From Streptomyces nigrescens (GTDB lineage: Bacteria > Actinomycetota > Actinomycetes > Streptomycetales > Streptomycetaceae): a stretch of DNA of 64,000 bases. The notes under the pieces are model-generated. The model searched no databases and was not told the DNA's origin. It saw only the letters and a list, made by a program, of their open reading frames with translations. Below, one piece after another: positions 1 to 64,000 of this stretch (positions are counted from its first letter, which is position 1; every line of letters starts with the position of its first letter). The stretch is taken from positions 3,348,001-3,412,000 of the forward strand of contig AP026073.1 of NCBI GenBank assembly GCA_024349765.1. The letters run 5' to 3'. A program made the position numbers and the translations under genes.

Positions 1-1
1 C

Positions 2-85
2 ATGGCGGCCATCAAGCCCTTCCGCTACCTGGGCGTCTACCCGGCGCTGTTCCGCGGGACCGGCCGCAGGTGGCAGGAGAGCTGA
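2..85 (+). CDS. C-terminal end of an unidentified protein (cut by left edge)
   Basis: An open frame enters from the left edge and ends at a TGA at 83-85, giving at least 27 residues ending in GRRWQES. Its codons have the GC-rich third positions of the neighbours, so it is probably the tail of a real gene whose body lies outside the window. The ATG at position 2 need not be its start. Too little is present to name a family. The next gene points the opposite way and ends at 113, so the pair converge with only 27 bases between them. Confidence 0.5.
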   Translation: MAAIKPFRYLGVYPALFRGTGRRWQES

Positions 86-112
86 CGCACCGGACCTCGC
101 GCGGACGCACCG

Positions 113-1309
113 TCAACCGCCGTGGCGCGGCCCGGCGGTGCGGTCGCGCCGGGCCGGGACGAGCGCTGCCAGCATCAGGACGGCGGTGACCGCGAAGGCC
201 GCCGGATAGCCCGTCCACCCGGCGAGCACCCCGAAGCCGGCCGCGCCCACGCCCATGCCCGCGTCGTACGCGACGTTCCACAGCGCGCTCACCGTGCCGT
301 AACCGGAAGCGGGCACGTGGGCGAACATCAGCGTCAGGGTGGCGTTCTGCGCGATGCCGAATCCGGTGCCGAAGACGGCGACACCGGCGAGCACGGCGAC
401 CGGGCTGTCCGTCAGCGCGAGGCCGAGCGTTCCGGCGGCGGACAGCAGCAGACCGGGCAGCACCAGCCGGGAGGGCCCGTGCCGGTCGCCGTACCTGCCG
501 GCGACCCAGCGCGCGACGACCGCGGCGAGCGGCTGGACGAACAGCGCCACTGCGACCACGCCGGCCGAGCCGGACGCCACGGCGAGCGGCAGGAACGTCA
601 CGATGATCCCGGCCGCGAGCGCGGTGGTTCCGAAGACCGCCGCGGGCCGCAGCAGCGCCCCGTCGCGCAGCCCGGCGACCACACCCACCGACGGCCCCGC
701 CGTCACCTCCCGGTCGGGCAGTCCGGGCACCGCGGCGACCGACACCAGCGCGACCAGCCCGGCGGCCACCGCGACCGGGCCGTACCCCACCTGCGCCACC
801 AGCCACACGCCCAACGGCAGGCCGCACAGCGACGGCACCGCCGAGACGACGCCGACCAGCGCCAGCCCCTCCCCGCGGCGCGCGGCCGGTATGAGCGAGG
901 CGGTCAGCGCGCCACCCGCGACGACGGCCGCCGCGAACCCCAGCCCGCGCAGGAAACAGACGACGACGATCCCCGCCATTCCGCCCGAGAGGGGCAGTAC
1001 CAGCGCGGGTGCCCCCAGGAGGAACAGGCCACCGCCCAGTACCACCCGGTAGCCGAAGCGGCCCACCAGGCGGGGAGTGGCCAACTCCCCCAGGACCGTG
1101 GCCAGCATCAGCGTTCCGGTGGCCAGGCCCGGCGCCCCGCTGCCCCCGCCGGACGCCTCGGCGTACCGCGGCACGACCGGCAACAGCAGGAAGAAGCTCG
1201 CGGAGGCACCGACCATGCTCACGAAGCGCAGCAGCAGCGCGCGGGTCACCAGCCGCGGCCGCACACCGGCCGTGCTGTCCGGGCAACGGGGGTCCATCGA
1301 TGTGGTCAT
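113..1309 (-). CDS. MFS transporter (probable drug or metabolite exporter)
   Basis: A 398-residue integral membrane protein with about twelve hydrophobic segments separated by short Arg/Gly-rich loops, the size and layout of a major facilitator superfamily permease. The loop between helices 2 and 3 carries a degenerate MFS motif A (GRFGYR), and a second-half equivalent (GRYGDRHG) is visible. It would sit in the plasma membrane and export or import a small solute; the substrate cannot be read from sequence. It is divergent from a MocR-type regulator only 46 bases away, and regulators in that arrangement often control the adjacent transporter. That link is inference. Start is ATG at 1309. Confidence 0.85.
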   Translation of the reverse strand: MTTSMDPRCPDSTAGVRPRLVTRALLLRFVSMVGASASFFLLLPVVPRYAEASGGGSGAPGLATGTLMLATVLGELATPRLVGRFGYRVVLGGGLFLLGAPALVLPLSGGMAGIVVVCFLRGLGFAAAVVAGGALTASLIPAARRGEGLALVGVVSAVPSLCGLPLGVWLVAQVGYGPVAVAAGLVALVSVAAVPGLPDREVTAGPSVGVVAGLRDGALLRPAAVFGTTALAAGIIVTFLPLAVASGSAGVVAVALFVQPLAAVVARWVAGRYGDRHGPSRLVLPGLLLSAAGTLGLALTDSPVAVLAGVAVFGTGFGIAQNATLTLMFAHVPASGYGTVSALWNVAYDAGMGVGAAGFGVLAGWTGYPAAFAVTAVLMLAALVPARRDRTAGPRHGG

Positions 1310-1355
1310 GGGGCGACGCTAAAGTCCGGGTGGACCCCCGGTAAGCTCCAATTCC

Positions 1356-2768
1356 GTGCCGCCACAGTGGTCCGGTCTGTCGCCCGATCTCCTGGTAGCC
1401 GTCGACCGGAACAGCGGCGAACCGCTGCGCTCCCAGGTGGAACGCCAACTGCGGGACGCCATCCGCACCGGCCGGCTCCAGGTCGGCGAACGGCTGCCCT
1501 CCTCCCGCCAACTCGCCCACGAGGCCGGGCTGTCCCGCGGCCTGGTGCAGGACTGCTACGCCCAGCTCCAGGCCGAGGGCTACCTCGTGACCCGGGTCGG
1601 CTCCGCCACCAGGGTCGCCGCCGGCGCCTGCGTACCACCGTCGCCGGCCCCGCCGTCCCACCCCGAACCCCCGCGCCTGCTGGCCGACTTCCGCTGGGGC
1701 GTCCCCGACCTCCGGTCCTTTCCGCTCGGCGACTGGCTGTGGGCGATGCGCGAGGCGGGGCGCACCCTGCCCACCGCGGAACTCGACTACGGCGACCCGC
1801 GCGGCAGCGCCGTGCTCCGCGACGTCCTCGCGGGCTATCTGCGCCGGGTACGGGCCGGCGCGGCCGCCCCCGAACGGCTCGTGATCTGCTCCGGCTACGC
1901 CCAGGGCCTCGGCCTGGCCCTGCGCGCCCTGGCACGGGCCGGCATCCGCACCGTCGCCCACGAGGACCCCGGCTCACCGGCCACCCTCACCGCGGCCGCG
2001 GCCGCGGCCGGCCTGTCGGCGGTGCCCGTACCGGTGGACGAGCAGGGCATCGACGTCGCGGCGCTGGCCGCCACCGACGCCCGGGCCGTCGTGGTCACGC
2101 CCGCCCACCAGTGGCCGACCGGAGTGGTCCTCGCCCCCGAGCGGCGGCTGGCCGTGCTCGACTGGGCGGAGCGCCGGGACGGCTTCGTCATCGAGGACGA
2201 CTACGACGCGGAATTCCGCTACGACCGGGAGCCGGTCGGGTCGTTGCAGGGACTCGCGGCCGACCGGGTCCTGGCCATCGGCACCGTCAGCAAGTCCCTC
2301 GCCCCGGCGCTGCGCCTCGGCTGGCTCCTCTGCCCGCCGGCCCTGGCCGAACCCGTCAGCGCGCTCAAGCAACTGGCCGACCGCGGTTCCCCGACGCTCG
2401 ACCAGCTGGCCCTGGCGAAGCTGATCGAGTCCGGCAGGTACGACCGGCAGTTGCGCCGGATGCGGACGGTCTACGCGGCCCGCCGGGACGCCCTGGTGGC
2501 GGCGCTGGCCACCCATGCCCCCGGCGTCGCGGTGACCGGCCTGGCAGCGGGCTTCCACGCCGTCGCCCACCTCGCACCCGAGACCGACGAGCAGACCGTG
2601 ATCGCCGCCGCCCGTACCCGGTCCGTCGGCCTGCACGGCATGAGCGCCTGCCGCTCGACGGGCGCCACCGCACCCGCCCAACTGGTCCTCGGTTTCGGCG
2701 ATCTCGGTGAGCGCGCGATCACGGCCGGTATCGCCGCGATCGGGGACCTGCTGGGCGGCCCGGGCTGA
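1356..2768 (+). CDS. MocR-type GntR regulator with aminotransferase-like domain
   Basis: 470 residues. Residues about 10-80 form a GntR winged helix (SQVERQLRDAIRTGRL, then LPSSRQLAHEAGLSRG), with a proline-rich linker near 95-110 and a fold-type I PLP domain to the end. The PLP-binding lysine is Lys313 in SKSLAPALRLG, and the cofactor aspartate lies in VIEDDYDAEF. This is the usual MocR architecture and length: a transcription factor that senses a PLP adduct or amino compound. It starts at GTG 1356, with no clear Shine-Dalgarno ahead. The short divergent spacer with the MFS gene holds a small inverted element (GTCC-N4-GGAC). Regulation of the exporter and of itself is the natural inference. 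Confidence 0.88.
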   Translation: MPPQWSGLSPDLLVAVDRNSGEPLRSQVERQLRDAIRTGRLQVGERLPSSRQLAHEAGLSRGLVQDCYAQLQAEGYLVTRVGSATRVAAGACVPPSPAPPSHPEPPRLLADFRWGVPDLRSFPLGDWLWAMREAGRTLPTAELDYGDPRGSAVLRDVLAGYLRRVRAGAAAPERLVICSGYAQGLGLALRALARAGIRTVAHEDPGSPATLTAAAAAAGLSAVPVPVDEQGIDVAALAATDARAVVVTPAHQWPTGVVLAPERRLAVLDWAERRDGFVIEDDYDAEFRYDREPVGSLQGLAADRVLAIGTVSKSLAPALRLGWLLCPPALAEPVSALKQLADRGSPTLDQLALAKLIESGRYDRQLRRMRTVYAARRDALVAALATHAPGVAVTGLAAGFHAVAHLAPETDEQTVIAAARTRSVGLHGMSACRSTGATAPAQLVLGFGDLGERAITAGIAAIGDLLGGPG

Positions 2769-2973
2769 GGGCGGCCAAGCCAGGACGAATTCCTGCCCGC
2801 GCACCGGTCGGCCCGCACTCTTCCTGATCGGACCGCCTCGAACTGGGCATCCTGATACGTGACCGCCTCGGTAGCATTGCCGGCGGCGAGGAAGATCGCG
2901 AGCGGCCGGGGGCGGCTCGCGCGGAACGACCGGGGCGGCACCGCCCTGGTAAATCGTCAGAAAGGATTGGGGT

Positions 2974-3852
2974 TTGCGTACCACCGAGGCGGCAGCACGG
3001 GAGCGCATCGCGGGGGCGTTGCGCACGGAGGCCGACGACATCGCCGACCGCTGGGTGCAGTTGCAGCTGGCCCGGGCGGCCTCGGGGGACGGGGTCGGCG
3101 AGAGCGCACTGCGCGAGGAGGCCGACGCACTGCTCGGCGCCCTGCTCGCCGGTCTGGAGGGCGACCTCCCGGTGGACCGGGTCTTCACCGGCCACCAGGC
3201 GCTGCGGCAGGCGGTGTCCGACCTCTCGCTGCGCCGGGCCCGCAACGGCGTGACCCCCACCGTGACCTCGCTCGCGGTGATGGCGCTGAAGGAAGCGCTG
3301 ATGGAGGCCGTACAGCGGCAGACCCGGGACGGCGACGAGCTCTTCGCCGCCTCCGTCCTCACGAACCGTCTGCTGGACACCGCCGGCGCACTGTCCTTCG
3401 AGACCTACGTCGACGGCCGGGAAGAGATCATCCGCAGGCAGAGCCGGCAGCTGCTCGAAGTCTCCACGCCCGTGGTGCGGTTGTGGCGCCAGGTGCTCGC
3501 CGTCCCCCTGATCGGCACCCTGGACACCGCCCGCACCCAGGTCGTGATGGAGAACCTCCTGGAGGCCATCCAGGAGCACGAGGCGCTGGTCGCCATCATC
3601 GACATCACCGGCGTGCCCACGGTCGACACGGCCGTGGCCCAGCACCTGATGCAGACCGTCAACGCGGTACGGCTGATGGGCTCGGACTGCGTGATCAGCG
3701 GGATCCGGCCGCCGATCGCCCAGACCATCGCCCAGCTCGGCATCGACCTGTCCACCATCCTCACCCGCGCCACCCTCGCCGACGCACTGGCCACCGCGAT
3801 CCGGCTCACCGACGCCGCGCCAGCCCTGACCGGACCGGGGACGGAGCGATGA
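2974..3852 (+). CDS. rsbR: RsbR-like stressosome STAS protein
   Basis: 292 residues from a TTG start preceded by AGAAAGG. The N-terminal half (about 1-150) is a helical RsbRD-type sensor region. The C-terminal STAS domain (about 165-285) keeps both threonines that RsbT phosphorylates in Bacillus RsbRA, in GVPTVDT and in IRPPIAQTI. RsbR proteins build the stressosome scaffold with RsbS and hold RsbT until stress. This is the first gene of a five-gene operon (R-S-T-phosphatase-phosphatase). It overlaps the next start by ATGA, so the two are translationally coupled. The 205 bases upstream (2769-2973) are probably the operon promoter region, but I could not pick out a convincing box. The family is clear; the specific signal sensed is not. 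Confidence 0.87.
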   Translation: MRTTEAAARERIAGALRTEADDIADRWVQLQLARAASGDGVGESALREEADALLGALLAGLEGDLPVDRVFTGHQALRQAVSDLSLRRARNGVTPTVTSLAVMALKEALMEAVQRQTRDGDELFAASVLTNRLLDTAGALSFETYVDGREEIIRRQSRQLLEVSTPVVRLWRQVLAVPLIGTLDTARTQVVMENLLEAIQEHEALVAIIDITGVPTVDTAVAQHLMQTVNAVRLMGSDCVISGIRPPIAQTIAQLGIDLSTILTRATLADALATAIRLTDAAPALTGPGTER

Positions 3853-4259
3853 GCAGCCCGCCCGCCACCGGAGTGCCGATCCTGCGCCTCGGGGACGTCC
3901 TGGTCACCGGGCTCCTCAACGAGCTCGACGACGAGGCCGCCCTGCGCTTCACCAGCGAGCTCATGGAGCGGATCGCCACCGAGGGAGCCCGCGGGGTGCT
4001 GATCGACATCTCCCGGCTGGAGATCATCGACTCCTTCGTCGCCCGCACGCTGATGGAACTCACCACCACCGCCCGCCTGTTGGGCGCCCGGGTCATCGTG
4101 GCCGGCATGCGCCCGCCGGTGGCCATCACGCTCGCCGAGTTGGGACTGCAGCTGACCGGGGTGGAAACCGCCCTCAACGCGGAACAGGGCATGGCGGCCC
4201 TGGGCTGGCACCAGAGCCCGGCGCCACCCGGAGAGGTACGCCATGACCGGCGCCGGTGA
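3849..4259 (+). CDS. rsbS: RsbS-like STAS antagonist
   Basis: A 136-residue single STAS-domain protein. The segment IIDSF contains the serine corresponding to Bacillus RsbS Ser59, the residue phosphorylated by RsbT to release it from the stressosome. The preceding GVLIDIS strand is typical of the fold. Length agrees with RsbS, apart from about 20 extra residues at the C terminus that overlap the next gene. It starts at ATG 3849 inside the stop of the RsbR gene and ends 17 bases into the RsbT gene, so expression is stoichiometrically coupled. Expected role: scaffold and main RsbT-sequestering subunit. Confidence 0.88.
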   Translation: MSSPPATGVPILRLGDVLVTGLLNELDDEAALRFTSELMERIATEGARGVLIDISRLEIIDSFVARTLMELTTTARLLGARVIVAGMRPPVAITLAELGLQLTGVETALNAEQGMAALGWHQSPAPPGEVRHDRRR

Positions 4260-4722
4260 GTCCGGGGGCACGACCGTGCTCGGGGACGCGGAACGCCGCG
4301 CGGCCAACGGCGAGGCCGCCGCCCGGCCGGTCACGTACGCCGTGCGCAGCGAACAGGACCTGCTGACGGTCCGTCATGCCGTGCGGGCCGCCACCCGCCG
4401 CGCCGGCTTCAGCATCGTCGACCAGACCAGGGTCGTCACCGCCGCCAGCGAACTCGCCCGCAACGCCTACGTCCACGGCGGCGGGGGAGCCCTCACCATC
4501 GACTACCCGACCCGGCGGGACGCGGTCGGTCTGCGGCTGACCGTCACCGACGACGGCCCCGGCATCGACGACGTCCCCACCGCGCTCGCCGACGGCTACA
4601 CCACCGGCAACGGCCTCGGACACGGCCTGGGCGGCGCCCGGCGGTTGATGGACGAATTCGACATCCGCACCGAGGTGGGCGGCGGGACGACCGTGACGGC
4701 CACACGGTGGGCCGTACGATGA
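4243..4722 (+). CDS. rsbT: RsbT-like serine/threonine kinase (switch protein)
   Basis: 159 residues with an N-terminal extension of about 28 residues and then an HATPase_c (GHKL) fold. The N box is SELARNAYVHG, the G1 box DDGPGI and the G2 region NGLGHGLGGARRLMDEF. RsbT phosphorylates RsbR and RsbS in the stressosome and, when released, activates an RsbU-type phosphatase. The candidate downstream phosphatases lie immediately after it. It overlaps the RsbS gene by 17 bases and the following gene by ATGA at 4719-4722. The closest alternative is an RsbW-type anti-sigma kinase, but the R-S-T gene order and sequence favour RsbT. Confidence 0.87.
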   Translation: MTGAGESGGTTVLGDAERRAANGEAAARPVTYAVRSEQDLLTVRHAVRAATRRAGFSIVDQTRVVTAASELARNAYVHGGGGALTIDYPTRRDAVGLRLTVTDDGPGIDDVPTALADGYTTGNGLGHGLGGARRLMDEFDIRTEVGGGTTVTATRWAVR

Positions 4723-5726
4723 CCGCCCCGCCGCCCACGGCGTGCGTCCCCATCGACCACTACAGCGCCGTCCACGTCGCCGCGGAGACCGCCCGCGCGC
4801 TGGCCCGGGACGGCGCGCTGCCCGCACCGCTGCCCGACCAGGCCGCCGTCCTCGCCTCCGAACTGGGCAGCAACCTCGCCAAACACGCGGTCAACGGCGC
4901 CCTGTACGTCCAGCGGACCCCGCTCGGCGACGGCGTGGAGATCCTCGCCGCCGACCGCGGGCCGGGCATGCCGGAGCTCGGGCGGTGCCTGGCCGACGGC
5001 TACACCACCACCGACACCCTCGGCGCGGGCCTGGGCGCGGTCGGCCGGATCGCCACCACCTTCACGATCCGCAGCGCCGCGACCGACGGGACCTTCGCCT
5101 GCGCCCGGCTCACCCCGTCCGCCCGCCTCGCCACCGACCTGCACGGCCTCGGGGCGGTCTGCCTCCCGGCCGCCGGCGAACGGCTCAGCGGTGACGCCTG
5201 CGCCGTCGCCGACGGGCCGGACGCCCGCACCGCCCTCGTCGTCGACGGACTGGGCCACGGCCCGCAGGCCGCCGAGGCCGCACAGCTCGCGGTACGCACC
5301 TTTCAGCGCGAGCCGCACGCCCCGCTGCCCGACATCCTGCATGCCGTCCACCGCGCCCTGCGCCACACCCGCGGCGCCGCCGCCGGACTGCTGCGGCTGC
5401 ACCCGGACCGCGCCGAGTACTGCGGCGTCGGCAACGTCCGCGCCCTGGTGGTCACCCCTGACGGCGTCCACCACCAGCTCACCGGGCAGCCCGGCGTGGC
5501 CGGCCTGAACCTGCCCCGCGCCCACCCCCGGGAGCTGCCCATGGAGGACGGGGCCACCGCCGTGCTGCAGACCGACGGCCTGGACCACCGCTGGACCCGC
5601 ACCCCGCCGCCGTTCCTGCTGCGCCTGCCGCCGCCCCTGCTCGTGGCCGCCCTGGCCCACGGCCACCGCCGTACCAGGGACGACGCGACCGTCCTTGCCG
5701 CCAACCGCTATCAGAGACCCTTGTGA
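4719..5726 (+). CDS. ATP-binding SpoIIE-family phosphatase (RsbX-like)
   Basis: 335 residues. The N-terminal third (to about residue 130) is a second GHKL ATPase-like domain with N box SELGSNLAKHAV and G1 box DRGPGM. The C-terminal two-thirds is a compact PP2C/SpoIIE domain with GDACAV, DGLGHGPQAAEAA and a late DDAT metal ligand. This kinase-phosphatase fusion usually accompanies RsbRST modules and would act like RsbX, dephosphorylating RsbR/RsbS to reset the stressosome. I chose ATG 4719 over an in-frame GTG at 4707 because ATGA overlaps the RsbT stop, as elsewhere in this operon. The ATPase half may be only regulatory. Confidence 0.85.
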   Translation: MTAPPPTACVPIDHYSAVHVAAETARALARDGALPAPLPDQAAVLASELGSNLAKHAVNGALYVQRTPLGDGVEILAADRGPGMPELGRCLADGYTTTDTLGAGLGAVGRIATTFTIRSAATDGTFACARLTPSARLATDLHGLGAVCLPAAGERLSGDACAVADGPDARTALVVDGLGHGPQAAEAAQLAVRTFQREPHAPLPDILHAVHRALRHTRGAAAGLLRLHPDRAEYCGVGNVRALVVTPDGVHHQLTGQPGVAGLNLPRAHPRELPMEDGATAVLQTDGLDHRWTRTPPPFLLRLPPPLLVAALAHGHRRTRDDATVLAANRYQRPL

Positions 5727-6976
5727 CCCCACGCGTACTCCACACCCTCCCGGCGCTCCAGCAGGCCGTCCGCGGGCTGGCCGAATCCAGTGCGCTGCCC
5801 GTCGAGACCCGGGCGCGTCTGGTGCTCGCCGTGAGCGAATCGGCCGGTGCCGCGCTCGATGCCGGCCAGGCGGTGACCCTGGAGGTCACCCGCGAGGTCG
5901 GCCGGGGCCGGCGCGGCGCGCCCGCGCTCGTCCTCACCCTCCGCACCCCGGACGCCACCCGCCCCCCGCGCGCCGGGCACTCCCCGCTGCCGGCCCGCAC
6001 CGGCCCCGACGGGGCACTGACCTGGCGCGTCCCGCTCTCCGAGACCGGCGGCGGGCCGGCAGCGCACCGCCCGCACGGCGCCGCGGACACCGCGACGACC
6101 GAGACCGCCGCGCTGGAGGAGGAACTGCGGGCGGCCCTGGGCCGGGTGGACGCCCTCGTGGCCGAAAAGCGCCGGCTGACCGAGGAACTGGAGGAGACCA
6201 ACACCGGGGTGCTGGCCCTCTACGTCCAGCTCGAAGAGCGCGACGAGCGGCTCCGCAACGCCCACGGCCAGACGCTGCGCGAACTCGAGGACGCCCTGCG
6301 GCCACCGCCGCTCACCCTCGACGGCCTGGAGCTCGCCGTCCACTACGCACCGGCCGGCACCGACGCCCCCACCGGCGGAGACCTCTACGACTGGTTCCTG
6401 CTCCCGGACGGCACCGTGCACATCACCATCGTCGACGCCCTCGGCCACGGCGTGCGCAGCACCCGCAGCGCGCTCAACGTCACCCACGCGGTTCGCACCC
6501 TGGCCCTCGAAGGCCACCCCCTGGAATCGATCGTGGCGCGCGCCCACGAGATCCTCACCCCCTTCGACCCCGATCTGATGGCCACGGTCCTGCTCGCCCG
6601 GCTCCACCCCGCCACCGGCGAACTGCACCTGGCCAACGGCAGCCACCCGCCGGCGCTGGTGGTCCGCCACGACGGGACCGCGGAATTCCTGGAGGTACGC
6701 GGCCGCGGCGTGGGCTTCCCGCTGCCCGGTAGCGAACGGCTGCTGCGCGCCCGGCTGGACGAGCAGGACCTGCTGGTGCTCTACACCGACGGCCTCACCG
6801 AGAGCCGCCGGGACCCGCTGGAGGGCGAACAGCGGCTGATCGAGAGCGTGTTACAGCACCGGCACCGCCCGATAAGGGAGATCCCCGGTGCCCTGGCGGA
6901 GGACATGCACGCGGTCATTCTGCACTCCGACGACACCCTCGCGCTGACCCTCCGCCGGACCCCGCAGCCGGGGTAG
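5723..6976 (+). CDS. RsbU-like SpoIIE phosphatase, with a TTA codon
   Basis: 417 residues starting at GTG 5723, overlapping the previous stop (GTGA). The first 110 residues resemble a divergent GHKL-like domain. A coiled coil runs from about 130 to 190 (ALEEELRAALGRVDALVAEK onward), followed by a PP2C phosphatase domain with GGDLYDWFLL, DALGHG, GSHPPAL, YTDGLTE and a terminal SDDTLAL. The coiled coil followed by PP2C is RsbU-like: activated by RsbT, it would dephosphorylate an anti-anti-sigma factor. No RsbV, RsbW or sigma factor lies in the window, so its target is encoded elsewhere. Codon 377 (6851-6853) is TTA, a codon needing the bldA tRNA in Streptomyces, which would make the operon's output developmentally dependent. 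Confidence 0.87.
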   Translation: MTPRVLHTLPALQQAVRGLAESSALPVETRARLVLAVSESAGAALDAGQAVTLEVTREVGRGRRGAPALVLTLRTPDATRPPRAGHSPLPARTGPDGALTWRVPLSETGGGPAAHRPHGAADTATTETAALEEELRAALGRVDALVAEKRRLTEELEETNTGVLALYVQLEERDERLRNAHGQTLRELEDALRPPPLTLDGLELAVHYAPAGTDAPTGGDLYDWFLLPDGTVHITIVDALGHGVRSTRSALNVTHAVRTLALEGHPLESIVARAHEILTPFDPDLMATVLLARLHPATGELHLANGSHPPALVVRHDGTAEFLEVRGRGVGFPLPGSERLLRARLDEQDLLVLYTDGLTESRRDPLEGEQRLIESVLQHRHRPIREIPGALAEDMHAVILHSDDTLALTLRRTPQPG

Positions 6977-7009
6977 GCAAGAGCACCGCGGGTGTTCACG
7001 GGTGGGCAC

Positions 7010-7498
7010 TCACCGGGCCCGCCGGCGGCACGGGATCAGTGCGTGCACCGTCTTGCCCTGGTCCGTCAGGCACACCGACGTGGCGATCGCGAGCCGCTGG
7101 ACCATCGGCCAGCCGAACCCCCCGGTGTCGCCGTCGACATCGGGCGCCCGTCCCACGGGCGGACGGCAGGACGCGTCGGTCACGCCCACCGCGAGCGCGT
7201 CGCCGCAGACGGCCAGCCGCAGCGAACACGAGGAACCGGCCGCGTGCCGTACGGAGTTGGTGACGAGCTCGCAGACCACGAGCACCACCGCGTCGGCGGC
7301 GCCGTCGTCCACCGGGGGCCGCAGGCCCGCCAGGAACTTCCGGGTGATGTCGCGCGCCGTGGCGGCCGCCCTGGGCCGCCTGGCCAGCGTCGTCACCTGT
7401 GCCGACGGCGAGGGGGCCGACGGCGTCGTGCCGTGGTGCCGGGCCGTGGTGCTGCTCAACAGGATCACCTCGTTCGTGTCGTCCTCGAGACGTGCCAC
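7010..7498 (-). CDS. Orphan RsbW-like ATP-binding protein
   Basis: 162 residues from a GTG start. A GHKL ATPase domain occupies about 40-155: N box CELVTNSVRHA, a G1-like VTDASCRPP in which the usual DxGxG is degraded, and GGFGWPMVQRLA as the G2 region. Streptomyces carry dozens of such short regulatory ATPases, usually acting as anti-sigma or signalling kinases. It converges on the stressosome operon with 33 bases between the stops. It could act on the same partner-switching system, but nothing in the sequence proves that. The 272 bases on its upstream side (7499-7770) hold no gene I can support. Confidence 0.82.
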   Translation of the reverse strand: MARLEDDTNEVILLSSTTARHHGTTPSAPSPSAQVTTLARRPRAAATARDITRKFLAGLRPPVDDGAADAVVLVVCELVTNSVRHAAGSSCSLRLAVCGDALAVGVTDASCRPPVGRAPDVDGDTGGFGWPMVQRLAIATSVCLTDQGKTVHALIPCRRRAR

Positions 7499-7770
7499 CG
7501 GGCCGCCACATCGTCCTCCCGCGCACGTCTCCGGTCCGCCGGCCGTCGTCCGCCGGCCATTCCGTGTGCCCTACACGGAGAGTCACTCCTCTCGTGTGTC
7601 CATCGCAGCGCAAGTCAAGAGCATGGCCCTGACCTGCTGTTCCGTCAGCCTCTTCGGTTGCGGATCGTTCCTACCCTGGTCACCCTGCGTTAATCCGCCC
7701 GCCGGTGAAGGATCGTCGGATCCCACGACCGCGGGAGGCAACTGCTGCCCGGACCACGCCCGCCGACGCC

Positions 7771-8355
7771 TCACCAGAGCCGGTCGATCGTCCCCGGATA
7801 CAGCGCGAGACGGGTATGCCGGAACGCGACGTGGTGCCGCCGGGCCTCGGCGGAGAAGAAGGCGGCCATGGTGACCTTGTCGAAGGGAGGCCGGTCGCTG
7901 GAGAGGGGGCACTGCGGAGTGCCGCCGATGAGGTGGGTGCCGGGCAGTAGCCGCCAGCCCGCGCTCCGGTAGAACGGTTCGAGGGGCCGGTCGCAGGTGA
8001 ACACGCCCAGATCCAGGCCCGCATCGGCCATGGCCGTACGGGCGGCGGCCACCAGCCGCCGGCCGTATCCCCTGCCGCGTACGGCGGACCGGGTCACGAC
8101 CGTGCTCAGTCCGCCCGCCCGGTAGCGCCGGCCCGCGTGCACCAACGGCTTGGACAGTACGTCCAGCGCCGCCACCACGGTGCCGTCGTCGTCGACGAGC
8201 AGCATCGAGCGGGGATGCAGCGCCGGATCGTGGGTGAGGGTGGGGTGTGGGCCGGGGGAGGGCTCGGCCGGGGGCCAGGCCTGGCGCTGGAGGTCCAGGA
8301 CCTGCGCGCGCAGTGCTGCGGGAGTGTCCGCTTCCGGGAAGGACAGGATCTGCAT
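7771..8355 (-). CDS. GNAT-family N-acetyltransferase
   Basis: 194 residues. The acetyl-CoA binding signature is in the middle (STVVTRSAVRGRGYGRRLV, matching the Q/RxxGxG/A loop of GNAT enzymes), followed by the usual aromatic tail segment EPFYRSAGW. It transfers an acetyl group to an unknown amine or protein substrate in the cytoplasm. I start it at the ATG at 8355 (MQILSFPEAD) rather than ten codons upstream, because the extra residues look non-coding. It is probably transcribed separately from the ATPase gene 272 bases downstream. No substrate can be inferred from the neighbours. Confidence 0.8.
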   Translation of the reverse strand: MQILSFPEADTPAALRAQVLDLQRQAWPPAEPSPGPHPTLTHDPALHPRSMLLVDDDGTVVAALDVLSKPLVHAGRRYRAGGLSTVVTRSAVRGRGYGRRLVAAARTAMADAGLDLGVFTCDRPLEPFYRSAGWRLLPGTHLIGGTPQCPLSSDRPPFDKVTMAAFFSAEARRHHVAFRHTRLALYPGTIDRLW

Positions 8356-8413
8356 GCGGTGATCGTGCCTGTCCGCACTCCGCACCGAAAGCGCGTTTTC
8401 GCCCGCGGGCGGC

Positions 8414-9706
8414 TCAGGTCCCCAGACAGTCGACGAACGACACCCGCCCGCCCGCGCCCTCGATGAAGTCCTGCGCGGAGTGGTTGCGCAGCAGGCACAT
8501 GTCGTAGCGGGCCTTCGGGCCGCCGCCGGCGTCCTCCTCGTAGAAGTGCTTCCCGGACAGCTGGCACGAGTCGTAACGCACCAACGGGCCCCGGGGGCCG
8601 ATGCGGTAGCGGTGCGGGCGGCTCGTCTCCGCGAACGGCTTGAAGGAGTGGGCGGTGTCGTCGCAGTCGTTGAAGTGCACCGTGCCGCTGTCCCAGGCGC
8701 AGTCGATCACGACGGTGTCCGGGCCGCGCACCTCGAAGCGGATGTCCTCGGCGTGGAAGCGCTGGACGGAGTCGTGGTGCGGGCCGCGCGGGAAACGGAA
8801 GAAGGTGCTGGTCCGACCGTAGTCGGGGGAGTCGCCGGGGCGGCGGCCGGTGATGATGTACGAACCGCCGCGGCAGGTGACCGAGCCCCCGTAGGGGAAC
8901 TCCAGGAAATTCCCCCAGGAGTACTCGACCTTCATGTCGGTGAACCAGTAGTTGAGGAACTGGTCCTGCTGCGACCGGTCCGGCGACTTCTGCGACAGCC
9001 CGGAGTAGAGGAACGCCTTGCGGTAGGAGCCGCCCACCCGGCACGCGTCCCAGCGCATCTCGGAGTTGGTGTTGCTGCCGTCGAGGGCCAGCCCGTAGGT
9101 CCACTCACCGGTCCACTCACACTCGGAGAAGCGGTAGTCCTGGGCCTGGCCGGTCGAGAACGAGTAGAAGAACGAGGCACCGGGCGTGGCGGAGCGGAAG
9201 GCGATCTGCTCGAACATCACATTCGCCCAGCCGTCCTCGTTGCGGCACAGATAGGCGTCCTCGGACCGGGACGGCGCGAAGATCAGCTGCGTCATCCGCT
9301 TCCCGGCCCCGCGGAACCGCAGGCCGTTCGCCTTGAGCTTGCCGGCCGGCGCGTTGAGCAGCGCATGCGGTGACCGGATCAGGTACGTCCCGGCCGGAAT
9401 GTCGATCACGGTCCGGCCGATGTGGTCCCAGACCCGGCCGGCCGCGTAGGCGTAGGCCCGGGCGAACGCACGGCTGTCGTCGGTGCGGCCGTCCCCCTTG
9501 GCGCCGCAGTCCGCCACCACGTCGATGACGTCCTTGCCCTTGGGCTTGCGGCCCGTGACCAGCGGCCCCTGCGGGGCGTCGTCGGACGGCTGCCCGGAGG
9601 GCGCGGCGTCGCAGCCGGCCAGGGCGGCCGCGAGCGCGGCGGCCGTACCCGCCAGCACCGTCCGGCGGCCGGCACCACCATTTGACGGAGAGGTCCTGCC
9701 TGCCAT
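8414..9706 (-). CDS. Secreted beta-helix lipoprotein (pectate lyase superfamily fold)
   Basis: 430 residues from ATG 9706, with a strong Shine-Dalgarno (GGAGGAGCACATC). The N terminus has a twin-arginine signal with lipobox (GRRTVLAGTAAALAAALAGC), so the protein should be Tat-exported and lipid-anchored outside the cell. From about residue 60, VADCGAKGDGRTDDSRAF is the opening of the pectate-lyase_3/glycoside hydrolase 28-55 beta-helix superfamily. Repeated short strands follow (YDSCQLSG, DMCLLRNH, FVDCLGT). It may cut or bind the exopolysaccharide whose genes follow. The catalytic residues are not obvious, so lyase, hydrolase or binding roles remain open. It is divergent from the CDP-alcohol transferase gene, 43 bases apart. 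Confidence 0.75.
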   Translation of the reverse strand: MAGRTSPSNGGAGRRTVLAGTAAALAAALAGCDAAPSGQPSDDAPQGPLVTGRKPKGKDVIDVVADCGAKGDGRTDDSRAFARAYAYAAGRVWDHIGRTVIDIPAGTYLIRSPHALLNAPAGKLKANGLRFRGAGKRMTQLIFAPSRSEDAYLCRNEDGWANVMFEQIAFRSATPGASFFYSFSTGQAQDYRFSECEWTGEWTYGLALDGSNTNSEMRWDACRVGGSYRKAFLYSGLSQKSPDRSQQDQFLNYWFTDMKVEYSWGNFLEFPYGGSVTCRGGSYIITGRRPGDSPDYGRTSTFFRFPRGPHHDSVQRFHAEDIRFEVRGPDTVVIDCAWDSGTVHFNDCDDTAHSFKPFAETSRPHRYRIGPRGPLVRYDSCQLSGKHFYEEDAGGGPKARYDMCLLRNHSAQDFIEGAGGRVSFVDCLGT

Positions 9707-9749
9707 GATGTGCTCCTCCGGGGGGTCCATTTCATCGAGTGGGGGGGAC

Positions 9750-10478
9750 ATGAGTCAGTTCGGATATGCGCTCAGGGAACTGTCGGCGGCCCAGAAATCC
9801 GCGAAGGGGGTGTCCCTGTATTCGCGCTATGTGAACCGGCCGGCCGGCCGGATACTGGCCGCGGCGGGCTACTGCCTGAAACTCACGCCCAATCAGGTCA
9901 CGCTCATCAGCGCGGCCGTGACCTTCGCCGGAGTGGTGCTGATCGCGGCGCTCCGGCCCTCGCCCGCCGCGGCGCTCGGAATCGTCGTGGCACTGGTGCT
10001 GGGTTTCGCGCTGGATTCGGCCGACGGTCAGCTCGCCCGCTTGACCGGGGCCGGCAGCGCCGCGGGGGAGTGGCTGGACCATGTGGTCGACTGCGCGAAG
10101 ATGCTCGCCGTCCACATGGCCGTACTCATCGCCTTCTACCGTCACTTCGGATTCTCCGACCCGGTGTTCCTGCTGCTGCCGGTGGCCTTCCAATTCGCCG
10201 CGGTGATGGTCTTCTTCGGCGGAATCCTCACCGACCAGCTCAAGCGCGCCGAGCGGCTGCGGAACGGCGCGGACCGCCCCGCCGCGGCACCGGTGTCCAC
10301 CCTGCGTGCGGTGGCCCTGCTCCCCGTCGACTACGGCGTGTTCTGCGCGGCGTTCCTGCTCTTCGGCAGCCGTGATCTGTTCGTCGTGGCGTACTGCGCG
10401 CTGCTCGCCGCCCATCTCCTCTTCATGGTGGCGTTCCTCGTCAAGTGGTACCGGGAACTGTCCGTACCCGCCCGCTGA
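9750..10478 (+). CDS. CDP-alcohol phosphatidyltransferase family membrane enzyme
   Basis: 242 residues with about six membrane segments and the complete family signature DG-x2-AR-x8-G-x3-D-x3-D at residues 92-114 (DG 92-93, AR 96-97, G106, D110, D114). The aspartates bind the catalytic metal. Such enzymes move a phospho-alcohol from a CDP-alcohol to an acceptor alcohol in the membrane, with release of CMP. Together with the convergent cytidylyltransferase it could install glycerol-phosphate, ribitol-phosphate or inositol-phosphate on a lipid or glycan. Classical phospholipid synthesis is an alternative, but the exopolysaccharide setting argues for a specialised role. ATG 9750 was chosen; there is a G-rich stretch just ahead. 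Confidence 0.85.
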   Translation: MSQFGYALRELSAAQKSAKGVSLYSRYVNRPAGRILAAAGYCLKLTPNQVTLISAAVTFAGVVLIAALRPSPAAALGIVVALVLGFALDSADGQLARLTGAGSAAGEWLDHVVDCAKMLAVHMAVLIAFYRHFGFSDPVFLLLPVAFQFAAVMVFFGGILTDQLKRAERLRNGADRPAAAPVSTLRAVALLPVDYGVFCAAFLLFGSRDLFVVAYCALLAAHLLFMVAFLVKWYRELSVPAR

Positions 10479-10498
10479 CGCCGGGGACGAGACGGCGG

Positions 10499-10529
10499 GG
10501 CATTCCCCGGAAAAACTCCGGGGAATGCC
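10499..10529. terminator. Bidirectional hairpin terminator
   Basis: A perfect 13-base-pair stem (GGCATTCCCCGGA paired with TCCGGGGAATGCC) closes on a five-base loop AAAAC. It lies between the convergent CDP-alcohol transferase and cytidylyltransferase genes, so it can stop transcription from both sides. There is no long T run, which is usual for Streptomyces terminators. Confidence 0.8.
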
Positions 10530-10556
10530 TCCGCACACCTCTGCCGGCCTTCCTCA

Positions 10557-10985
10557 CTACGCCGAATTCGCCAGCCCGTCGAGCGCCTTGCGCAGCAGTG
10601 TGCTCGACGTGTGCACGGTGTAGGGGAAATAGATGACCTCGACGCCGACCGTCGCGAAATCCCGTTCGAGCTTGTCGCCCTTGCTCGTTCCCCGCCAGTC
10701 GTCGCCCTTGAAGAGGACGTCGAACCGGACCTGCTGCCAGGTCACCAGTTTGTCCGGCACGGTTTCCACGAAGGCCGCGTCCACGAACCGGACGCTGCGC
10801 ACGATCTCCAGCCGCTCGGTGAGCGGAATGACCGGTGCCGTGCCCTTCGCCTGCTCGGCCATTTCGTCCGAGACGACCCCGGCCACGAGATAGTCGCACT
10901 GGCTCTTCGCATGCCGGAGGATGTTCAGATGCCCTATGTGGAATAAGTCGTAGACCCCGGGTGCGTACCCCACGCGGTGCGTCAT
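10557..10985 (-). CDS. Cytidylyltransferase-like nucleotidyltransferase (TagD-like), with a TTA codon
   Basis: 142 residues, the length of glycerol-3-phosphate cytidylyltransferases. The nucleotidylyltransferase HxGH motif is HIGH in GVYDLFHIGHLNIL near residues 12-21. A family-typical FKGDDWRGT and the later PYTVHTSSTLLR are present. It would activate a sugar- or polyol-phosphate as its CDP (or ADP) derivative in the cytoplasm. The convergent CDP-alcohol phosphotransferase is the obvious consumer. Leu14 is encoded by TTA (10944-10946), so translation should depend on the bldA tRNA. It follows the beta-propeller gene by 22 bases on the same strand and is probably co-transcribed. Confidence 0.82.
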   Translation of the reverse strand: MTHRVGYAPGVYDLFHIGHLNILRHAKSQCDYLVAGVVSDEMAEQAKGTAPVIPLTERLEIVRSVRFVDAAFVETVPDKLVTWQQVRFDVLFKGDDWRGTSKGDKLERDFATVGVEVIYFPYTVHTSSTLLRKALDGLANSA

Positions 10986-11007
10986 GTGCTCCCCAGTCGG
11001 CGAACGG

Positions 11008-12549
11008 TCAGTTCTTGGCGGTGACGTTGACCGGGCCGTTGCGGCCCGAGACGTTGGTGCCGTCGGTGACCTCCAGTGAGTAGCGGTGCGCCGAGCCGGG
11101 CTGCACGGTGTCCGTGAAGCTCATGTCCGGCCGGTTCCAGTAGCGCGAGTCCTTGGTGAGCGAGGTCAGATACACCCCGTCCCGGTAGAGCTTGTAGGTC
11201 AGCGCGCCGTTGTCCCGGTCCCACGAGGCCTTCCAGGTCAGCGTGATCTTCCCGCGCGACGGGCTCGACCCGCTCATCAGCGGCACCTGCGGCGCACCGG
11301 TGTCCGGAGCCGCCGCGAACCGCGTCAGGCCCTGCTGCGGCGCGTCGTTGACGGTGGTGAACTCGCCGCCCGCCCACAGGATCCCGTCCGCCATGGTCAG
11401 CGCGCGCGGGCCGATCTGCTCGCCGATCCCGTCGTTGGTGTCCGGGAACCACGGCAGGATCGTCTTGTCCGAGATCGACTGGGCGAGGAAGTGCTGCCGG
11501 TTGCCGATGTCCGGGAAACCGCCCGGGGTGTCGGAGCAGTTGTGCGCATGCGACCCGCTGTAGAGGACGCCCTTGTACGGCAGCACGGCCTGGGTGGCGC
11601 CCAGGCAGGTGTCCTTCCAGATCTGCCCGCCGTCCGACAGCCGGCCGGCGATCCGCCCGTCGAAGACGCCGCCGCCGGTGCCCTCGGCGCCCAGATAGAA
11701 GTTGGTGCCGTCGTTGACCAGCGCCTTGACCGCCGACCTGCTGGGGATCCAGCCGGTGAAGGTGTTGACGACCTTGCCGGTGGTCGCGTCGAGCCCGGCC
11801 AGCGCGTGCACGCTCAGCAGACTGCCGTTCACCGAGGTGAACCGGCCGCCGATGATGACCTTGTTGAGCTTCGGGGCGACGGTGATCGCGTTCACGCCGG
11901 GCGTCGGGTCGTTCGGGATCGACGAGCCCCGGATCGTGGCCTTGAACGGCAGCAGGGCACCCGTCGGACGCAGTGCGGCGACCCGCTCACGGGTCTGCCC
12001 CTGGACGGTGGAGAACTGGCCGCCGATGTAGACCGCGTCGTCGGTGACGTCCAGAGCGCGCACGGTCGAGCTGACCGTGGGCTTCCAGTCGTCGCCGATC
12101 GTGCAGTCGGCGGTGTTGAGCGAGGCGGTGTTGGACCGCCCGACCGGGCCGGCCTTGCCGAACGAGCCGCCGATGTAGATCAGCGAACCGTCGGGCGAGG
12201 CCTTCATCGCCCGGATGGTGTTCTCACCGCCGCTGAACGCCGGGGCGCACGCGAGCGGTTGGCCGGTCTTGGCGTCGAAGGCCGCGAAGTTCTTCCGGGC
12301 GAGCTCACCTCCGCCGCCGGGGGCCGCACCGGGCGGCCGGATGTGATCGAACCGGCCCCCCACGTAGACGATGCCCTTGGCGTACGCCAGGGACCACACG
12401 ATGCCGTCGGTCTGCCAGGTGCTCAGCGGATCGGCGGTCAGCGTGGCCTCGCCGTCGGCCTGGGCGGGACCGGCGGCGAGGGCCGTCGAAGCGGTGCCGA
12501 GCACCGCGGCCGCGAGGAAGAGATGAATGGGTCTGCTTCGTTGGCGCAC
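11008..12549 (-). CDS. Secreted beta-propeller protein with C-terminal fibronectin III-like domain
   Basis: 513 residues from a GTG at 12549 preceded by AGGGGGG. This start gives a clean Sec signal peptide (RQRSRPIHLFLAAAVLG, cleavage near AQADG). The body contains repeated propeller blades with the pattern VYIGGQF, VIIGGRFTSVNG, LWAGGEFTTVND and IYIGGSFGKAG, of the type sometimes annotated as delta-60 repeats. The last 90 residues look like a fibronectin type III domain (ITLTWKASWDRDNGALTYKLY). It is exported and may bind carbohydrate or cell-wall polymer. No enzymatic motif is evident. It lies between the flippase and cytidylyltransferase genes on the same strand. Confidence 0.78.
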   Translation of the reverse strand: MRQRSRPIHLFLAAAVLGTASTALAAGPAQADGEATLTADPLSTWQTDGIVWSLAYAKGIVYVGGRFDHIRPPGAAPGGGGELARKNFAAFDAKTGQPLACAPAFSGGENTIRAMKASPDGSLIYIGGSFGKAGPVGRSNTASLNTADCTIGDDWKPTVSSTVRALDVTDDAVYIGGQFSTVQGQTRERVAALRPTGALLPFKATIRGSSIPNDPTPGVNAITVAPKLNKVIIGGRFTSVNGSLLSVHALAGLDATTGKVVNTFTGWIPSRSAVKALVNDGTNFYLGAEGTGGGVFDGRIAGRLSDGGQIWKDTCLGATQAVLPYKGVLYSGSHAHNCSDTPGGFPDIGNRQHFLAQSISDKTILPWFPDTNDGIGEQIGPRALTMADGILWAGGEFTTVNDAPQQGLTRFAAAPDTGAPQVPLMSGSSPSRGKITLTWKASWDRDNGALTYKLYRDGVYLTSLTKDSRYWNRPDMSFTDTVQPGSAHRYSLEVTDGTNVSGRNGPVNVTAKN

Positions 12550-12641
12550 AGGTCCCCCCTGGAAGCATGGCGCGAGCAAGAAATGTTGTCGGGACAGGAC
12601 GCGCGAACGAGTGGAATTCCGTGTGGAATTGCTACGAGCGT

Positions 12642-14213
12642 TCACCGTGAGTTTTCCGAACCGCGCTTGCGCAGCGCACCGAAGAACTCCCCTACCCCCA
12701 GCGGCAAACGATAGCGCCAGACCAGTGCGCCGAACGCCCCGATTGCCAAAACTATTGCGAAAAGCGCACCGGCCACGCTGTCACCCCAGACCGCTCGCAT
12801 GCCGAACGCCCCGCACGACACCGCCCCGAGCCCGGTCAGCGCGGCCAGCAGATAGGCCCGGTCCACGGTGCGGAACCCCAGCCGTCGGCGGACCAGCAGC
12901 GCCGAGACCCCGTTGTCCACGACGATCGCCAGCCCCCAGGACACCGCTGCCCCCAGCACTCCGTACCGCGGCACCAGCCACACCCCGCTGCCCACCTGGA
13001 CCACGAACGCGGACCCCGCCACCGCCAGGTTCCCCACGCTCCGCCCGGCCATCAGCAGCGCGGTCTGGGCGTTGCCGACCCCGACGTTGACCAGGGCGGC
13101 CACCGCCAGTGCCACCAGCCCCGGCGCACCGTCGGCGAAGCCGGTACCGAACACCGACAGCACGGTGCGCGGAAACGCCGCGAGCAGTACGAACACCGGC
13201 CAGGAGAACAGGGCGATCCACCGCGTCGACAGCCGGTGCAGCCGCTGAGCCGCGCTCCGGTCACCGCCCGCCAGCAGCCGGCTGATCTGCGGCGCCACCG
13301 CCAGCCGGACCGCCAGCTGCAGCAGCGTCCCGGCGGTGATCAGCCGCCCGATCGCCGTGTAGACGCCGGCCTCCGCGCTCGTGCCCAGCACCGACAGCAG
13401 GATCACGCCGATCCACACCGCGGCGATGTCGAACAGCGACGACACCGCGCGCGGTCCGGCGAACGCCCAGAACTCCCGGGCCCGCGGCGGCGGCCGGCCG
13501 GTACCGGGATGGGTACGCCGGGACCGCCGCAGCGAGATCCCGGCCGCCACCGCGCCGAGCACCCCGGGCAGCAGCCAGGCCGCCCAGACGCCGGACACGC
13601 TCGGCATCCACAGCACCAGTGGCACCGCCAGGAGCACCCGCAGCACCGGCTTGCCGATCTGCTCCACGCCCACGAACGGCACCACCGAGCCGTACCCCCG
13701 GGTGGCACCGAGCAGCACCAGCGTCACCGTCGTCACCGGTAGGAACACCGCACACAGCCGGAGCACGGTACCGGCCTGCCCCGGGTCCAGTTCGGGCAGC
13801 AGCCGGCCGGCGAGCCCGGGGGAGAACAGCAGCACCGCGGCCCCGGCCCCGCTCGCCACCAGCGCCGGCAGCACGGCGGTCCGCAGCAGCCCCGGCACCC
13901 CGGCCCCACCGGTCAGCTCCAGGTCCTGGGAGACGAAACGGACCAGCGCGGTGTCGGCCCCCAGCTTCAGGGCGTTGCTCAGGATCGTGAAGGCCGCGAC
14001 CGCGGTGAAGACCGCACCGGCGCCGCGGGCCCCGAGCCCCTGCGTGACGACGGCCACGAGCAGGAACCCGAACACCGCGTTCGCCGCCGAACCGGCCAGC
14101 GCGAACAGACTCCCGCGCGCCGTCGTCCGTACGCCGCCGCCCTCAACTCCTTTGTGCTGGACGCCCGTTGTCGTCGTCCCGCTGCCCGGGCCCGCCGGGC
14201 GGACGTCGGTCAC
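12642..14213 (-). CDS. Wzx-type polysaccharide flippase (MATE-like/MOP superfamily)
   Basis: 523 residues from GTG 14213, which overlaps the stop of the preceding chain-length gene (GTGA). The in-frame extension further upstream was rejected because it runs antisense-like through that gene. About 12-14 membrane helices begin at RGSLFALAGSAANAVFGFLL, with the family-like LGARGAGAVFTAVA and the central charged loop SLRRSRRTHPG. MOP-family flippases move undecaprenyl-PP-linked oligosaccharide repeat units across the membrane. Its place after the polymerase and chain-length genes in one overlapping operon supports that role here. Confidence 0.85.
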   Translation of the reverse strand: MTDVRPAGPGSGTTTTGVQHKGVEGGGVRTTARGSLFALAGSAANAVFGFLLVAVVTQGLGARGAGAVFTAVAAFTILSNALKLGADTALVRFVSQDLELTGGAGVPGLLRTAVLPALVASGAGAAVLLFSPGLAGRLLPELDPGQAGTVLRLCAVFLPVTTVTLVLLGATRGYGSVVPFVGVEQIGKPVLRVLLAVPLVLWMPSVSGVWAAWLLPGVLGAVAAGISLRRSRRTHPGTGRPPPRAREFWAFAGPRAVSSLFDIAAVWIGVILLSVLGTSAEAGVYTAIGRLITAGTLLQLAVRLAVAPQISRLLAGGDRSAAQRLHRLSTRWIALFSWPVFVLLAAFPRTVLSVFGTGFADGAPGLVALAVAALVNVGVGNAQTALLMAGRSVGNLAVAGSAFVVQVGSGVWLVPRYGVLGAAVSWGLAIVVDNGVSALLVRRRLGFRTVDRAYLLAALTGLGAVSCGAFGMRAVWGDSVAGALFAIVLAIGAFGALVWRYRLPLGVGEFFGALRKRGSENSR

Positions 14214-15886
14214 CCGCGCAGCGGCCGGGCATCGGCGGACGCGCCGTCCGCCCCCACCGGGCCGGTGCGCGGTGCCGGCGGACCGGGCCGGACGGACGGT
14301 GCCACCACGGTCGTCCGGGGCTGGTGCGAGCCGCGCTTGCGGCGGGTCGGGCCGCCGTCCGTCAGCCGGCGCAGCGACGGACCGCGGCGTCCCTTGTCCA
14401 GCACGGCACCCAGAATGTGCCCGCCCGCCCCGGTGATCAGCTCCCACACCCGGTCCAGATCGTCCCGGCGCACTTCGTTGAGGTCACAGACCACGACCAC
14501 GCCGGCGCCCTGCTTGGCGACGGCCAGCCCGTCCGCGTGCGAGAGCAGCGGCCCGGTGACCACCACGACCCGCTCGTCCGGGCCCGACGGCGCGTTGAGC
14601 AACCGTGCGAACTGCGGCGAGGACAACACCCGGGCAGGATTGGGCACTTCACGGCCGGGCAGCAGCTCGAACCGGCCGTCCACCCCCGCCTCCACCGCGA
14701 GTCGTTCGCCCTCCGCCCAGCTGCCCGGGACCGGCCGGCCGTGACCGGGCCGCAGCGGCAGCCGCTGGGCGAGTTGCGGCGTCCGCAGATCCGCCTCCAC
14801 CAGCAGGATGTCGTTGCCGATCTCGGCGAACGCGCCGGCCAGATTGACCGCGACCGAGAGTGCCTCCGCGTTCTCCCGCGGGGAGACGATCAGCAGGCTG
14901 TCCGTGCCGGAGAACCGCAGGTCGTGCATCAGCCGGAACGCGATGGTGCGATAGGCCTCCGCGCGGTTGCCGTGACCGGACCGGCCCACCTCCAGGACCT
15001 GCTCGCCACCCCGCCGCCGCGGCAGTATGCCCAGCACCGGAGCCCGCAGGTTGTCCTGGACGTCCGCCACCGACCGCACCCGCGGCTCCAGCACCGACCG
15101 CACCCACGCCGCCAGGATCCCCAGTACCAGGCCCCCCACCGCACCGGCGAGCAGCAGCATCGCCAGGCCGGGGCTGGACGGGAAGGCCGGCGGATCACCC
15201 TTGCGCACGATGTCGCCCGCCGTGGTGTCCAGGGACTTCAGACTGGAGATCCGCCCCTGCAGATCCGCGATCTGCGACACCAGGTCCCTGCGCTCGGACT
15301 CGTCGGCGGCCCGCCCCGCACCGCCGCTCGCGTCCGCGATCCGCCGGTCCAGTACCTTGCGCTGCGCCATGAGCGGCTTCAGCTCGTCGCCGAGCTTGCC
15401 GACCGTGGTCTCGATCCGCTGCGCCGCGGCATCCTGACGGTACGTCAGGTAGGCGTGCACGAACGCATTGACCAGTGCGGACGCCCGGTCCGCCGAATCC
15501 GCGCTGTACTCGAACAGCAGGGTCTGGGTCTCGGGCGGATTGCTCACCCGCAGATCGCGCTGCAGAACGGCCGGATCCGTGCGCTCCCGCAGGGCCTTGG
15601 CCGCACCGGCCGCCACCGACGCGCTCTGCGCGATCTGCCGCTCGGTGCCCATGCTGATCTGCTTGTCCGCCGAGATCCCGCCGGCCTCGAACGGCGCGGT
15701 GCTGATCGCATGCACCACCACCTCACCCGTCGCCGTATAGGTCGGGCCGGCGAGCACGAACACCGCACCGCCACCGAGCAGACCCAGCACCAGGCCGAGC
15801 AGTATGAACGCCCGGTACCGGAAGAGCCGGCGCAACTGATCACGGATCTGGTCCGGTTCCTCCGCGGGCTCGTCGAAGACGCTCAC
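14210..15886 (-). CDS. Wzz-type chain-length protein with degenerate tyrosine-kinase domain
   Basis: 558 residues from GTG 15886. AGGAGG lies nine bases ahead, and the GTG overlaps the polymerase stop. The N-terminal Wzz domain has a membrane helix near residues 25-50 (ILLGLVLGLLGGGAVFVLAG), a periplasm-type coiled region (about 110-230) and a second helix near 250-270. A cytoplasmic BY-kinase-like domain follows, but its P-loop is broken: where GxxxxGKS/T is expected there is SPRENAEALSV (about residues 335-345). The Walker A-prime strand reads LLVEADLRTP, and the tail is Pro/Arg-rich without tyrosines. It probably regulates polymer length without kinase activity. The family call is firm; loss of catalysis is inferred. 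Confidence 0.84.
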   Translation of the reverse strand: MSVFDEPAEEPDQIRDQLRRLFRYRAFILLGLVLGLLGGGAVFVLAGPTYTATGEVVVHAISTAPFEAGGISADKQISMGTERQIAQSASVAAGAAKALRERTDPAVLQRDLRVSNPPETQTLLFEYSADSADRASALVNAFVHAYLTYRQDAAAQRIETTVGKLGDELKPLMAQRKVLDRRIADASGGAGRAADESERRDLVSQIADLQGRISSLKSLDTTAGDIVRKGDPPAFPSSPGLAMLLLAGAVGGLVLGILAAWVRSVLEPRVRSVADVQDNLRAPVLGILPRRRGGEQVLEVGRSGHGNRAEAYRTIAFRLMHDLRFSGTDSLLIVSPRENAEALSVAVNLAGAFAEIGNDILLVEADLRTPQLAQRLPLRPGHGRPVPGSWAEGERLAVEAGVDGRFELLPGREVPNPARVLSSPQFARLLNAPSGPDERVVVVTGPLLSHADGLAVAKQGAGVVVVCDLNEVRRDDLDRVWELITGAGGHILGAVLDKGRRGPSLRRLTDGGPTRRKRGSHQPRTTVVAPSVRPGPPAPRTGPVGADGASADARPLRG

Positions 15887-17373
15887 GTACGTGTTCCTCC
15901 TGTGCATAGCGACGGTGCGGTGCGGTCCGCCGGGGCCACCGGCTCCGGCGCGGCCGCGGGCGGGGACGGGCGCCCCGGCTTGCGGGTGATCAGTAGCGGG
16001 ATGCACACCAGCAGCGCGAGCGGCCCGACGATCGCCATCAGGCTGCCGCGCAGCAACACCAGTTGGTAGAAGCCGAACGCCGGGACCAGCAGCGCCGCGA
16101 GCGTGCCCCGATGCCGCCGCAGCCGGTGCCGCAGCCCGTCGATCCGCCGCCCCACCGCGCCGATCAGACCGAAGACCGCGACGACCGACGGGAACCCGGC
16201 CCACATGTACGACTCGATCCACAGCGGCGCGGAGAGGTTCTCGAAGGAGTACCCCGCGTGCCGGGCGAGCAGGATGCCCGCGTCGTCCGGCTTGCCGGGC
16301 CACGCCGCGCGCGGCACGAAGAACAGCGGCGGCCCGAGCGCGGCCGTCGGCGTGAAGCCATGGGTGCGGACGTAGTCCACCCCCGTCTCGATCTGCTGGA
16401 ACGCGTCGTAGTCCCCGTTGGACGTGAACTGCTCGGCGAGCGAGACGATGCGGACCGGCTCCCGCTTGTCGTAACGGAAGTAGTCGCTGTACGGGAACAC
16501 CACCAGCACCACGGCCGCCACCGCCGCAGCGCCGACCCGGAACGCCCGCGGCCCGCGCAGCCACGACGCGCCGAAGACCAGCGCCAGCAGCACCGTCCCG
16601 GCCCAGAACCGCGGCTGGCTGATGGGATTGTTGACGACCACGTTGACCGCGGCCAGCAGTGGCAGCAGCAGCCGGCGCAACCCGCGCAGAATCCGGTCGC
16701 CGGCCTGGAACCGCGGCACGTGCACCAGCGCCACCAGCGCCCAGAACGCCGGCACCGACAACAGCCAGGCCGACATCGCCCGGTCCGCCGACCCCGACGG
16801 CTCGGCGAGCGCCGCCGCCTCGTTGGCCGCCTGCCGGCTGAGGAAGAACGCCGACAGCCCGCCCTGCTGCGGGATCAGCACCACCGCCAGCAACAGCGCC
16901 GCCCCGCACAGCAGCAGCACCCGCCCGGGCGCCAGCCGCCGCGCGAGCACCGGTTCGAGGACCGCGGACCCGCGGCCGGCCCGCCACGCCGCCACCGCCG
17001 ACCCCGCGCTGTACGCCAGAAGTCCCGTCTCCACCAGGGCCGTTGAGACGAACGCGGTGTGCGCATCGACCACGAACCCGCGCGGATACGCGTCCGTGGC
17101 GAGCATCGCCAGCGGCGCAAGTCCCAGCCACACGTACGAGAACAGCCAGAATCCGAAGGCGATCAGCCGGGCCCGGACGTCCGTCAGGACCCGCGCCAGC
17201 GCCGCGCCGGTGTGCACCACCACCACGCACTGGACGGCGAGCGCGGCACCGAAGCGGGCGTCCAGCGACCGCAGCACCAGCAGTGGCAGCAACACCACCA
17301 GCAACAACGCCCAGCAGCCCAGCGCGGCCACCGCACGCCCGGGCCCACCGGCCGTCCGACGCCCCGCCCTCAC
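15883..17373 (-). CDS. Wzy-type O-antigen/oligosaccharide repeat-unit polymerase
   Basis: 496 residues with about 12-14 hydrophobic helices and a long extracytoplasmic loop between about 300 and 400 (DYFRYDKREPVRIVSLAEQF through GVDYVRTHGFTP), the layout of Wzy polymerases. Primary sequence in this family is poorly conserved, so topology and context carry the call: it is the first gene of an overlapping operon with the chain-length protein and flippase. It would join lipid-linked repeat units outside the membrane. Start is taken at ATG 17373. The 152-base divergent spacer to the next gene should hold promoters for both directions. Confidence 0.8.
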   Translation of the reverse strand: MRAGRRTAGGPGRAVAALGCWALLLVVLLPLLVLRSLDARFGAALAVQCVVVVHTGAALARVLTDVRARLIAFGFWLFSYVWLGLAPLAMLATDAYPRGFVVDAHTAFVSTALVETGLLAYSAGSAVAAWRAGRGSAVLEPVLARRLAPGRVLLLCGAALLLAVVLIPQQGGLSAFFLSRQAANEAAALAEPSGSADRAMSAWLLSVPAFWALVALVHVPRFQAGDRILRGLRRLLLPLLAAVNVVVNNPISQPRFWAGTVLLALVFGASWLRGPRAFRVGAAAVAAVVLVVFPYSDYFRYDKREPVRIVSLAEQFTSNGDYDAFQQIETGVDYVRTHGFTPTAALGPPLFFVPRAAWPGKPDDAGILLARHAGYSFENLSAPLWIESYMWAGFPSVVAVFGLIGAVGRRIDGLRHRLRRHRGTLAALLVPAFGFYQLVLLRGSLMAIVGPLALLVCIPLLITRKPGRPSPPAAAPEPVAPADRTAPSLCTGGTRT

Positions 17374-17525
17374 CGGCCCACCACCCCCAACTCCCCGTCA
17401 GCGGCGCACAATCTAAGCGACATCGGATGACAAGAGTGGCTTCGGGACACAATCGCAACCCAATTCACAGTCCGGGATGCCCTGACCGCTTCTACGATGA
17501 CCCGCACAGCCTGAGGGGGGCATCC

Positions 17526-18779
17526 GTGGAAGACTCGTTCGACGGGCGGTGCGTGCTGGTCGTCTCGACCAACTACGCACCCGAGCACACCGGCATAGGG
17601 CCGTACTCGACGCAGATCGCCGAGCACCTCGCCGCGTCCGGGGCCGACACCCACGTCCTCGCGGGCCTGCCGCACTACCCGTCCTGGCGGGTGGCGGAGG
17701 GCTACCGCGGCCGCCGGCGGATGCGGGAGCACCGCGGCGGGGTGACCGTGCACCGCCGGTGGCACACCGTGCCGGCGGTGCAGACCGCCGCCCGCCGGGC
17801 GCTGTTCGAGGCGAGCATCCTCGCGCACGGCCTGCTGGCGCCGCCGCCCGTCCGGCCCGATGTGGTGCTCACCCAGATGCCCACCCTGGCCGGCGGAGTG
17901 CTGGGCGGCCGGCTGGCGCGGCGGGCCGGGGTGCCGCACGTCGTTGTCGTCCAGGACCTGATGGGCGCGGCCGCCGAGCAGAGCGGCATCCAGGGCGGGG
18001 GCAGGGCCGCGGCCCTGGCCGGAGCCGTCGAGGCACGCGTCCTGCGCGGAGCCGCCGTCGTCGGGGTGGTGCACGAGTCCTTCGTGGCCCGGGTCACGGC
18101 GATGGGGGTGCCCCGCGGGCGCATCCACGTGGTGCCCAACTGGACGCACGTCACGGGCCCGCGCGGCGACCGGGAGCGGACCCGGGCCCGGCTGGGCTGG
18201 GCGGCCGACGAGACCGTGCTGCTGCACGCCGGCAACATGGGCCTCAAACAAGGGCTGGAGGTGCTGGTCGAGGCCGCCCGGCTCGCCGACCGCGAAGCCG
18301 CTCCGGTACGGATCGTGCTCATGGGGGACGGCAACCAGCGCGCCGCGCTGCAACGGCTGGGCGACGGCGTCCGCGCGCTGTCCTTCCTCCCGCCGGCCGA
18401 CGCCGAGGAGTTCCCCGAGGTACTCGCGGCCGCCGATGCGCTCGCCGTGACGCAGAAGGCGTCCGTGCTCGACATGAGCCTGCCGTCCAAGCTGACCTCG
18501 TACTTCATGGCCGGCCGGCCGGTGATCGCCTCGGTCGCGGCCGAAGGCGGCACCGCCCAGGAGGTCCTCCGCTCGGGCGCCGGGACCGTCATCGCCCCTG
18601 AGGACCCCCAGGCACTGCTGGCCGAGGTCCGCGCGCTCGCCGAGGACCCCGTAAGGGCCGCCGGGCTGGGCGCCCGCGGTCCCCGGTACGCCGAGGAACG
18701 GCTCAGCAGCCGGGCCGGACTGGCGCGGATCACCGCCCTGCTGCGGCTGGCCACGGACGGCCGGGTCGGCGGCCGTTAG
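17526..18779 (+). CDS. WbuB-like family 4 glycosyltransferase
   Basis: 417 residues from GTG 17526, preceded by TGAGGGGGG. The GT-B fold is recognisable: N-terminal STNYAPEHTGIGPYSTQIAEHL, the donor-side HAGNMGLKQGLEVLVEAARL, and the C-terminal SLPSKLTSYFMAGRPVIAS replacing the EX7E region, as in WbuB-type enzymes that add N-acetyl-fucosamine-like sugars. It acts on the cytoplasmic face, extending the lipid-linked repeat unit. WbuB-like specificity is a resemblance, not proof. The gene converges with the next glycosyltransferase, and a hairpin separates them. Confidence 0.84.
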   Translation: MEDSFDGRCVLVVSTNYAPEHTGIGPYSTQIAEHLAASGADTHVLAGLPHYPSWRVAEGYRGRRRMREHRGGVTVHRRWHTVPAVQTAARRALFEASILAHGLLAPPPVRPDVVLTQMPTLAGGVLGGRLARRAGVPHVVVVQDLMGAAAEQSGIQGGGRAAALAGAVEARVLRGAAVVGVVHESFVARVTAMGVPRGRIHVVPNWTHVTGPRGDRERTRARLGWAADETVLLHAGNMGLKQGLEVLVEAARLADREAAPVRIVLMGDGNQRAALQRLGDGVRALSFLPPADAEEFPEVLAAADALAVTQKASVLDMSLPSKLTSYFMAGRPVIASVAAEGGTAQEVLRSGAGTVIAPEDPQALLAEVRALAEDPVRAAGLGARGPRYAEERLSSRAGLARITALLRLATDGRVGGR

Positions 18780-18799
18780 GCACGGGGACGTGAGGTATC

Positions 18800-18825
18800 G
18801 GCGGCGGGGCCGGGGCCCCGCCGCC
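18800..18825. terminator. Bidirectional hairpin terminator
   Basis: A perfect 12-base-pair stem (GGCGGCGGGGCC paired with GGCCCCGCCGCC) around two G residues lies between the convergent ends of the two glycosyltransferase genes. It has no T run. It is positioned to terminate both transcripts. Confidence 0.7.
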
Positions 18826-18832
18826 ACCCGGC

Positions 18833-19954
18833 TCATCCGCCTCCCGCGAGCGACCGGTAGTGCTCCTCCAGCCGGTCGGCCACCGCGGCGAGCGAGAACT
18901 CCTCGTCCAGCGCCGCGCGGCCGGCCCGCACCACCCGCTCCCGCAACGCCTCGTCCTCCAGCAGCCGCAGCACCGCATCGGCCAGCTGCTCCGGCGAACC
19001 GTCGGTCACCAGCGCCGCTCCGCGACGCCGGAGCGCGCCGGCGATCCCGCAGCGGTCCGTGCAGACCACCGGCGTGCCGACGGCCAGGGCCTCCAGCACA
19101 CTCATCGGGAAGGGCTCCTCGACGCTCGGCAGCACGTACACCGCCGCCCGCGCGGTCCGCTCCACCGCGGCCGCGTGGTCCAGCGCACCGCCGTACGTCA
19201 CCACCTCCCCGAGCCCCTCCTCGGCGATCAGCTGCCGGACCGCACCGAGCCGTCCCTCGTCCGCGCCGTACACGGGGAACGCCACCTCGGGGCGCTTGCG
19301 GTGCACCAGCGCCGCCATCCGCACGAACGCCTCGGGCCGTTTACGGGCCTGCAGCCGGGCCAGGAACAGCACCTCGGCCGGCACCCGCACCGCCGCCTCG
19401 GTCGCCCCCGGCCGCACCCCGTTGTGCAGCCTGACCAGCCGCGGCCCGCGCGGCCCCAGCACCCGCCGCAGCCCGGCCTCCTCCTCGTCCGTGAGCACCA
19501 GCGCCGCGGCCGCCCGGCGCAGCAGCGGCACATAGACCCGGTCGAAGAGCCGGGCCACGGCCGACGACCGCGGCTGGACCATGCCGTGCGTCTGCACCAC
19601 GAACGGCCGGCGGCGCAGTACGGCGACGGCGAGCGCGGCCAGCGACACCAGGTCGCGGCCGGCGTGCAGATGCAGGGCGCCGGACCGGCCCGCGGCGCGC
19701 CACAGCAGCGGCAGCAGCCCCGGGTGGAACAGGCCGAGGAACCCCTGCCCGGGGACGAGCGTGCGCGCGGTGCGGGCCCGCAGCGGCACCCCGTCCACGG
19801 TGCGCGGCGGGCCGCCCCGGCCGCGCCACAGCGCGATCAGCTCGACCTCGTGCCCGCGCGCGGCCAGTTCGGCGAGCTGCCCGGTGGCCACGCTCACCGG
19901 CCCGCCGTACGCCCCGTCGTCGCTCACCAGGGTCACGACATGGCTGATCCTCAC
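18833..19954 (-). CDS. Family 4 glycosyltransferase
   Basis: 373 residues from GTG 19954, which overlaps the acetyltransferase stop (GTGA). The GT-B architecture has an N-terminal glycine-rich loop (SDDGAYGGPVSVATGQLAEL), the middle FLARLQARKRPEAFVRMAAL, and the EX7E-type nucleotide-sugar site PSVEEPFPMSVLEALAVGTPVV with both glutamates. It would transfer a sugar from a nucleotide donor, perhaps GDP-fucose made by the adjacent genes, to the growing lipid-linked oligosaccharide. Donor assignment is inference. It is the last gene of the gmd-acetyltransferase-glycosyltransferase operon. Confidence 0.86.
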   Translation of the reverse strand: MRISHVVTLVSDDGAYGGPVSVATGQLAELAARGHEVELIALWRGRGGPPRTVDGVPLRARTARTLVPGQGFLGLFHPGLLPLLWRAAGRSGALHLHAGRDLVSLAALAVAVLRRRPFVVQTHGMVQPRSSAVARLFDRVYVPLLRRAAAALVLTDEEEAGLRRVLGPRGPRLVRLHNGVRPGATEAAVRVPAEVLFLARLQARKRPEAFVRMAALVHRKRPEVAFPVYGADEGRLGAVRQLIAEEGLGEVVTYGGALDHAAAVERTARAAVYVLPSVEEPFPMSVLEALAVGTPVVCTDRCGIAGALRRRGAALVTDGSPEQLADAVLRLLEDEALRERVVRAGRAALDEEFSLAAVADRLEEHYRSLAGGG

Positions 19955-20487
19955 CGGGCACCTCCGGTGGTGTGCACGGCCCCCGAGGGCACGTCGCGGT
20001 GGGCGACCGCGCCCGCACCGACCACCGCGCCGGCACCGACGGTGACCCCGCGCAGCACCATGGCACGGGCCGCCACCCACGCGCCGGGCTCCAGACGGAT
20101 CGGCCCGTTGTCGAACTCGAAGGTGGGGGACCGGCGTTGGTGGCTGCCGGTGCACAGCACGGCGCCCTGGGACACACAGACGTCATGGCCGATCGTGATC
20201 GGCTCCAGAGTGATCAGCCAGGCGTCCTCGCCCACCCAGACGTCGTCGCCGATGGTGAGCTTCCACGGCCACTGCACCCGCACCCGGTGCCGGATCAGCA
20301 CCCGGTCACCGACCCGCGCGCCGAACGCCCGCAGCACCGCGGGGCGAAGCCGCGGCGGGAACCACCACTTCACGAAGAACAGGTTGAGCACGGCGAACCA
20401 GAGTGCCTGGGTCAGCAGACCGCGGCCCTTGTCGTAGCCGGCGCCGGTGAAGCCGTGCAGCCGACGGGCGGTGGCGGCCGTGGTCAT
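19951..20487 (-). CDS. Left-handed beta-helix sugar O-acetyltransferase (WcaF-like)
   Basis: 178 residues. It contains hexapeptide repeats of the LbH acyltransferase fold ([20 protein letters not shown], then [49 protein letters not shown]). The CTGSH segment supplies the histidine typical of the WcaF/WcaB colanic-acid acetyltransferase group. It would O-acetylate a sugar of the repeat unit using acetyl-CoA. It overlaps the gmd gene by ATGA upstream and the glycosyltransferase by GTGA downstream, so all three are translationally coupled. Confidence 0.85.
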
Positions 20488-21497
20488 CGGTCCACCCGCA
20501 CCCGGTGGCCGGAGAGTTCGTCCTCCAGCTGCCGTATGTCGGACTCGACCATGATCCGCGCCAGCTCGTCGTACTGCACCTTCGGCGACCAGTCCAGCAG
20601 CCGCTTCGCCTTGGACGGATCGCCGATCAGCGCGTCCACCTCACTGGGCCGCTCGTACTTGGGGTCGAAGCGGACGCTGCGCTCCCAGTCCAGCCCCACG
20701 CAGTCGAACGCGGCGTGCAGGAAGTCGCGCACGGTCGCGGCCACCCCGGTCGCCACCACGTAGTCGTCGGGCTCGTCACGCTGGAGCATCAGCCACATGG
20801 CCTCCACGTACTCGGGCGCGTAGCCCCAGTCGCGGACGGCGTCCAGATTGCCGAGGTAGAGGTGCTGCTGCAGACCGGCCTGGATACGGGCCACCGCGCG
20901 GGTGATCTTCCGGGTGACGAAGGTCTCGCCGCGGCGCGGGCTCTCGTGGTTGAAGAGGATCCCGTTCACCCCGAACAACCCGTACGCCTCGCGGTAGTTG
21001 ACGGTGGACCAGTAGGCCATGACCTTGGCGCAGCCGTAGGGGCTGCGGGGATGGAAGGGCGTCGACTCGTTCTGCGGCGGCGGGGTGGAGCCGAACATCT
21101 CCGAGGACGACGCCTGGTACAGCCGGGTCCGCACGCCACTGGCGCGGATGGCCTCCAGCAGCCGCAGCGCACCCAGCCCGGTGACGTCGCCGGTGTACAG
21201 CGGGGCGTCGAAGGAGACCCGGACATGGGACTGCGCGCCGAGGTTGTAGACCTCGTCCGGCTGCACGTCGCGCAGCAGGTTCACCAGCGCCACCCCGTCG
21301 GACAGGTCGACGTGGTGCAGCAGCAGCCGGCGCCCCGGGGTGTGCGGGTCCTGGTAGATGTGGTCTATGCGCTCGGTGTTGAAGCTCGACGAGCGTCTCA
21401 TCAGCCCGTGCACTTCATAGCCCTTACCCAACAGCAGTTCCGCGAGATACGAACCGTCCTGGCCGGTGATACCGGTGATCACGGCGGTTTTGGTCAT
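20484..21497 (-). CDS. gmd: GDP-mannose 4,6-dehydratase
   Basis: 337 residues, an extended short-chain dehydrogenase. The NADP-binding [12 protein letters not shown] is at the N terminus, SSSEMFG holds the catalytic Thr/Ser-Glu region, and YGCAK is the Tyr-x3-Lys pair. [19 protein letters not shown] is characteristic of Gmd. It converts GDP-D-mannose to GDP-4-keto-6-deoxy-D-mannose, the first committed step to GDP-L-fucose. The second step is encoded divergently 78 bases away. It begins the operon with the acetyltransferase and glycosyltransferase. Confidence 0.95.
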
Positions 21498-21575
21498 GGC
21501 TTCCCCCCACGAGAAACGTAGTTATTTCCTGAAATGGCCGGTGGGTGTATCGGTTCCACTGCCACAATCCGGGCC

Positions 21576-22520
21576 ATGGATGACTTGCTGCCCCCGCCCG
21601 CCCGGGTCTTCGTCGCCGGCCACCGGGGCCTGGTCGGCTCCGCCGTCGCCCGGCGACTGTCCGCTCAGGGCTACGACGTACTCACCCGCCCCCGCACCGC
21701 ACTCGACCTGCGCGATGCCGCCGCCACCGCGGACTGGCTGCGCGTGGCCCGGCCCGACGCCGTCGTCCTGGCGGCCGCCAAGGTCGGCGGGATCATGGCC
21801 AACAGCACCCAGCCGGTGCAGTTCCTGGAGGACAACCTGAGCATCCAGCTCAGCGTCATCGCCGGAGCCCACCAGGCAGGCGTGCGCCGGCTGCTGTTCC
21901 TCGGGTCGAGCTGCATCTACCCCAAGCACGCCCCCCAGCCCATCACCGAGGACGCCCTGCTCAGCGGGCCGCTGGAGCCCACCAACGAGGCGTATGCGAT
22001 AGCCAAGATCGCCGGCCTCGTGCAGATCCGCTCCTACCGCCGGCAGTACGGCTCCTCCTTCATCTCCGCCATGCCGACCAACCTCTACGGCCCCGGCGAC
22101 AACTTCGACCTGGAGACCTCGCACGTCCTGCCCGCACTGATCCGCCGCTTCCACGAGGCGAAGGAGCAGGCCCTGCCCGAGGTCACCCTCTGGGGCACCG
22201 GCACCCCCCGGCGCGAATTCCTGCACGTCGACGACCTGGCCGCGGCCTGCGAAGTGCTGCTGCGCCGCCACGACGGCGAGGACCCGGTCAACGTCGGCTG
22301 CGGCGAGGACCTCACCATCGCCGAACTCGCCTCCTGCGTCGCCTCCGTCGTGGGCTATGAGGGACGGCTCTCCTTCGATCCGTCCCGCCCCGACGGCACC
22401 CCGCGCAAGCTCCTCGACATCAGCACGATGCGCGCCCTGGGCTGGTCGCCGACCGTCCCGCTCGCGGACGGCATCGCCGCGACCTACGCCGCCTGGCGGT
22501 CGCAGCCGGCCCGGGCGTGA
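21576..22520 (+). CDS. fcl: GDP-L-fucose synthase (GDP-4-keto-6-deoxymannose 3,5-epimerase/4-reductase)
   Basis: 314 residues from ATG 21576; an in-frame extension from 21534 was not used. The N-terminal dinucleotide site is VFVAGHRGLVGSAVARRL. FLGSSCIYPKHAPQPITE and the catalytic Tyr-Lys in NEAYAIAKIAG follow, then MPTNLYGPGDNFD, all diagnostic for Fcl/WcaG. It epimerises and reduces the Gmd product with NADPH to give GDP-L-fucose (or a C4 isomer), so the exopolymer probably contains a 6-deoxyhexose. It is divergent from gmd and convergent with the WcaJ-type gene, with a nested hairpin downstream. Confidence 0.94.
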   Translation: MDDLLPPPARVFVAGHRGLVGSAVARRLSAQGYDVLTRPRTALDLRDAAATADWLRVARPDAVVLAAAKVGGIMANSTQPVQFLEDNLSIQLSVIAGAHQAGVRRLLFLGSSCIYPKHAPQPITEDALLSGPLEPTNEAYAIAKIAGLVQIRSYRRQYGSSFISAMPTNLYGPGDNFDLETSHVLPALIRRFHEAKEQALPEVTLWGTGTPRREFLHVDDLAAACEVLLRRHDGEDPVNVGCGEDLTIAELASCVASVVGYEGRLSFDPSRPDGTPRKLLDISTMRALGWSPTVPLADGIAATYAAWRSQPARA

Positions 22521-22534
22521 GGACGCCGCCGGGC

Positions 22535-22592
22535 CCCGGGTGTGCGCACGGCGGGCGCTCCCACGAGCGCCCACACCGGCCGCACACCCGGG
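22535..22592. terminator. Nested hairpin between fcl and the WcaJ-type gene
   Basis: Outer arms CCCGGGTGTGCG (22535-22546) and CGCACACCCGGG (22581-22592) are perfectly complementary. Inside them GGGCGCTC and GAGCGCCC form a second stem. The structure lies between the convergent fcl and sugar-phosphate transferase genes and is a good bidirectional terminator. Confidence 0.75.
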
Positions 22593-22605
22593 CCGGCCGA
22601 CCCGC

Positions 22606-24108
22606 TCAGTACGCACCGCGGCCGTCCAGCACCGCGCGCACCGTACGGGCCAGCACGCCGATGTCCCGGCCGTAGGACCAGTTGTCCACGTAACTCAGGT
22701 CCAGCCGCACGGTCTCGTCCCAGGAGAGATCGGACCGCCCGCTGACCTGCCACAGGCCGGTCAGCCCCGGTTTGACGGACAGCCGGCGCAGCTCCGTCCC
22801 GTCGTACCGCTCCACTTCCTCGGGCAGTGGCGGCCGCGGCCCCACCAGGGACATGTGGCCCGCCAGGACGTTGAAGAGCTGGGGGAGTTCGTCCAGCGAG
22901 AGCCGGCGCAGCACCCGGCCCACCCGGGTCACCCGGGGATCCCGCCGGATCTTGAACATCGCCCCGTCGTGCTCGTTCGCCGACTCCAGCGCGGCCCGCA
23001 TCCGGTCGGCGGTGACGACCATCGTGCGGAACTTCCACATCCGGAACGGCCGCAGATCGCGGCCGACCCGGATCTGCCAGTAGAAGACCGGGCCGGCCGA
23101 GGTGAGCCGGATCGCCGCCGCCACCACGGCGAACAACGGCGCGAGCAGCACCAGTAACAGCAGCGCCCCCACCCGGTCCGTGGTCTGCTTCAGCAGTACC
23201 GGCAGCCCCCGTCGTGCCGCCGGGTCTATGTGCATCACCGTCAGTCCGGCGGCCTTCGTCAGCCGGACCCGGTGCCGGGACACGTCGATCAGCCCCGGAA
23301 GTATGGCCAGATCCCGTCCCTCGTCGTGCAGTGCCCAGGCCAGCCGGCGCACCCGCGCGGCGGACATCCGGCGGCCGGGCGCCACGAAGACCAGATCCGC
23401 TTCGAGTTCGGCCGCACACCGCAGCACGGTCTCGCCGTCCCGCGCGCCGTCCGGCCCGTCCCCGTCGAAGGTCAGCCGGGCCGGCACCGGCAGCGCCGAG
23501 TCCGTGTCCTCCTCGCCGACCAGGCAGCCCCCCACGACCACGTACTCGTGATCGGTGCGGTGCGCCAGCTCCTCCAACACCAGGTCGACGGCGCCGGGTT
23601 CCCCGATGAGCAGCACCCGGCGCAGCGCCTGTGCGCGGCGGCGCACGCCCTGCAGATAGCGGTGTACGAGCTTGCGCCGCAGCACCGTCAGCGCCAGCCC
23701 CGGCACCAGCGCGAGCACACAGATCTCGGTGGAGACGTCGATCCGTGCCACGACGCAGATGACGGCCAGCACGCCCAGGACGGTCAGCCAGTCCCGCAGG
23801 ATCGGCAGCACCGCACCGCTGCCGCCCAGCTCATCCCTGGAGTAACGATTCTTTGCCGCTCCAACGGCCAGCCAGGCGGCGCCGGCGAGCGCCGCGACGA
23901 GCAGCGGTTGCGGTTGCCTGGTCGCGGCGCAGACCGCCCCCATCGGCACCAGCGCACCGAGGAGGTCGGCGGCCAACGCCACCTGTAAGAGCCGCTGTTC
24001 GGTGGATCGGTGCCTGTCCTCCTCGCGCCGCTGCGGCGTGCGCTCCAGCTTGGCTGTCCCGGCGGGTGACGTCATCACCCGTGAACCGGCAGCTTCGAAC
24101 AACCCCAT
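22606..24108 (-). CDS. WcaJ-type polyprenyl-phosphate sugar-1-phosphate transferase, with a TTA codon
   Basis: 500 residues. Four N-terminal membrane helices are followed by a degenerate CoA-binding-like domain (about 160-270) and a fifth hydrophobic helix (GALLLLVLLAPLFAVVAAAI). The catalytic bacterial sugar transferase domain has FRMWKFRTM, RRLSLDELPQLFNVLAGHMS, VGPRPPLPEE and VKPGLTGLWQVSGRSD, all hallmarks of the family. It starts each repeat unit by moving a hexose-1-phosphate onto undecaprenyl phosphate. Codon 41 (23986-23988) is TTA, placing initiation of the polymer under likely bldA control. A low-GC stretch around 24215-24265 upstream probably carries its promoter. Confidence 0.92.
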   Translation of the reverse strand: MGLFEAAGSRVMTSPAGTAKLERTPQRREEDRHRSTEQRLLQVALAADLLGALVPMGAVCAATRQPQPLLVAALAGAAWLAVGAAKNRYSRDELGGSGAVLPILRDWLTVLGVLAVICVVARIDVSTEICVLALVPGLALTVLRRKLVHRYLQGVRRRAQALRRVLLIGEPGAVDLVLEELAHRTDHEYVVVGGCLVGEEDTDSALPVPARLTFDGDGPDGARDGETVLRCAAELEADLVFVAPGRRMSAARVRRLAWALHDEGRDLAILPGLIDVSRHRVRLTKAAGLTVMHIDPAARRGLPVLLKQTTDRVGALLLLVLLAPLFAVVAAAIRLTSAGPVFYWQIRVGRDLRPFRMWKFRTMVVTADRMRAALESANEHDGAMFKIRRDPRVTRVGRVLRRLSLDELPQLFNVLAGHMSLVGPRPPLPEEVERYDGTELRRLSVKPGLTGLWQVSGRSDLSWDETVRLDLSYVDNWSYGRDIGVLARTVRAVLDGRGAY

Positions 24109-24310
24109 GGCCCCCCACTTGGTCGTCCCCTCACGTCCGGTGCGATCGGACCCCCCGGTACGCGACCGCCTCCGTGTCGGAGGTGAACGCTAGAGCACGG
24201 TGCGCCCGACTGCTGAGGTTTACCTATTTTGAGTGTTCTTGTGCCTCGTTGTTTACAAGCGCGTGCACGCATGCTCCACTTCCGGCCCTCGCGGAAGCAA
24301 GAGACGCAGA

Positions 24311-24341
24311 GGCCCCGGGGGTGTGATCCAGCCCCGGGGCC
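24311..24341 (-). terminator. Hairpin terminator downstream of the small secreted protein gene
   Basis: Arms GGCCCCGGGG (24311-24320) and CCCCGGGGCC (24332-24341) form a perfect ten-base-pair stem with an eleven-base loop. It sits 24 bases beyond the stop of the leftward gene ending at 24365 and upstream of the WcaJ-type gene, so it should insulate the polysaccharide promoter. Confidence 0.7.
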
Positions 24342-24364
24342 CACGTGCCTATCGCGTCAGATGC

Positions 24365-24643
24365 TCAGTGCCGGTGACACACCAGGTGCGTCCGGTGCCA
24401 GGTGCGGGTCCAGTAGCCGGGGTGGCGGTGGCCGCGCCGGTCCTGCCAGGCCGGGTGCCAGACCCGGACCCAGCGGCCGTGGACCACGCGGCAGTGGCCC
24501 CGGTCGACGTGCCTGGATGCCGTGTGGTCGCCGTGCGCCGGCGCCGTGGCCGAGGCGGAACCCACCGAGGAGAGGGCCATGCCCCCGGTGAGGGCAACGG
24601 TGGCGGCGCCCAGTGCGAAGGCGCGCTTGAATCCGTCAATCAT
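24365..24643 (-). CDS. Small secreted His/Trp/Arg-rich protein
   Basis: 92 residues from ATG 24643 (an in-frame ATG at 24652 is the alternative; an AAAGG lies ahead of both). A Sec signal peptide spans residues 1-32, cleaved after GSASA. The mature part is about 60 residues, rich in His, Arg and Trp (HCRVVHGRWVRVWHPAW, RTWHRTHLVCHRH), with two cysteines that could form a disulfide. No family is recognised. The composition suggests a metal- or anion-binding exported peptide, but that is speculation. A typical short GC-rich Streptomyces secreted protein. Confidence 0.6.
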   Translation of the reverse strand: MIDGFKRAFALGAATVALTGGMALSSVGSASATAPAHGDHTASRHVDRGHCRVVHGRWVRVWHPAWQDRRGHRHPGYWTRTWHRTHLVCHRH

Positions 24644-24818
24644 GAGGATCATGCCTTTCTGCATTGCCATGCTGCGAGTGCCCCGGCTCTGGCCGGGCAG
24701 CAAGGAGAATGCACCCGCCAAGCGGCGCGCGTGCGGTCAACACCGTGGGCTTTACCGAATGCAGACATAACGCAAAAGAGGCGGATAATACGACAGATGT
24801 GACGGGGGGTGTGGCGGG

Positions 24819-25121
24819 CTACTGCAGCCCCGTCTGTGACTTGCTGAAGAGCACGCCCTCGGAATAGAAGAACACCGCGTTGCTGCTGCCGTCGGCGCCG
24901 TAACACGTCCATGTGACGGGGTAGTTGTCGGCGCGCTCGGTCTTGTTCTCCTGCTGGCAGGTACTCGCGTAACGGAGCAGGGTGCGCACGCTGCTGCCCG
25001 CCTTGATCTCGTTGAATTCGGCGAGGGTCAGCGGGTCGCTGGCGATGGCGCTGCCTTCGTAGGCGCCGGCGGCCACGAGGAGGCCGAGGGTGCAGAGGCC
25101 GGCTATCGCGCTCTTCTTCAC
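24819..25121 (-). CDS. Small secreted protein, possibly SmpA/BLIP-like
   Basis: 100 residues with a clear Sec signal peptide (MKKSAIAGLCTLGLLVAAGA, cleavage near residue 27). The mature part begins LTLAEFNEIKAGSSVRTLLR, with two cysteines (TCQQ and WTCYG) and the aromatic strand NAVFFYSEGVLFSKSQ. The LTxxxFxxIxxG opening and cysteine spacing recall one repeat of the SmpA/beta-lactamase-inhibitor-protein fold, but this is a visual resemblance only. The 230-base gap upstream to the divergent ATPase gene presumably carries both promoters. Confidence 0.65.
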   Translation of the reverse strand: MKKSAIAGLCTLGLLVAAGAYEGSAIASDPLTLAEFNEIKAGSSVRTLLRYASTCQQENKTERADNYPVTWTCYGADGSSNAVFFYSEGVLFSKSQTGLQ

Positions 25122-25351
25122 GGGTGGGATCGTCCTTGTGCGGCGGAAGTGACGGGAGGTGTGCGCAAGGAGCGTAGCCGTCCGGTCCGCTCCCCGGCAC
25201 CGCTCCGGCGAGCTGCATCACAACAGGTGTCCTCCGGGGCCCGGGCGCCGTAGCGTGGGCGGGCCGCCAAAAAGCTGGCGATATTCCGCACAACACGGGT
25301 AGACGCAGGAGTGTCACGAAGATCGGCCCGGCTCGGAGGAGGGGGGAAACG

Positions 25352-25729
25352 GTGACCCAGGCAGCGTCCCATGTACCGGCCACAGCCGCGCAGGCACGCG
25401 ATCGCGTCAGCGACCTCTTGAAGGCCCATCCCGGGCCGGTGGAGGCGATGAAGCTCACCGATGCCCTGCTGATCACGTCCGAACTGGTCACCAACGCCCA
25501 CCGCCACACGGACGGTCTGATCGACTTCAGCGCGCGCGTCACCGGCAACCGCCTCACCCTGCTCGTCGAGGACGCCAGCCCGGACCACCCCGTGACGGCC
25601 TCCCGCCACGGACCGGGGGACGTCGGCGGCTACGGCTGGCCCATGGTGCGCCAACTCGCCACCTCGGTCACCATCGTTCCCACGGCCCGTGGCGGCAAGG
25701 CCATCAGTGTCACGCTTGACCTGATGTGA
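25352..25729 (+). CDS. Orphan RsbW-like ATP-binding protein
   Basis: 125 residues from GTG 25352, preceded by GGAGGAGGGGGG. A compact GHKL ATPase: N box SELVTNAHRH, degenerate G1 (VEDASPDHP) and G2 GGYGWPMVRQLA. Regulatory serine kinases of this type act on anti-anti-sigma partners in Streptomyces. It closely resembles the orphan at 7010-7498 in its GWPMV-RQLA signature. It is a single-gene unit, divergent from the small secreted protein gene. Partner unknown. Confidence 0.8.
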   Translation: MTQAASHVPATAAQARDRVSDLLKAHPGPVEAMKLTDALLITSELVTNAHRHTDGLIDFSARVTGNRLTLLVEDASPDHPVTASRHGPGDVGGYGWPMVRQLATSVTIVPTARGGKAISVTLDLM

Positions 25730-25810
25730 CCCGATCTGTGACCCGATCCGTCCTGATGGGGAAGGCCCCCCGATAGCGAAGGCCTCCCGAGGGGAAGGGT
25801 GGAGCCTTCC

Positions 25811-26356
25811 TCAGGCCCTGCCATGCTGCGGAATGCGTTCCAGCAGCCCGCGCAGATCGTCCGCGTGCTCCTCCTCCTGCGCCAGCAGGTCCTCGAACAC
25901 CCGCCGGGTGGTCGGATCGCCGTCGCCCAGCCACTGCGCGATCTCGGTGTACGCGGCGATGGCGACCCGTTCGGCCACCAGGTCCTCCTTGATCATCTCC
26001 ACCAGATCGGCGCTCGCGTCATAGCTCGCGTGCGCCCGCTGCGTCAGCGTGTCCGGGTGGAAATCGGGCTTCCCGCCGAGTTGCACGATGCGCCGGGCAA
26101 TCTTGTCGGCGTGCTCCTGTTCCTGCGTGGCATGTTCCAGGAACTCCGCCGCGACCGGCTCCGAATAGATCCCGGAAGCCGTGTAGTAATGCCTCTTGTA
26201 CCGCAGCGTGCAGACGATTTCGGTGGCCAGTGCCTCGTTCAGCACCTGCAGCACGCGCTCCAGATCGGCGCCGTACGCATCGGTCACCGGACCCTTTTCG
26301 ATTTCCTGGCGGGCCCGGGCGCGGATGGTTTCGATGTCCATAAGGAAATCAGCCAT
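25811..26356 (-). CDS. Ferritin-like (bacterioferritin-type) protein
   Basis: 181 residues from ATG 26356 with Shine-Dalgarno AGGGAGAAAAG. Four-helix bundle with iron-ligand motifs: EALATEIVCTLRYKRHYY in helix A, HATQEQEHADKIARRIVQLG in helix B, KEDLVAERVAIAAYTEI in helix C and DLLAQEEEHADDLRGLL in helix D, i.e. two ExxH pairs plus bridging glutamates. It would store iron or detoxify peroxide in the cytoplasm. It appears to be a monocistronic gene followed, after 71 bases, by the next rightward feature boundary. The alternative is a Dps-like stress protein. Confidence 0.85.
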   Translation of the reverse strand: MADFLMDIETIRARARQEIEKGPVTDAYGADLERVLQVLNEALATEIVCTLRYKRHYYTASGIYSEPVAAEFLEHATQEQEHADKIARRIVQLGGKPDFHPDTLTQRAHASYDASADLVEMIKEDLVAERVAIAAYTEIAQWLGDGDPTTRRVFEDLLAQEEEHADDLRGLLERIPQHGRA

Positions 26357-26460
26357 GACTTTTCTCCCTTGCCATTGATCGACTTCCGTTGATCGTATTC
26401 CGCTGGTCCCCCATTCCGGGCGAGCGGACGCGTCCGGCCCCGTATGTGCCGGTATCCGGC

Positions 26461-26727
26461 CTAGAGGTGCCAGCTCACGGTGCCGGTGGCCGTCGACACG
26501 GCGACGAGCAGCACCAGGTCGAGCGCGCCGAAGGCCAGTCCCAGCCAGGCCCGCAGCCGACGGATCGTCCCGCGGCGGAGCGCCAGGAAGCCGAAGACCA
26601 GCGCGCACGGGCCGAAGAAGACGTTGAAGACCAGCGTCCCGAGCAGTCCGCAGACGAACGCGGCCACGGCCATGCGGTCGGCCTGCGGATGCGGACCGGT
26701 CCTCAACGGAATCCAGGTGGACGTCAT
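26461..26727 (-). CDS. DUF4190-type small membrane protein
   Basis: 88 residues. After a polar N terminus (TGPHPQADRMAVAA) come two membrane helices (VAAFVCGLLGTLVFNVFFGP and WLGLAFGALDLVLLVAVS) joined by the short basic loop LRRGTIRRLR. The small-residue helix start and ALRRG loop are typical of DUF4190 proteins, whose function is unknown. Its start overlaps the stop of the 57-residue membrane protein gene by ATGA, so the two form a coupled pair. Confidence 0.7.
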   Translation of the reverse strand: MTSTWIPLRTGPHPQADRMAVAAFVCGLLGTLVFNVFFGPCALVFGFLALRRGTIRRLRAWLGLAFGALDLVLLVAVSTATGTVSWHL

Positions 26728-26897
26728 CGCTGTGCCTCCTTCGGCGGGGTCGTCGCCTTATGGCGTTCGCGGACGAAGAACACCGCCAGCCATGCCGTGA
26801 TCGCGATTCCCGCGACGACCGTGACGGCCGCGGGGACATGACCTGCGGTCCCCAGCAGCACGCCGAAGAGGAAGACTGCCAAGACCAGGAAGAGCAT
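26724..26897 (-). CDS. Very small membrane protein
   Basis: 57 residues from ATG 26897 (AGGGAAAGG lies ahead). Two hydrophobic segments (MLFLVLAVFLFGVLLGTAG and VTVVAGIAITAWLAVFFV) are followed by a charged tail RERHKATTPPKEAQR. No family is recognised. It is translationally coupled to the DUF4190-like gene downstream. The longer in-frame start upstream was rejected because the added residues are Arg-rich and look non-coding. Confidence 0.6.
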   Translation of the reverse strand: MLFLVLAVFLFGVLLGTAGHVPAAVTVVAGIAITAWLAVFFVRERHKATTPPKEAQR

Positions 26898-27284
26898 GGT
26901 GTGCCTGTGCCTTTCCCTGTGGGGCCGGCGGGCGCGCAGCGCGCTGCCGGCACGGACGGGCACCGGCCGCTCCATTGCGGCGGCTTGCACGAACGCTGGT
27001 ACCCGCAGAACGCCGGAAAAATCAGCTCGGCGCGGCGGGAGATCGCCCCCTTCCCGGCCGGCCCGGGGGCCTCCTCCGCCATTTCATCCCCACCCCTTAC
27101 CGGCATCCTTCTCGCCCTCGTTGGAGACGTCCAGACGGTCTGTCACGGCATCCGAGCACCTCGCCGGAACGGGGCCCCGGCCGGCACCGGAACTACGATC
27201 GCGGGGAGGAAATGGCCGAAAAGGAGATGGGAAAGGGGAGGGGTAATGCGGAAGCAAAGGAAGGAAAGGGAGGAGAGGAAGGGA
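26898..27284. other. Intergenic region with purine-rich tract
   Basis: About 390 bases between the divergent small membrane protein and methyltransferase genes. The right end, roughly 27203-27287, is nearly all purine on the plus strand (runs such as GGGAAAGGGGAGGGG and GGAAGGAAAGGGAGGAGAGG). That tract contains the methyltransferase ribosome binding site and may form unusual DNA structure. No further gene, repeat or hairpin is supported in the remainder. Confidence 0.5.
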
Positions 27285-28160
27285 ATGGCGACCGGAAGCG
27301 GGGGGCCGGAAGGCGGGGGTCCGGGAGACGGGGGCGGTGACCTGATCGACCGTCACATGTGCACCGTCGAGGACGTACTCCGGCTGCTGGACGGGCTGTT
27401 CGCGTCGGAGGCCGACCGCTGGACGGCCGGTGCGGCCTCCTGGTGGGACGGCTTCTACGCCGACCGTTCCAAGCCGGTGCCGTTCTTCGTGGCGAAGCCC
27501 GACGAGAACCTGGTCTCGTACCTCGACCGCGGGCTGGTCGCTCCCGGGCGCGCGCTCGACCTGGGGTGCGGGCCGGGCCGTAATGCCCTCCACCTCGCCG
27601 CCCGGGGCTTCCGGGTGGACGCGGTGGACCTCTCCCCGGCGGCGATCGCCTGGGCCGAGGACCGCGCCCGGGAAGCCGGGGCCGACATCACCTTCCACTG
27701 CGGTGACGCCTTCACCGTTGTCGGAACCGACGACGGTGCCCCGCTCCGCGGCCCGTACGACCTGATCTATGACTCCGGCTGCTTCCACCATCTGCCGCCG
27801 CACCGCCGCATCAGCTACCTCGCCCTGCTCGACCGCGCCCTGGCCCCTGGCGGCCATCTCGCGCTCACCTGCTTCGCGCCGGGCGATGAGCGGGGTGGCT
27901 CCGAGCTCGGCGACGCCGACCTCTACCGCCGGTCCACCGGTCTGCACGGCGGACTCGCCTACCCGCCGGAGTCCCTGCGCCGGATCTTCGCCGACCTGAC
28001 GGAGGTGGAACTGCGCCGCATGCACGACGAGCCGCCGGACTCCCCGCACTTCGGCGAGCCCTTCCTCTGGACGGCACTGCTGCGGCGCGGCCCATGGGAC
28101 GGCACCGCTACGGCGCGGCGGCACCCGGCCGTAACGGTCGTGCAAGGGGAAGACCGCTAG
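27285..28160 (+). CDS. Class I SAM-dependent methyltransferase
   Basis: 291 residues. The SAM-binding motif I is ALDLGCGPGRNALHLAARG. It is followed by VDAVDLSPAAIAWAEDRA (acidic ribose ligand) and YDLIYDSGCFHHLPPHRR (motif II/III), as in TehB/UbiE-like methyltransferases. The conserved N-terminal block WWDGFYADRSKPVPFF is typical of a thiopurine/tellurite-type subgroup. I start at ATG 27285 rather than 27246, because the extra 13 residues use AGG, AAA and GAA codons foreign to this genome. Substrate unknown. It converges with the hydrolase gene with a four-base overlap of the ends. Confidence 0.83.
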   Translation: MATGSGGPEGGGPGDGGGDLIDRHMCTVEDVLRLLDGLFASEADRWTAGAASWWDGFYADRSKPVPFFVAKPDENLVSYLDRGLVAPGRALDLGCGPGRNALHLAARGFRVDAVDLSPAAIAWAEDRAREAGADITFHCGDAFTVVGTDDGAPLRGPYDLIYDSGCFHHLPPHRRISYLALLDRALAPGGHLALTCFAPGDERGGSELGDADLYRRSTGLHGGLAYPPESLRRIFADLTEVELRRMHDEPPDSPHFGEPFLWTALLRRGPWDGTATARRHPAVTVVQGEDR

Positions 28161-29086
28161 CAGAGGCTGAGGATCGCCTCGGCGGTGAAACCGGGTGCCT
28201 CGCGGGGCGGGAAGTGGCCCACTCCGCCCAGGACTTGACGGGTGTAGCCGTCGGCGAACAGCTGGTGTTTGCCGGCGGTGGTGCCCAGGAGGTTGTCGGC
28301 GTCCTCCGCGCCGTGCAGCACGATCGTCGGCACCTGGACCGGGGCCGGTGCGGCGAGGCGTTCCTCGACGGTGTCGTACGCGGGGTCGCCGGGGGCCTCG
28401 CCCCAGCGGTGGAGGTAGGCGTGCACGGTCACGTCGGCCCAGTCGTCGTTGTCCCATGCCGCGGCCGTCTCGTCGAACTCCTCCTGGGAGAAGTCCCAGC
28501 CGGGGGACCAGGCCGTCCACAGGTAGTGGCAGAAGGCGCGCCGGTCCTGCACCATGGCCTTCCGGCCGCGGCCGGTGGCGACGAACCACTCGTACCAGTA
28601 CGCCTGCGCGAGCGCGTAGGGGAGCGGCGTGTCCGGGCGGTGGGTGGCGTAGCCGGCCGACATCGCCGCGATGGCGCGTACCCGCTCCGGCCAGAGCGCG
28701 CCGACCACGTACGCGGCGCGGGCGCCCCAGTCGTGCCCGGCCAGGACGACCTCGCCGAGGTCCAGCGCGTCGAGGAATTCGCCGAGGTCGCTGCCGAGCG
28801 CCGCGATCTGCCCGCTGCGCGGCCGGGCCGGGTCGCGGAACCGGGTCGCGCCGAAACCCCGCAGATACGGGCGGTAGACGCGGCATCCGGCGGCGTGCAG
28901 GAAGGGCAGTACGCCGTCCCAGCAGTGGATGTCGTCCGGCCAGCCGTGCACCGCCACCACGGGGCGCCCGGTCTCGGGTCCGCTGACGGCGTAGGCCGTG
29001 TCCAGCGTGGGCGTGCGTACGGTCCTGATGTCGAGCTCGGCCCCGGCTCCGCTCGCCACCGCCGTCCCGGTCTCGCGTTCCGTCAC
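28157..29086 (-). CDS. Alpha/beta hydrolase (epoxide hydrolase/haloalkane dehalogenase-like)
   Basis: 309 residues. The oxyanion HGWPDD precedes the nucleophile elbow GHDWG with Asp119, which is aspartate rather than serine, as in epoxide hydrolases and haloalkane dehalogenases. The lid region is Trp/Tyr-rich (AYWYEWFVATGRGRKAM). A late acid is in HGAEDADN, and the catalytic His is in GGVGHFPPRE. It would hydrolyse an epoxide or halide in the cytoplasm. Epoxide hydrolase is slightly more likely from the HGWPDD context. It lies convergent to the methyltransferase; no functional link is evident. Confidence 0.85.
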   Translation of the reverse strand: MTERETGTAVASGAGAELDIRTVRTPTLDTAYAVSGPETGRPVVAVHGWPDDIHCWDGVLPFLHAAGCRVYRPYLRGFGATRFRDPARPRSGQIAALGSDLGEFLDALDLGEVVLAGHDWGARAAYVVGALWPERVRAIAAMSAGYATHRPDTPLPYALAQAYWYEWFVATGRGRKAMVQDRRAFCHYLWTAWSPGWDFSQEEFDETAAAWDNDDWADVTVHAYLHRWGEAPGDPAYDTVEERLAAPAPVQVPTIVLHGAEDADNLLGTTAGKHQLFADGYTRQVLGGVGHFPPREAPGFTAEAILSLC

Positions 29087-29187
29087 CGATGGGCCTTCCG
29101 CAGAGTCGAGTCGCCGGTCGTGGGGCGCGTTCCCTGCGACTGTGCCAAGCGGCCCGGCTCCCGCCCGTCATCGACACGCGCGGGCAC

Positions 29188-29228
29188 GGCGGTGGCCCGG
29201 CGGAGGGGGAATCCGCCGGGCCACCGCC
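29188..29228 (-). terminator. Strong hairpin terminator downstream of the CsbD-like gene
   Basis: A perfect 17-base-pair stem (left arm 29188-29204, right arm 29212-29228) closes on a seven-base loop. It lies between the leftward CsbD-like gene and the hydrolase start, so it should end CsbD transcription. It is one of the strongest hairpins seen in the window. Confidence 0.78.
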
Positions 29229-29293
29229 TCACACTCTGCGGGCTCTGCCCACCTCGCCGCCGTTGTCGCCGCCGAAGCGGCCGTGCGGCGCGG

Positions 29294-29467
29294 TCATCGC
29301 TCCATGGCGTCCCGGGCCTTGTGCCCGGCCTGACGCAGATCGCCCTTGGCCCGTTCGGCGCGGCCCTCCGCCGTCATGCGCTCGTTGCCCACGGCGCGGC
29401 CGACGGTTTCCTTCACGGCGCCCTTGATCTGCTCGGTCTTCGCAGAGGTCTTCTTGTCGGCGGTCAT
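29294..29467 (-). CDS. CsbD-family stress protein
   Basis: 57 residues from ATG 29467 (AAGGGAG ahead). It has the typical short, highly charged CsbD pattern: KTEQIKGAVKETVGRAVGNE, then AEGRAERAKGDLRQAGHKAR. CsbD proteins are general-stress proteins of unclear biochemical role and are sigma-B regulated in Bacillus. The gene stands alone with a strong terminator behind it. About 45 bases ahead of its start is a possible sigma-B-type promoter (GTTT, 15 bases, GGGCAG), which would fit the stressosome operon in this window. Confidence 0.85.
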   Translation of the reverse strand: MTADKKTSAKTEQIKGAVKETVGRAVGNERMTAEGRAERAKGDLRQAGHKARDAMER

Positions 29468-29512
29468 GGTCGTGCTCCCTTGCTGTCGAGCCGTTCCTTG
29501 ACGAAGAGCCGC

Positions 29513-29537
29513 CTGCCCGGGACGCCGCCGCGCAAAC
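29513..29537 (-). promoter_or_regulatory. Possible sigma-B-type promoter for the CsbD-like gene
   Basis: On the minus strand GTTT (29537-29534) is followed after 15 bases by GGGCAG (29518-29513), about 46 bases before the CsbD start. Streptomyces sigma-B-like promoters follow GNNT-N14-16-GGGTAY. The -10 box here differs at one key position (C for T), so this is a weak call supported mainly by the identity of the gene behind it. Confidence 0.3.
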
Positions 29538-29622
29538 GCAGACATCGTTCCGCCCGTACGGGGCACATGTCCGTGGTCGTTCCACTACGGAAGACGCCCT
29601 ACGGAGGGAGACGACACCACCG

Positions 29623-30171
29623 ATGAGTGAGCAGCGCGAGTTCGAGCACGACCACGAGCGCCACCACGACCAGGAGCGCCGCCACGAGTACGAGCAGTGG
29701 CGGGCCCGTACGGTCCGCCGTCCCGAGGACGTACCGGTGACCACACCGCTGTCCTGGATGGCGGAGAAGCACTTCGCCCACGGGGAGCGGCTGGCCGACC
29801 GCCGGCTGCCCGCCGCGTACCGGGGACCCGACGAGCGGGGTGATGCCGGGGACGCGCTGGCGCAGCTCGCGCTCGGCGTCCGGATCGCCCGGGCCGTCGA
29901 GCAGTACCGTGCGGAGACCCTGCACGAGGCGCTGCAACTCGGCGCCACCTGGAGCCAGATCGCCGCCGCCCTCGACCTCGGCACCGACGAGGCGCGCGCC
30001 ATCCTGCGCAGCCACGCGGACGGTCAGCTGCGGCTGTACGAGAGCGAGGACAGCGGGGGAGCCGGGCTGCTCGGCATGAGCCCCGAGCAGCACCGGGCCG
30101 CCATGGCGCTGACCGCACTGGGCGACGACGAACCGGCCACCGCCGCCGAGGCCGCGGCGATCACCGGATGA
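29623..30171 (+). CDS. Uncharacterised protein with helix-turn-helix-like segment
   Basis: 182 residues from ATG 29623, preceded by GGAGGGAGAC. The N terminus is very rich in His, Glu and Arg (EHDHERHHDQERRHEYEQW). The middle (about 95-130) contains LHEALQLGATWSQIAAALDLGTDEARAILRS, read as two motifs, with the shape of a helix-turn-helix of the kind seen in sigma-factor region 4. The C terminus ends in an Ala-rich helix. No named family is recognised. It could be a small DNA-binding regulator. It converges with the flavin monooxygenase gene at 30181. Confidence 0.65.
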   Translation: MSEQREFEHDHERHHDQERRHEYEQWRARTVRRPEDVPVTTPLSWMAEKHFAHGERLADRRLPAAYRGPDERGDAGDALAQLALGVRIARAVEQYRAETLHEALQLGATWSQIAAALDLGTDEARAILRSHADGQLRLYESEDSGGAGLLGMSPEQHRAAMALTALGDDEPATAAEAAAITG

Positions 30172-30180
30172 CCGTCACCG

Positions 30181-31386
30181 TCAGTTCCCGGCCACCGTCT
30201 CCGCCCAGTCGATGCGGTGGAAGTGGAGCGGGCGGAACATCTGCTCGGGGGTGGGGAAGGCGGCCGCGGCCTCGAGGTCGGACTTGCCGGCCTTGACCTT
30301 GTTGGCGGCGGCCGCGTTCCGCCCGACCGCCTCCACCCGCTCGCGGCGCAAGCCTACGTAGGCGCTGAACGCCTCGGCGGGCGTGGGCAGATCGCGCAGG
30401 CAGCGGGCCAGTTCCACGGCGCTCTCGATGGCCAGCGAGGCGCCCTGGCCCGAGCTGGAGGACGGGGCGTGTGCCGCGTCGCCCACCAGGACCATGCGGC
30501 CGCGGTGCCAGTGCGGCACCGACGGCATGCGTTCCATCCGGCCGACCGCCATCAGCTGGTCGGGGTCGGTGTGCTGCAGCAGCCGCTCGCCCGGGACGTG
30601 GCCCGCGTAGGCCTCGCGCAGCGCGGCGAGCCACTCGGCGGCCGGGACCCGCGCCAGGTCGGCCGGGTCCGGCGGGGTGTCGGTCGGCAGTCCGGCGAAC
30701 CAGATCAACCGGCCGTCCGGGCCGCGCCAGTGGCCGGTGAAGGTGCGGCCGAAGGCGAAGTACATCGTGCCGGGCTCGGCCTCGACGCCGCTGTCGGTGG
30801 CGTACCCGCCGAAGCTCAGCACACCGCCGTACTCCGGCCCGGGCGCCTGCGGGTCGATCAGGGTGCGGACGGTGGAGCGGATGCCGTCGGCGCCGATGAG
30901 GATGTCGGCGGTCGCCGACGTGCCGTCGGAGAACCGGGCGGTGACGCCCTCGGGGGTCTCCTCGGCGCCCACCAGCCGTTTGCCGTAGGCGAACGGGATG
31001 CCCTGGTCGGCGGCGTGATCGGTCAGGGCGCGGTAGAGCGTGGCGCGGGGCATCGCGAGGCTGGGGGGCAGCTCGGCGAAGCCGTCGAAGGCGGCGAAGC
31101 GGTGCCCGGCGCCGTCCGCCATGACCGTCCCGGGAACCGGCTGGCCGAGGGCCTCCACCGCCTTGTCGGCGCCGATCGTCCGCAGCGCCGCGAGGCCGTT
31201 GGGGGCCAGGGCCAGCCAGGCGCCCACGCCGTCCGCGGCCGCGGGGTAGGCCTCGTGGACCGTTGCGGTGATGCCCGCCTTGCGTAGCGCGAGTGCGGTG
31301 ACCGGGCCCGCCAGGCCGCCCCCGATGACCAGTGCCGTCCGCACGGCCGCGCCGCCGCGCCCGCCCTGAGTGCCGTTGTCGCTCAT
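30181..31386 (-). CDS. FAD-dependent monooxygenase (group A aromatic hydroxylase-like)
   Basis: 401 residues. The N-terminal Rossmann motif is LVIGGGLAGPVTALALRKAG, the DG motif is ILIGADGIRSTVR, and the second FAD motif is VLVGDAAHAPSSSSGQGASL. This is the complete set for group A flavoprotein monooxygenases. It would hydroxylate or epoxidise a small, often aromatic substrate using NAD(P)H and O2. It is divergent from a PadR-family regulator across a 105-base spacer with repeated TGCAACTAG-type elements, a common pairing in which the regulator represses the oxygenase and responds to its substrate. Start is ATG 31386. Confidence 0.9.
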   Translation of the reverse strand: MSDNGTQGGRGGAAVRTALVIGGGLAGPVTALALRKAGITATVHEAYPAAADGVGAWLALAPNGLAALRTIGADKAVEALGQPVPGTVMADGAGHRFAAFDGFAELPPSLAMPRATLYRALTDHAADQGIPFAYGKRLVGAEETPEGVTARFSDGTSATADILIGADGIRSTVRTLIDPQAPGPEYGGVLSFGGYATDSGVEAEPGTMYFAFGRTFTGHWRGPDGRLIWFAGLPTDTPPDPADLARVPAAEWLAALREAYAGHVPGERLLQHTDPDQLMAVGRMERMPSVPHWHRGRMVLVGDAAHAPSSSSGQGASLAIESAVELARCLRDLPTPAEAFSAYVGLRRERVEAVGRNAAAANKVKAGKSDLEAAAAFPTPEQMFRPLHFHRIDWAETVAGN

Positions 31387-31434
31387 GACCCCTCCCGAGG
31401 ATGCGCCCGCCGGACAGCGGGCTCCTGGCATCCA

Positions 31435-31471
31435 TAGTTGCACTGCACCTAGTCTCAATGCAACTAGTCTC
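31435..31471. promoter_or_regulatory. Probable PadR operator: inverted and direct repeats
   Basis: TAGTTGCA (31435-31442) and TGCAACTA (31459-31466) are perfect inverted arms. TGCACCTAGTCTC (31444-31456) and TGCAACTAGTCTC (31459-31471) are direct repeats differing at one base, 15 bases apart. They lie between the divergent monooxygenase and PadR genes in a locally AT-richer stretch. A PadR dimer binding here could block both promoters. Confidence 0.6.
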
Positions 31472-31491
31472 GCCTCTACTACGCTAACGCC

Positions 31492-32118
31492 ATGACCGCT
31501 CCCGTGAAGAGTTCGCCGCTCGCCCTCACCGTCCTGGCGCTGCTGCACTACAAGCCGCTGCACCCGTACGGCATCCAGCAACTGATCAAGCAGTGGGGCA
31601 AGGAGCAGGTGGTCAACGTCGGCCAGCGGGCCGGTCTGTACCGCACCATCGAGCGGCTGCACGCGGGCGGGCTGATCGCCGTACGGCAGACCGAGCGCGA
31701 CCAGCAGTACCCCGAGCGCACCGTCTACGAGGTCACGGACGAGGGCCGGGCGGTCGCCCGCGAGTGGCTGGACCAGATGCTGGCCGTCCCGAAGGGCGAG
31801 TTCCCCGTCTTCCCGGCCGCCCTGTCCAACCTGCCCATGCTCACCCCGGACGAGGCGCTGGACGTGCTGGAGCGGCGCGCCGACCGCCTCGCGGCCCAGC
31901 GCGCGGACCTGAAGGCCCAACTGGCCGTGCACACCGGGGAGGGCGTCCCGCGCGTCACCCTCATCGAGCACGAATACCTGCTGGCCATGGTCGATGCCGA
32001 GGAACGCTGGGTCCGCGCGGTGACCGACGACCTGCGAAGCGGCGGACTGACCTGGTCCCCGGAGATGCTCGCCGCCTTCGACGAACAGCACAACTCGGGC
32101 GCGCCCGCGGGCGGTTAG
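31492..32118 (+). CDS. PadR-family transcriptional regulator
   Basis: 208 residues. The N-terminal PadR winged helix (about 8-95) contains LTVLALLHYKPLHPYGIQQL, the recognition helix GLYRTIERLHAGGLI and the wing PERTVYEVTDEGRAV. A C-terminal helical dimerisation domain follows (ERRADRLAAQRADLKAQLAV, later EHEYLLAMVDAEERWV). PadR proteins repress detoxification or catabolic genes until ligand binds. The divergent flavin monooxygenase with an intervening repeat array is its probable target, together with its own gene. Confidence 0.9.
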   Translation: MTAPVKSSPLALTVLALLHYKPLHPYGIQQLIKQWGKEQVVNVGQRAGLYRTIERLHAGGLIAVRQTERDQQYPERTVYEVTDEGRAVAREWLDQMLAVPKGEFPVFPAALSNLPMLTPDEALDVLERRADRLAAQRADLKAQLAVHTGEGVPRVTLIEHEYLLAMVDAEERWVRAVTDDLRSGGLTWSPEMLAAFDEQHNSGAPAGG

Positions 32119-32200
32119 CCGCGCTCCGCCGACGATCACGTACCTTTTCCGCGAGCCGACCCGGGTCCTCGGCCGCGACGCAGACGGAGGGAAACGCACC

Positions 32201-32608
32201 GTGTGGAATCCGACGGAGCTGTGGCTGGAGGGTGCGGTCATGGCGGTCCTGCACGCGGCCGGGCCGGAACAGGGCTATTGGGTGGAGGACACCGGACTGC
32301 TGCATGACGACGGCAGCGCCCTCGTGCGCGCCCCCTACGGCGAGTCCGGCGGGCGGCTCTTCGAGGACTGCACCGACCCGGCCGACCTGCGGGAGGCGTA
32401 CCGCCTCGCCGACGCGGCGTTCGACGCGGCCCGGGCCGGCACGCTGGACGCCGCGGTCCTGCTGCCCGTCCTGCGCCGCGCCGACCCGGAGCCCGGCCGC
32501 CGCTTCGACATCGAGGCGGCCCTCGCGGTGGCCGCGCGGGCGGGCCTCACCCCCGGCACGTCCAGGCCCGCCCTGCCCGGCGCGAGCCGGCCGGAGGAGG
32601 CGGGATGA
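32201..32608 (+). CDS. Uncharacterised protein
   Basis: 135 residues from GTG 32201 with GGAGGGAAACG ahead. It begins MWNPTELWLEGAVMAVLHAA and contains the acidic segment FEDCTDPADLREAYRLADAA. The C-terminal 25 residues look disordered (Pro/Ser/Arg). No family is recognised. Codon bias supports it as a real gene. It overlaps the next gene by ATGA, so the two products are probably made together and may interact; a toxin-immunity or effector pair would fit this shape, but nothing specific supports it. Confidence 0.6.
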   Translation: MWNPTELWLEGAVMAVLHAAGPEQGYWVEDTGLLHDDGSALVRAPYGESGGRLFEDCTDPADLREAYRLADAAFDAARAGTLDAAVLLPVLRRADPEPGRRFDIEAALAVAARAGLTPGTSRPALPGASRPEEAG

Positions 32609-33144
32609 CTCCCCATTCCCTGGCGTTCTATCTGGACGTCGTGACGTCGGGAACGGTGCTCGGCGCGAAGCCGGCCGATCAACCGGACCGGGTGACCGGC
32701 CTGCTGGGAACGGATTTCGCGGAGAACCGGTCCGGCCGTCACCACATGTGGCGGGACTACGGACTCGCGGAGTTCTTCTGGCAGCGGGAGTCCGCCGACG
32801 GCCCGTGGACCGGGCACCACTTCACCCTGCAGGTCCACCGGCTCGCGTACGGCGGAAAGGTCGTCAACGACGAGCTCCGGTCCAGGTACGGGCGGTTCGC
32901 CCGCAGGCTGCGGTTCGGGAAACTGCAGCGGCTGCTGGAGAAGCGCGGAACGGTGCTGAGGGAGATCCCGTCCGGTCAGGACCCCTGCTACCGCCTGTTC
33001 TGGAACCCCGGTTCATGGACGTGCGTCACTGTGATCGGCGCCAAGGAGGAGTACCGGACACCGGACGACCTGCAGGTCGGGGACGTCTGCGGCATCACTG
33101 CGCCGATGACTCCCGAAGAGGTGGCGTGGCGGGCCGCGCGGTAG
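32605..33144 (+). CDS. Uncharacterised protein
   Basis: 179 residues starting at ATG 32605, coupled to the preceding gene. Notable segments are HHMWRDYGLAEFFWQRE, HHFTLQVHRLAYGG and CYRLFWNPGSWTCVTVIG, giving an aromatic-rich alpha/beta composition reminiscent of small immunity or SMI1-like folds, though I cannot confirm a family. Its last 50 bases overlap, antisense, the end of the first gene of the NRPS cluster, so it marks the cluster's left boundary. Confidence 0.65.
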   Translation: MTPHSLAFYLDVVTSGTVLGAKPADQPDRVTGLLGTDFAENRSGRHHMWRDYGLAEFFWQRESADGPWTGHHFTLQVHRLAYGGKVVNDELRSRYGRFARRLRFGKLQRLLEKRGTVLREIPSGQDPCYRLFWNPGSWTCVTVIGAKEEYRTPDDLQVGDVCGITAPMTPEEVAWRAAR

Positions 33145-34780
33145 TGCCGGCGGCCTCGCGGTCATGGGCCGCGACCGCGGCGCGGTCCACCTTGCCGTTG
33201 GTGTTGAGCGGGAGTTCGGCGAGGTGGGTGAAGGAGCCCGGGATCATGTAGACGGGCACCAGGCGGCGCAGGAAGGTGGTCAGCTCCGCGGCCGTGGTGG
33301 GCTCGCCCGAGTAGTAGGCGACCAGGACGGAGTCCTCACCGGTCTCGCGGACCAGGGCGACCGCGTCGCGTACGGCGGGGTGGCGGGCCAACGCCGCGTC
33401 CACATCGCCGAGTTCGATGCGCTGGCCCCGGACCTTGACCTGGTGGTCGAGGCGGCTCAGGAACACCAGGGCGCCGTCCTCGACCCGGACCCGGTCACCG
33501 GTGCGGTACCAGTGGTCCCGGGTCAGCGGCGCGGACCCGTCGTGGATCACCGCGCGTTCGCCCGGGCGCCATGCCAGGAACCGGCCGATGTCGTCGGCGG
33601 GGTCCAGATAGCCGTCGAAGCGCTGACTGCCGCGGAGGCACAGCTCACCGGTCTCCGCGGGCTCGCCCGCATCGTCGAGGACGACGTGCTCCAGGTGGTC
33701 CGGCACCCGGCCGATCGGCAGCGTCCCGTTGGAACCGGCCGGCCGCAGCGAGCTGCCGCTGCCCAGCTCGTGCGCGGTGGACACGATCGCGACCTCGGTC
33801 GGGCCGTACAGGTTCCACAGCCGCGCGCCCGGTGCGGCCGCCGCCCACTGCTCGGCCTGCTCGCTGAGCAGCCGTTCACCGCCGAACATCACCCCGGCCA
33901 TCGTCGGCATCGAGTCCGGCACCAGCGCGTTCGTCCGCGCCGCGATGCTGCCGACGGACGGTACGCAGAACCAGCGGGTGATCCGCTTGGCGCTGACGAA
34001 GGCCGACGGTCGCACCACGTCGTTCGGCCGCGGGATCACCAGCGCCGCGCCGATCGACCAGGTCGTGAACAGCTCGAGCACGGCCACGTCGAAGGAGAGC
34101 TCGACGTTCTGCGAGAGGCGGTCCTCGGGGCCGAAGCCGTGCTCCTCGACCAGCCACCGAAGGGTCGGCAGGACGTTGGCGTGCCGGATCGGGACGCCCC
34201 GCGGCCGGCCGGTCGAGCCGGAGGTGTACAGGACGTAGGCGATGTCCTGGGCGGAGGTGGGTGCGGCGGGGGAGCGGGGCCCGTCCTCGGGGCCGGGGGT
34301 GCGCAGCCGGGTCAGCTCGGCGGGGGTGAGGGCGAGCACCGGCGGGAGGGGCGTACCGTCCTCCGCCGCCTGGGCGGCCAGGAGTTGGGCCGCCCGTGCG
34401 GAGTCCTCGTCGGTGACGATGACGTCCAGGTCCGTGGTGGCCGCGATGGCCAGGATGCGGGAGGCCGGGAAGGACGGGTTCAGCGGGACGACGGCGGCCC
34501 CCGCGCGCAGGGCCGCCAGATATCCGGCGTAGGCCGTCAGGCTCCGTGCGGCCAGCAGGCCGACCTTGGCCGGCCGCCCGGTGCCGCGCTCCGTGGCCGC
34601 TGCGGTCAGCCGCTGCGCCAAGCCGGCCGCCAGCCGGTCCAGTTCGGCGTAGGTGAGGACCTCGTCCCGGACCTCCAGCGCGATCCGCTCCGGATACCGC
34701 TCGACGCTCGCGGCGAACAGTCCGAAGAGGGTGGAGGCGGGCGGGTACGGCGTCGTGGGGGAGGGAGCGGCGGAGGTCAT
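33095..34780 (-). CDS. Stand-alone NRPS adenylation (AMP-ligase) protein
   Basis: 561 residues, one complete adenylation domain and no carrier domain. Core motifs: [11 protein letters not shown] (A3), SFDVAVLELF (A4), NLYGPTEVAI (A5), YRTGDRV (A7), LDHQVKVRGQRIELGD (A8) and the catalytic lysine in NTNGKVDRA (A10). A by-eye specificity code is DVLFMGLIV plus K, which I cannot match to an amino acid. It must load a carrier in trans; the free carrier at 47189-47452 is a candidate. It is the last gene of the leftward cluster operon, 67 bases after the thioesterase gene. The C terminus overlaps the convergent unknown gene. Confidence 0.88.
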   Translation of the reverse strand: MTSAAPSPTTPYPPASTLFGLFAASVERYPERIALEVRDEVLTYAELDRLAAGLAQRLTAAATERGTGRPAKVGLLAARSLTAYAGYLAALRAGAAVVPLNPSFPASRILAIAATTDLDVIVTDEDSARAAQLLAAQAAEDGTPLPPVLALTPAELTRLRTPGPEDGPRSPAAPTSAQDIAYVLYTSGSTGRPRGVPIRHANVLPTLRWLVEEHGFGPEDRLSQNVELSFDVAVLELFTTWSIGAALVIPRPNDVVRPSAFVSAKRITRWFCVPSVGSIAARTNALVPDSMPTMAGVMFGGERLLSEQAEQWAAAAPGARLWNLYGPTEVAIVSTAHELGSGSSLRPAGSNGTLPIGRVPDHLEHVVLDDAGEPAETGELCLRGSQRFDGYLDPADDIGRFLAWRPGERAVIHDGSAPLTRDHWYRTGDRVRVEDGALVFLSRLDHQVKVRGQRIELGDVDAALARHPAVRDAVALVRETGEDSVLVAYYSGEPTTAAELTTFLRRLVPVYMIPGSFTHLAELPLNTNGKVDRAAVAAHDREAAGTTARPATPPLRESSAQ

Positions 34781-34847
34781 CGGCGGGTCCTGTTCGTCGG
34801 CCGGTGTGCCAAGGGGCAGGGCGGGGGCGGGAGGAGCGCGGCGGTGC

Positions 34848-35534
34848 TCACAGCAGCTCCTCGATCGTCCGCCACACCTCGTCCCAGTGGTCCGTCAGAT
34901 ACATGTGGCCACCGGGGAACTCCGCCGTCCGGAAGGCGGCCGAGGTGAACGCGGACCAGTCCAGCCACTCGTCGGTGGGTGCCAGATGGTCGGCGTCACC
35001 GCGGAGAGCGGTGAGCGGCAACGGCAGCGGGGTGAGCGTCGCGGGGGTGTAGTCGGCCAGCATGTCCACGTCGGCGCGCATCGCCGGGAGCAGCAGCGAG
35101 CGGGCCATGGGGTCGGCGAAGATCTCGATCTCGCGGCCCGCGATGGCGGCGGCCTGGGCGGCCGCCACCTCGTCGTCGGGATCGAGGCGCTCGGCCTGGC
35201 GGTGCCGCGGGCTGGTCGAACCGCTCACGACGAGGTGGACCGGGAGCGGGCCCCCGGTCGCGACCAGGTGCTGGACGGCCTCGTAGGCCAGGATCGCGCC
35301 GAAGCTGTGCCCGAAGACGACGAACGGCTCCTTGCCGGCCGCCGCCCGGAAGCGCTCGGCGGTGCCGGCCGCGGCCTCGGCCATCGTCCGGTAGAACGGC
35401 CGGTTGAACTCCTCCTCGCGGCCCGGTACCTGCACGGGCACCGCGCGCAGCACCTCGGACTCCCGGCGCCGCCAGGGACGGTAGACGCCGGCTCCCGCTC
35501 CGGCGTAGGGCAGGCACATCAGCGTGGTCGTCAT
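34848..35534 (-). CDS. Type II thioesterase of the NRPS/PKS cluster
   Basis: 228 residues, the usual size for proofreading thioesterases. The N-terminal LPYAGAGAGVYRPW is the family signature. The nucleophile Ser77 is in GHSFGAILAYE, the acid in LRGDADHLAP, and the catalytic His in FPGGHMYL. It removes misloaded or stalled acyl groups from carrier domains. Start ATG 35534 overlaps the stop of the free condensation protein gene (ATGA). Confidence 0.92.
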   Translation of the reverse strand: MTTTLMCLPYAGAGAGVYRPWRRRESEVLRAVPVQVPGREEEFNRPFYRTMAEAAAGTAERFRAAAGKEPFVVFGHSFGAILAYEAVQHLVATGGPLPVHLVVSGSTSPRHRQAERLDPDDEVAAAQAAAIAGREIEIFADPMARSLLLPAMRADVDMLADYTPATLTPLPLPLTALRGDADHLAPTDEWLDWSAFTSAAFRTAEFPGGHMYLTDHWDEVWRTIEELL

Positions 35535-36826
35535 GCGGGACCTTCCGGGACGAGGGGGAGCGGTGGGGCGGATTCGGCGGCCAGCAGGCCGAGTTGGGTA
35601 CGGAAAGCGTCCGCCAGGCCGGGGAGGCGGGGTGCCCAGGCACCGGTCGTCGGCGCCTGGACCACGCACTTCAGGGTCCCGTCGGGCAGCTCGCACACCT
35701 GGAGTTGCACCTCGGCGACCGCGCCCACGGGCGGTACGGGGACGGTGTGCATCCGCACCGGACCCGCCGGGTGCTCGACCCGACGCCAGCTCTCGAAGGC
35801 GAACACCGCCTGGAACACCGGCATCCGGCGGCCCGCGACGGTGCGGGCGGCCCGCACGATCTCGTCGCAGGGCAGCGCGGAGCCCAGGATGGTCTCCCGG
35901 ACCGAGGCCCAGACCCGTTCGACCGCTCCGGGCGCGGACAGCTCCGGCATCCGGACCGGCACGGTGTTGATCAGACAGCCGAGTTCGTCCGCCTGCCCGG
36001 CGGAGCGGGCGACCACCGGAGTGCCCACGCAGAAGTCCGCACCCCCGGTGATCCCGGCCAGCGCCCTGCCGTACGCGGCCAGCAGCACCACGAACGGGGA
36101 GCAGGCGCAGCGCCGGGCCTCGGCGCACACCGCCTGCCAGACGGCGGGCGGGCAGGCGGTCCGCCGCTCGGCCAGGCCGGCCCGGGCCAGGGCGCGCTGG
36201 CCCGGCGCCGGGCCGTCGTCCGGCACCGGCAGGTCGGCCGCGCCCGCCAGCGCGCTCCGCCAGTGCGCGGCGAGTTCGGTGCGCTGTGCGGCAGCGGGTT
36301 CCACCGGCGCCGACCGCTCCCGCACCGGAAGGTCGGGCGCCCGGCCCTCGGCGGCCAGGCCGTATGCGCGGGCCAGGTCGGTGGCGAACACCTCCTGGGA
36401 GAGGCCGTCGAAGGCGATGTGATGGACGGCGAGGAAGACCGTGGTGCCGTCGTCGTCCGGGGCGACCGCGGCGCGGTGGACCCGGCCCGCGGCGATGTCG
36501 AAGGTGTCCGCACCGAGCAGCGCGGCGGCCGCGTCCGCGAAGGCGGTGCCGGCGGGGAGGCGCAGCGGCGGCTCGGCGACCGGCTCCGCGAGGACGGTAC
36601 GCACCACCTGTCCCCCTTCGATGACGAAGGCGGTGCGCAGCGCCTCGTGGCGGCGGGCCACGGCGGACAGCGCCGCGTCGAGCGCGGACGGATCCACCGG
36701 GCCGTCGGCGCGGACCTCGGCGAGCACCCAGTTGGCGGGGCTCGCCGGGGCGATCTGCTCACCGAGCCAGAACTGCCGCTCCAGCGCGGAGGCGGGCTGC
36801 ACCCGCGGCGCCGTGCGCTCAGTCAC
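35531..36826 (-). CDS. Stand-alone NRPS condensation domain protein
   Basis: 431 residues forming a single condensation domain from GTG 36826. The active site HHIAFDG is intact, and the flanking C-domain landmarks [11 protein letters not shown] and GTPVVARSAGQADELGCLINTVPVRM are present. As a discrete enzyme it could supply condensation in trans, which matters because several C domains elsewhere in the cluster look inactive. It could also form an ester, amide or pyruvyl-type linkage to a small amine. It overlaps the exporter gene upstream by eight bases and the thioesterase gene downstream by four. Confidence 0.9.
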   Translation of the reverse strand: MTERTAPRVQPASALERQFWLGEQIAPASPANWVLAEVRADGPVDPSALDAALSAVARRHEALRTAFVIEGGQVVRTVLAEPVAEPPLRLPAGTAFADAAAALLGADTFDIAAGRVHRAAVAPDDDGTTVFLAVHHIAFDGLSQEVFATDLARAYGLAAEGRAPDLPVRERSAPVEPAAAQRTELAAHWRSALAGAADLPVPDDGPAPGQRALARAGLAERRTACPPAVWQAVCAEARRCACSPFVVLLAAYGRALAGITGGADFCVGTPVVARSAGQADELGCLINTVPVRMPELSAPGAVERVWASVRETILGSALPCDEIVRAARTVAGRRMPVFQAVFAFESWRRVEHPAGPVRMHTVPVPPVGAVAEVQLQVCELPDGTLKCVVQAPTTGAWAPRLPGLADAFRTQLGLLAAESAPPLPLVPEGPA

Positions 36827-38123
36827 GGGCCAGCTCCTTGTCGGTGCCCGGCGCGCCGCCGCCGTCGGCGGTCCCGGGCGGCGGGGTCAGGTTGTCCATC
36901 TCCCGCAGCGCACGGTTCCGCAGCGAGACCAGGACCAGCACGACGTAGGTCGCACCGAAGGCCAGCAGGGTCCAGCGCAGGCCGATGCCGTGGATCGCCC
37001 AGCCGGCCACCAGGATGCCGACCGGCGCGGCGCTCATCGCGACGGCCGAGGTCAGCGCGAAGACCCGCCCGAACAGGGCCTGCGGCACCTTGTTGAGCAT
37101 CACCGTGGACAGCACCGGGTTGAGCGGACCGGCGGCCAGCCCCAGCAGGAACGAGATGGCGATGGACAGCACCGCGTTCGGCTGCCCGCCCAGGGCCAGT
37201 CGCAGCCCCCCGATGACCAGGAAGCAGCCCAGCAGCGTCCAACGGCGGCTGGTCAGCAGCCGCTTGCTGGCGGGACCGTAGAGGAACGTGCCGGCCACCG
37301 CGCCGCAGCCGGAGGCGGCCACCAGCCAGCCGAGGTACTGCCCGCCGCCCAGCACCTGGTCCGAGTAGACCGGCAGGATGACCGGCGTGAAGGCGTCGTC
37401 GAGGAAATTGGTGACGAAGACGAACGAGGTCATCGCGCCGATCACCGGGAGCTGCTTGACCAGCCGGAGGCCCTCGGTGAGCTGCCGGACGAAGCCCTGG
37501 CGCTCGGCGGCCGGCGCGACCGGCCCGCCCGGCACGGCGACCCCGACCAGCAGCGCGGAGAGCAGGAAGGTCGCGGAGTCCACGTACATGCCCACCACCG
37601 GACCGGACACGGCCGCGAGCAGACCACCGAGCGGCGCCCCGACCAGCAGACCGAGCCGCGGGGCGCCCTGCATCCAGGAGTTGGCGCTCTCCAGCCGCAC
37701 CCCGGCGCGGTCGGAGAGTCCCTTGAGCAGGCTCTGCCGGGCGGCACCGGTCGGTGTCGAGCCCAGACTGCGCACGAACAGCAGACCCATCAGCACCGGC
37801 AGGGCGAGCCCCACGGTGTCGTTGAGCAGTGGGATCAGCCCGATGACGGTGCCCGCGAGCAGGTCGCAGACCACGCTCATCCGCTTGCCGCCGATGCGGT
37901 CGATCCAGACCCCGCCGACCGCGCCCGCGAAGATCAGCGGCAGCGTGTTGGCGAAACCCGCCAGGCCGGTCGAGACGGAACTGCCGGTGACGCCGAGCAC
38001 GTACAGCGGGATGGTCACCACCGTCACCGCGTTGCCGAACGACGACAGGTAATGCGCCAGCAGCAGGACCACCAGCGGACGGCGTTCCCGCACCGTGGCG
38101 TCGGGCCCGGGGGGCGAGGTCAT
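36819..38123 (-). CDS. MFS exporter of the NRPS/PKS cluster
   Basis: 434 residues with twelve predicted membrane helices, of the EntS/macrolide-efflux type within the MFS (opening LLLAHYLSSFGNAVTVVTIP; motif A WIDRIGGKRM; TPTGAARQSLLKGL in the middle loop). Position between assembly-line genes, with overlapping starts on both sides, makes export and self-resistance for the cluster product its likely job. Start ATG 38123 overlaps the upstream stop by ATGA. Confidence 0.9.
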   Translation of the reverse strand: MTSPPGPDATVRERRPLVVLLLAHYLSSFGNAVTVVTIPLYVLGVTGSSVSTGLAGFANTLPLIFAGAVGGVWIDRIGGKRMSVVCDLLAGTVIGLIPLLNDTVGLALPVLMGLLFVRSLGSTPTGAARQSLLKGLSDRAGVRLESANSWMQGAPRLGLLVGAPLGGLLAAVSGPVVGMYVDSATFLLSALLVGVAVPGGPVAPAAERQGFVRQLTEGLRLVKQLPVIGAMTSFVFVTNFLDDAFTPVILPVYSDQVLGGGQYLGWLVAASGCGAVAGTFLYGPASKRLLTSRRWTLLGCFLVIGGLRLALGGQPNAVLSIAISFLLGLAAGPLNPVLSTVMLNKVPQALFGRVFALTSAVAMSAAPVGILVAGWAIHGIGLRWTLLAFGATYVVLVLVSLRNRALREMDNLTPPPGTADGGGAPGTDKELARD

Positions 38124-39895
38124 CGAATCTCCTGTTCCGTACGGCGGGTGCCGGCGAAGAGCTGCTCCAGGTACTCCTCCGAGACCCCGGCCCGCCCCGG
38201 GACGTCGGCGTCCGCGATCGCGGCCCGCGCCAGTGGGTTGCCGCGTGGCAGCAGCAGCTCGGTGAGGGCGGAGAGGGTGGTGTGCTCGGTGATGTCCCGG
38301 GGCCCGGCGGTGAAGCCCCGTGCCGTCAGCAGCCGGGCGAGCCGCACGGCCAGCAGCGGTGTGCCGCCCCGGTCGGCGAACGCGTCCCGCGGGTCCGCGG
38401 AGGGCACGTCCAGCGCCTCGCACCAGGCCGCGGCCACCAGTTCGGCGGCGCGCCCGGCCGGGCTGGGGAGCGGGGTGTCGGGCGCGGTGGCGAAGACCTC
38501 GACCAGTTGCAGCAGCCGCCGCGCGAGCCGGTCGATGGTCTCCGGCTCGAAGAGCGCGGTCCGGTACTCGAAGCGCCCGTAGACCAGGTCGCCCAGATGC
38601 CACCAGGCGACCGTCGCGTCCATCGAGGAGATCCCCTCGGGCACCGCGTTGGCGTAGACGGTGGCGCCGGGGACCGAGTAGGACACCGTCTCGGCGAGGT
38701 CGAGATGGACGAGCATGGTGCGCAGCAGCGGATAGCTGTGCACCGACCGCTCGGGGGCGACCGCCCGGACGATCTCGCCGAACGGCGTCTCGTGGTGCGC
38801 GGCGACCTCGGCACCGGCGGCCTGGGTGGCGGCCATGAAGTCGTGCGGGGTCGGATTCTCCGGCAGCCGGATCCGCAGCGGCACGTTGGTCAGCAGGAAG
38901 CCCACCAGGTCCTGGACGGCCGGCTCGCCGCGGGTCACGCTGGGCACCCCGAGGAGGACGTCCCGCTCGCCGCTCTCCTCGTACAGCAGCGCCGCGTAGA
39001 CGGCGGCCATCGCGTTGGCGACCGTGCTGCGGGCCTGCTTGGCGCGGGCGATGAAGGCGGCGGCGGTCCCCTTGTCCAGGACGAAGTTGTACTGCCGCCC
39101 GGCGCGGTCCTCGGTCTCGGGGGAGTGGTCGTACGGCAGCAGCGGCCGGTCCGGGAGGTCCGCCAGGTAGCTGCGCCAGAACGCCCGGTGACGCTCGCCG
39201 TGCTCGCTGTCGAAGTACTCCCGCTGCCACTGGGCGTAGTCGCCGAACTGCACCGGCAGGTCGGGCAGTTGGGGTTCGCCGCCCTCCCGGACCGCCCGGT
39301 AGACCTCCAGCAGCTCGCTGTTGAGCCGTACGTAGGACCACTGGTCGGTGAAGGAGTGCGGCATGGTCTGCACGATCTGGTGGTCACCGCCACCGAGGTC
39401 GGCCACCCCGATCCGCAGCACCGGGTCACGGGCCAGGTCGAACGGGCGCCGGACGTGCTGCCGGATGAACTCCGCCCGGCGCCGCTCCCGTTCGCCGTCC
39501 GGCCCGGCCGACAGGTCGGTGAAGGTGAGGTCGGCGCCCCGGTCCGGGTGCAGCCGCAGCACCGGCCGGGTGCCGTCCGTCTCGATGGCCGAGCGCAGCA
39601 GCTCGTGCCGGCCCACCACGACGGCCACCGCCTCGGAGAAGGCCGACCGGTCGAACTCCCCGAGGAAGCGCAGCCCGAACCCCAGGGTGTAGGTGGTGGT
39701 GCCGGGATAGAGCTGGTCGAGGATCCACAGCCGTTCCTGGTCCATGCCCACCGGGAAGGTGTCCCGCGGCCCGGGCCGGGGTCGGAGCGGGCGCTTGCCG
39801 GAGCGCTGCTGCGACAGCTTGGCCAGGAGGGCGGCCCGCTGCTCGGGGGCCAGTGCGGCGAGCCGGGCCGCGAGCGCCGACTCCGCGCCGCTCAT
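38120..39895 (-). CDS. Atypical condensation domain fused to a degenerate carrier domain
   Basis: 591 residues. An N-terminal segment LAARLAALAPEQRAALLAKL resembles the linker found before C domains. Residues about 45-470 are a condensation domain whose HHxxxDG motif reads PHSFTDQ (about 179-185): the second His and the Asp remain, while the first His and the Gly are lost. Residues about 480-555 resemble a carrier domain, but the phosphopantetheine site reads RGGTPLLAV, with Pro513 where the attachment Ser should be. The carrier therefore cannot be charged. The protein may be a docking or structural condensation partner, or a trans-acting ester/amide synthase. ATGA overlaps on both sides. Confidence 0.85.
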   Translation of the reverse strand: MSGAESALAARLAALAPEQRAALLAKLSQQRSGKRPLRPRPGPRDTFPVGMDQERLWILDQLYPGTTTYTLGFGLRFLGEFDRSAFSEAVAVVVGRHELLRSAIETDGTRPVLRLHPDRGADLTFTDLSAGPDGERERRRAEFIRQHVRRPFDLARDPVLRIGVADLGGGDHQIVQTMPHSFTDQWSYVRLNSELLEVYRAVREGGEPQLPDLPVQFGDYAQWQREYFDSEHGERHRAFWRSYLADLPDRPLLPYDHSPETEDRAGRQYNFVLDKGTAAAFIARAKQARSTVANAMAAVYAALLYEESGERDVLLGVPSVTRGEPAVQDLVGFLLTNVPLRIRLPENPTPHDFMAATQAAGAEVAAHHETPFGEIVRAVAPERSVHSYPLLRTMLVHLDLAETVSYSVPGATVYANAVPEGISSMDATVAWWHLGDLVYGRFEYRTALFEPETIDRLARRLLQLVEVFATAPDTPLPSPAGRAAELVAAAWCEALDVPSADPRDAFADRGGTPLLAVRLARLLTARGFTAGPRDITEHTTLSALTELLLPRGNPLARAAIADADVPGRAGVSEEYLEQLFAGTRRTEQEIR

Positions 39896-41022
39896 CGGGC
39901 ACGCTCCGCGGGGAGGCAGTCGAACAGGGCGGGCAGCGCGGCCAGTACGTCCTCGGTGGGCAGCCCGAAGTCCACCAGGAAGCCGACCTCGTCGGCGCCC
40001 GCCGTACCCAGCAGACCGAGCACCTCCGCGGCCTTGCCGGGCGAGCCGAGCAGCGAGGGGCCCTGCAGGAAGTTGAGGTACGCGCTCTCCAGCAGCACCG
40101 CCTCGTCCTCGCCCGGCGCGGTCGTCTGACTGCGGTAGGCGCGCAGATAGCCGTGCATCGCGGAGCGCAGGTAGTCCTCCAGATCGGGCCGGTCGCTGAC
40201 GTAGGCGTGCACCATCACCACCACGTCACCCTCTCCCGGGTGCCCGGCCTCCCGCCAGGCCGCGCGGTAGCGGGCGATGTTCTCCCGCAGTACCGGCAGC
40301 GTCTGGCCGAGCAGTGCGGTCATCACGCCGCAGCCGGCCCGCGCGGCGGCTTCGAAGGTCTCGCCGTTGCCGGCCGAGGTCAGCCAGATCGGGAGCTCCG
40401 GCTGCACCGGGCGGGGACCGGTGCGGACCTCGGCCGTGCCGCCCGCCGTGGTGGGGTGGGCGAGCGTCTCGCCCCGCCAGTGCGCCCGCACCTGCTCGAT
40501 GATCCGCACGGTGTCCGCGCGCCGCCCGGCGTAGTCCGTACGGGCCAGCACGAAGTCGTCGGGGTGCCAGCCGCTGGCGAACGAGATGCCGGCCCGGCCG
40601 TCCGACAGGTTGTCGACCACCGCCCAGTCCTCCGCGATCCGGGCCGGGTGGTGCAGCGGGGCGGCCACGCTGCCGGCCCGGATCCGCAGCCGTTCGGTGC
40701 GCACGGCGACCGCGGCCGCCAGCACCGACGGGTTCGGCGAGTGCCCGCCGAAGTCCACGAAGTGCCGTTCCGGCAGCCAGACGGCGTGCAGCCCCGCCGC
40801 GTCCGCCCGCTCCGCCGCCTCCAGGACGAAGCGGTAGTACTCGCGGGCCGAGACCGTGTCCGCGCTGGCGAAGAAGTACAGGCTCTGCCGGGCGGGCGCG
40901 CCGCCGGCCGACCCGTCCGCGGGCGGGGTGCCGGTACGGGCGGCCCGGCGCCGCATCTGCTGGCCGAGGACGCGGCGCTGTTCCGGCGTCAGGGCCGCCA
41001 GCCGCTCGGAGAGGTCGCTCAC
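39892..41022 (-). CDS. Luciferase-like flavin monooxygenase of the assembly-line type (MupA/Atu3640 group)
   Basis: 376 residues. After a short N-terminal helix (LSERLAALTPEQRRVLGQQM) comes a bacterial luciferase-like TIM barrel: LYFFASADTVSAREYYRFVL, AVWLPERHFVDFGGHSPNPS, SFASGWHPDDFVLA and PIWLTSAGNGETF. These mark the natural-product LLM subgroup usually embedded inside PKS/NRPS proteins. It would use reduced flavin and O2 to hydroxylate a carrier-bound intermediate, often at the alpha or beta carbon or on nitrogen. Here it is a separate gene directly after the PKS module. ATGA overlaps on both sides imply tight coupling. Confidence 0.88.
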   Translation of the reverse strand: MSDLSERLAALTPEQRRVLGQQMRRRAARTGTPPADGSAGGAPARQSLYFFASADTVSAREYYRFVLEAAERADAAGLHAVWLPERHFVDFGGHSPNPSVLAAAVAVRTERLRIRAGSVAAPLHHPARIAEDWAVVDNLSDGRAGISFASGWHPDDFVLARTDYAGRRADTVRIIEQVRAHWRGETLAHPTTAGGTAEVRTGPRPVQPELPIWLTSAGNGETFEAAARAGCGVMTALLGQTLPVLRENIARYRAAWREAGHPGEGDVVVMVHAYVSDRPDLEDYLRSAMHGYLRAYRSQTTAPGEDEAVLLESAYLNFLQGPSLLGSPGKAAEVLGLLGTAGADEVGFLVDFGLPTEDVLAALPALFDCLPAERAR

Positions 41023-44000
41023 TGGACACCTTCGATCTCGTCGAGCAGCCGCAGGAGTTCGGCGTCGTCCCGGCCGGCGGCGAGCTCCTCGGCGCGGCGG
41101 ATGAAGGCGCCGAGGTCGGAGTGCTCGTAGAGGTCACCGAGCGCCACGCCGAGCAGCAGCGTGTCGTTGACCACCGTGAGCAGCTGTGCGGCCTGCAGCG
41201 ACGTGCCGCCGAGGGTGAAGAAGTTGTCCGACGGGCCGAGCGGTTCGCCGCCGAACGCCTCCTGCCAGATGGCGGTGATGGTGGTGGCGAGGTCGCTGCC
41301 GGTCTCTTCCTCTCCGGTCTCTCCGGTGTGCTCCGCCGGGGCCGACGGTTCCCGCGGCGGTGCCGGCTCGCGGAGGACCGCGGCGGCGGTGGCGGGCCGT
41401 TCGTGGGGCAGCGCCCCCGGTGTCGCCTCGATCCAGTGCCGGGTGTGCGCGAACGGGTAACGCGGCAGCGGAGCGGGGGAGGTGACGTGGGGCACGTCGA
41501 AGTCCACCGGGCAGCCGGCCGCCCAGAGCCGCGCCAGCGCGTCCTCGTGGGCCTGCGCCTCGTCGTCACCGGAGTGCCCGAGCAGCTCGATGATGCCCGG
41601 CGGGTGCGCCATGCCCAGCAGGCGGGCGGTCTGCCGTACGGGGTTGGTCAGCGCCCGGCCGCCGTGGATGCCGACGACCGCGGCGGGGCGGCCCGCCAGC
41701 AGCGTCCGGACACCGTCGGCCAGCCGCACGGTTCCGCGCAACTGCGCCGCCCAGTAGGTCGGGTCGGTGGCCTGCTCGGCGGTCAGCTCCGCGCCGGTGA
41801 GGTTGGAGAGGACGGTCAGCCGGGGGGCCGACAGCGGCACGGTGGCGAGGAACTCCGCGAACCGGGCAGCGGCCTCCTCCATCGCGCGGGAGTGGAAGGC
41901 GTGCGCGGTCTCCAGCCGTCGCGCGGTGAGCCCGCGCCCGGTGCAGCGCCGCTCCAGCTCGGCGACCGTGTCCGGGTCGCCGCCGAGCACCGTCGTCTCC
42001 GGGCCGTTGACGCCGCAGACGTCGGCAGGGAGCCCGGCGGCGAGGTCGCGGGCGGCCTCCTCGTCCAGCGGGACGGCGAGCATCGCCCCGGCCGGGGCCC
42101 GGCCCATCAGCTCTCCGCGCCGCACGACGGCCGCCGCCGCGTCCTCGACGCCGAACACCCCGGCGTACGCGGCCGCGGTCAACTCGCCGACGCTGTGGCC
42201 GAGCAGCGTGCCCGGCCGGACGCCCCGGCGCTCCAGCCGCCACAGGTGCGCCAGACCGACCACGAAGAGCAGCGGCTGCACCACCGCGGTGTCCAGCAGC
42301 CGCGGGTCGTCGCCCGCCCAGGTCTCGAAGCCGCGCAGATCGGGGCCGCCGGCCCGCAGCACGGCGGCGTACAACCGGTCGAGGTCCGCGCCGAAGCGGG
42401 GGTCGTCGGCGGCCGACGCAGCGGTGCCGGTCAGGCGGATGCCCTGTCCGGGCAGCAGCACGGCCACCGGGGCGTCCGCCACGGCCGGTGGCGTGTCGGC
42501 CCGTTTCGCGGTCTCCAGCAGCCACTGCCGCAGCCGTTCGCGGGCGGCGGCCGGGTCGGTGGGCAGGGCGACGGCGGCGCGGTGGGCGAGCTGGCGCCGG
42601 CCGTGCCACAGGGTGCCGAGCACACCGGGGAGGCCGGCCCGTGCGCCGGGGCCGTCGAGCCAGTCGGTCAGATCCCTGGCCTTGTCGCGCAGGGCCTGCG
42701 GGGTCGCGGCCGACAGCACGGCGACCGGAGGCCGGACGCCCTGGGCGGGGGCGGGTTCCGGGAGGGGGTCGGCCGGGGCGAGGATGACGTGCGCGTTGGT
42801 GCCGCCGAAGCCGAAGGAGCTGACCGCGGCCCGGCGCGGGACCTCGGCGCTCCAGGTCGCGGCCGCGCGCGGCAGGAAGAACCGGGCCGCGCCGAGGTCC
42901 GCGTCCGGACCGTCGCCCGGCTGGGAGGCGACCGGCAGGAGCATGTCGTGCTGGAGTGCCAGCACGGTCTTGATCAGGCCGAGGACCCCTGCCGCGCTGT
43001 CGGTGTGGCCGATGTTCGGCTTCACCGTGCCGATGGCGCAGCGGGGGGCGGCGGTGCCGGTGCCGTAGACCTCGGCCAGCGCGGCCAGTTCGACCTGGTC
43101 GCCGAGGACGGTTCCGGTGCCGTGCGCCTCGATGTAGCCGATGTCCGCGGGGGAGAGCCCGGAGACCTCCAGGGCCTCGCGGAGCACCTCGGCCTGGCCG
43201 CGCGGACTGGGCGCGGTCATGCCCATCCGGTCGGCGCCGTCGTTGTTGACCGCGCTGCCGATGATGTGCGCACGGGCCCGGCCGGGGCCGTCGGCGAGAT
43301 CGGCCGACCGGCGCAGCACCACGATCCCCGCGCCGCTCGACGGGACCGTGCCCCGGCTGCCGACGGTGAAGCTGCGGCAGCGGCCGTCGGGCGCGTAGAT
43401 GCCGCCCTCGGGCCCGTCGTGCTCGGGCCGTTCGACCGGGAAGACGGTGATCCCGCCCGCGATCGCCACGTCGCATTCGTAGGTGAGCAGGCTGCGCACC
43501 GCCTGATGGACGGCGACCAGGGAGGTGGAGCAGGCCGTCTGCACGGTCATGCTCGGGCCGGTGAGGCCGAGCCGGTAGGAGAGCGCGGTGGCGAGGAAGT
43601 CACGGGAGTTGCCGAGCATGATCTGCTCGGTGCCGTGGGCGCGCACGGTCCGCTCGTCCGGCAGGACGTTGCGGTGCAGGTAGATGTCGGGGCCGCCACC
43701 GAGGTAGACGCCGACCCGGTTGCCGGCGCGCTGGGTGTCGAGGCAGGCGTCCTCCAGGGCCTCCCAGACCAGTTCGGCGATCACCCGGTGCTGGGGGTCG
43801 GTCAGCGCCGCGTGGGCGGGGGCCATGCCGAACAGCTCGGCGTCGAACTCGGCGAACCGGTCGATCTGCCCGCTGAGCAGTCTGCCGTTCCGGGTCTGTT
43901 CCCCCTTGGCCGCCGGCAGCGCGACCTCGCCCTGGGCGAGTCGGGAGAGGAAGGTCTCCGGGTCCGATGCGCCGGGGGCCCGCAGGGACAGCCCCACCAC

Positions 44001-44027
44001 GGCCACGGCATTGTCCAGCTCCGTCAT
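41019..44027 (-). CDS. Type I PKS module KS-AT-T
   Basis: 1002 residues from ATG 44027 with Shine-Dalgarno GGAAGGAG. KS (about 5-425): Cys166 in QTACSTSL, EAHGTGTVLGD and KPNIGHTDSAAG complete the triad. AT (about 500-800): Ser612 in GHSVGE, and HAFH at 709-712, the motif of malonyl-CoA-specific ATs. A carrier domain near 900-975 has Ser943 in FTLGGTSLQA and looks more PCP- than ACP-like. No KR, DH or ER is present, so it would add a C2 unit leaving a beta-ketone, unless the neighbouring luciferase-like enzyme modifies it. It lies 70 bases after the C-A-T NRPS gene and probably elongates that enzyme's product. Confidence 0.93.
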   Translation of the reverse strand: MTELDNAVAVVGLSLRAPGASDPETFLSRLAQGEVALPAAKGEQTRNGRLLSGQIDRFAEFDAELFGMAPAHAALTDPQHRVIAELVWEALEDACLDTQRAGNRVGVYLGGGPDIYLHRNVLPDERTVRAHGTEQIMLGNSRDFLATALSYRLGLTGPSMTVQTACSTSLVAVHQAVRSLLTYECDVAIAGGITVFPVERPEHDGPEGGIYAPDGRCRSFTVGSRGTVPSSGAGIVVLRRSADLADGPGRARAHIIGSAVNNDGADRMGMTAPSPRGQAEVLREALEVSGLSPADIGYIEAHGTGTVLGDQVELAALAEVYGTGTAAPRCAIGTVKPNIGHTDSAAGVLGLIKTVLALQHDMLLPVASQPGDGPDADLGAARFFLPRAAATWSAEVPRRAAVSSFGFGGTNAHVILAPADPLPEPAPAQGVRPPVAVLSAATPQALRDKARDLTDWLDGPGARAGLPGVLGTLWHGRRQLAHRAAVALPTDPAAARERLRQWLLETAKRADTPPAVADAPVAVLLPGQGIRLTGTAASAADDPRFGADLDRLYAAVLRAGGPDLRGFETWAGDDPRLLDTAVVQPLLFVVGLAHLWRLERRGVRPGTLLGHSVGELTAAAYAGVFGVEDAAAAVVRRGELMGRAPAGAMLAVPLDEEAARDLAAGLPADVCGVNGPETTVLGGDPDTVAELERRCTGRGLTARRLETAHAFHSRAMEEAAARFAEFLATVPLSAPRLTVLSNLTGAELTAEQATDPTYWAAQLRGTVRLADGVRTLLAGRPAAVVGIHGGRALTNPVRQTARLLGMAHPPGIIELLGHSGDDEAQAHEDALARLWAAGCPVDFDVPHVTSPAPLPRYPFAHTRHWIEATPGALPHERPATAAAVLREPAPPREPSAPAEHTGETGEEETGSDLATTITAIWQEAFGGEPLGPSDNFFTLGGTSLQAAQLLTVVNDTLLLGVALGDLYEHSDLGAFIRRAEELAAGRDDAELLRLLDEIEGVQ

Positions 44028-44097
44028 GCCGGTTCTCCTTCCATTGCGTACGAGCTGCTCGGTTGCGGTGTGCCCGGCGGGGCCGGCAGCGGGGGCC

Positions 44098-47000
44098 TCA
44101 TGCGTCCGTCCGCGGGGTGAGGGCGGCCGCCAGCCGGCGGGGGGTGGAGTTGCGGAAGATGTCCCGCAACCGGATCGCGGGGTAGTTCTCCTCGCGCAGG
44201 GCGGTGGCCAGCAGCACCGCTTGCACGGACGTGCCGCCGAGGTCGAAGAAGTTGTCGTCGGGGGCGACGGGCACCTCAAGGACCCGCTGCCAGATGGCGG
44301 CCATGGCGGCCTCGGGACCCGAGGGTTCGGCGGGCCCGGGCGCCGCGGGAGGCTCCGCGGGCCGCGGGTCGGGGAGCCGTGCGGTGTCGAGCTTCCCGTT
44401 GGCGGTCAGGGGCAGTTCGGGCACCGCGGTCAGGGTGGCGGGCAGCAGGTAGCCGGGCAGCCGCTCGGCGAGCCGCTGCCGGATGTCCGCCAGCGCCCCG
44501 GGCGCGTCGGTGTCGGTGACCACATAGGCGTCGATCCGCGCGGTCGCCGGCCCGTCCGGGGCCCGGACCAGGGAGGCGGCCGCCCGGACCCGGTCGTCCT
44601 CCAGGAGGGCGTGCCGGATCTCGCCGAGTTCGATGCGGTGGCCGCGGATCTTGACCTGGTCGTCGCGCCGGCCGAGGTACTCGATCTGCCCGTCCGGCAG
44701 GAACCGGCCGAGGTCGCCGCTGCGGTACAGGCGGGCGCCGGGCGTTCCCGTCAGATGGTCCTCGGTGAAGCGTTCGGCGTTCAGTTCCGGGCGGTCGAGG
44801 TAGCCCTGGGTGACCCCGGCGCCGCCCACCCAGATCTCACCGGGCACACCGGGAGCCGCCGGGCGCCCCCGCTCGTCGAGGACGTACAGGTCCCAGCCGG
44901 GTATCGGCCGTCCGATCGAGCGGCTGCCGCCCAGCGCCTCGGCGCGGTCGACGGGGTGCCAGGTGCAGAAGACCGTGGTCTCGGTGATCCCGTACATGTT
45001 GACGGGCCGGCAGACGTCCTCGGGGTAGCGCGCGAACCACGGCACCAGGACGCCCCGGTCGAGCGCCTCGCCGCCGAAGATGACCAGGCGCACCGCCAGC
45101 CCGCCGTCGCGGAACGCCGCGGCGTTCACCAACTGGGCGAACGCCGAAGGGGTTTGGTTGAGCACCGTCACGCCCTCGGCGCGCAGCAGCTCGTGGAACG
45201 CCTCCGCGTCGCGGGAGACGTCGTAGGGGACGACGACCAGCCGGCCGCCGGTGAGCAGACACCCCCAGATCTCCCAGACGGAGAAGTCGAAGGCGAGCGA
45301 GTGGAAGTACGACCAGACGTCGTCGGGGCCCGGTGCGTACTCCCCGCGGGTCGCTTCGAGCAGGGCGGCCACGTTGCGGTGGCTGACCCGGACCCCCTTC
45401 GGACGGCCGGTCGAGCCGGAGGTGTGGATGAGGTACGCGGTGCTCTCCGGGTCCACGTCCGGCAGGGCCGGATCCGGGTCCTCGGGTGCGGCGTCCGGCG
45501 CGACCCGGTGCAGGCCGGGGACGTCCGCGAGCAGTTCGCCCTCGGTGACGACGGTCCGCAGCCCGGTGTCCTCGATGACGAAGGCGAGCCGCTGCGGCGG
45601 GTAGTCGGGGTCGAGGGGGACGTAGGCGGCGCCCGCCCGGAGCACCGCGAGCACGGCGGCGACCTGCCCGATGCCCCGGTCCAGGCAGACCCCGACCCGG
45701 TCGCCGGGGCGGACTCCCGATTCCACCAGTGCGAGCGCCAACTGCCGTGACTGCTCGTCGAGTTCGCGGTAACTGGCCCGTTCTCCCCGGCAGACCACGG
45801 CGGTGCGCTCGGCCGCCTCGTGCGCCTGGCGCGCGAACAGTTCGGTCAGTGCCACCGGGGGATCCGTGAGCCGCGCGCCCCGTCCGGTGGTGAGCAGGGC
45901 GGTGAGCTCGTCGGCCGGGAGGGTGTCCACCTCGTCCAGGCGTCCATCGGGCCGTTCGGTGAAGTGCGTGAGCACGGCCGTCAGTTGGCGGAAGAAGAGT
46001 GCGGCGGCCGCGTCGGTGACCAGCGCCCGCTGGTGGCGCAGCAGCATCCGGATCCCGTCCGTGCGCCCGTGGTCCTGGTACAGGCCGACGGTCAGCGGGA
46101 AGTGCGCGGTGCCCAGTCCCTGGTCCTCGTGCGGGACGGCGTGCCGGTCGCCCTCGCGCAGTGCGGGCAGGGTGTCGATGGCCGACACCACCAGTTGGGG
46201 CGCGGTGAGGCCGGTTCCCGGCAGTACGGAGGACAGCGGCAGGTCGGCGTCGCGGTACGCCTGGAGGCCGCGCTGGTGCACCTCCCGCAGGAAGTCCGCC
46301 ACCGTGGCCTGCCCGTCGAGGTGGACCGGGACGGGAGCGGTGTTGTTGAAGTACCCGACGGTGTCGGCGTGCGCCGGTGAACGCCGCGAGACGGTGGTGC
46401 CGATGACCGGGCGCGCGGCCCCGGAGTTGCGGCCGAGGACGAGGGCGGCCGCGGCGAGGACGGCCGAGTAGGGGGTGACCCCCAGTTCGGTGCCGAGGTC
46501 GCGGAGGCTCCGGTGCAGCGCGGCCGGGAGGAACGCTTCGGCGACGCCGCCGCCGCTGGCGTGTGCGTCGCCGGAGCCGGGTGCGTCGCCGGCGGCGCCC
46601 GCCCACTCCAGGGACGGGACGACATCGGCCGCGGCCAGCTCGGCCCGGATCTCGGCCGCGCGACCGGCGCGCCGGGGCAGCCGGCCGTGGGCCGCGGCCG
46701 CCCAGTCGGCGTAGGCGGTGGCGGGCTCGGCGGTCCGGTCCGTCAGGAGGCCGCGGGCGAGCAGTTCCATGGACCGGCCGTCGACCACGAGGTGGTGGGC
46801 GACGATGACGAGGTCGGCGGTGTCCGGCGCGTACCGGAGCAGCACGGCGCGGCACAGCGGGCCCTTGGCGAGGTCCAGGGGCAAGGTCAGCTCCTCGCGC
46901 ACCCGCAGGCGGGCCGCTGCGCCGTCCGGCTCGTCCGTGACGCGCACGGATTGCAGCTGCGGCGGGTTCGGCGCGGTCTCCAGGAACCACGTCCCGTCGT

Positions 47001-47187
47001 CCTCCACCACGCGGGAGGCGAGCACCGGGTAGGTCTCGGCCAGGCGCGCGAAGCGCTCGGTGAGCAGCGCCTCGTCGGCCGGGCCGGTGATCCGGTACAC
47101 GCTGTTGACGAGATAGGTCGAGGGGTCGTCGGCGGCCTGGTCGGCGGTGTAGAGGTCGACCTGATTCGGGGCCAGTTCCCAGCGCAT
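44098..47187 (-). CDS. NRPS module C-A-T, threonine-like specificity
   Basis: 1029 residues. The C domain (about 1-430) has an intact HHLVVDG at 131-137. The A domain (about 450-930) has [36 protein letters not shown] and NGKLD. The T domain has Ser987 in LGGTSVQAV. A by-eye specificity code DFWNIGMVF plus K differs from the threonine code only at the ninth position (F for H), so Thr or a close analogue is likely. It starts one base after the free carrier gene stop. A leading intact C domain suggests that an acyl or peptidyl donor comes from another protein, perhaps the free carrier. Confidence 0.93.
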   Translation of the reverse strand: MRWELAPNQVDLYTADQAADDPSTYLVNSVYRITGPADEALLTERFARLAETYPVLASRVVEDDGTWFLETAPNPPQLQSVRVTDEPDGAAARLRVREELTLPLDLAKGPLCRAVLLRYAPDTADLVIVAHHLVVDGRSMELLARGLLTDRTAEPATAYADWAAAAHGRLPRRAGRAAEIRAELAAADVVPSLEWAGAAGDAPGSGDAHASGGGVAEAFLPAALHRSLRDLGTELGVTPYSAVLAAAALVLGRNSGAARPVIGTTVSRRSPAHADTVGYFNNTAPVPVHLDGQATVADFLREVHQRGLQAYRDADLPLSSVLPGTGLTAPQLVVSAIDTLPALREGDRHAVPHEDQGLGTAHFPLTVGLYQDHGRTDGIRMLLRHQRALVTDAAAALFFRQLTAVLTHFTERPDGRLDEVDTLPADELTALLTTGRGARLTDPPVALTELFARQAHEAAERTAVVCRGERASYRELDEQSRQLALALVESGVRPGDRVGVCLDRGIGQVAAVLAVLRAGAAYVPLDPDYPPQRLAFVIEDTGLRTVVTEGELLADVPGLHRVAPDAAPEDPDPALPDVDPESTAYLIHTSGSTGRPKGVRVSHRNVAALLEATRGEYAPGPDDVWSYFHSLAFDFSVWEIWGCLLTGGRLVVVPYDVSRDAEAFHELLRAEGVTVLNQTPSAFAQLVNAAAFRDGGLAVRLVIFGGEALDRGVLVPWFARYPEDVCRPVNMYGITETTVFCTWHPVDRAEALGGSRSIGRPIPGWDLYVLDERGRPAAPGVPGEIWVGGAGVTQGYLDRPELNAERFTEDHLTGTPGARLYRSGDLGRFLPDGQIEYLGRRDDQVKIRGHRIELGEIRHALLEDDRVRAAASLVRAPDGPATARIDAYVVTDTDAPGALADIRQRLAERLPGYLLPATLTAVPELPLTANGKLDTARLPDPRPAEPPAAPGPAEPSGPEAAMAAIWQRVLEVPVAPDDNFFDLGGTSVQAVLLATALREENYPAIRLRDIFRNSTPRRLAAALTPRTDA

Positions 47188-47188
47188 G

Positions 47189-47452
47189 TCAGCTCCCCGC
47201 GCCGTCGGCGGCGAGCAGGCGGGCGATCGCACCGGCGCCGTCGGCCTCCAGGACGTCGAGGTACTCGACCTCCCGGCCGGTCAGCTCGTAGAGCCGGCTG
47301 CTCAGCAGGACCGCGCGGAAAGAGTCCCCGCCGTTCTCCAGGAATCCTTTACCGAGATCAGCACCAGACCCGAGTATTTCTTTCCAGAGATTCTCCGCCA
47401 CTTCAGCCGAATTCTCGGAGGAGGGCAGGGAGGGGTCAGCATTGAATTCCAT
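47189..47452 (-). CDS. Stand-alone peptidyl carrier protein
   Basis: 87 residues from ATG 47452. Phosphopantetheine site Ser44 in ENGGDSFRAVLL; the rest fits a four-helix carrier domain (AEVAENLWKEILG at the start, LLAADGAG at the end). It is the first gene of the leftward operon, with only a weak Shine-Dalgarno and a first third of unusually low GC. Free carriers in dissociated NRPS clusters hold a starter or side-chain amino acid that is modified off-line. The unpartnered A protein at 33095-34780 may charge it. Confidence 0.9.
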   Translation of the reverse strand: MEFNADPSLPSSENSAEVAENLWKEILGSGADLGKGFLENGGDSFRAVLLSSRLYELTGREVEYLDVLEADGAGAIARLLAADGAGS

Positions 47453-47593
47453 GGAACAGCCCCCGAATTCTATGAGTCCGAATTCCCCGCTTCTGCGCCA
47501 CGTTGTGTCACGGGGCGTGTCACTGGGGGGTGGTCGACTCCATCCAGTTTTCACGGCCGCAGGGCTCAATTACCCGCCTCAACGGTTTGGTTG

Positions 47594-47623
47594 ACGCTAC
47601 AGCGCCATCGGGAAGTTGATCAA
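47594..47623 (-). promoter_or_regulatory. Candidate leftward promoter (free carrier/NRPS/PKS operon)
   Basis: On the minus strand TTGATC (47623-47618) is separated by 18 bases from TAGCGT (47599-47594), a fair match to the vegetative consensus. The CRP-like palindrome lies immediately upstream of the -35 box. It would give a leader of roughly 135 bases before the carrier start at 47452. Confidence 0.4.
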
Positions 47624-47639
47624 TGTGAGGTAGATCACA
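47624..47639. promoter_or_regulatory. CRP-like operator TGTGA-N6-TCACA
   Basis: TGTGA (47624-47628) and TCACA (47635-47639) form a perfect inverted repeat with a six-base spacer, identical to the E. coli CRP core and close to the GTG-N6-GNCAC element I recall for Streptomyces Crp. Its centre lies near -44 relative to the proposed leftward start, the spacing of an activator touching polymerase. Confidence 0.5.
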
Positions 47640-47703
47640 ATGCCGTCTCCGGCATTCTTGTTGAATTCCCGGGCGGTGTGTGCGGTGGCCCCGAGAATTC
47701 TTC

Positions 47704-47732
47704 TTGACAAGGTCAAACCGCCTTCATAGCCT
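47704..47732 (+). promoter_or_regulatory. Candidate rightward promoter (NRPS/P450 operon)
   Basis: TTGACA (47704-47709), a 17-base spacer and TAGCCT (47727-47732) match the housekeeping consensus well. Transcription would start near 47739, about 38 bases before the GTG start of the first rightward NRPS gene. Confidence 0.6.
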
Positions 47733-47776
47733 GGCCCGACTAATTCCGGTGCGGATTTCAGTCGGGGGGCTGTTCG

Positions 47777-50700
47777 GTGACCAGCGATGACGATGCCGGG
47801 AATGCGGTCAGGCCCGCCGACTCGGCACAGACCCGGTTCTTCCTGCTCGACCAGCAGGGCGGCAGGGCGACCACTCTCCTCCAGCACATCCGGATCGACG
47901 GCCCGGTCGACGAGGAGCGGATGACCGCGGCCGCGAGGGCGGTCTGCCGGGCGCAGCCCGCGCTGCGGACGTCCCTGCACCCGACGGCGGAGGGACTCGT
48001 CCAGCGCACCCACCCCGTCTCCGAGGTCGACATCCGGACCGGACGGGCGGACGACGAGAGCGCCCTCGACGGATGGATCGCGGAGGCCCGCGCCCCGCTC
48101 CCGCACGGCGCGGGGCCGTTGTGCCGGATCCGGATCATCGGTATGCCCGGGCGCACGCACTGCCTCGTGGGCGTCCACCACGCGGTGTTCGACGAGGACT
48201 CCGCGGCCGTCCTGCTGCGGCAGCTCGCCGGCGCGTACGCCGAGGGCCCCGAGGCGCTCACCGCCGCCGACCCCCACCGGCCCGCGCCGCAGCCCGCACG
48301 CCGCGCGGCCCTGCACGCCTTCTGGGCCGACCACTTGGCCGGCGCGCCCACGGACACCGCCCTGCCGCACCTCCCGACCGCACCGGGCGGCGGGACCGGG
48401 CACGGCGTGGTGTCCCTGCCGCTGGACGCCGCACTCACCGCCGCGCTGCGCGAGCGCGCCCGGGAGAGCGGGGCCACGCCCTTCGCGCAGGTGCTGGCCG
48501 CCGTCGCGGTGGTGGTCGGCTGGTACGGCGACACCGAGGACGTGGTGCTCGCCAGCGTCGCCACCACCCGCACCGCGGCGGACGCCGAGGTCATCGGCTG
48601 TCTGCAGAACACCCTGCCGGTACGCCTGCCGTTGCACGGCGCCGACACCGCCTCCGTGCTCGACCGGGCCACCGACGCGCTGTTCGACGCCCTCGACCAC
48701 TGCGACCTGCCGATCGAGGACATCCTCACCGTGTCGGGAGCCACCCGCCGCCCCGGCCGGACACCGCTGACACAGATCATCTGCACCCAGGCCACCGCAG
48801 CGGCCCCACTGACCACCGGCGACCTGCGATGGCAGCTCGTACCGGCCGAGGACGCGCGCAGCGAGTACGGCCTGGCCGTGACGCTCCATCAGGATCCCGC
48901 CGGCGCACTCACGTTGACGGTCGGCTACGACCGCGCCGCCCTGCCCGCCGCGTCGGCGCGCCTTTTCGCCGAGCACCTGGCCGGCGCGCTCGCCGCGTTC
49001 GGCACCGCACCGGCGGCCCCGCTCACCGCGCTGCGGCTGTACACCCCCGGCCCACCGCCGCCCGCCACGCCGGCCGCCGAGGCCGGCCCGGCGGTGCCCG
49101 AGCTGATATCCGAGCACGCCCGGCACACACCCGGGGCCACCGCCCTGATCGCGGGCTCCGAGCGCGTGACCTACGCCGAACTGGACCGCCGGGTAAGGGA
49201 TCTCGCCGCCGCGCTGATCGAGGCCGGCGTGCGGCCCGGCGACCGGGTCGGCGTGTGCCTGCCGAGGACGGCGGACCTGCTCGTCGCCCTGGTCGCCGCA
49301 TGGCGGGCGGGCGCGGCCTACCTTCCGCTCGACCCCGGGTACCCGGCGGGCCGGCTCCGGATGATGGTCGAGGACGCCCGGCCGGCCGTGGTCGTCGGCG
49401 ACGCGGCGGCCGCGCGGGTCCTGGCGTCCACCGGCGTCACCCTGGTCGGCCCGGACACGGTGGCCGGCCGCGCGCCCGAGCAGTGGCCGGTCCTCGCGCC
49501 GCAGGACCCCGCCTACGTCATCCACACCTCCGGCTCGACCGGCCGGCCCAAGGGCGTGATCGTCCGCCACGACAACCTGGCCGCGCTGTTCTCGGCCTTC
49601 GCGCAGGTCCTCCCCGAGCCGCCCCAGGTGTCGGTCGCCGGCGCGAGCGTCTCCTTCGACATCAGCGTGCTGGAGCTGTTCTGGCCGCTCGCCACCGGCC
49701 GCACCGTGCTGCTGACCAGTCATCAGCAGGTGGCCGACGCCGAGGTGCCGCGCGGCGCGCTCTACCAGTGCACCCCCACCATGGCCCGGATCCTCGCCGA
49801 CGACCCGGCCGGCCGGCGGCTGCTCGGCGGCCTCGCGGTCCTGTTCATCGGCGGCGAACCGCTGGCCCGCGACCTGGCCGACCGGCTGACCGACCTGGTG
49901 CCGGGCCCGGTGTTCAACTGCTACGGCCCGACCGAGACCACCGTCTGGTCGACGGTGTGGCGGGTCGAGCCCCAGGTACCCGTGCACATCGGCCGCCCGC
50001 TGGCGGGGGAGGAGTGCCGGGTGGTCGACGCCCACGGCCGTCCGCTCCCGCCCGGAGTCCCGGGCCGGCTGCTGATCCTCGGGGCCGGCGTGGGATCGGG
50101 CTACTGGCAGCGGCCGGACCTGACCGCCGAGCGCTTCGCCGAGCACGACGGGCGCAGCGGCTACGACACCGGCGACCTGGCCGCCCTCGACCCCGAGCAC
50201 GGGCTGCGCTTCCTCGGCCGGGCCGACACCCAGGTCAAGGTCCTCGGGCAGCGGATCGAACTCGCCGAGATCGAGACCGTGTTGCGCGCCCACCCCGCCG
50301 TCCAGGAGGCCGTCGCCACCGTCAGCGGCGACGGCACCGCGGTCACCGCCTGCCTGATCCCCACCGACCCGGCGAGCCCGGCCGGCGACGGGCGTCCGCG
50401 TCCGGCGCCCGCCGCACTCGCCGACGAGCTCCGCCGGCACGCAGCCGTCTCGCTCGTGCCCGCGATGGTCCCGGCCGCCTGGCTGCTCGTCGAGGCGCTG
50501 CCCCAGCTGCCCAACGGCAAACTGGACCGCGCCGCGGTGGCCGACTGGGCGCCCACGGCGGCCCCCGCACCGGTGGTGGACGAGCCATCGGCCGGCCCCC
50601 ATTCCGGGCAGGCCACCGAGGTGGTCCGGCGCGCCTGGGAACACGTACTCGGCGCCCCCGTCCGCGGCCTGGACACCCACTTCTTCGACCTCGGCGGCAC

Positions 50701-50926
50701 CTCCGGACAGATCGTGCGCGTGCTCGCCCTGCTGCAGCGCCCGTACCCGAAGCTCACCACGGCCGACCTCTTCCGCTACACCACCGTCCGCGCCATCGCC
50801 CGCCATGTCGACGCGGCCGGCGACGACGGCGGGGAAGCACCGGAACGGTCCCGGCCCGTGGTGCGTGCTGCCGCCCGGACCCAGGCCCTGAACGGCTGGC
50901 GCCGGCGAACCGAACGATCCCGATAG
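47777..50926 (+). CDS. NRPS module C-A-T, glycine-like specificity
   Basis: 1049 residues from GTG 47777 with a G-rich ribosome site. C domain (about 15-420): the motif reads HHAVFDE at 134-140, with both His and Asp kept and Gly changed to Glu, so activity is uncertain. A domain (about 440-900): [36 protein letters not shown] and NGKLD. T domain: Ser976 in LGGTSGQIV, followed by a 60-residue basic tail. The by-eye code DILQFGCVW plus K resembles the glycine code (six of nine positions). It is the first gene of the rightward operon, 29 bases ahead of the large NRPS. It may load or extend the donor for that enzyme. Confidence 0.92.
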   Translation: MTSDDDAGNAVRPADSAQTRFFLLDQQGGRATTLLQHIRIDGPVDEERMTAAARAVCRAQPALRTSLHPTAEGLVQRTHPVSEVDIRTGRADDESALDGWIAEARAPLPHGAGPLCRIRIIGMPGRTHCLVGVHHAVFDEDSAAVLLRQLAGAYAEGPEALTAADPHRPAPQPARRAALHAFWADHLAGAPTDTALPHLPTAPGGGTGHGVVSLPLDAALTAALRERARESGATPFAQVLAAVAVVVGWYGDTEDVVLASVATTRTAADAEVIGCLQNTLPVRLPLHGADTASVLDRATDALFDALDHCDLPIEDILTVSGATRRPGRTPLTQIICTQATAAAPLTTGDLRWQLVPAEDARSEYGLAVTLHQDPAGALTLTVGYDRAALPAASARLFAEHLAGALAAFGTAPAAPLTALRLYTPGPPPPATPAAEAGPAVPELISEHARHTPGATALIAGSERVTYAELDRRVRDLAAALIEAGVRPGDRVGVCLPRTADLLVALVAAWRAGAAYLPLDPGYPAGRLRMMVEDARPAVVVGDAAAARVLASTGVTLVGPDTVAGRAPEQWPVLAPQDPAYVIHTSGSTGRPKGVIVRHDNLAALFSAFAQVLPEPPQVSVAGASVSFDISVLELFWPLATGRTVLLTSHQQVADAEVPRGALYQCTPTMARILADDPAGRRLLGGLAVLFIGGEPLARDLADRLTDLVPGPVFNCYGPTETTVWSTVWRVEPQVPVHIGRPLAGEECRVVDAHGRPLPPGVPGRLLILGAGVGSGYWQRPDLTAERFAEHDGRSGYDTGDLAALDPEHGLRFLGRADTQVKVLGQRIELAEIETVLRAHPAVQEAVATVSGDGTAVTACLIPTDPASPAGDGRPRPAPAALADELRRHAAVSLVPAMVPAAWLLVEALPQLPNGKLDRAAVADWAPTAAPAPVVDEPSAGPHSGQATEVVRRAWEHVLGAPVRGLDTHFFDLGGTSGQIVRVLALLQRPYPKLTTADLFRYTTVRAIARHVDAAGDDGGEAPERSRPVVRAAARTQALNGWRRRTERSR

Positions 50927-50955
50927 CACACCGGTGACAGAAGGGCCGACGATCA

Positions 50956-58044
<7,089 letters not shown>

Positions 58045-58079
58045 CGGGCCGTGCCGCCGACCACCCCACAGGAGCCCAC

Positions 58080-58112
58080 GTGACCAGCAACCCGGACGGG
58101 GAACCCGCATGA
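58080..58112 (+). other. Ten-codon mini-ORF coupled to the P450 start
   Basis: AGGAG at 58070-58074 precedes a GTG (58080) that opens a ten-residue frame, MTSNPDGEPA, whose TGA overlaps the P450 ATG as ATGA. The P450 itself has no good ribosome site of its own, so ribosomes may reach it by re-initiation. The peptide also recalls the start of MbtH-like proteins (MT-NP-DG), so it could be an MbtH gene remnant. Confidence 0.4.
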
Positions 58113-59323
58113 CCGCACCGCGCCACACCATCCCGTTCGACCTCATCGACCCGGCCGTCCACCCGGACCCCGACGCCTGCGACGCCTGGCGCACCCTGCG
58201 CGACGCCCACCCGGTCGCCTGGTGCGAGGCCGACGGCGACCGTCCCGGCTTCTGGGTGATCACCCGCTACCAGGACCTCGCCACCGTCTACCGCGACACC
58301 GCCCGGCTCAGCTCCGAACAGGGCAACATGCTCGGCACCCTGCTCACCGGCGGCGACCCGGCCGGCGGCCGGATGCTGGTCGTCACCGACCCGCCCCGGC
58401 ACTCCGCGGTGCGCAAGGTGCTGCAGGGGGCGTTCTCCGCCCGGGCCATGGCGCAGATCGCCGACAGCGTCCGGGCGGCCACCAAGGACCTGGTGGCGGC
58501 CGTCGTCGACGCCGGCGGCGGTGACTTCGTCGCCGATGTCGCCGCGCAGATCCCGCTGATGGCCATCTGCGAACTGCTCGACGTACCACCCGCCGACCGC
58601 ACCCTGATGCTCGATCTGACGATGGCGGCGATGGGCGACGACGGCACCCCGGAGGCCGCCGAGGCCGCGGCCGACGCGCAGGAGGACATCCTGCTGTACT
58701 ACGCCGGACTGCTGCCCGGCCGGCGGGAGTTCCCGGGCGCGGACGTGGTCAGCCTGCTGGCGAACGGTGAGGCCGGCGGCACGCCGCTGAGCGACGCCGA
58801 AGTGCTGCTGAACTGCTACAACATCATCATCGGCGGCGACGAGACCACCCGGCTGTCCTCCGCCGGCGCCGTGCTGGCCCTGATCGAGCACCCCGAGCAG
58901 TGGCGGCGCCTGCGCCAGGACGAGGGCCTGCTCGACTCCGCCGTCGAAGAGGTGCTGCGCTGGACCACCCCGGTCACCCACCTCGGACGGACCGCCACGA
59001 CGGACCTCACGCTGCGCGGCTGCGACATCAAGGAGGGCGACATCGTCACCCTCTGGAACACCTCCGCCAACCGCGACGAGGACGTCTTCCCTGACCCCTA
59101 CCGCTTCGACCTCGCCCGCACCCCGAACCGGCACCTCGCCCTCGGCCACGGCCCGCACTTCTGCCTCGGCGGCCCGCTGGCCCGGGTCGAACTCCGGGTC
59201 ATGCTGGAGGAGTTGCGCCACCAGGTGGGCGAACTGGAGCTGTCCGGACCGGTCGAACGGCTCCGGTCCAGCTTCCTGACCGGGGTCAGCCGGCTGCCGG
59301 TGCGCTGCACCGCCGCCGGCTGA
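58109..59323 (+). CDS. Cytochrome P450 of the NRPS cluster
   Basis: 404 residues from ATG 58109. I-helix oxygen-binding IIIGGDETTR, K-helix EEVLRW, and heme loop LGHGPHFCLGGPLA with Cys352 (the usual first Phe is Leu). This is a typical class I actinobacterial P450 that would need ferredoxin partners encoded elsewhere. In NRPS clusters such enzymes hydroxylate a carrier-bound amino acid or the released peptide, or form C-C, C-O or C-S bonds. It is co-transcribed with the TE-bearing NRPS, 65 bases downstream, and converges on the cysteine-like NRPS gene with 18 bases between the ends. Confidence 0.94.
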   Translation: MTAPRHTIPFDLIDPAVHPDPDACDAWRTLRDAHPVAWCEADGDRPGFWVITRYQDLATVYRDTARLSSEQGNMLGTLLTGGDPAGGRMLVVTDPPRHSAVRKVLQGAFSARAMAQIADSVRAATKDLVAAVVDAGGGDFVADVAAQIPLMAICELLDVPPADRTLMLDLTMAAMGDDGTPEAAEAAADAQEDILLYYAGLLPGRREFPGADVVSLLANGEAGGTPLSDAEVLLNCYNIIIGGDETTRLSSAGAVLALIEHPEQWRRLRQDEGLLDSAVEEVLRWTTPVTHLGRTATTDLTLRGCDIKEGDIVTLWNTSANRDEDVFPDPYRFDLARTPNRHLALGHGPHFCLGGPLARVELRVMLEELRHQVGELELSGPVERLRSSFLTGVSRLPVRCTAAG

Positions 59324-59341
59324 CCCACGAGGGACCCTTCC

Positions 59342-61816
59342 CTACACCGCGGCGTCCGGCCCGGGTGACCGCTCCGCGCCCCCGGGCCCACCCGCCGTGG
59401 CCTCGAGATGCGCGGCCAGCAGCCGCAGCGTCGAATGCCGGTACAGGTCCACCAGGGTGATCTCGGGGACCTGCGTCATGCTGCGCAGCGCCTTCATCGA
59501 GTCGCCGCCCAGCCGGAAGAAGTCGTCGTCCCGCCCGATCGCCTCGACCCCCAGCACCTCGCGCCAGGCAGCGGCGATCCGCTCCTCCCACGGGCCGCTC
59601 GGGGCGGCGCCCGCGGGTACGGCGCCGTCCCGGTCCCCGTCGTGCGGCGACGGGGCCGCTGGCAGCGCCTTGCGGTCCAGCTTGCCGTTCGGGCTCAGCG
59701 GCATCGCGGACAGCACCAGCAGCGTGCCGGGCACCATATGGGCCGGCAGCCGGGTCGCCAGCCGGTCGCGGATCTCGTCCGGGTCGAGCACCTCGCCCTC
59801 GCGCGGGACGACGTAGCCGACCAGGACCGGTGCGCCGGTGGCATCGGGCCGCGCCGCCACCGCCGCTTCCTTGATCCGGGGGTGGTCCCGCAGCACGGAC
59901 TCGATCTCGGTCAGCTCGACCCGCAGCCCGTGAATCTTGACCTGGAGGTCGGTCCGGCCGAGCAGCTCGATCAGCCCGTCGGCGTCGCACCGCGCCAGGT
60001 CGCCGGTGCGGTACAGCCGCTCGCCGGACACCGGGCCGTACGACCAGTCCAGGAACCGCTCGGCGGTGAGCTCGGGCAGGTCCAGATAGCCCACGGCCAG
60101 GCCGTCGCCCGCCAGGTACAGCTCGCCGGTCACGCCCGGCGGAACGGGCTGCAGCGCCTCGTCCAGGAGGTAGGTCCGCTGATTGGCCATCGGCCGCCCG
60201 TACGGGATGCTGGTCCAGCCGGGGTCGGTCGCCTCGACCTCGTAGAGCGTCGAATAGATCGAGGCCTCGGTGGCCCCGCCGAGCGAGACGAACCGCGCGT
60301 CCGGCGCGAACTCCCGCGTCCGGTCGGGCATCTTCACGGGGATCCAGTCCCCGGCGAGCATGATCAGCCGGAGCGAGCGCAGCGACGCGGGGCCGTCCGC
60401 GGCGGTCGCGTCGAGGTGGTCCAGCACCAGCTCCAGCAGCGCCGGGGCGGTGTTCCAGACGGTCACGCCGTGCTCCGCGGCCAGTTCGGCCCAGTGCGCG
60501 GGTTCCTTGGCGCGGCCCGGCGCCGGGAGCACGAGGGTGCCGCCGGCCGCGGTCATGCCGAGGAACTCGTAGACCGACATGTCGAAGCTCGGCGAGGACA
60601 GCCCCAGCACGCTGTCGCCGGGGCCGACGGCGAAGCGGGTGTTGAGGTCCGCGATGTTGTTGAGCACGCCCCGGTGGCGCAGCGCGATCGGCTTCGGCCG
60701 TCCCGTGGACCCCGAGGTGTGGATCACGTAGCAGAGGTTGTCCGGGCCGGCCACGGGCTCGAGGTCGTCCTCCGGCCGCTCGGCCAGGGCCGCCCCGTCC
60801 CGGTCCAGCAGGATCAGCTGGCCCTGCACCACGGAATCCGCGCCGCTGCCCAGAGCGTCGGCGAGCCCGGTCCGGCTGATCAGGGCCACGCACGACGCAC
60901 CGGAGATCATCGTGGTCAGCCGCGCCCGGGGATACCCGGGATCCAGCGGCACATAGGCCCCGCCGGCCTTGAGCACCCCGAGCATGGCGACGAGCAGCTC
61001 GGGGGAGTGGTCGAGGAAGAGGCCGACGCGGTCGTCCGGGCCGACGCCCAGGTCCCGCAGATGGCGGGCGAGCCGGTTGGCCGCGGCATCGATCTCCCGG
61101 AACGTCCGCCGGGCCGTCCCCTGGACCACGGCGACGGCCTCGGGTGCCTGCCGGGCCCGCTCCTGGAACACCTCGTGCAGACAGGCACCTTCGTGGGGCA
61201 GTGTCACGGCGGTGTCGTTCCACTCCAGCAGGACGCGGCGCTGCTCGGCCTCGGTGAGCAGGGCGAGCTGCTCCAGCGGCCGGTCCGGGTGGCACACGGC
61301 GTCCGTGAGCAGATGCCCGTAGTGGCTGAGCATCCGCTGCGCCGTCGCCGGGGCGAAGAGCCCGTCGTCGAAGTGGAGGGCGGCCCACCGGGAGCCCGTG
61401 TCCGCCGCCGGCAGGGCGAGTTCGGCCTCGTAGGGCCGGGGGTCGCCGTCCACCGGGGGCGCGCCGATGCGTACGCCGAGCCGGGCCGGCGCCGTCCCGG
61501 GGTGCGCCACGGCGCCGGCCTCACCCGCCAGCCCGCGCAGCGTGCTCCCGCCGGTGACGGAGAAGCGCAGCAGCGCCTCCTTGCCGCCTTCCCGGCCCAC
61601 CCGGAACTCGACCTGGTTCTGCCCGGAATAGCGGTACACCAGCGCGGCGAATCCGGCCAGGAGCACGTTCTCCGGGGTGGTCGCACACGAGGCGGCCAGC
61701 GCGCGGACCGCGTCGTCGTACAGCCCGGGAATCTCCTGGCGCACCACTGCCGTACACGCCGGTGCATCGACGCCACGAGGCCGGTCCGTGGGGAGTTGGG
61801 CGGCATGGGAGGACAA
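59342..61816 (-). CDS. NRPS with truncated condensation domain: (C)-A-T, cysteine-like specificity
   Basis: 824 residues from TTG 61816, supported by CAGGAG seven bases ahead. The first 200 residues match only the C-terminal half of a C domain (ATTPENVLLAGFAALVYRYS onward) and contain no HHxxxDG. The A domain (about 215-700) has [20 protein letters not shown], the unusual A5 [18 protein letters not shown] and NGKLDRK. The T domain has Ser773 in LGGDSMKAL. A5 of the GGATEASI type is common in cysteine-activating A domains, and the by-eye code DMYNMALIY plus K resembles the Cys code at six of nine positions. It probably loads Cys or an analogue as a starter or trans-supplied unit. Confidence 0.9.
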   Translation of the reverse strand: MSSHAAQLPTDRPRGVDAPACTAVVRQEIPGLYDDAVRALAASCATTPENVLLAGFAALVYRYSGQNQVEFRVGREGGKEALLRFSVTGGSTLRGLAGEAGAVAHPGTAPARLGVRIGAPPVDGDPRPYEAELALPAADTGSRWAALHFDDGLFAPATAQRMLSHYGHLLTDAVCHPDRPLEQLALLTEAEQRRVLLEWNDTAVTLPHEGACLHEVFQERARQAPEAVAVVQGTARRTFREIDAAANRLARHLRDLGVGPDDRVGLFLDHSPELLVAMLGVLKAGGAYVPLDPGYPRARLTTMISGASCVALISRTGLADALGSGADSVVQGQLILLDRDGAALAERPEDDLEPVAGPDNLCYVIHTSGSTGRPKPIALRHRGVLNNIADLNTRFAVGPGDSVLGLSSPSFDMSVYEFLGMTAAGGTLVLPAPGRAKEPAHWAELAAEHGVTVWNTAPALLELVLDHLDATAADGPASLRSLRLIMLAGDWIPVKMPDRTREFAPDARFVSLGGATEASIYSTLYEVEATDPGWTSIPYGRPMANQRTYLLDEALQPVPPGVTGELYLAGDGLAVGYLDLPELTAERFLDWSYGPVSGERLYRTGDLARCDADGLIELLGRTDLQVKIHGLRVELTEIESVLRDHPRIKEAAVAARPDATGAPVLVGYVVPREGEVLDPDEIRDRLATRLPAHMVPGTLLVLSAMPLSPNGKLDRKALPAAPSPHDGDRDGAVPAGAAPSGPWEERIAAAWREVLGVEAIGRDDDFFRLGGDSMKALRSMTQVPEITLVDLYRHSTLRLLAAHLEATAGGPGGAERSPGPDAAV

Positions 61817-62172
61817 TTACCGTCTCCTGTCTCGGAGTTTCTCGACTTCGCAGGGGAATTTCGGCGGCGGGCAATCGGTGGGGCGCGGCTGCGCACCGAT
61901 GCCGGGTCGGGAACCTCCGAGTCCGGGAACTGTCCCGCTCAGTGGCCAATCCGGGCTGCGCGCCCGGCTGTTGGCGACATTAACCGGCCACCACTGACCG
62001 CCACAATGTGGCGGGCGTCACATACCCCGGTCCGTGCCTGCTGCATAATCATGTACTCCCCAAGGGGGCCTCGACGAGGACGTACACGGGAATTCCGTCG
62101 CCGTCTCCCTGTCGCGCGGCAACCGACCGGCCGCACGGCGCCGTGTCATCCGACCGCAGGGGGAAGAGCCGT
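61817..62172. promoter_or_regulatory. Divergent control region between the Cys-like NRPS and the C-S lyase
   Basis: 356 bases without a supported gene. It includes a 17-base perfect palindrome (61998-62014), a CATAAT box (62044-62049) that could be a rightward -10 without an obvious -35, and scattered AT-richer stretches. The two flanking genes read away from each other, so the region should control both. Confidence 0.6.
61998..62014. promoter_or_regulatory. Perfect 17-base palindrome, candidate operator
   Basis: CCGCCACA (61998-62005), a central A (62006) and TGTGGCGG (62007-62014) are perfect inverted arms. Position near the middle of a divergent promoter region suggests a dimeric regulator site. 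It lacks the terminator context, since both neighbouring genes point away. Confidence 0.5.
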
Positions 62173-63369
62173 ATGAGCACCGACATTTCGCCGGCCGCGC
62201 TCGACGCCGTCGAACTGCACCACCTCGCACAACGGGACGGCGAGAAATGGGCCACGGCCGGTGAGGGCATGCTGTCCTCCTGGGTCGCCGACATGGACTT
62301 CCCGACCGCACCCGCCATCCGTGAGGCACTGATACGCCGCGCGGACGGCGATCTCGGCTACCCCACGTGGTTCGACGAGAGTCAGGGCGGCCCGCTCGGG
62401 GAGGTCTTCGCCGCCCGGATGCACCGCAAGTACGGCCACCGGCCCGAACCCACCCACGCCCGGCTGTTCACCGACATCAACCAGGCGATGCTCGCCACGC
62501 TGCAGGTCGCCACCGACCCGGGCGACGCCGTCCTGCTGCACACCCCGGCCTGTCCGCCGTTCGTCGACGTCATCGAGAAGATCGGTCGCCGGCCGCTGAC
62601 CGTGCCCGTCGAAGAGGGGCCGGATGGCTGGGGGTTCGACCAGGAGCGGATGGAACGCGCCGCGGCGGACGGGGACGTGGGGCGGTGCCGGGTGCTCTTC
62701 CTGGTGAACCCGCACAACCCCACCGGCCGGGTCTTCCGCCGGGACGAACTGGAGGCGCTGGCCGAACTCGTCCTCCGGCGCGATCTGTTGGTGATCTCCG
62801 ACGAGGTGCACGCGGACCTGACCCACGCCCCGCACCGGCACCTCCCCTTCGCCTCGCTCGGCCCGGAGATCGCCGCCCGCACCATCACCCTCACCTCGGG
62901 CAGCAAGGCGTTCAACCTCGCCGGGATCCGCTGCGCGCTGGCCCACATCGGCCCGCCGGCCGTCCGCGAGGCCGTCGACGCCCGGCGCGGGCTGCTCTTC
63001 GGACAGGTGGGAGTGCTCGCGGTCGAGGCACTGAAGGCCGCCTGGACGGCCGGTGACGACTGGCTGGCCGACGTCATGGCGGTCCTGGACCGCAACCGGC
63101 GGCGGCTGGCCGAGCGGCTGCCCCACGGGGTCCGCTGCCGCACCCCGGAGGCCACCTTCCTGGCCTGGCTCGACTGCCGGGGCCTCGGGCTCGGCGCCGA
63201 CCCGATGCCGTTCTTCCGCGACCAGGCGAAGGTGCTGCTCTTCTCCGGCCCGGCCTTCGGTGCCGACGGCGAGGGATTCGTCCGGCTCAATTTCGGTACG
63301 TCACCCCAGATCCTCGAAGAGACGCTGGCGCGCATGGACACCGCGCTGCGCCGGCACCGCGGGGAATGA
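62173..63369 (+). CDS. MalY/PatB-type PLP-dependent C-S lyase
   Basis: 398 residues from ATG 62173 with AGGGGGAAGAG ahead; a longer in-frame start was rejected. Family features of the MalY/PatB branch of aminotransferase class I/II: WVADMDFPTAPAIREAL near the N terminus, FLVNPHNPTGRVF, ISDEVHADL, and PLP Lys245 in SGSKAFNLAG. These enzymes cleave the C-S bond of cysteine S-conjugates or cystathionine, giving a thiol, pyruvate and ammonia. Divergence from a cysteine-like NRPS suggests it frees a thiol from a cysteine-derived adduct in this pathway, as GliI does in gliotoxin synthesis. An ordinary aminotransferase is the main alternative. Confidence 0.88.
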   Translation: MSTDISPAALDAVELHHLAQRDGEKWATAGEGMLSSWVADMDFPTAPAIREALIRRADGDLGYPTWFDESQGGPLGEVFAARMHRKYGHRPEPTHARLFTDINQAMLATLQVATDPGDAVLLHTPACPPFVDVIEKIGRRPLTVPVEEGPDGWGFDQERMERAAADGDVGRCRVLFLVNPHNPTGRVFRRDELEALAELVLRRDLLVISDEVHADLTHAPHRHLPFASLGPEIAARTITLTSGSKAFNLAGIRCALAHIGPPAVREAVDARRGLLFGQVGVLAVEALKAAWTAGDDWLADVMAVLDRNRRRLAERLPHGVRCRTPEATFLAWLDCRGLGLGADPMPFFRDQAKVLLFSGPAFGADGEGFVRLNFGTSPQILEETLARMDTALRRHRGE

Positions 63370-63427
63370 AACCCCGGTCCTGGGCGCCCGGGCCGAAAAC
63401 GACAATGTGGACAGTTTTTCTTTGTCG

Positions 63428-63455
63428 TTGACGCGCGCCGGGCCGGGGCTAGTAA
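63428..63455 (+). promoter_or_regulatory. Candidate promoter for the right-edge gene
   Basis: TTGACG (63428-63433) and TAGTAA (63450-63455) with a 16-base spacer, in an AT-rich pocket after the C-S lyase stop. It would give a leader of about 185 bases before the ATG at 63647. Confidence 0.5.
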
Positions 63456-63646
63456 AGTTCGGAAAGATCACGGGGGACAAAGTCGGGGGACTTTCCCGGG
63501 AGTTCAGACGCCCATGCGCAGAACGCCCCGGCACCATCGCGAGAATGCCACCCGCTCTTTTTGTGGCGTCCCACCGGATCCCTTGCGTCACCGATGTCCG
63601 CGTTCCGGGCAAAGACCCCGGGAGAAATCGGAAATCCGGAGGACTG

Positions 63647-64000
63647 ATGGCCACGCACGCCATGGAAAAGGTGTATTCGGGGAACGGCACCGTACGGCTG
63701 CACCGGGCCGGGGACGTGACCGACCCCGACGCCTTCCGGGAACGACGCCGCACCCGCAGAAAACGATTGACCGAGTACCTGGCCGACGGCCGGGCGGAAA
63801 CCCGCTATTTCCCGGTGCTGTCCGTACTGGCACCGGTCATGACCCAGTCCGAGGGCGAAATCACCTACCCGGGCGACCCGATGTGCCTCTACACGGCGCT
63901 GAGCCTCGCCGTGCACCGGGCGGTGGCCGACGCCGGCCCGCTGGCGGACGCCGAGCACTACACCGATCTCGCACCCGAGTGGACCCGGTTCCCCTCCAAG
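63647..64000 (+). CDS. Unidentified protein, cut by right edge
   Basis: At least 118 codons from ATG 63647, preceded by GGAGGACTG, with typical codon bias, open to the window end. The translation begins MATHAMEKVYSGNGTVRLHR, then a basic stretch (RERRRTRRKRLTEYL), YFPVLSVLAPVMTQSEGEIT and LYTALSLAVHRAVADAG. No signal peptide is seen. I do not recognise the family. It has its own promoter-like element and probably belongs to the cluster, since it follows the C-S lyase on the same strand. Confidence 0.75.
   Translation, partial: MATHAMEKVYSGNGTVRLHRAGDVTDPDAFRERRRTRRKRLTEYLADGRAETRYFPVLSVLAPVMTQSEGEITYPGDPMCLYTALSLAVHRAVADAGPLADAEHYTDLAPEWTRFPSK

Follow-up and report, generated by a model that had tools for sequence, protein, structure and literature searches.

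A 64,000-nucleotide stretch of Streptomyces nigrescens DNA (AP026073.1, positions 3,348,001 to 3,412,000; hereafter the window) carries an NRPS/PKS cluster whose domains are spread over many proteins, raising the question of how such an assembly line is ordered and what it makes. From sequence comparison we propose that its 16 genes make and export a short modified peptide containing a malonyl-extended, oxidised Thr-like residue and the cyclopropane amino acid norcoronamic acid (MeACC), a reading to which we give a probability of about 0.45.

Extent and gene content of the cluster

Gene calling and Pfam scans, from which all positions given here except that of the free carrier derive (window coordinates, with strand), delimit a cluster of 34 kb from 33095 to 3385 bases beyond the right edge of the window. 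The suspected continuation past that edge is real and amounts to about 3.4 kb. A B12-binding radical-SAM gene (645 aa called, with Pfam match and CxxxCxxC motif) occupies the window from 63647 to 64000 (+) with its 5′ part and ends 1584 bases outside; it is followed by a 2-isopropylmalate synthase (IPMS) gene (L001:5595-7385), which ends at the 3385-base limit. Three relatives (G196, G392 and G306) have everything from the free-standing A domain through the radical-SAM gene, together with IPMS, in common with the window, but not the flanks. Because relatives with unrelated flanks keep the cluster genes, the ends of the cluster are fixed.

The best Pfam E-value of each called protein between 33095 and 63369 is about 5e-27 or lower, with weaker scores for carriers and for the C-terminal subdomains of A domains, and chance is excluded as an explanation for the domain assignments. 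All the parts listed in the initial annotation are present, all but the free carrier being recovered by gene calls and Pfam: the A, C, carrier, C plus dead carrier, C-A-T, KS-AT-T and TE proteins, the luciferase-like oxygenase, the P450 (58109-59323, +) and the MFS exporter (36819-38123, −). A, C, carrier, KS and AT catalytic motifs are present beside release and export genes, among them a type II thioesterase with the motif GHSFG (34848-35534, −). The cluster is indeed a hybrid NRPS/type I PKS system with unusually dissociated domains.

Of 392 sampled Streptomyces genomes, 10 carry a closely similar oxygenase gene, its own genome included, and in the other nine the gene sits inside a version of this cluster, which comes in at least three architectures in Streptomyces (types I to III, the window being of type I). 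The locus had been put forward as a candidate undescribed system that maps onto no named pathway. No named product was found for it, but isolation is not supported: the cluster is one of a family, and in its core it resembles the ichizinone cluster already published. By domain set, the clusters for bleomycin, detoxin/rimosamide, zwittermicin, belactosin/cystargolide and the epoxyketones appear not to fit. Rotihibin, also found in S. caeruleatus, comes from another cluster: its paper describes one NRPS of five modules and another of one, and the main text does not use the word "luciferase" (PMC8552735). In the literature searched, we found no paper on a cluster with this gene content (IPMS, radical-SAM and C-S lyase together), none on a poststatin biosynthetic gene cluster, and no matching paper on MupA-type oxygenases or alpha-ketoamide products. 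Among the matches listed for the strain names no title reports this cluster, and the main text of PMC12858407 mentions neither luciferase nor monooxygenase.

A stand-alone oxygenase in a collinear operon

The luciferase-like monooxygenase (LLM; 39892-41022, −) is a stand-alone protein assigned by profile score and tree to the MupA/Atu3671 family TIGR04020 (366.8 bits, above the curated cut-off of 244.45), and its closest solved relative is PuwE (6ket, 2.5e-80). It lies in one operon with the order C-A-T, KS-AT-T, LLM, C-T. The C-A-T protein (44098-47187, −) has the code DFWNIGMVF, Thr-like when read, as were all codes here, directly against a PheA stretch. The motifs of the KS-AT-T protein (41019-44027, −) are intact: CSTS, EAHGTG and NIGH in the KS, GHSVG...HAFH (malonyl type) in the AT, and GGTS in the carrier.

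In three other Streptomyces loci (L118, L119 and L121) these parts are fused into AMP-binding-KS-AT-T-LLM-C-A-T proteins. KS-AT-T, LLM and C are successive genes in L124, where the PKS has an extra KR, and in L125, and in L120 the two genes adjoin in reverse order. The claim that module order cannot follow gene order is not supported for the operon, where the order KS-AT-T, LLM, C equals that in the fused proteins; in the remainder of the cluster, module order may indeed differ from gene order. Fused or as genes, the sequence KS-AT-T, LLM, C is shared by five of the 20 other LLM loci. It was not seen in the other 15, in five of which the LLM lies inside an A domain; the LLM family therefore has several uses.

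In the available parts of their descriptions, the LLMs of puwainaphycin (PuwE) and palmerolide synthesis and others of the family are alpha-hydroxylases in PKS/NRPS modules (PMC8739492; PMC4219810), PuwE combining a PKS module, an aminotransferase and a monooxygenase to give a 3-amino-2-hydroxy acyl chain (PMC4219810). The best reading is that the LLM would act on a Thr-like residue extended by a malonyl unit and oxidise its alpha carbon, as has been proposed for PuwE and for the ichizinone enzyme IchD. If it acted as these alpha-hydroxylases are described to do and nothing were lost, the product would contain a 4-amino-2-hydroxy-3-oxo (statine-like) acid, an outcome that we regard as unlikely though worth keeping in view. 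In the tree the LLM groups with three others whose clusters have separate KS genes (support 89/93, short of the 95/80 level); the closest individual LLM, that of L124, follows a PKS that carries a KR. One of the three comes from a locus whose genes run in the ichizinone order, an order associated with a published type of product in which residues exceed Ala, Abu and Phe by one carbon, so that a carbon would have to be lost if malonate is used. On the ichizinone structures and the nearest clade of the LLM, the chain would most likely be homologated by a net one carbon, giving an alpha-keto-beta-amino acid residue, retention of the alpha-hydroxy-beta-keto unit being the alternative.

Free-standing domains beside eroded modules

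A free-standing carrier of 87 aa (47192-47452, −) was overlooked by the gene caller and by Pfam, and was recovered through its motif, FLENGGDSFRAV, and by alignment. It is kept in eight of nine relatives, 20 kb having been examined from the ninth (G432), and its BHT-5-2 copy gives a PP-binding match at 1.4e-5. Motif, alignment and this score rule out MbtH as the identity of the small ORF between 47187 and 47777, which is the carrier. MbtH genes are absent from the window, number three elsewhere in the genome, and are present in the G074, G392 and G306 clusters. The free-standing A domain (33095-34780, −) has orthologs in eight of the nine relatives, the ninth having been examined in part, and its code DVLFMGLIV suggests an aliphatic residue (Leu/Val/Ile-like). 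Orthologs of the free-standing C domain (35531-36826, −), whose HHIAFDG motif is intact, occur in six of the nine.

Two in-line domains, the carrier of the C-T protein and the first C of the large protein at 50956, are eroded. The C-T protein (38120-39895, −) has no A domain, and its carrier reads GGTP where GGTS is expected, with Pro for Ser in all six type I clusters. It also lacks the E domain of its type II and III orthologs, with a similar C-terminal tail still in place; no full-length E domain was found in type I clusters, and such domains were seen only in BHT-5-2, G020, G424 and G432. The large protein at 50956-58044 (+; codes DFWNVGMVH, Thr, and DVFSVAIVY) contains the expected C-A-T-C-A-T-TE domains, but its active content had been overstated, since the first C domain has HRxxxD instead of HHxxxD, the catalytic His being absent in 6/6 type I clusters. 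The C-A-T protein at 47777-50926 (+; code DILQFGCVW, Gly-like) has the C motif HHAVFDE. Lastly, a truncated C-A-T (59342-61747, −) retains only a C-terminal remnant of its C domain, the profile covering 405-454 with 26.9 bits against a cut-off of 30.6 (E 2.5e-6).

A dead carrier, a lost E domain and a dead C domain, all general to the type I clusters, might mean that the assembly line is decaying and yields little or no product. We hold this to be very improbable: the same losses are found in C-T proteins 78-96% identical to that of the window, with long ORFs throughout, and such shared losses agree better with a functional state passed on by descent than with decay; moreover, the other carriers and the KS, AT and TE motifs of the window are intact. 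Since the C-T carrier and the first C domain of the bimodule are without catalytic residues, their free-standing partners probably replace them in trans.

A putative MeACC supply pair and an IPMS gene

The gene at 62173-63369 (+), initially annotated as a C-S lyase, encodes a PatB-like PLP enzyme (aminotransferase class I/II). It scores 302.7 bits against the PatB profile TIGR04350, below the curated cut-off of 340, and probably has another job. Its best solved relatives are an unnamed aminotransferase, followed by PatB and other C-S lyases. The PLP and radical-SAM genes are adjacent in all nine genomes that have the close radical-SAM form. No PLP gene of this kind stands beside any of 11 remoter radical-SAM matches (about 1.4 kb on each side, six over longer stretches too), and no radical-SAM gene of this kind beside any of 25 remoter PLP matches (up to 1.5 kb on each side, seven over longer stretches too). 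The truncated C-A-T is present in seven of ten clusters, five times with the PLP/radical-SAM pair and the code DMYNMALIY, as in the window, and twice with a serine-hydroxymethyltransferase-like (SHMT-like) gene and the code DMYNMGLIH. The three clusters without it (one examined in part) showed neither the pair nor the SHMT-like gene in the stretches read. In the G074 and BHT-5-2 clusters, the PLP and radical-SAM genes are both missing and the SHMT-like gene is present.

The PLP enzyme could be a genuine C-S lyase whose substrate is a Cys residue or conjugate that the truncated C-A-T activates, with the radical-SAM enzyme methylating something unrelated. The code DMYNMALIY resembles Cys codes, and both the TIGR04350 score and the solved relatives ranked after the aminotransferase are in keeping with this; we nevertheless consider it improbable, given a score under the PatB cut-off, the constant pairing of close PLP forms with the radical-SAM gene and the joint absence of both where the SHMT-like gene is present. 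We favour the MeACC route. Neighbouring radical-SAM/PLP pairs make MeACC, according to the available part of PMC7277169, and by arrangement and family only the two enzymes look like such a pair feeding the truncated C-A-T. The proposed C-methyltransferase (radical-SAM) and cyclase (PLP) would convert S-adenosylmethionine to MeACC, which the truncated C-A-T would activate.

The IPMS gene is one of three full copies in the genome and lies inside the cluster in 5/9 relatives; it was not found in the G074 or type III clusters, in the stretches read. As it travels with the cluster and the genome has two further full copies, a housekeeping role as sole explanation is ruled out. The same two facts would suit a self-resistance copy and a product that inhibits leucine biosynthesis, but the enzyme might just as well provide the free A domain with leucine, and with the G074 and type III clusters lacking the gene in the stretches read, we judge self-resistance highly improbable.

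Comparison with described systems

The nearest described system that we found is the ichizinone (ich) cluster of Streptomyces sp. LV45-129 (PMC12144821). Both have an MFS exporter, a stand-alone LLM (FMN-dependent in ich), a minimal PKS protein that includes a carrier, NRPS modules on separate proteins and a type II thioesterase. The ich module with an E domain parallels the type II and III clusters, whereas the window has lost its E domain. The ich PKS is a KS-ACP without AT, as opposed to KS-AT-T. Besides its four NRPS modules, ich has MbtH and a cyclase-like gene; the window has free A, C and T and no MbtH. No P450, PLP, radical-SAM or IPMS gene figures in the ich gene table, and all four are in the window cluster. 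The ich genes were set beside ours by description only; the LLM of the window shares its moderately supported clade (89/93) with that of the ich-ordered locus, which has an A-T-C-T starter instead of the free A, free T and C-T protein with dead carrier. That locus, in G075, resembles ichizinone in gene order alone; it has different flanks, and its A codes were not matched with Val/Leu/Val.

PuwE, in the available part of its description (PMC4219810; PDB 6ket), likewise has an elongation-only PKS module and an LLM-type monooxygenase followed by an NRPS module, but it is a single fusion that also includes an aminotransferase and takes a fatty acyl starter; Pfam scans of the cluster revealed no class III aminotransferase. 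For the PLP/radical-SAM pair, the parallel is with the MeACC enzymes Orf29/Orf30 and Swb7/Swb6 (PMC7277169, PMC4052310), where a B12 radical-SAM gene stands beside a PLP aminotransferase-fold gene in an NRPS cluster, a likeness of arrangement and family; their host assembly lines are, in the parts described in these sources, unrelated to that of the window.

Discussion

Synthesis would begin with an initiation pair, in which the free A domain charges the free carrier with an aliphatic amino acid. The C-A-T protein at 44098 would add the Thr-like residue and the KS-AT-T protein at 41019 would extend it by one malonyl unit, with no reduction. The LLM at 39892 would then oxidise the alpha carbon of the carrier-bound beta-keto chain, and the C-T protein would hand the oxidised chain onward through its C domain. 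The Gly-like C-A-T, followed by the bimodule for Thr plus a second residue, with its TE, may complete and release the chain.

More speculatively, and with considerable doubt, the whole family of dissociated lines may make peptides with alpha-keto-beta-amino (one-carbon-homologated) warheads by a minimal KS-AT-T and an LLM, and switch between the MeACC pair and an SHMT-type enzyme as the source of one residue with a quaternary alpha carbon; in the branch of the window, free parts would replace a dead in-line carrier and C domain in trans. Oxidised, homologated residues are a motif of protease inhibitors. If the proposal is true, a simple rule would follow for finding peptides that contain them, namely to look for an LLM that stands alone next to a minimal KS-(AT)-T. 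It would also offer an alternative route to the beta-amino acids of ichizinone, whose authors propose another (PMC12144821). The product may be a new scaffold, and the three architectures, in which in-line domains are lost beside free-standing partners, would constitute a natural experiment in the disassembly of NRPS modules.

Cluster content and boundaries

Our own gene calls, combined with Pfam and NCBIfam searches, recovered all the parts that the initial annotation had named in this 64-kb window of a 9.33-Mb, two-contig genome. The cluster runs from position 33095 to 3385 bases beyond the window (L001:7385, in the stretch to its right) and holds 16 genes counting the free carrier. These ends were set from three relatives, G196, G392 and G306, whose correspondence to the window covers the genes from the free A domain (33095-34780, minus strand) through the radical-SAM gene (from 63647, plus strand), together with a 2-isopropylmalate synthase (IPMS), and whose flanks are unrelated. 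In two of them, G392 and G306, IPMS adjoins the free A gene, at the opposite cluster end. The genome itself has three full-length IPMS genes at three places on its first contig (G000:C1), the other two being 53-56% identical to the cluster copy.

The free carrier (87 residues with FLENGGDSFRAV, in the minus-strand ORF 47189-47569) was passed over by the gene caller, and its window copy gave no Pfam match. The copy of Streptomyces sp. BHT-5-2 scores as PP-binding, and alignment found the carrier in 8 of nine relatives (G432 being a partial stretch). Elsewhere, the second contig carries very long NRPS frames of 6259 and 8109 aa (G000:C2:59-97 kb). A 431-aa frame of the window (25811-27106, minus strand) has a ferritin-like domain at its C-terminal end (Pfam); Pfam matches nothing in its N-terminal part, which may stem from a wrongly placed start.

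Conservation and architectures

The luciferase-like monooxygenase (LLM; 39892-41022, minus strand) has matches at E 1e-110 or better in 10 of 392 same-genus genomes, own included, with 65-100% identity. The nine relatives, all gene-called and G432 read only in part, formed our comparison set. The LLM, KS-AT-T (41019-44027, minus), C-T (38120-39895, minus) and Gly-type C-A-T (47777-50926, plus) occur in all nine, and likewise the Thr-type C-A-T (44098-47187, minus; G432 read partly). The cluster is a real, conserved hybrid. It was reasonable to call it the best candidate here for an undescribed system, but its parts are neither as scrambled nor as unique as had been claimed.

Six clusters share the parts of the window cluster (type I): the window, G253 (S. 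sp. NRRL S-337, stretch identical to L048), G196, G392 (S. caeruleatus NRRL B-24802, stretch identical to L051), G306 and G074. Cluster genes of G253 are 91-97% identical to those of the window, with syntenic flanks; in G074, an SHMT-like gene is present and the PLP, radical-SAM and IPMS genes are missing. Type II is represented by BHT-5-2 (G370, NZ_CP081497.1), one of the ten LLM-bearing genomes. It has IPMS but neither P450 nor the C*-A-T-C-A-T-TE bimodule (50956-58044, plus), a C-T-E replaces the C-T, and A-T protein, second TE, SHMT-like, SDR and KASIII-like genes are added. Type III (G020, G424, G432) has C-T-E, LLM, KS-AT-T, two C-A-T and MFS genes throughout, with free A, free carrier, TE and ATP-grasp genes in G020 and G424 (G432 being a partial stretch); free C, bimodule and truncated C-A-T were not found in the stretches read, that of G432 partial. 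MbtH lies within the cluster only in G074, G392 and G306, all type I. None was found in the window cluster, the three MbtH genes of this genome all lying elsewhere.

Eroded domains

In alignment, the carrier serine of the C-T protein is replaced by proline in all six type I clusters and kept in the four C-T-E orthologs. Full-length E domains are present in BHT-5-2, G020, G424 and G432 (that of G020 matches PvdL, bacitracin and tyrocidine synthetases in a PDB search) and in no type I stretch. Since the tail of the window C-T protein is similar to those of C-T-E proteins, it looks, from sequence, like a C-T-E that has lost its E. The first C domain of the bimodule reads HRxxxD in five type I clusters and PRxxxD in the sixth (G196), so that the second, catalytic histidine is missing from all six. 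The KS, AT and carrier motifs of the window KS-AT-T are intact; strict patterns failed to match at least one KS-AT-T motif in some relatives.

Adenylation codes are DVLFMGLIV (aliphatic) for the free A, DFWNIGMVF (Thr-like) for the C-A-T at 44098, DILQFGCVW (Gly-like) for that at 47777, DFWNVGMVH (Thr) and DVFSVAIVY for the bimodule, and DMYNMALIY for the truncated C-A-T (59342-61747, minus), residue assignments being those we presume from familiar code tables.

The PKS/LLM unit

The window operon reads C-A-T, KS-AT-T, LLM, C-T. Among 20 loci around other LLM matches, chosen among the matches listed, five have KS-AT-T directly ahead of the LLM and C behind it, fused in L118, L119 and L121 and as separate genes in L124 and L125 (the L124 PKS with an added KR). 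In L120, a KS-AT gene adjoins an LLM-C-A-T gene but comes after it. The LLM lies within an A domain in five loci (L114-L117, L123), L127 (in G075) follows the gene order of ichizinone, and in the remaining eight the LLM is otherwise placed, L131 among them, beside a lone KS-like gene. In a 31-LLM tree, the ten LLMs of the window's family form a single clade (100/100), joined to L124, L125 and L127 at 89/93, a node not starred. The best solved relative of the window LLM is PuwE (PDB 6ket). A related line, L124 (G085:C101), encodes A-T (Thr-like code), KS-AT-KR-T, stand-alone LLM and C-A-T-TE (Gly code).

The G075 locus (L134, L127 and L135; G075:C3:669001-729000), from a Streptomyces, reads MbtH, MFS, A-T-C-T, LLM, C-A-T-E, C-A-T-TE, C-A-T, KS-T, TE. 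This is the ichA-ichI order (PMC12144821, Table 2), although some genes intervene between MbtH and MFS, and the flanks differ. Alpha-hydroxylation, in some cases with chain shortening, is the activity described for LLMs of this family (PMC8739492). The beta-amino acids of ichizinone correspond to Ala, Abu and Phe plus one carbon, with the alpha carbon oxidised; its authors propose that acyl-CoA starters are used together with a transaminase from outside the cluster, and suggest uptake or protein-contact reasons why beta-amino acid feeding did not rescue the ichH mutant (PMC12144821). We infer a simpler route, in which an NRPS-loaded amino acid would be extended by malonyl and then oxidised by the LLM, one carbon being lost. 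The A domain of the module adjoining the KS retains Asp235 in G075, as expected for an alpha-amino acid. By analogy, the Thr-like residue would be homologated in the window line.

Supply genes

The radical-SAM gene and the PatB-like PLP gene (62173-63369, plus) are adjacent in all nine genomes having the close radical-SAM form: the window's, G253, G196, G392, G306, S. lydicus NRRL ISP-5461, S. sp. LUP30 and, within other NRPS clusters, Saccharomonospora halophila and Embleya hyalina. DNA identity to G196 and G306 over most of the shared stretch is 96% for S. lydicus and 93% for LUP30, which are therefore near relatives rather than fully independent cases. The close form is rare, with 5 of 382 same-genus genomes and only our own among 394 of the class. 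Such a PLP gene lay beside none of 11 remoter radical-SAM matches from the same-genus search (within ~1.4 kb); likewise, 25 remoter PLP matches had no such radical-SAM gene within up to 1.5 kb. Elsewhere in this genome, G000:C1:5.615-5.655 Mb (L056, L057) encodes another B12 radical-SAM homolog (52-53%); the NRPS cluster around it has MbtH, HPPD-like, TauD-like and type III PKS genes and no PatB-like partner.

Orf29 and Orf30, a radical-SAM/PLP pair, are described as adjacent and producing norcoronamic acid (MeACC) from S-adenosylmethionine (PMC7277169). The truncated C-A-T accompanies the pair in five clusters, with code DMYNMALIY, and the SHMT-like gene in G074 and BHT-5-2, with code DMYNMGLIH; it was not found in the three type III clusters, one partly read, where both are missing. 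SHMT-like enzymes form alpha-methylserine in other pathways. In both MeACC and alpha-methylserine, the alpha carbon of the amino acid would be quaternary.
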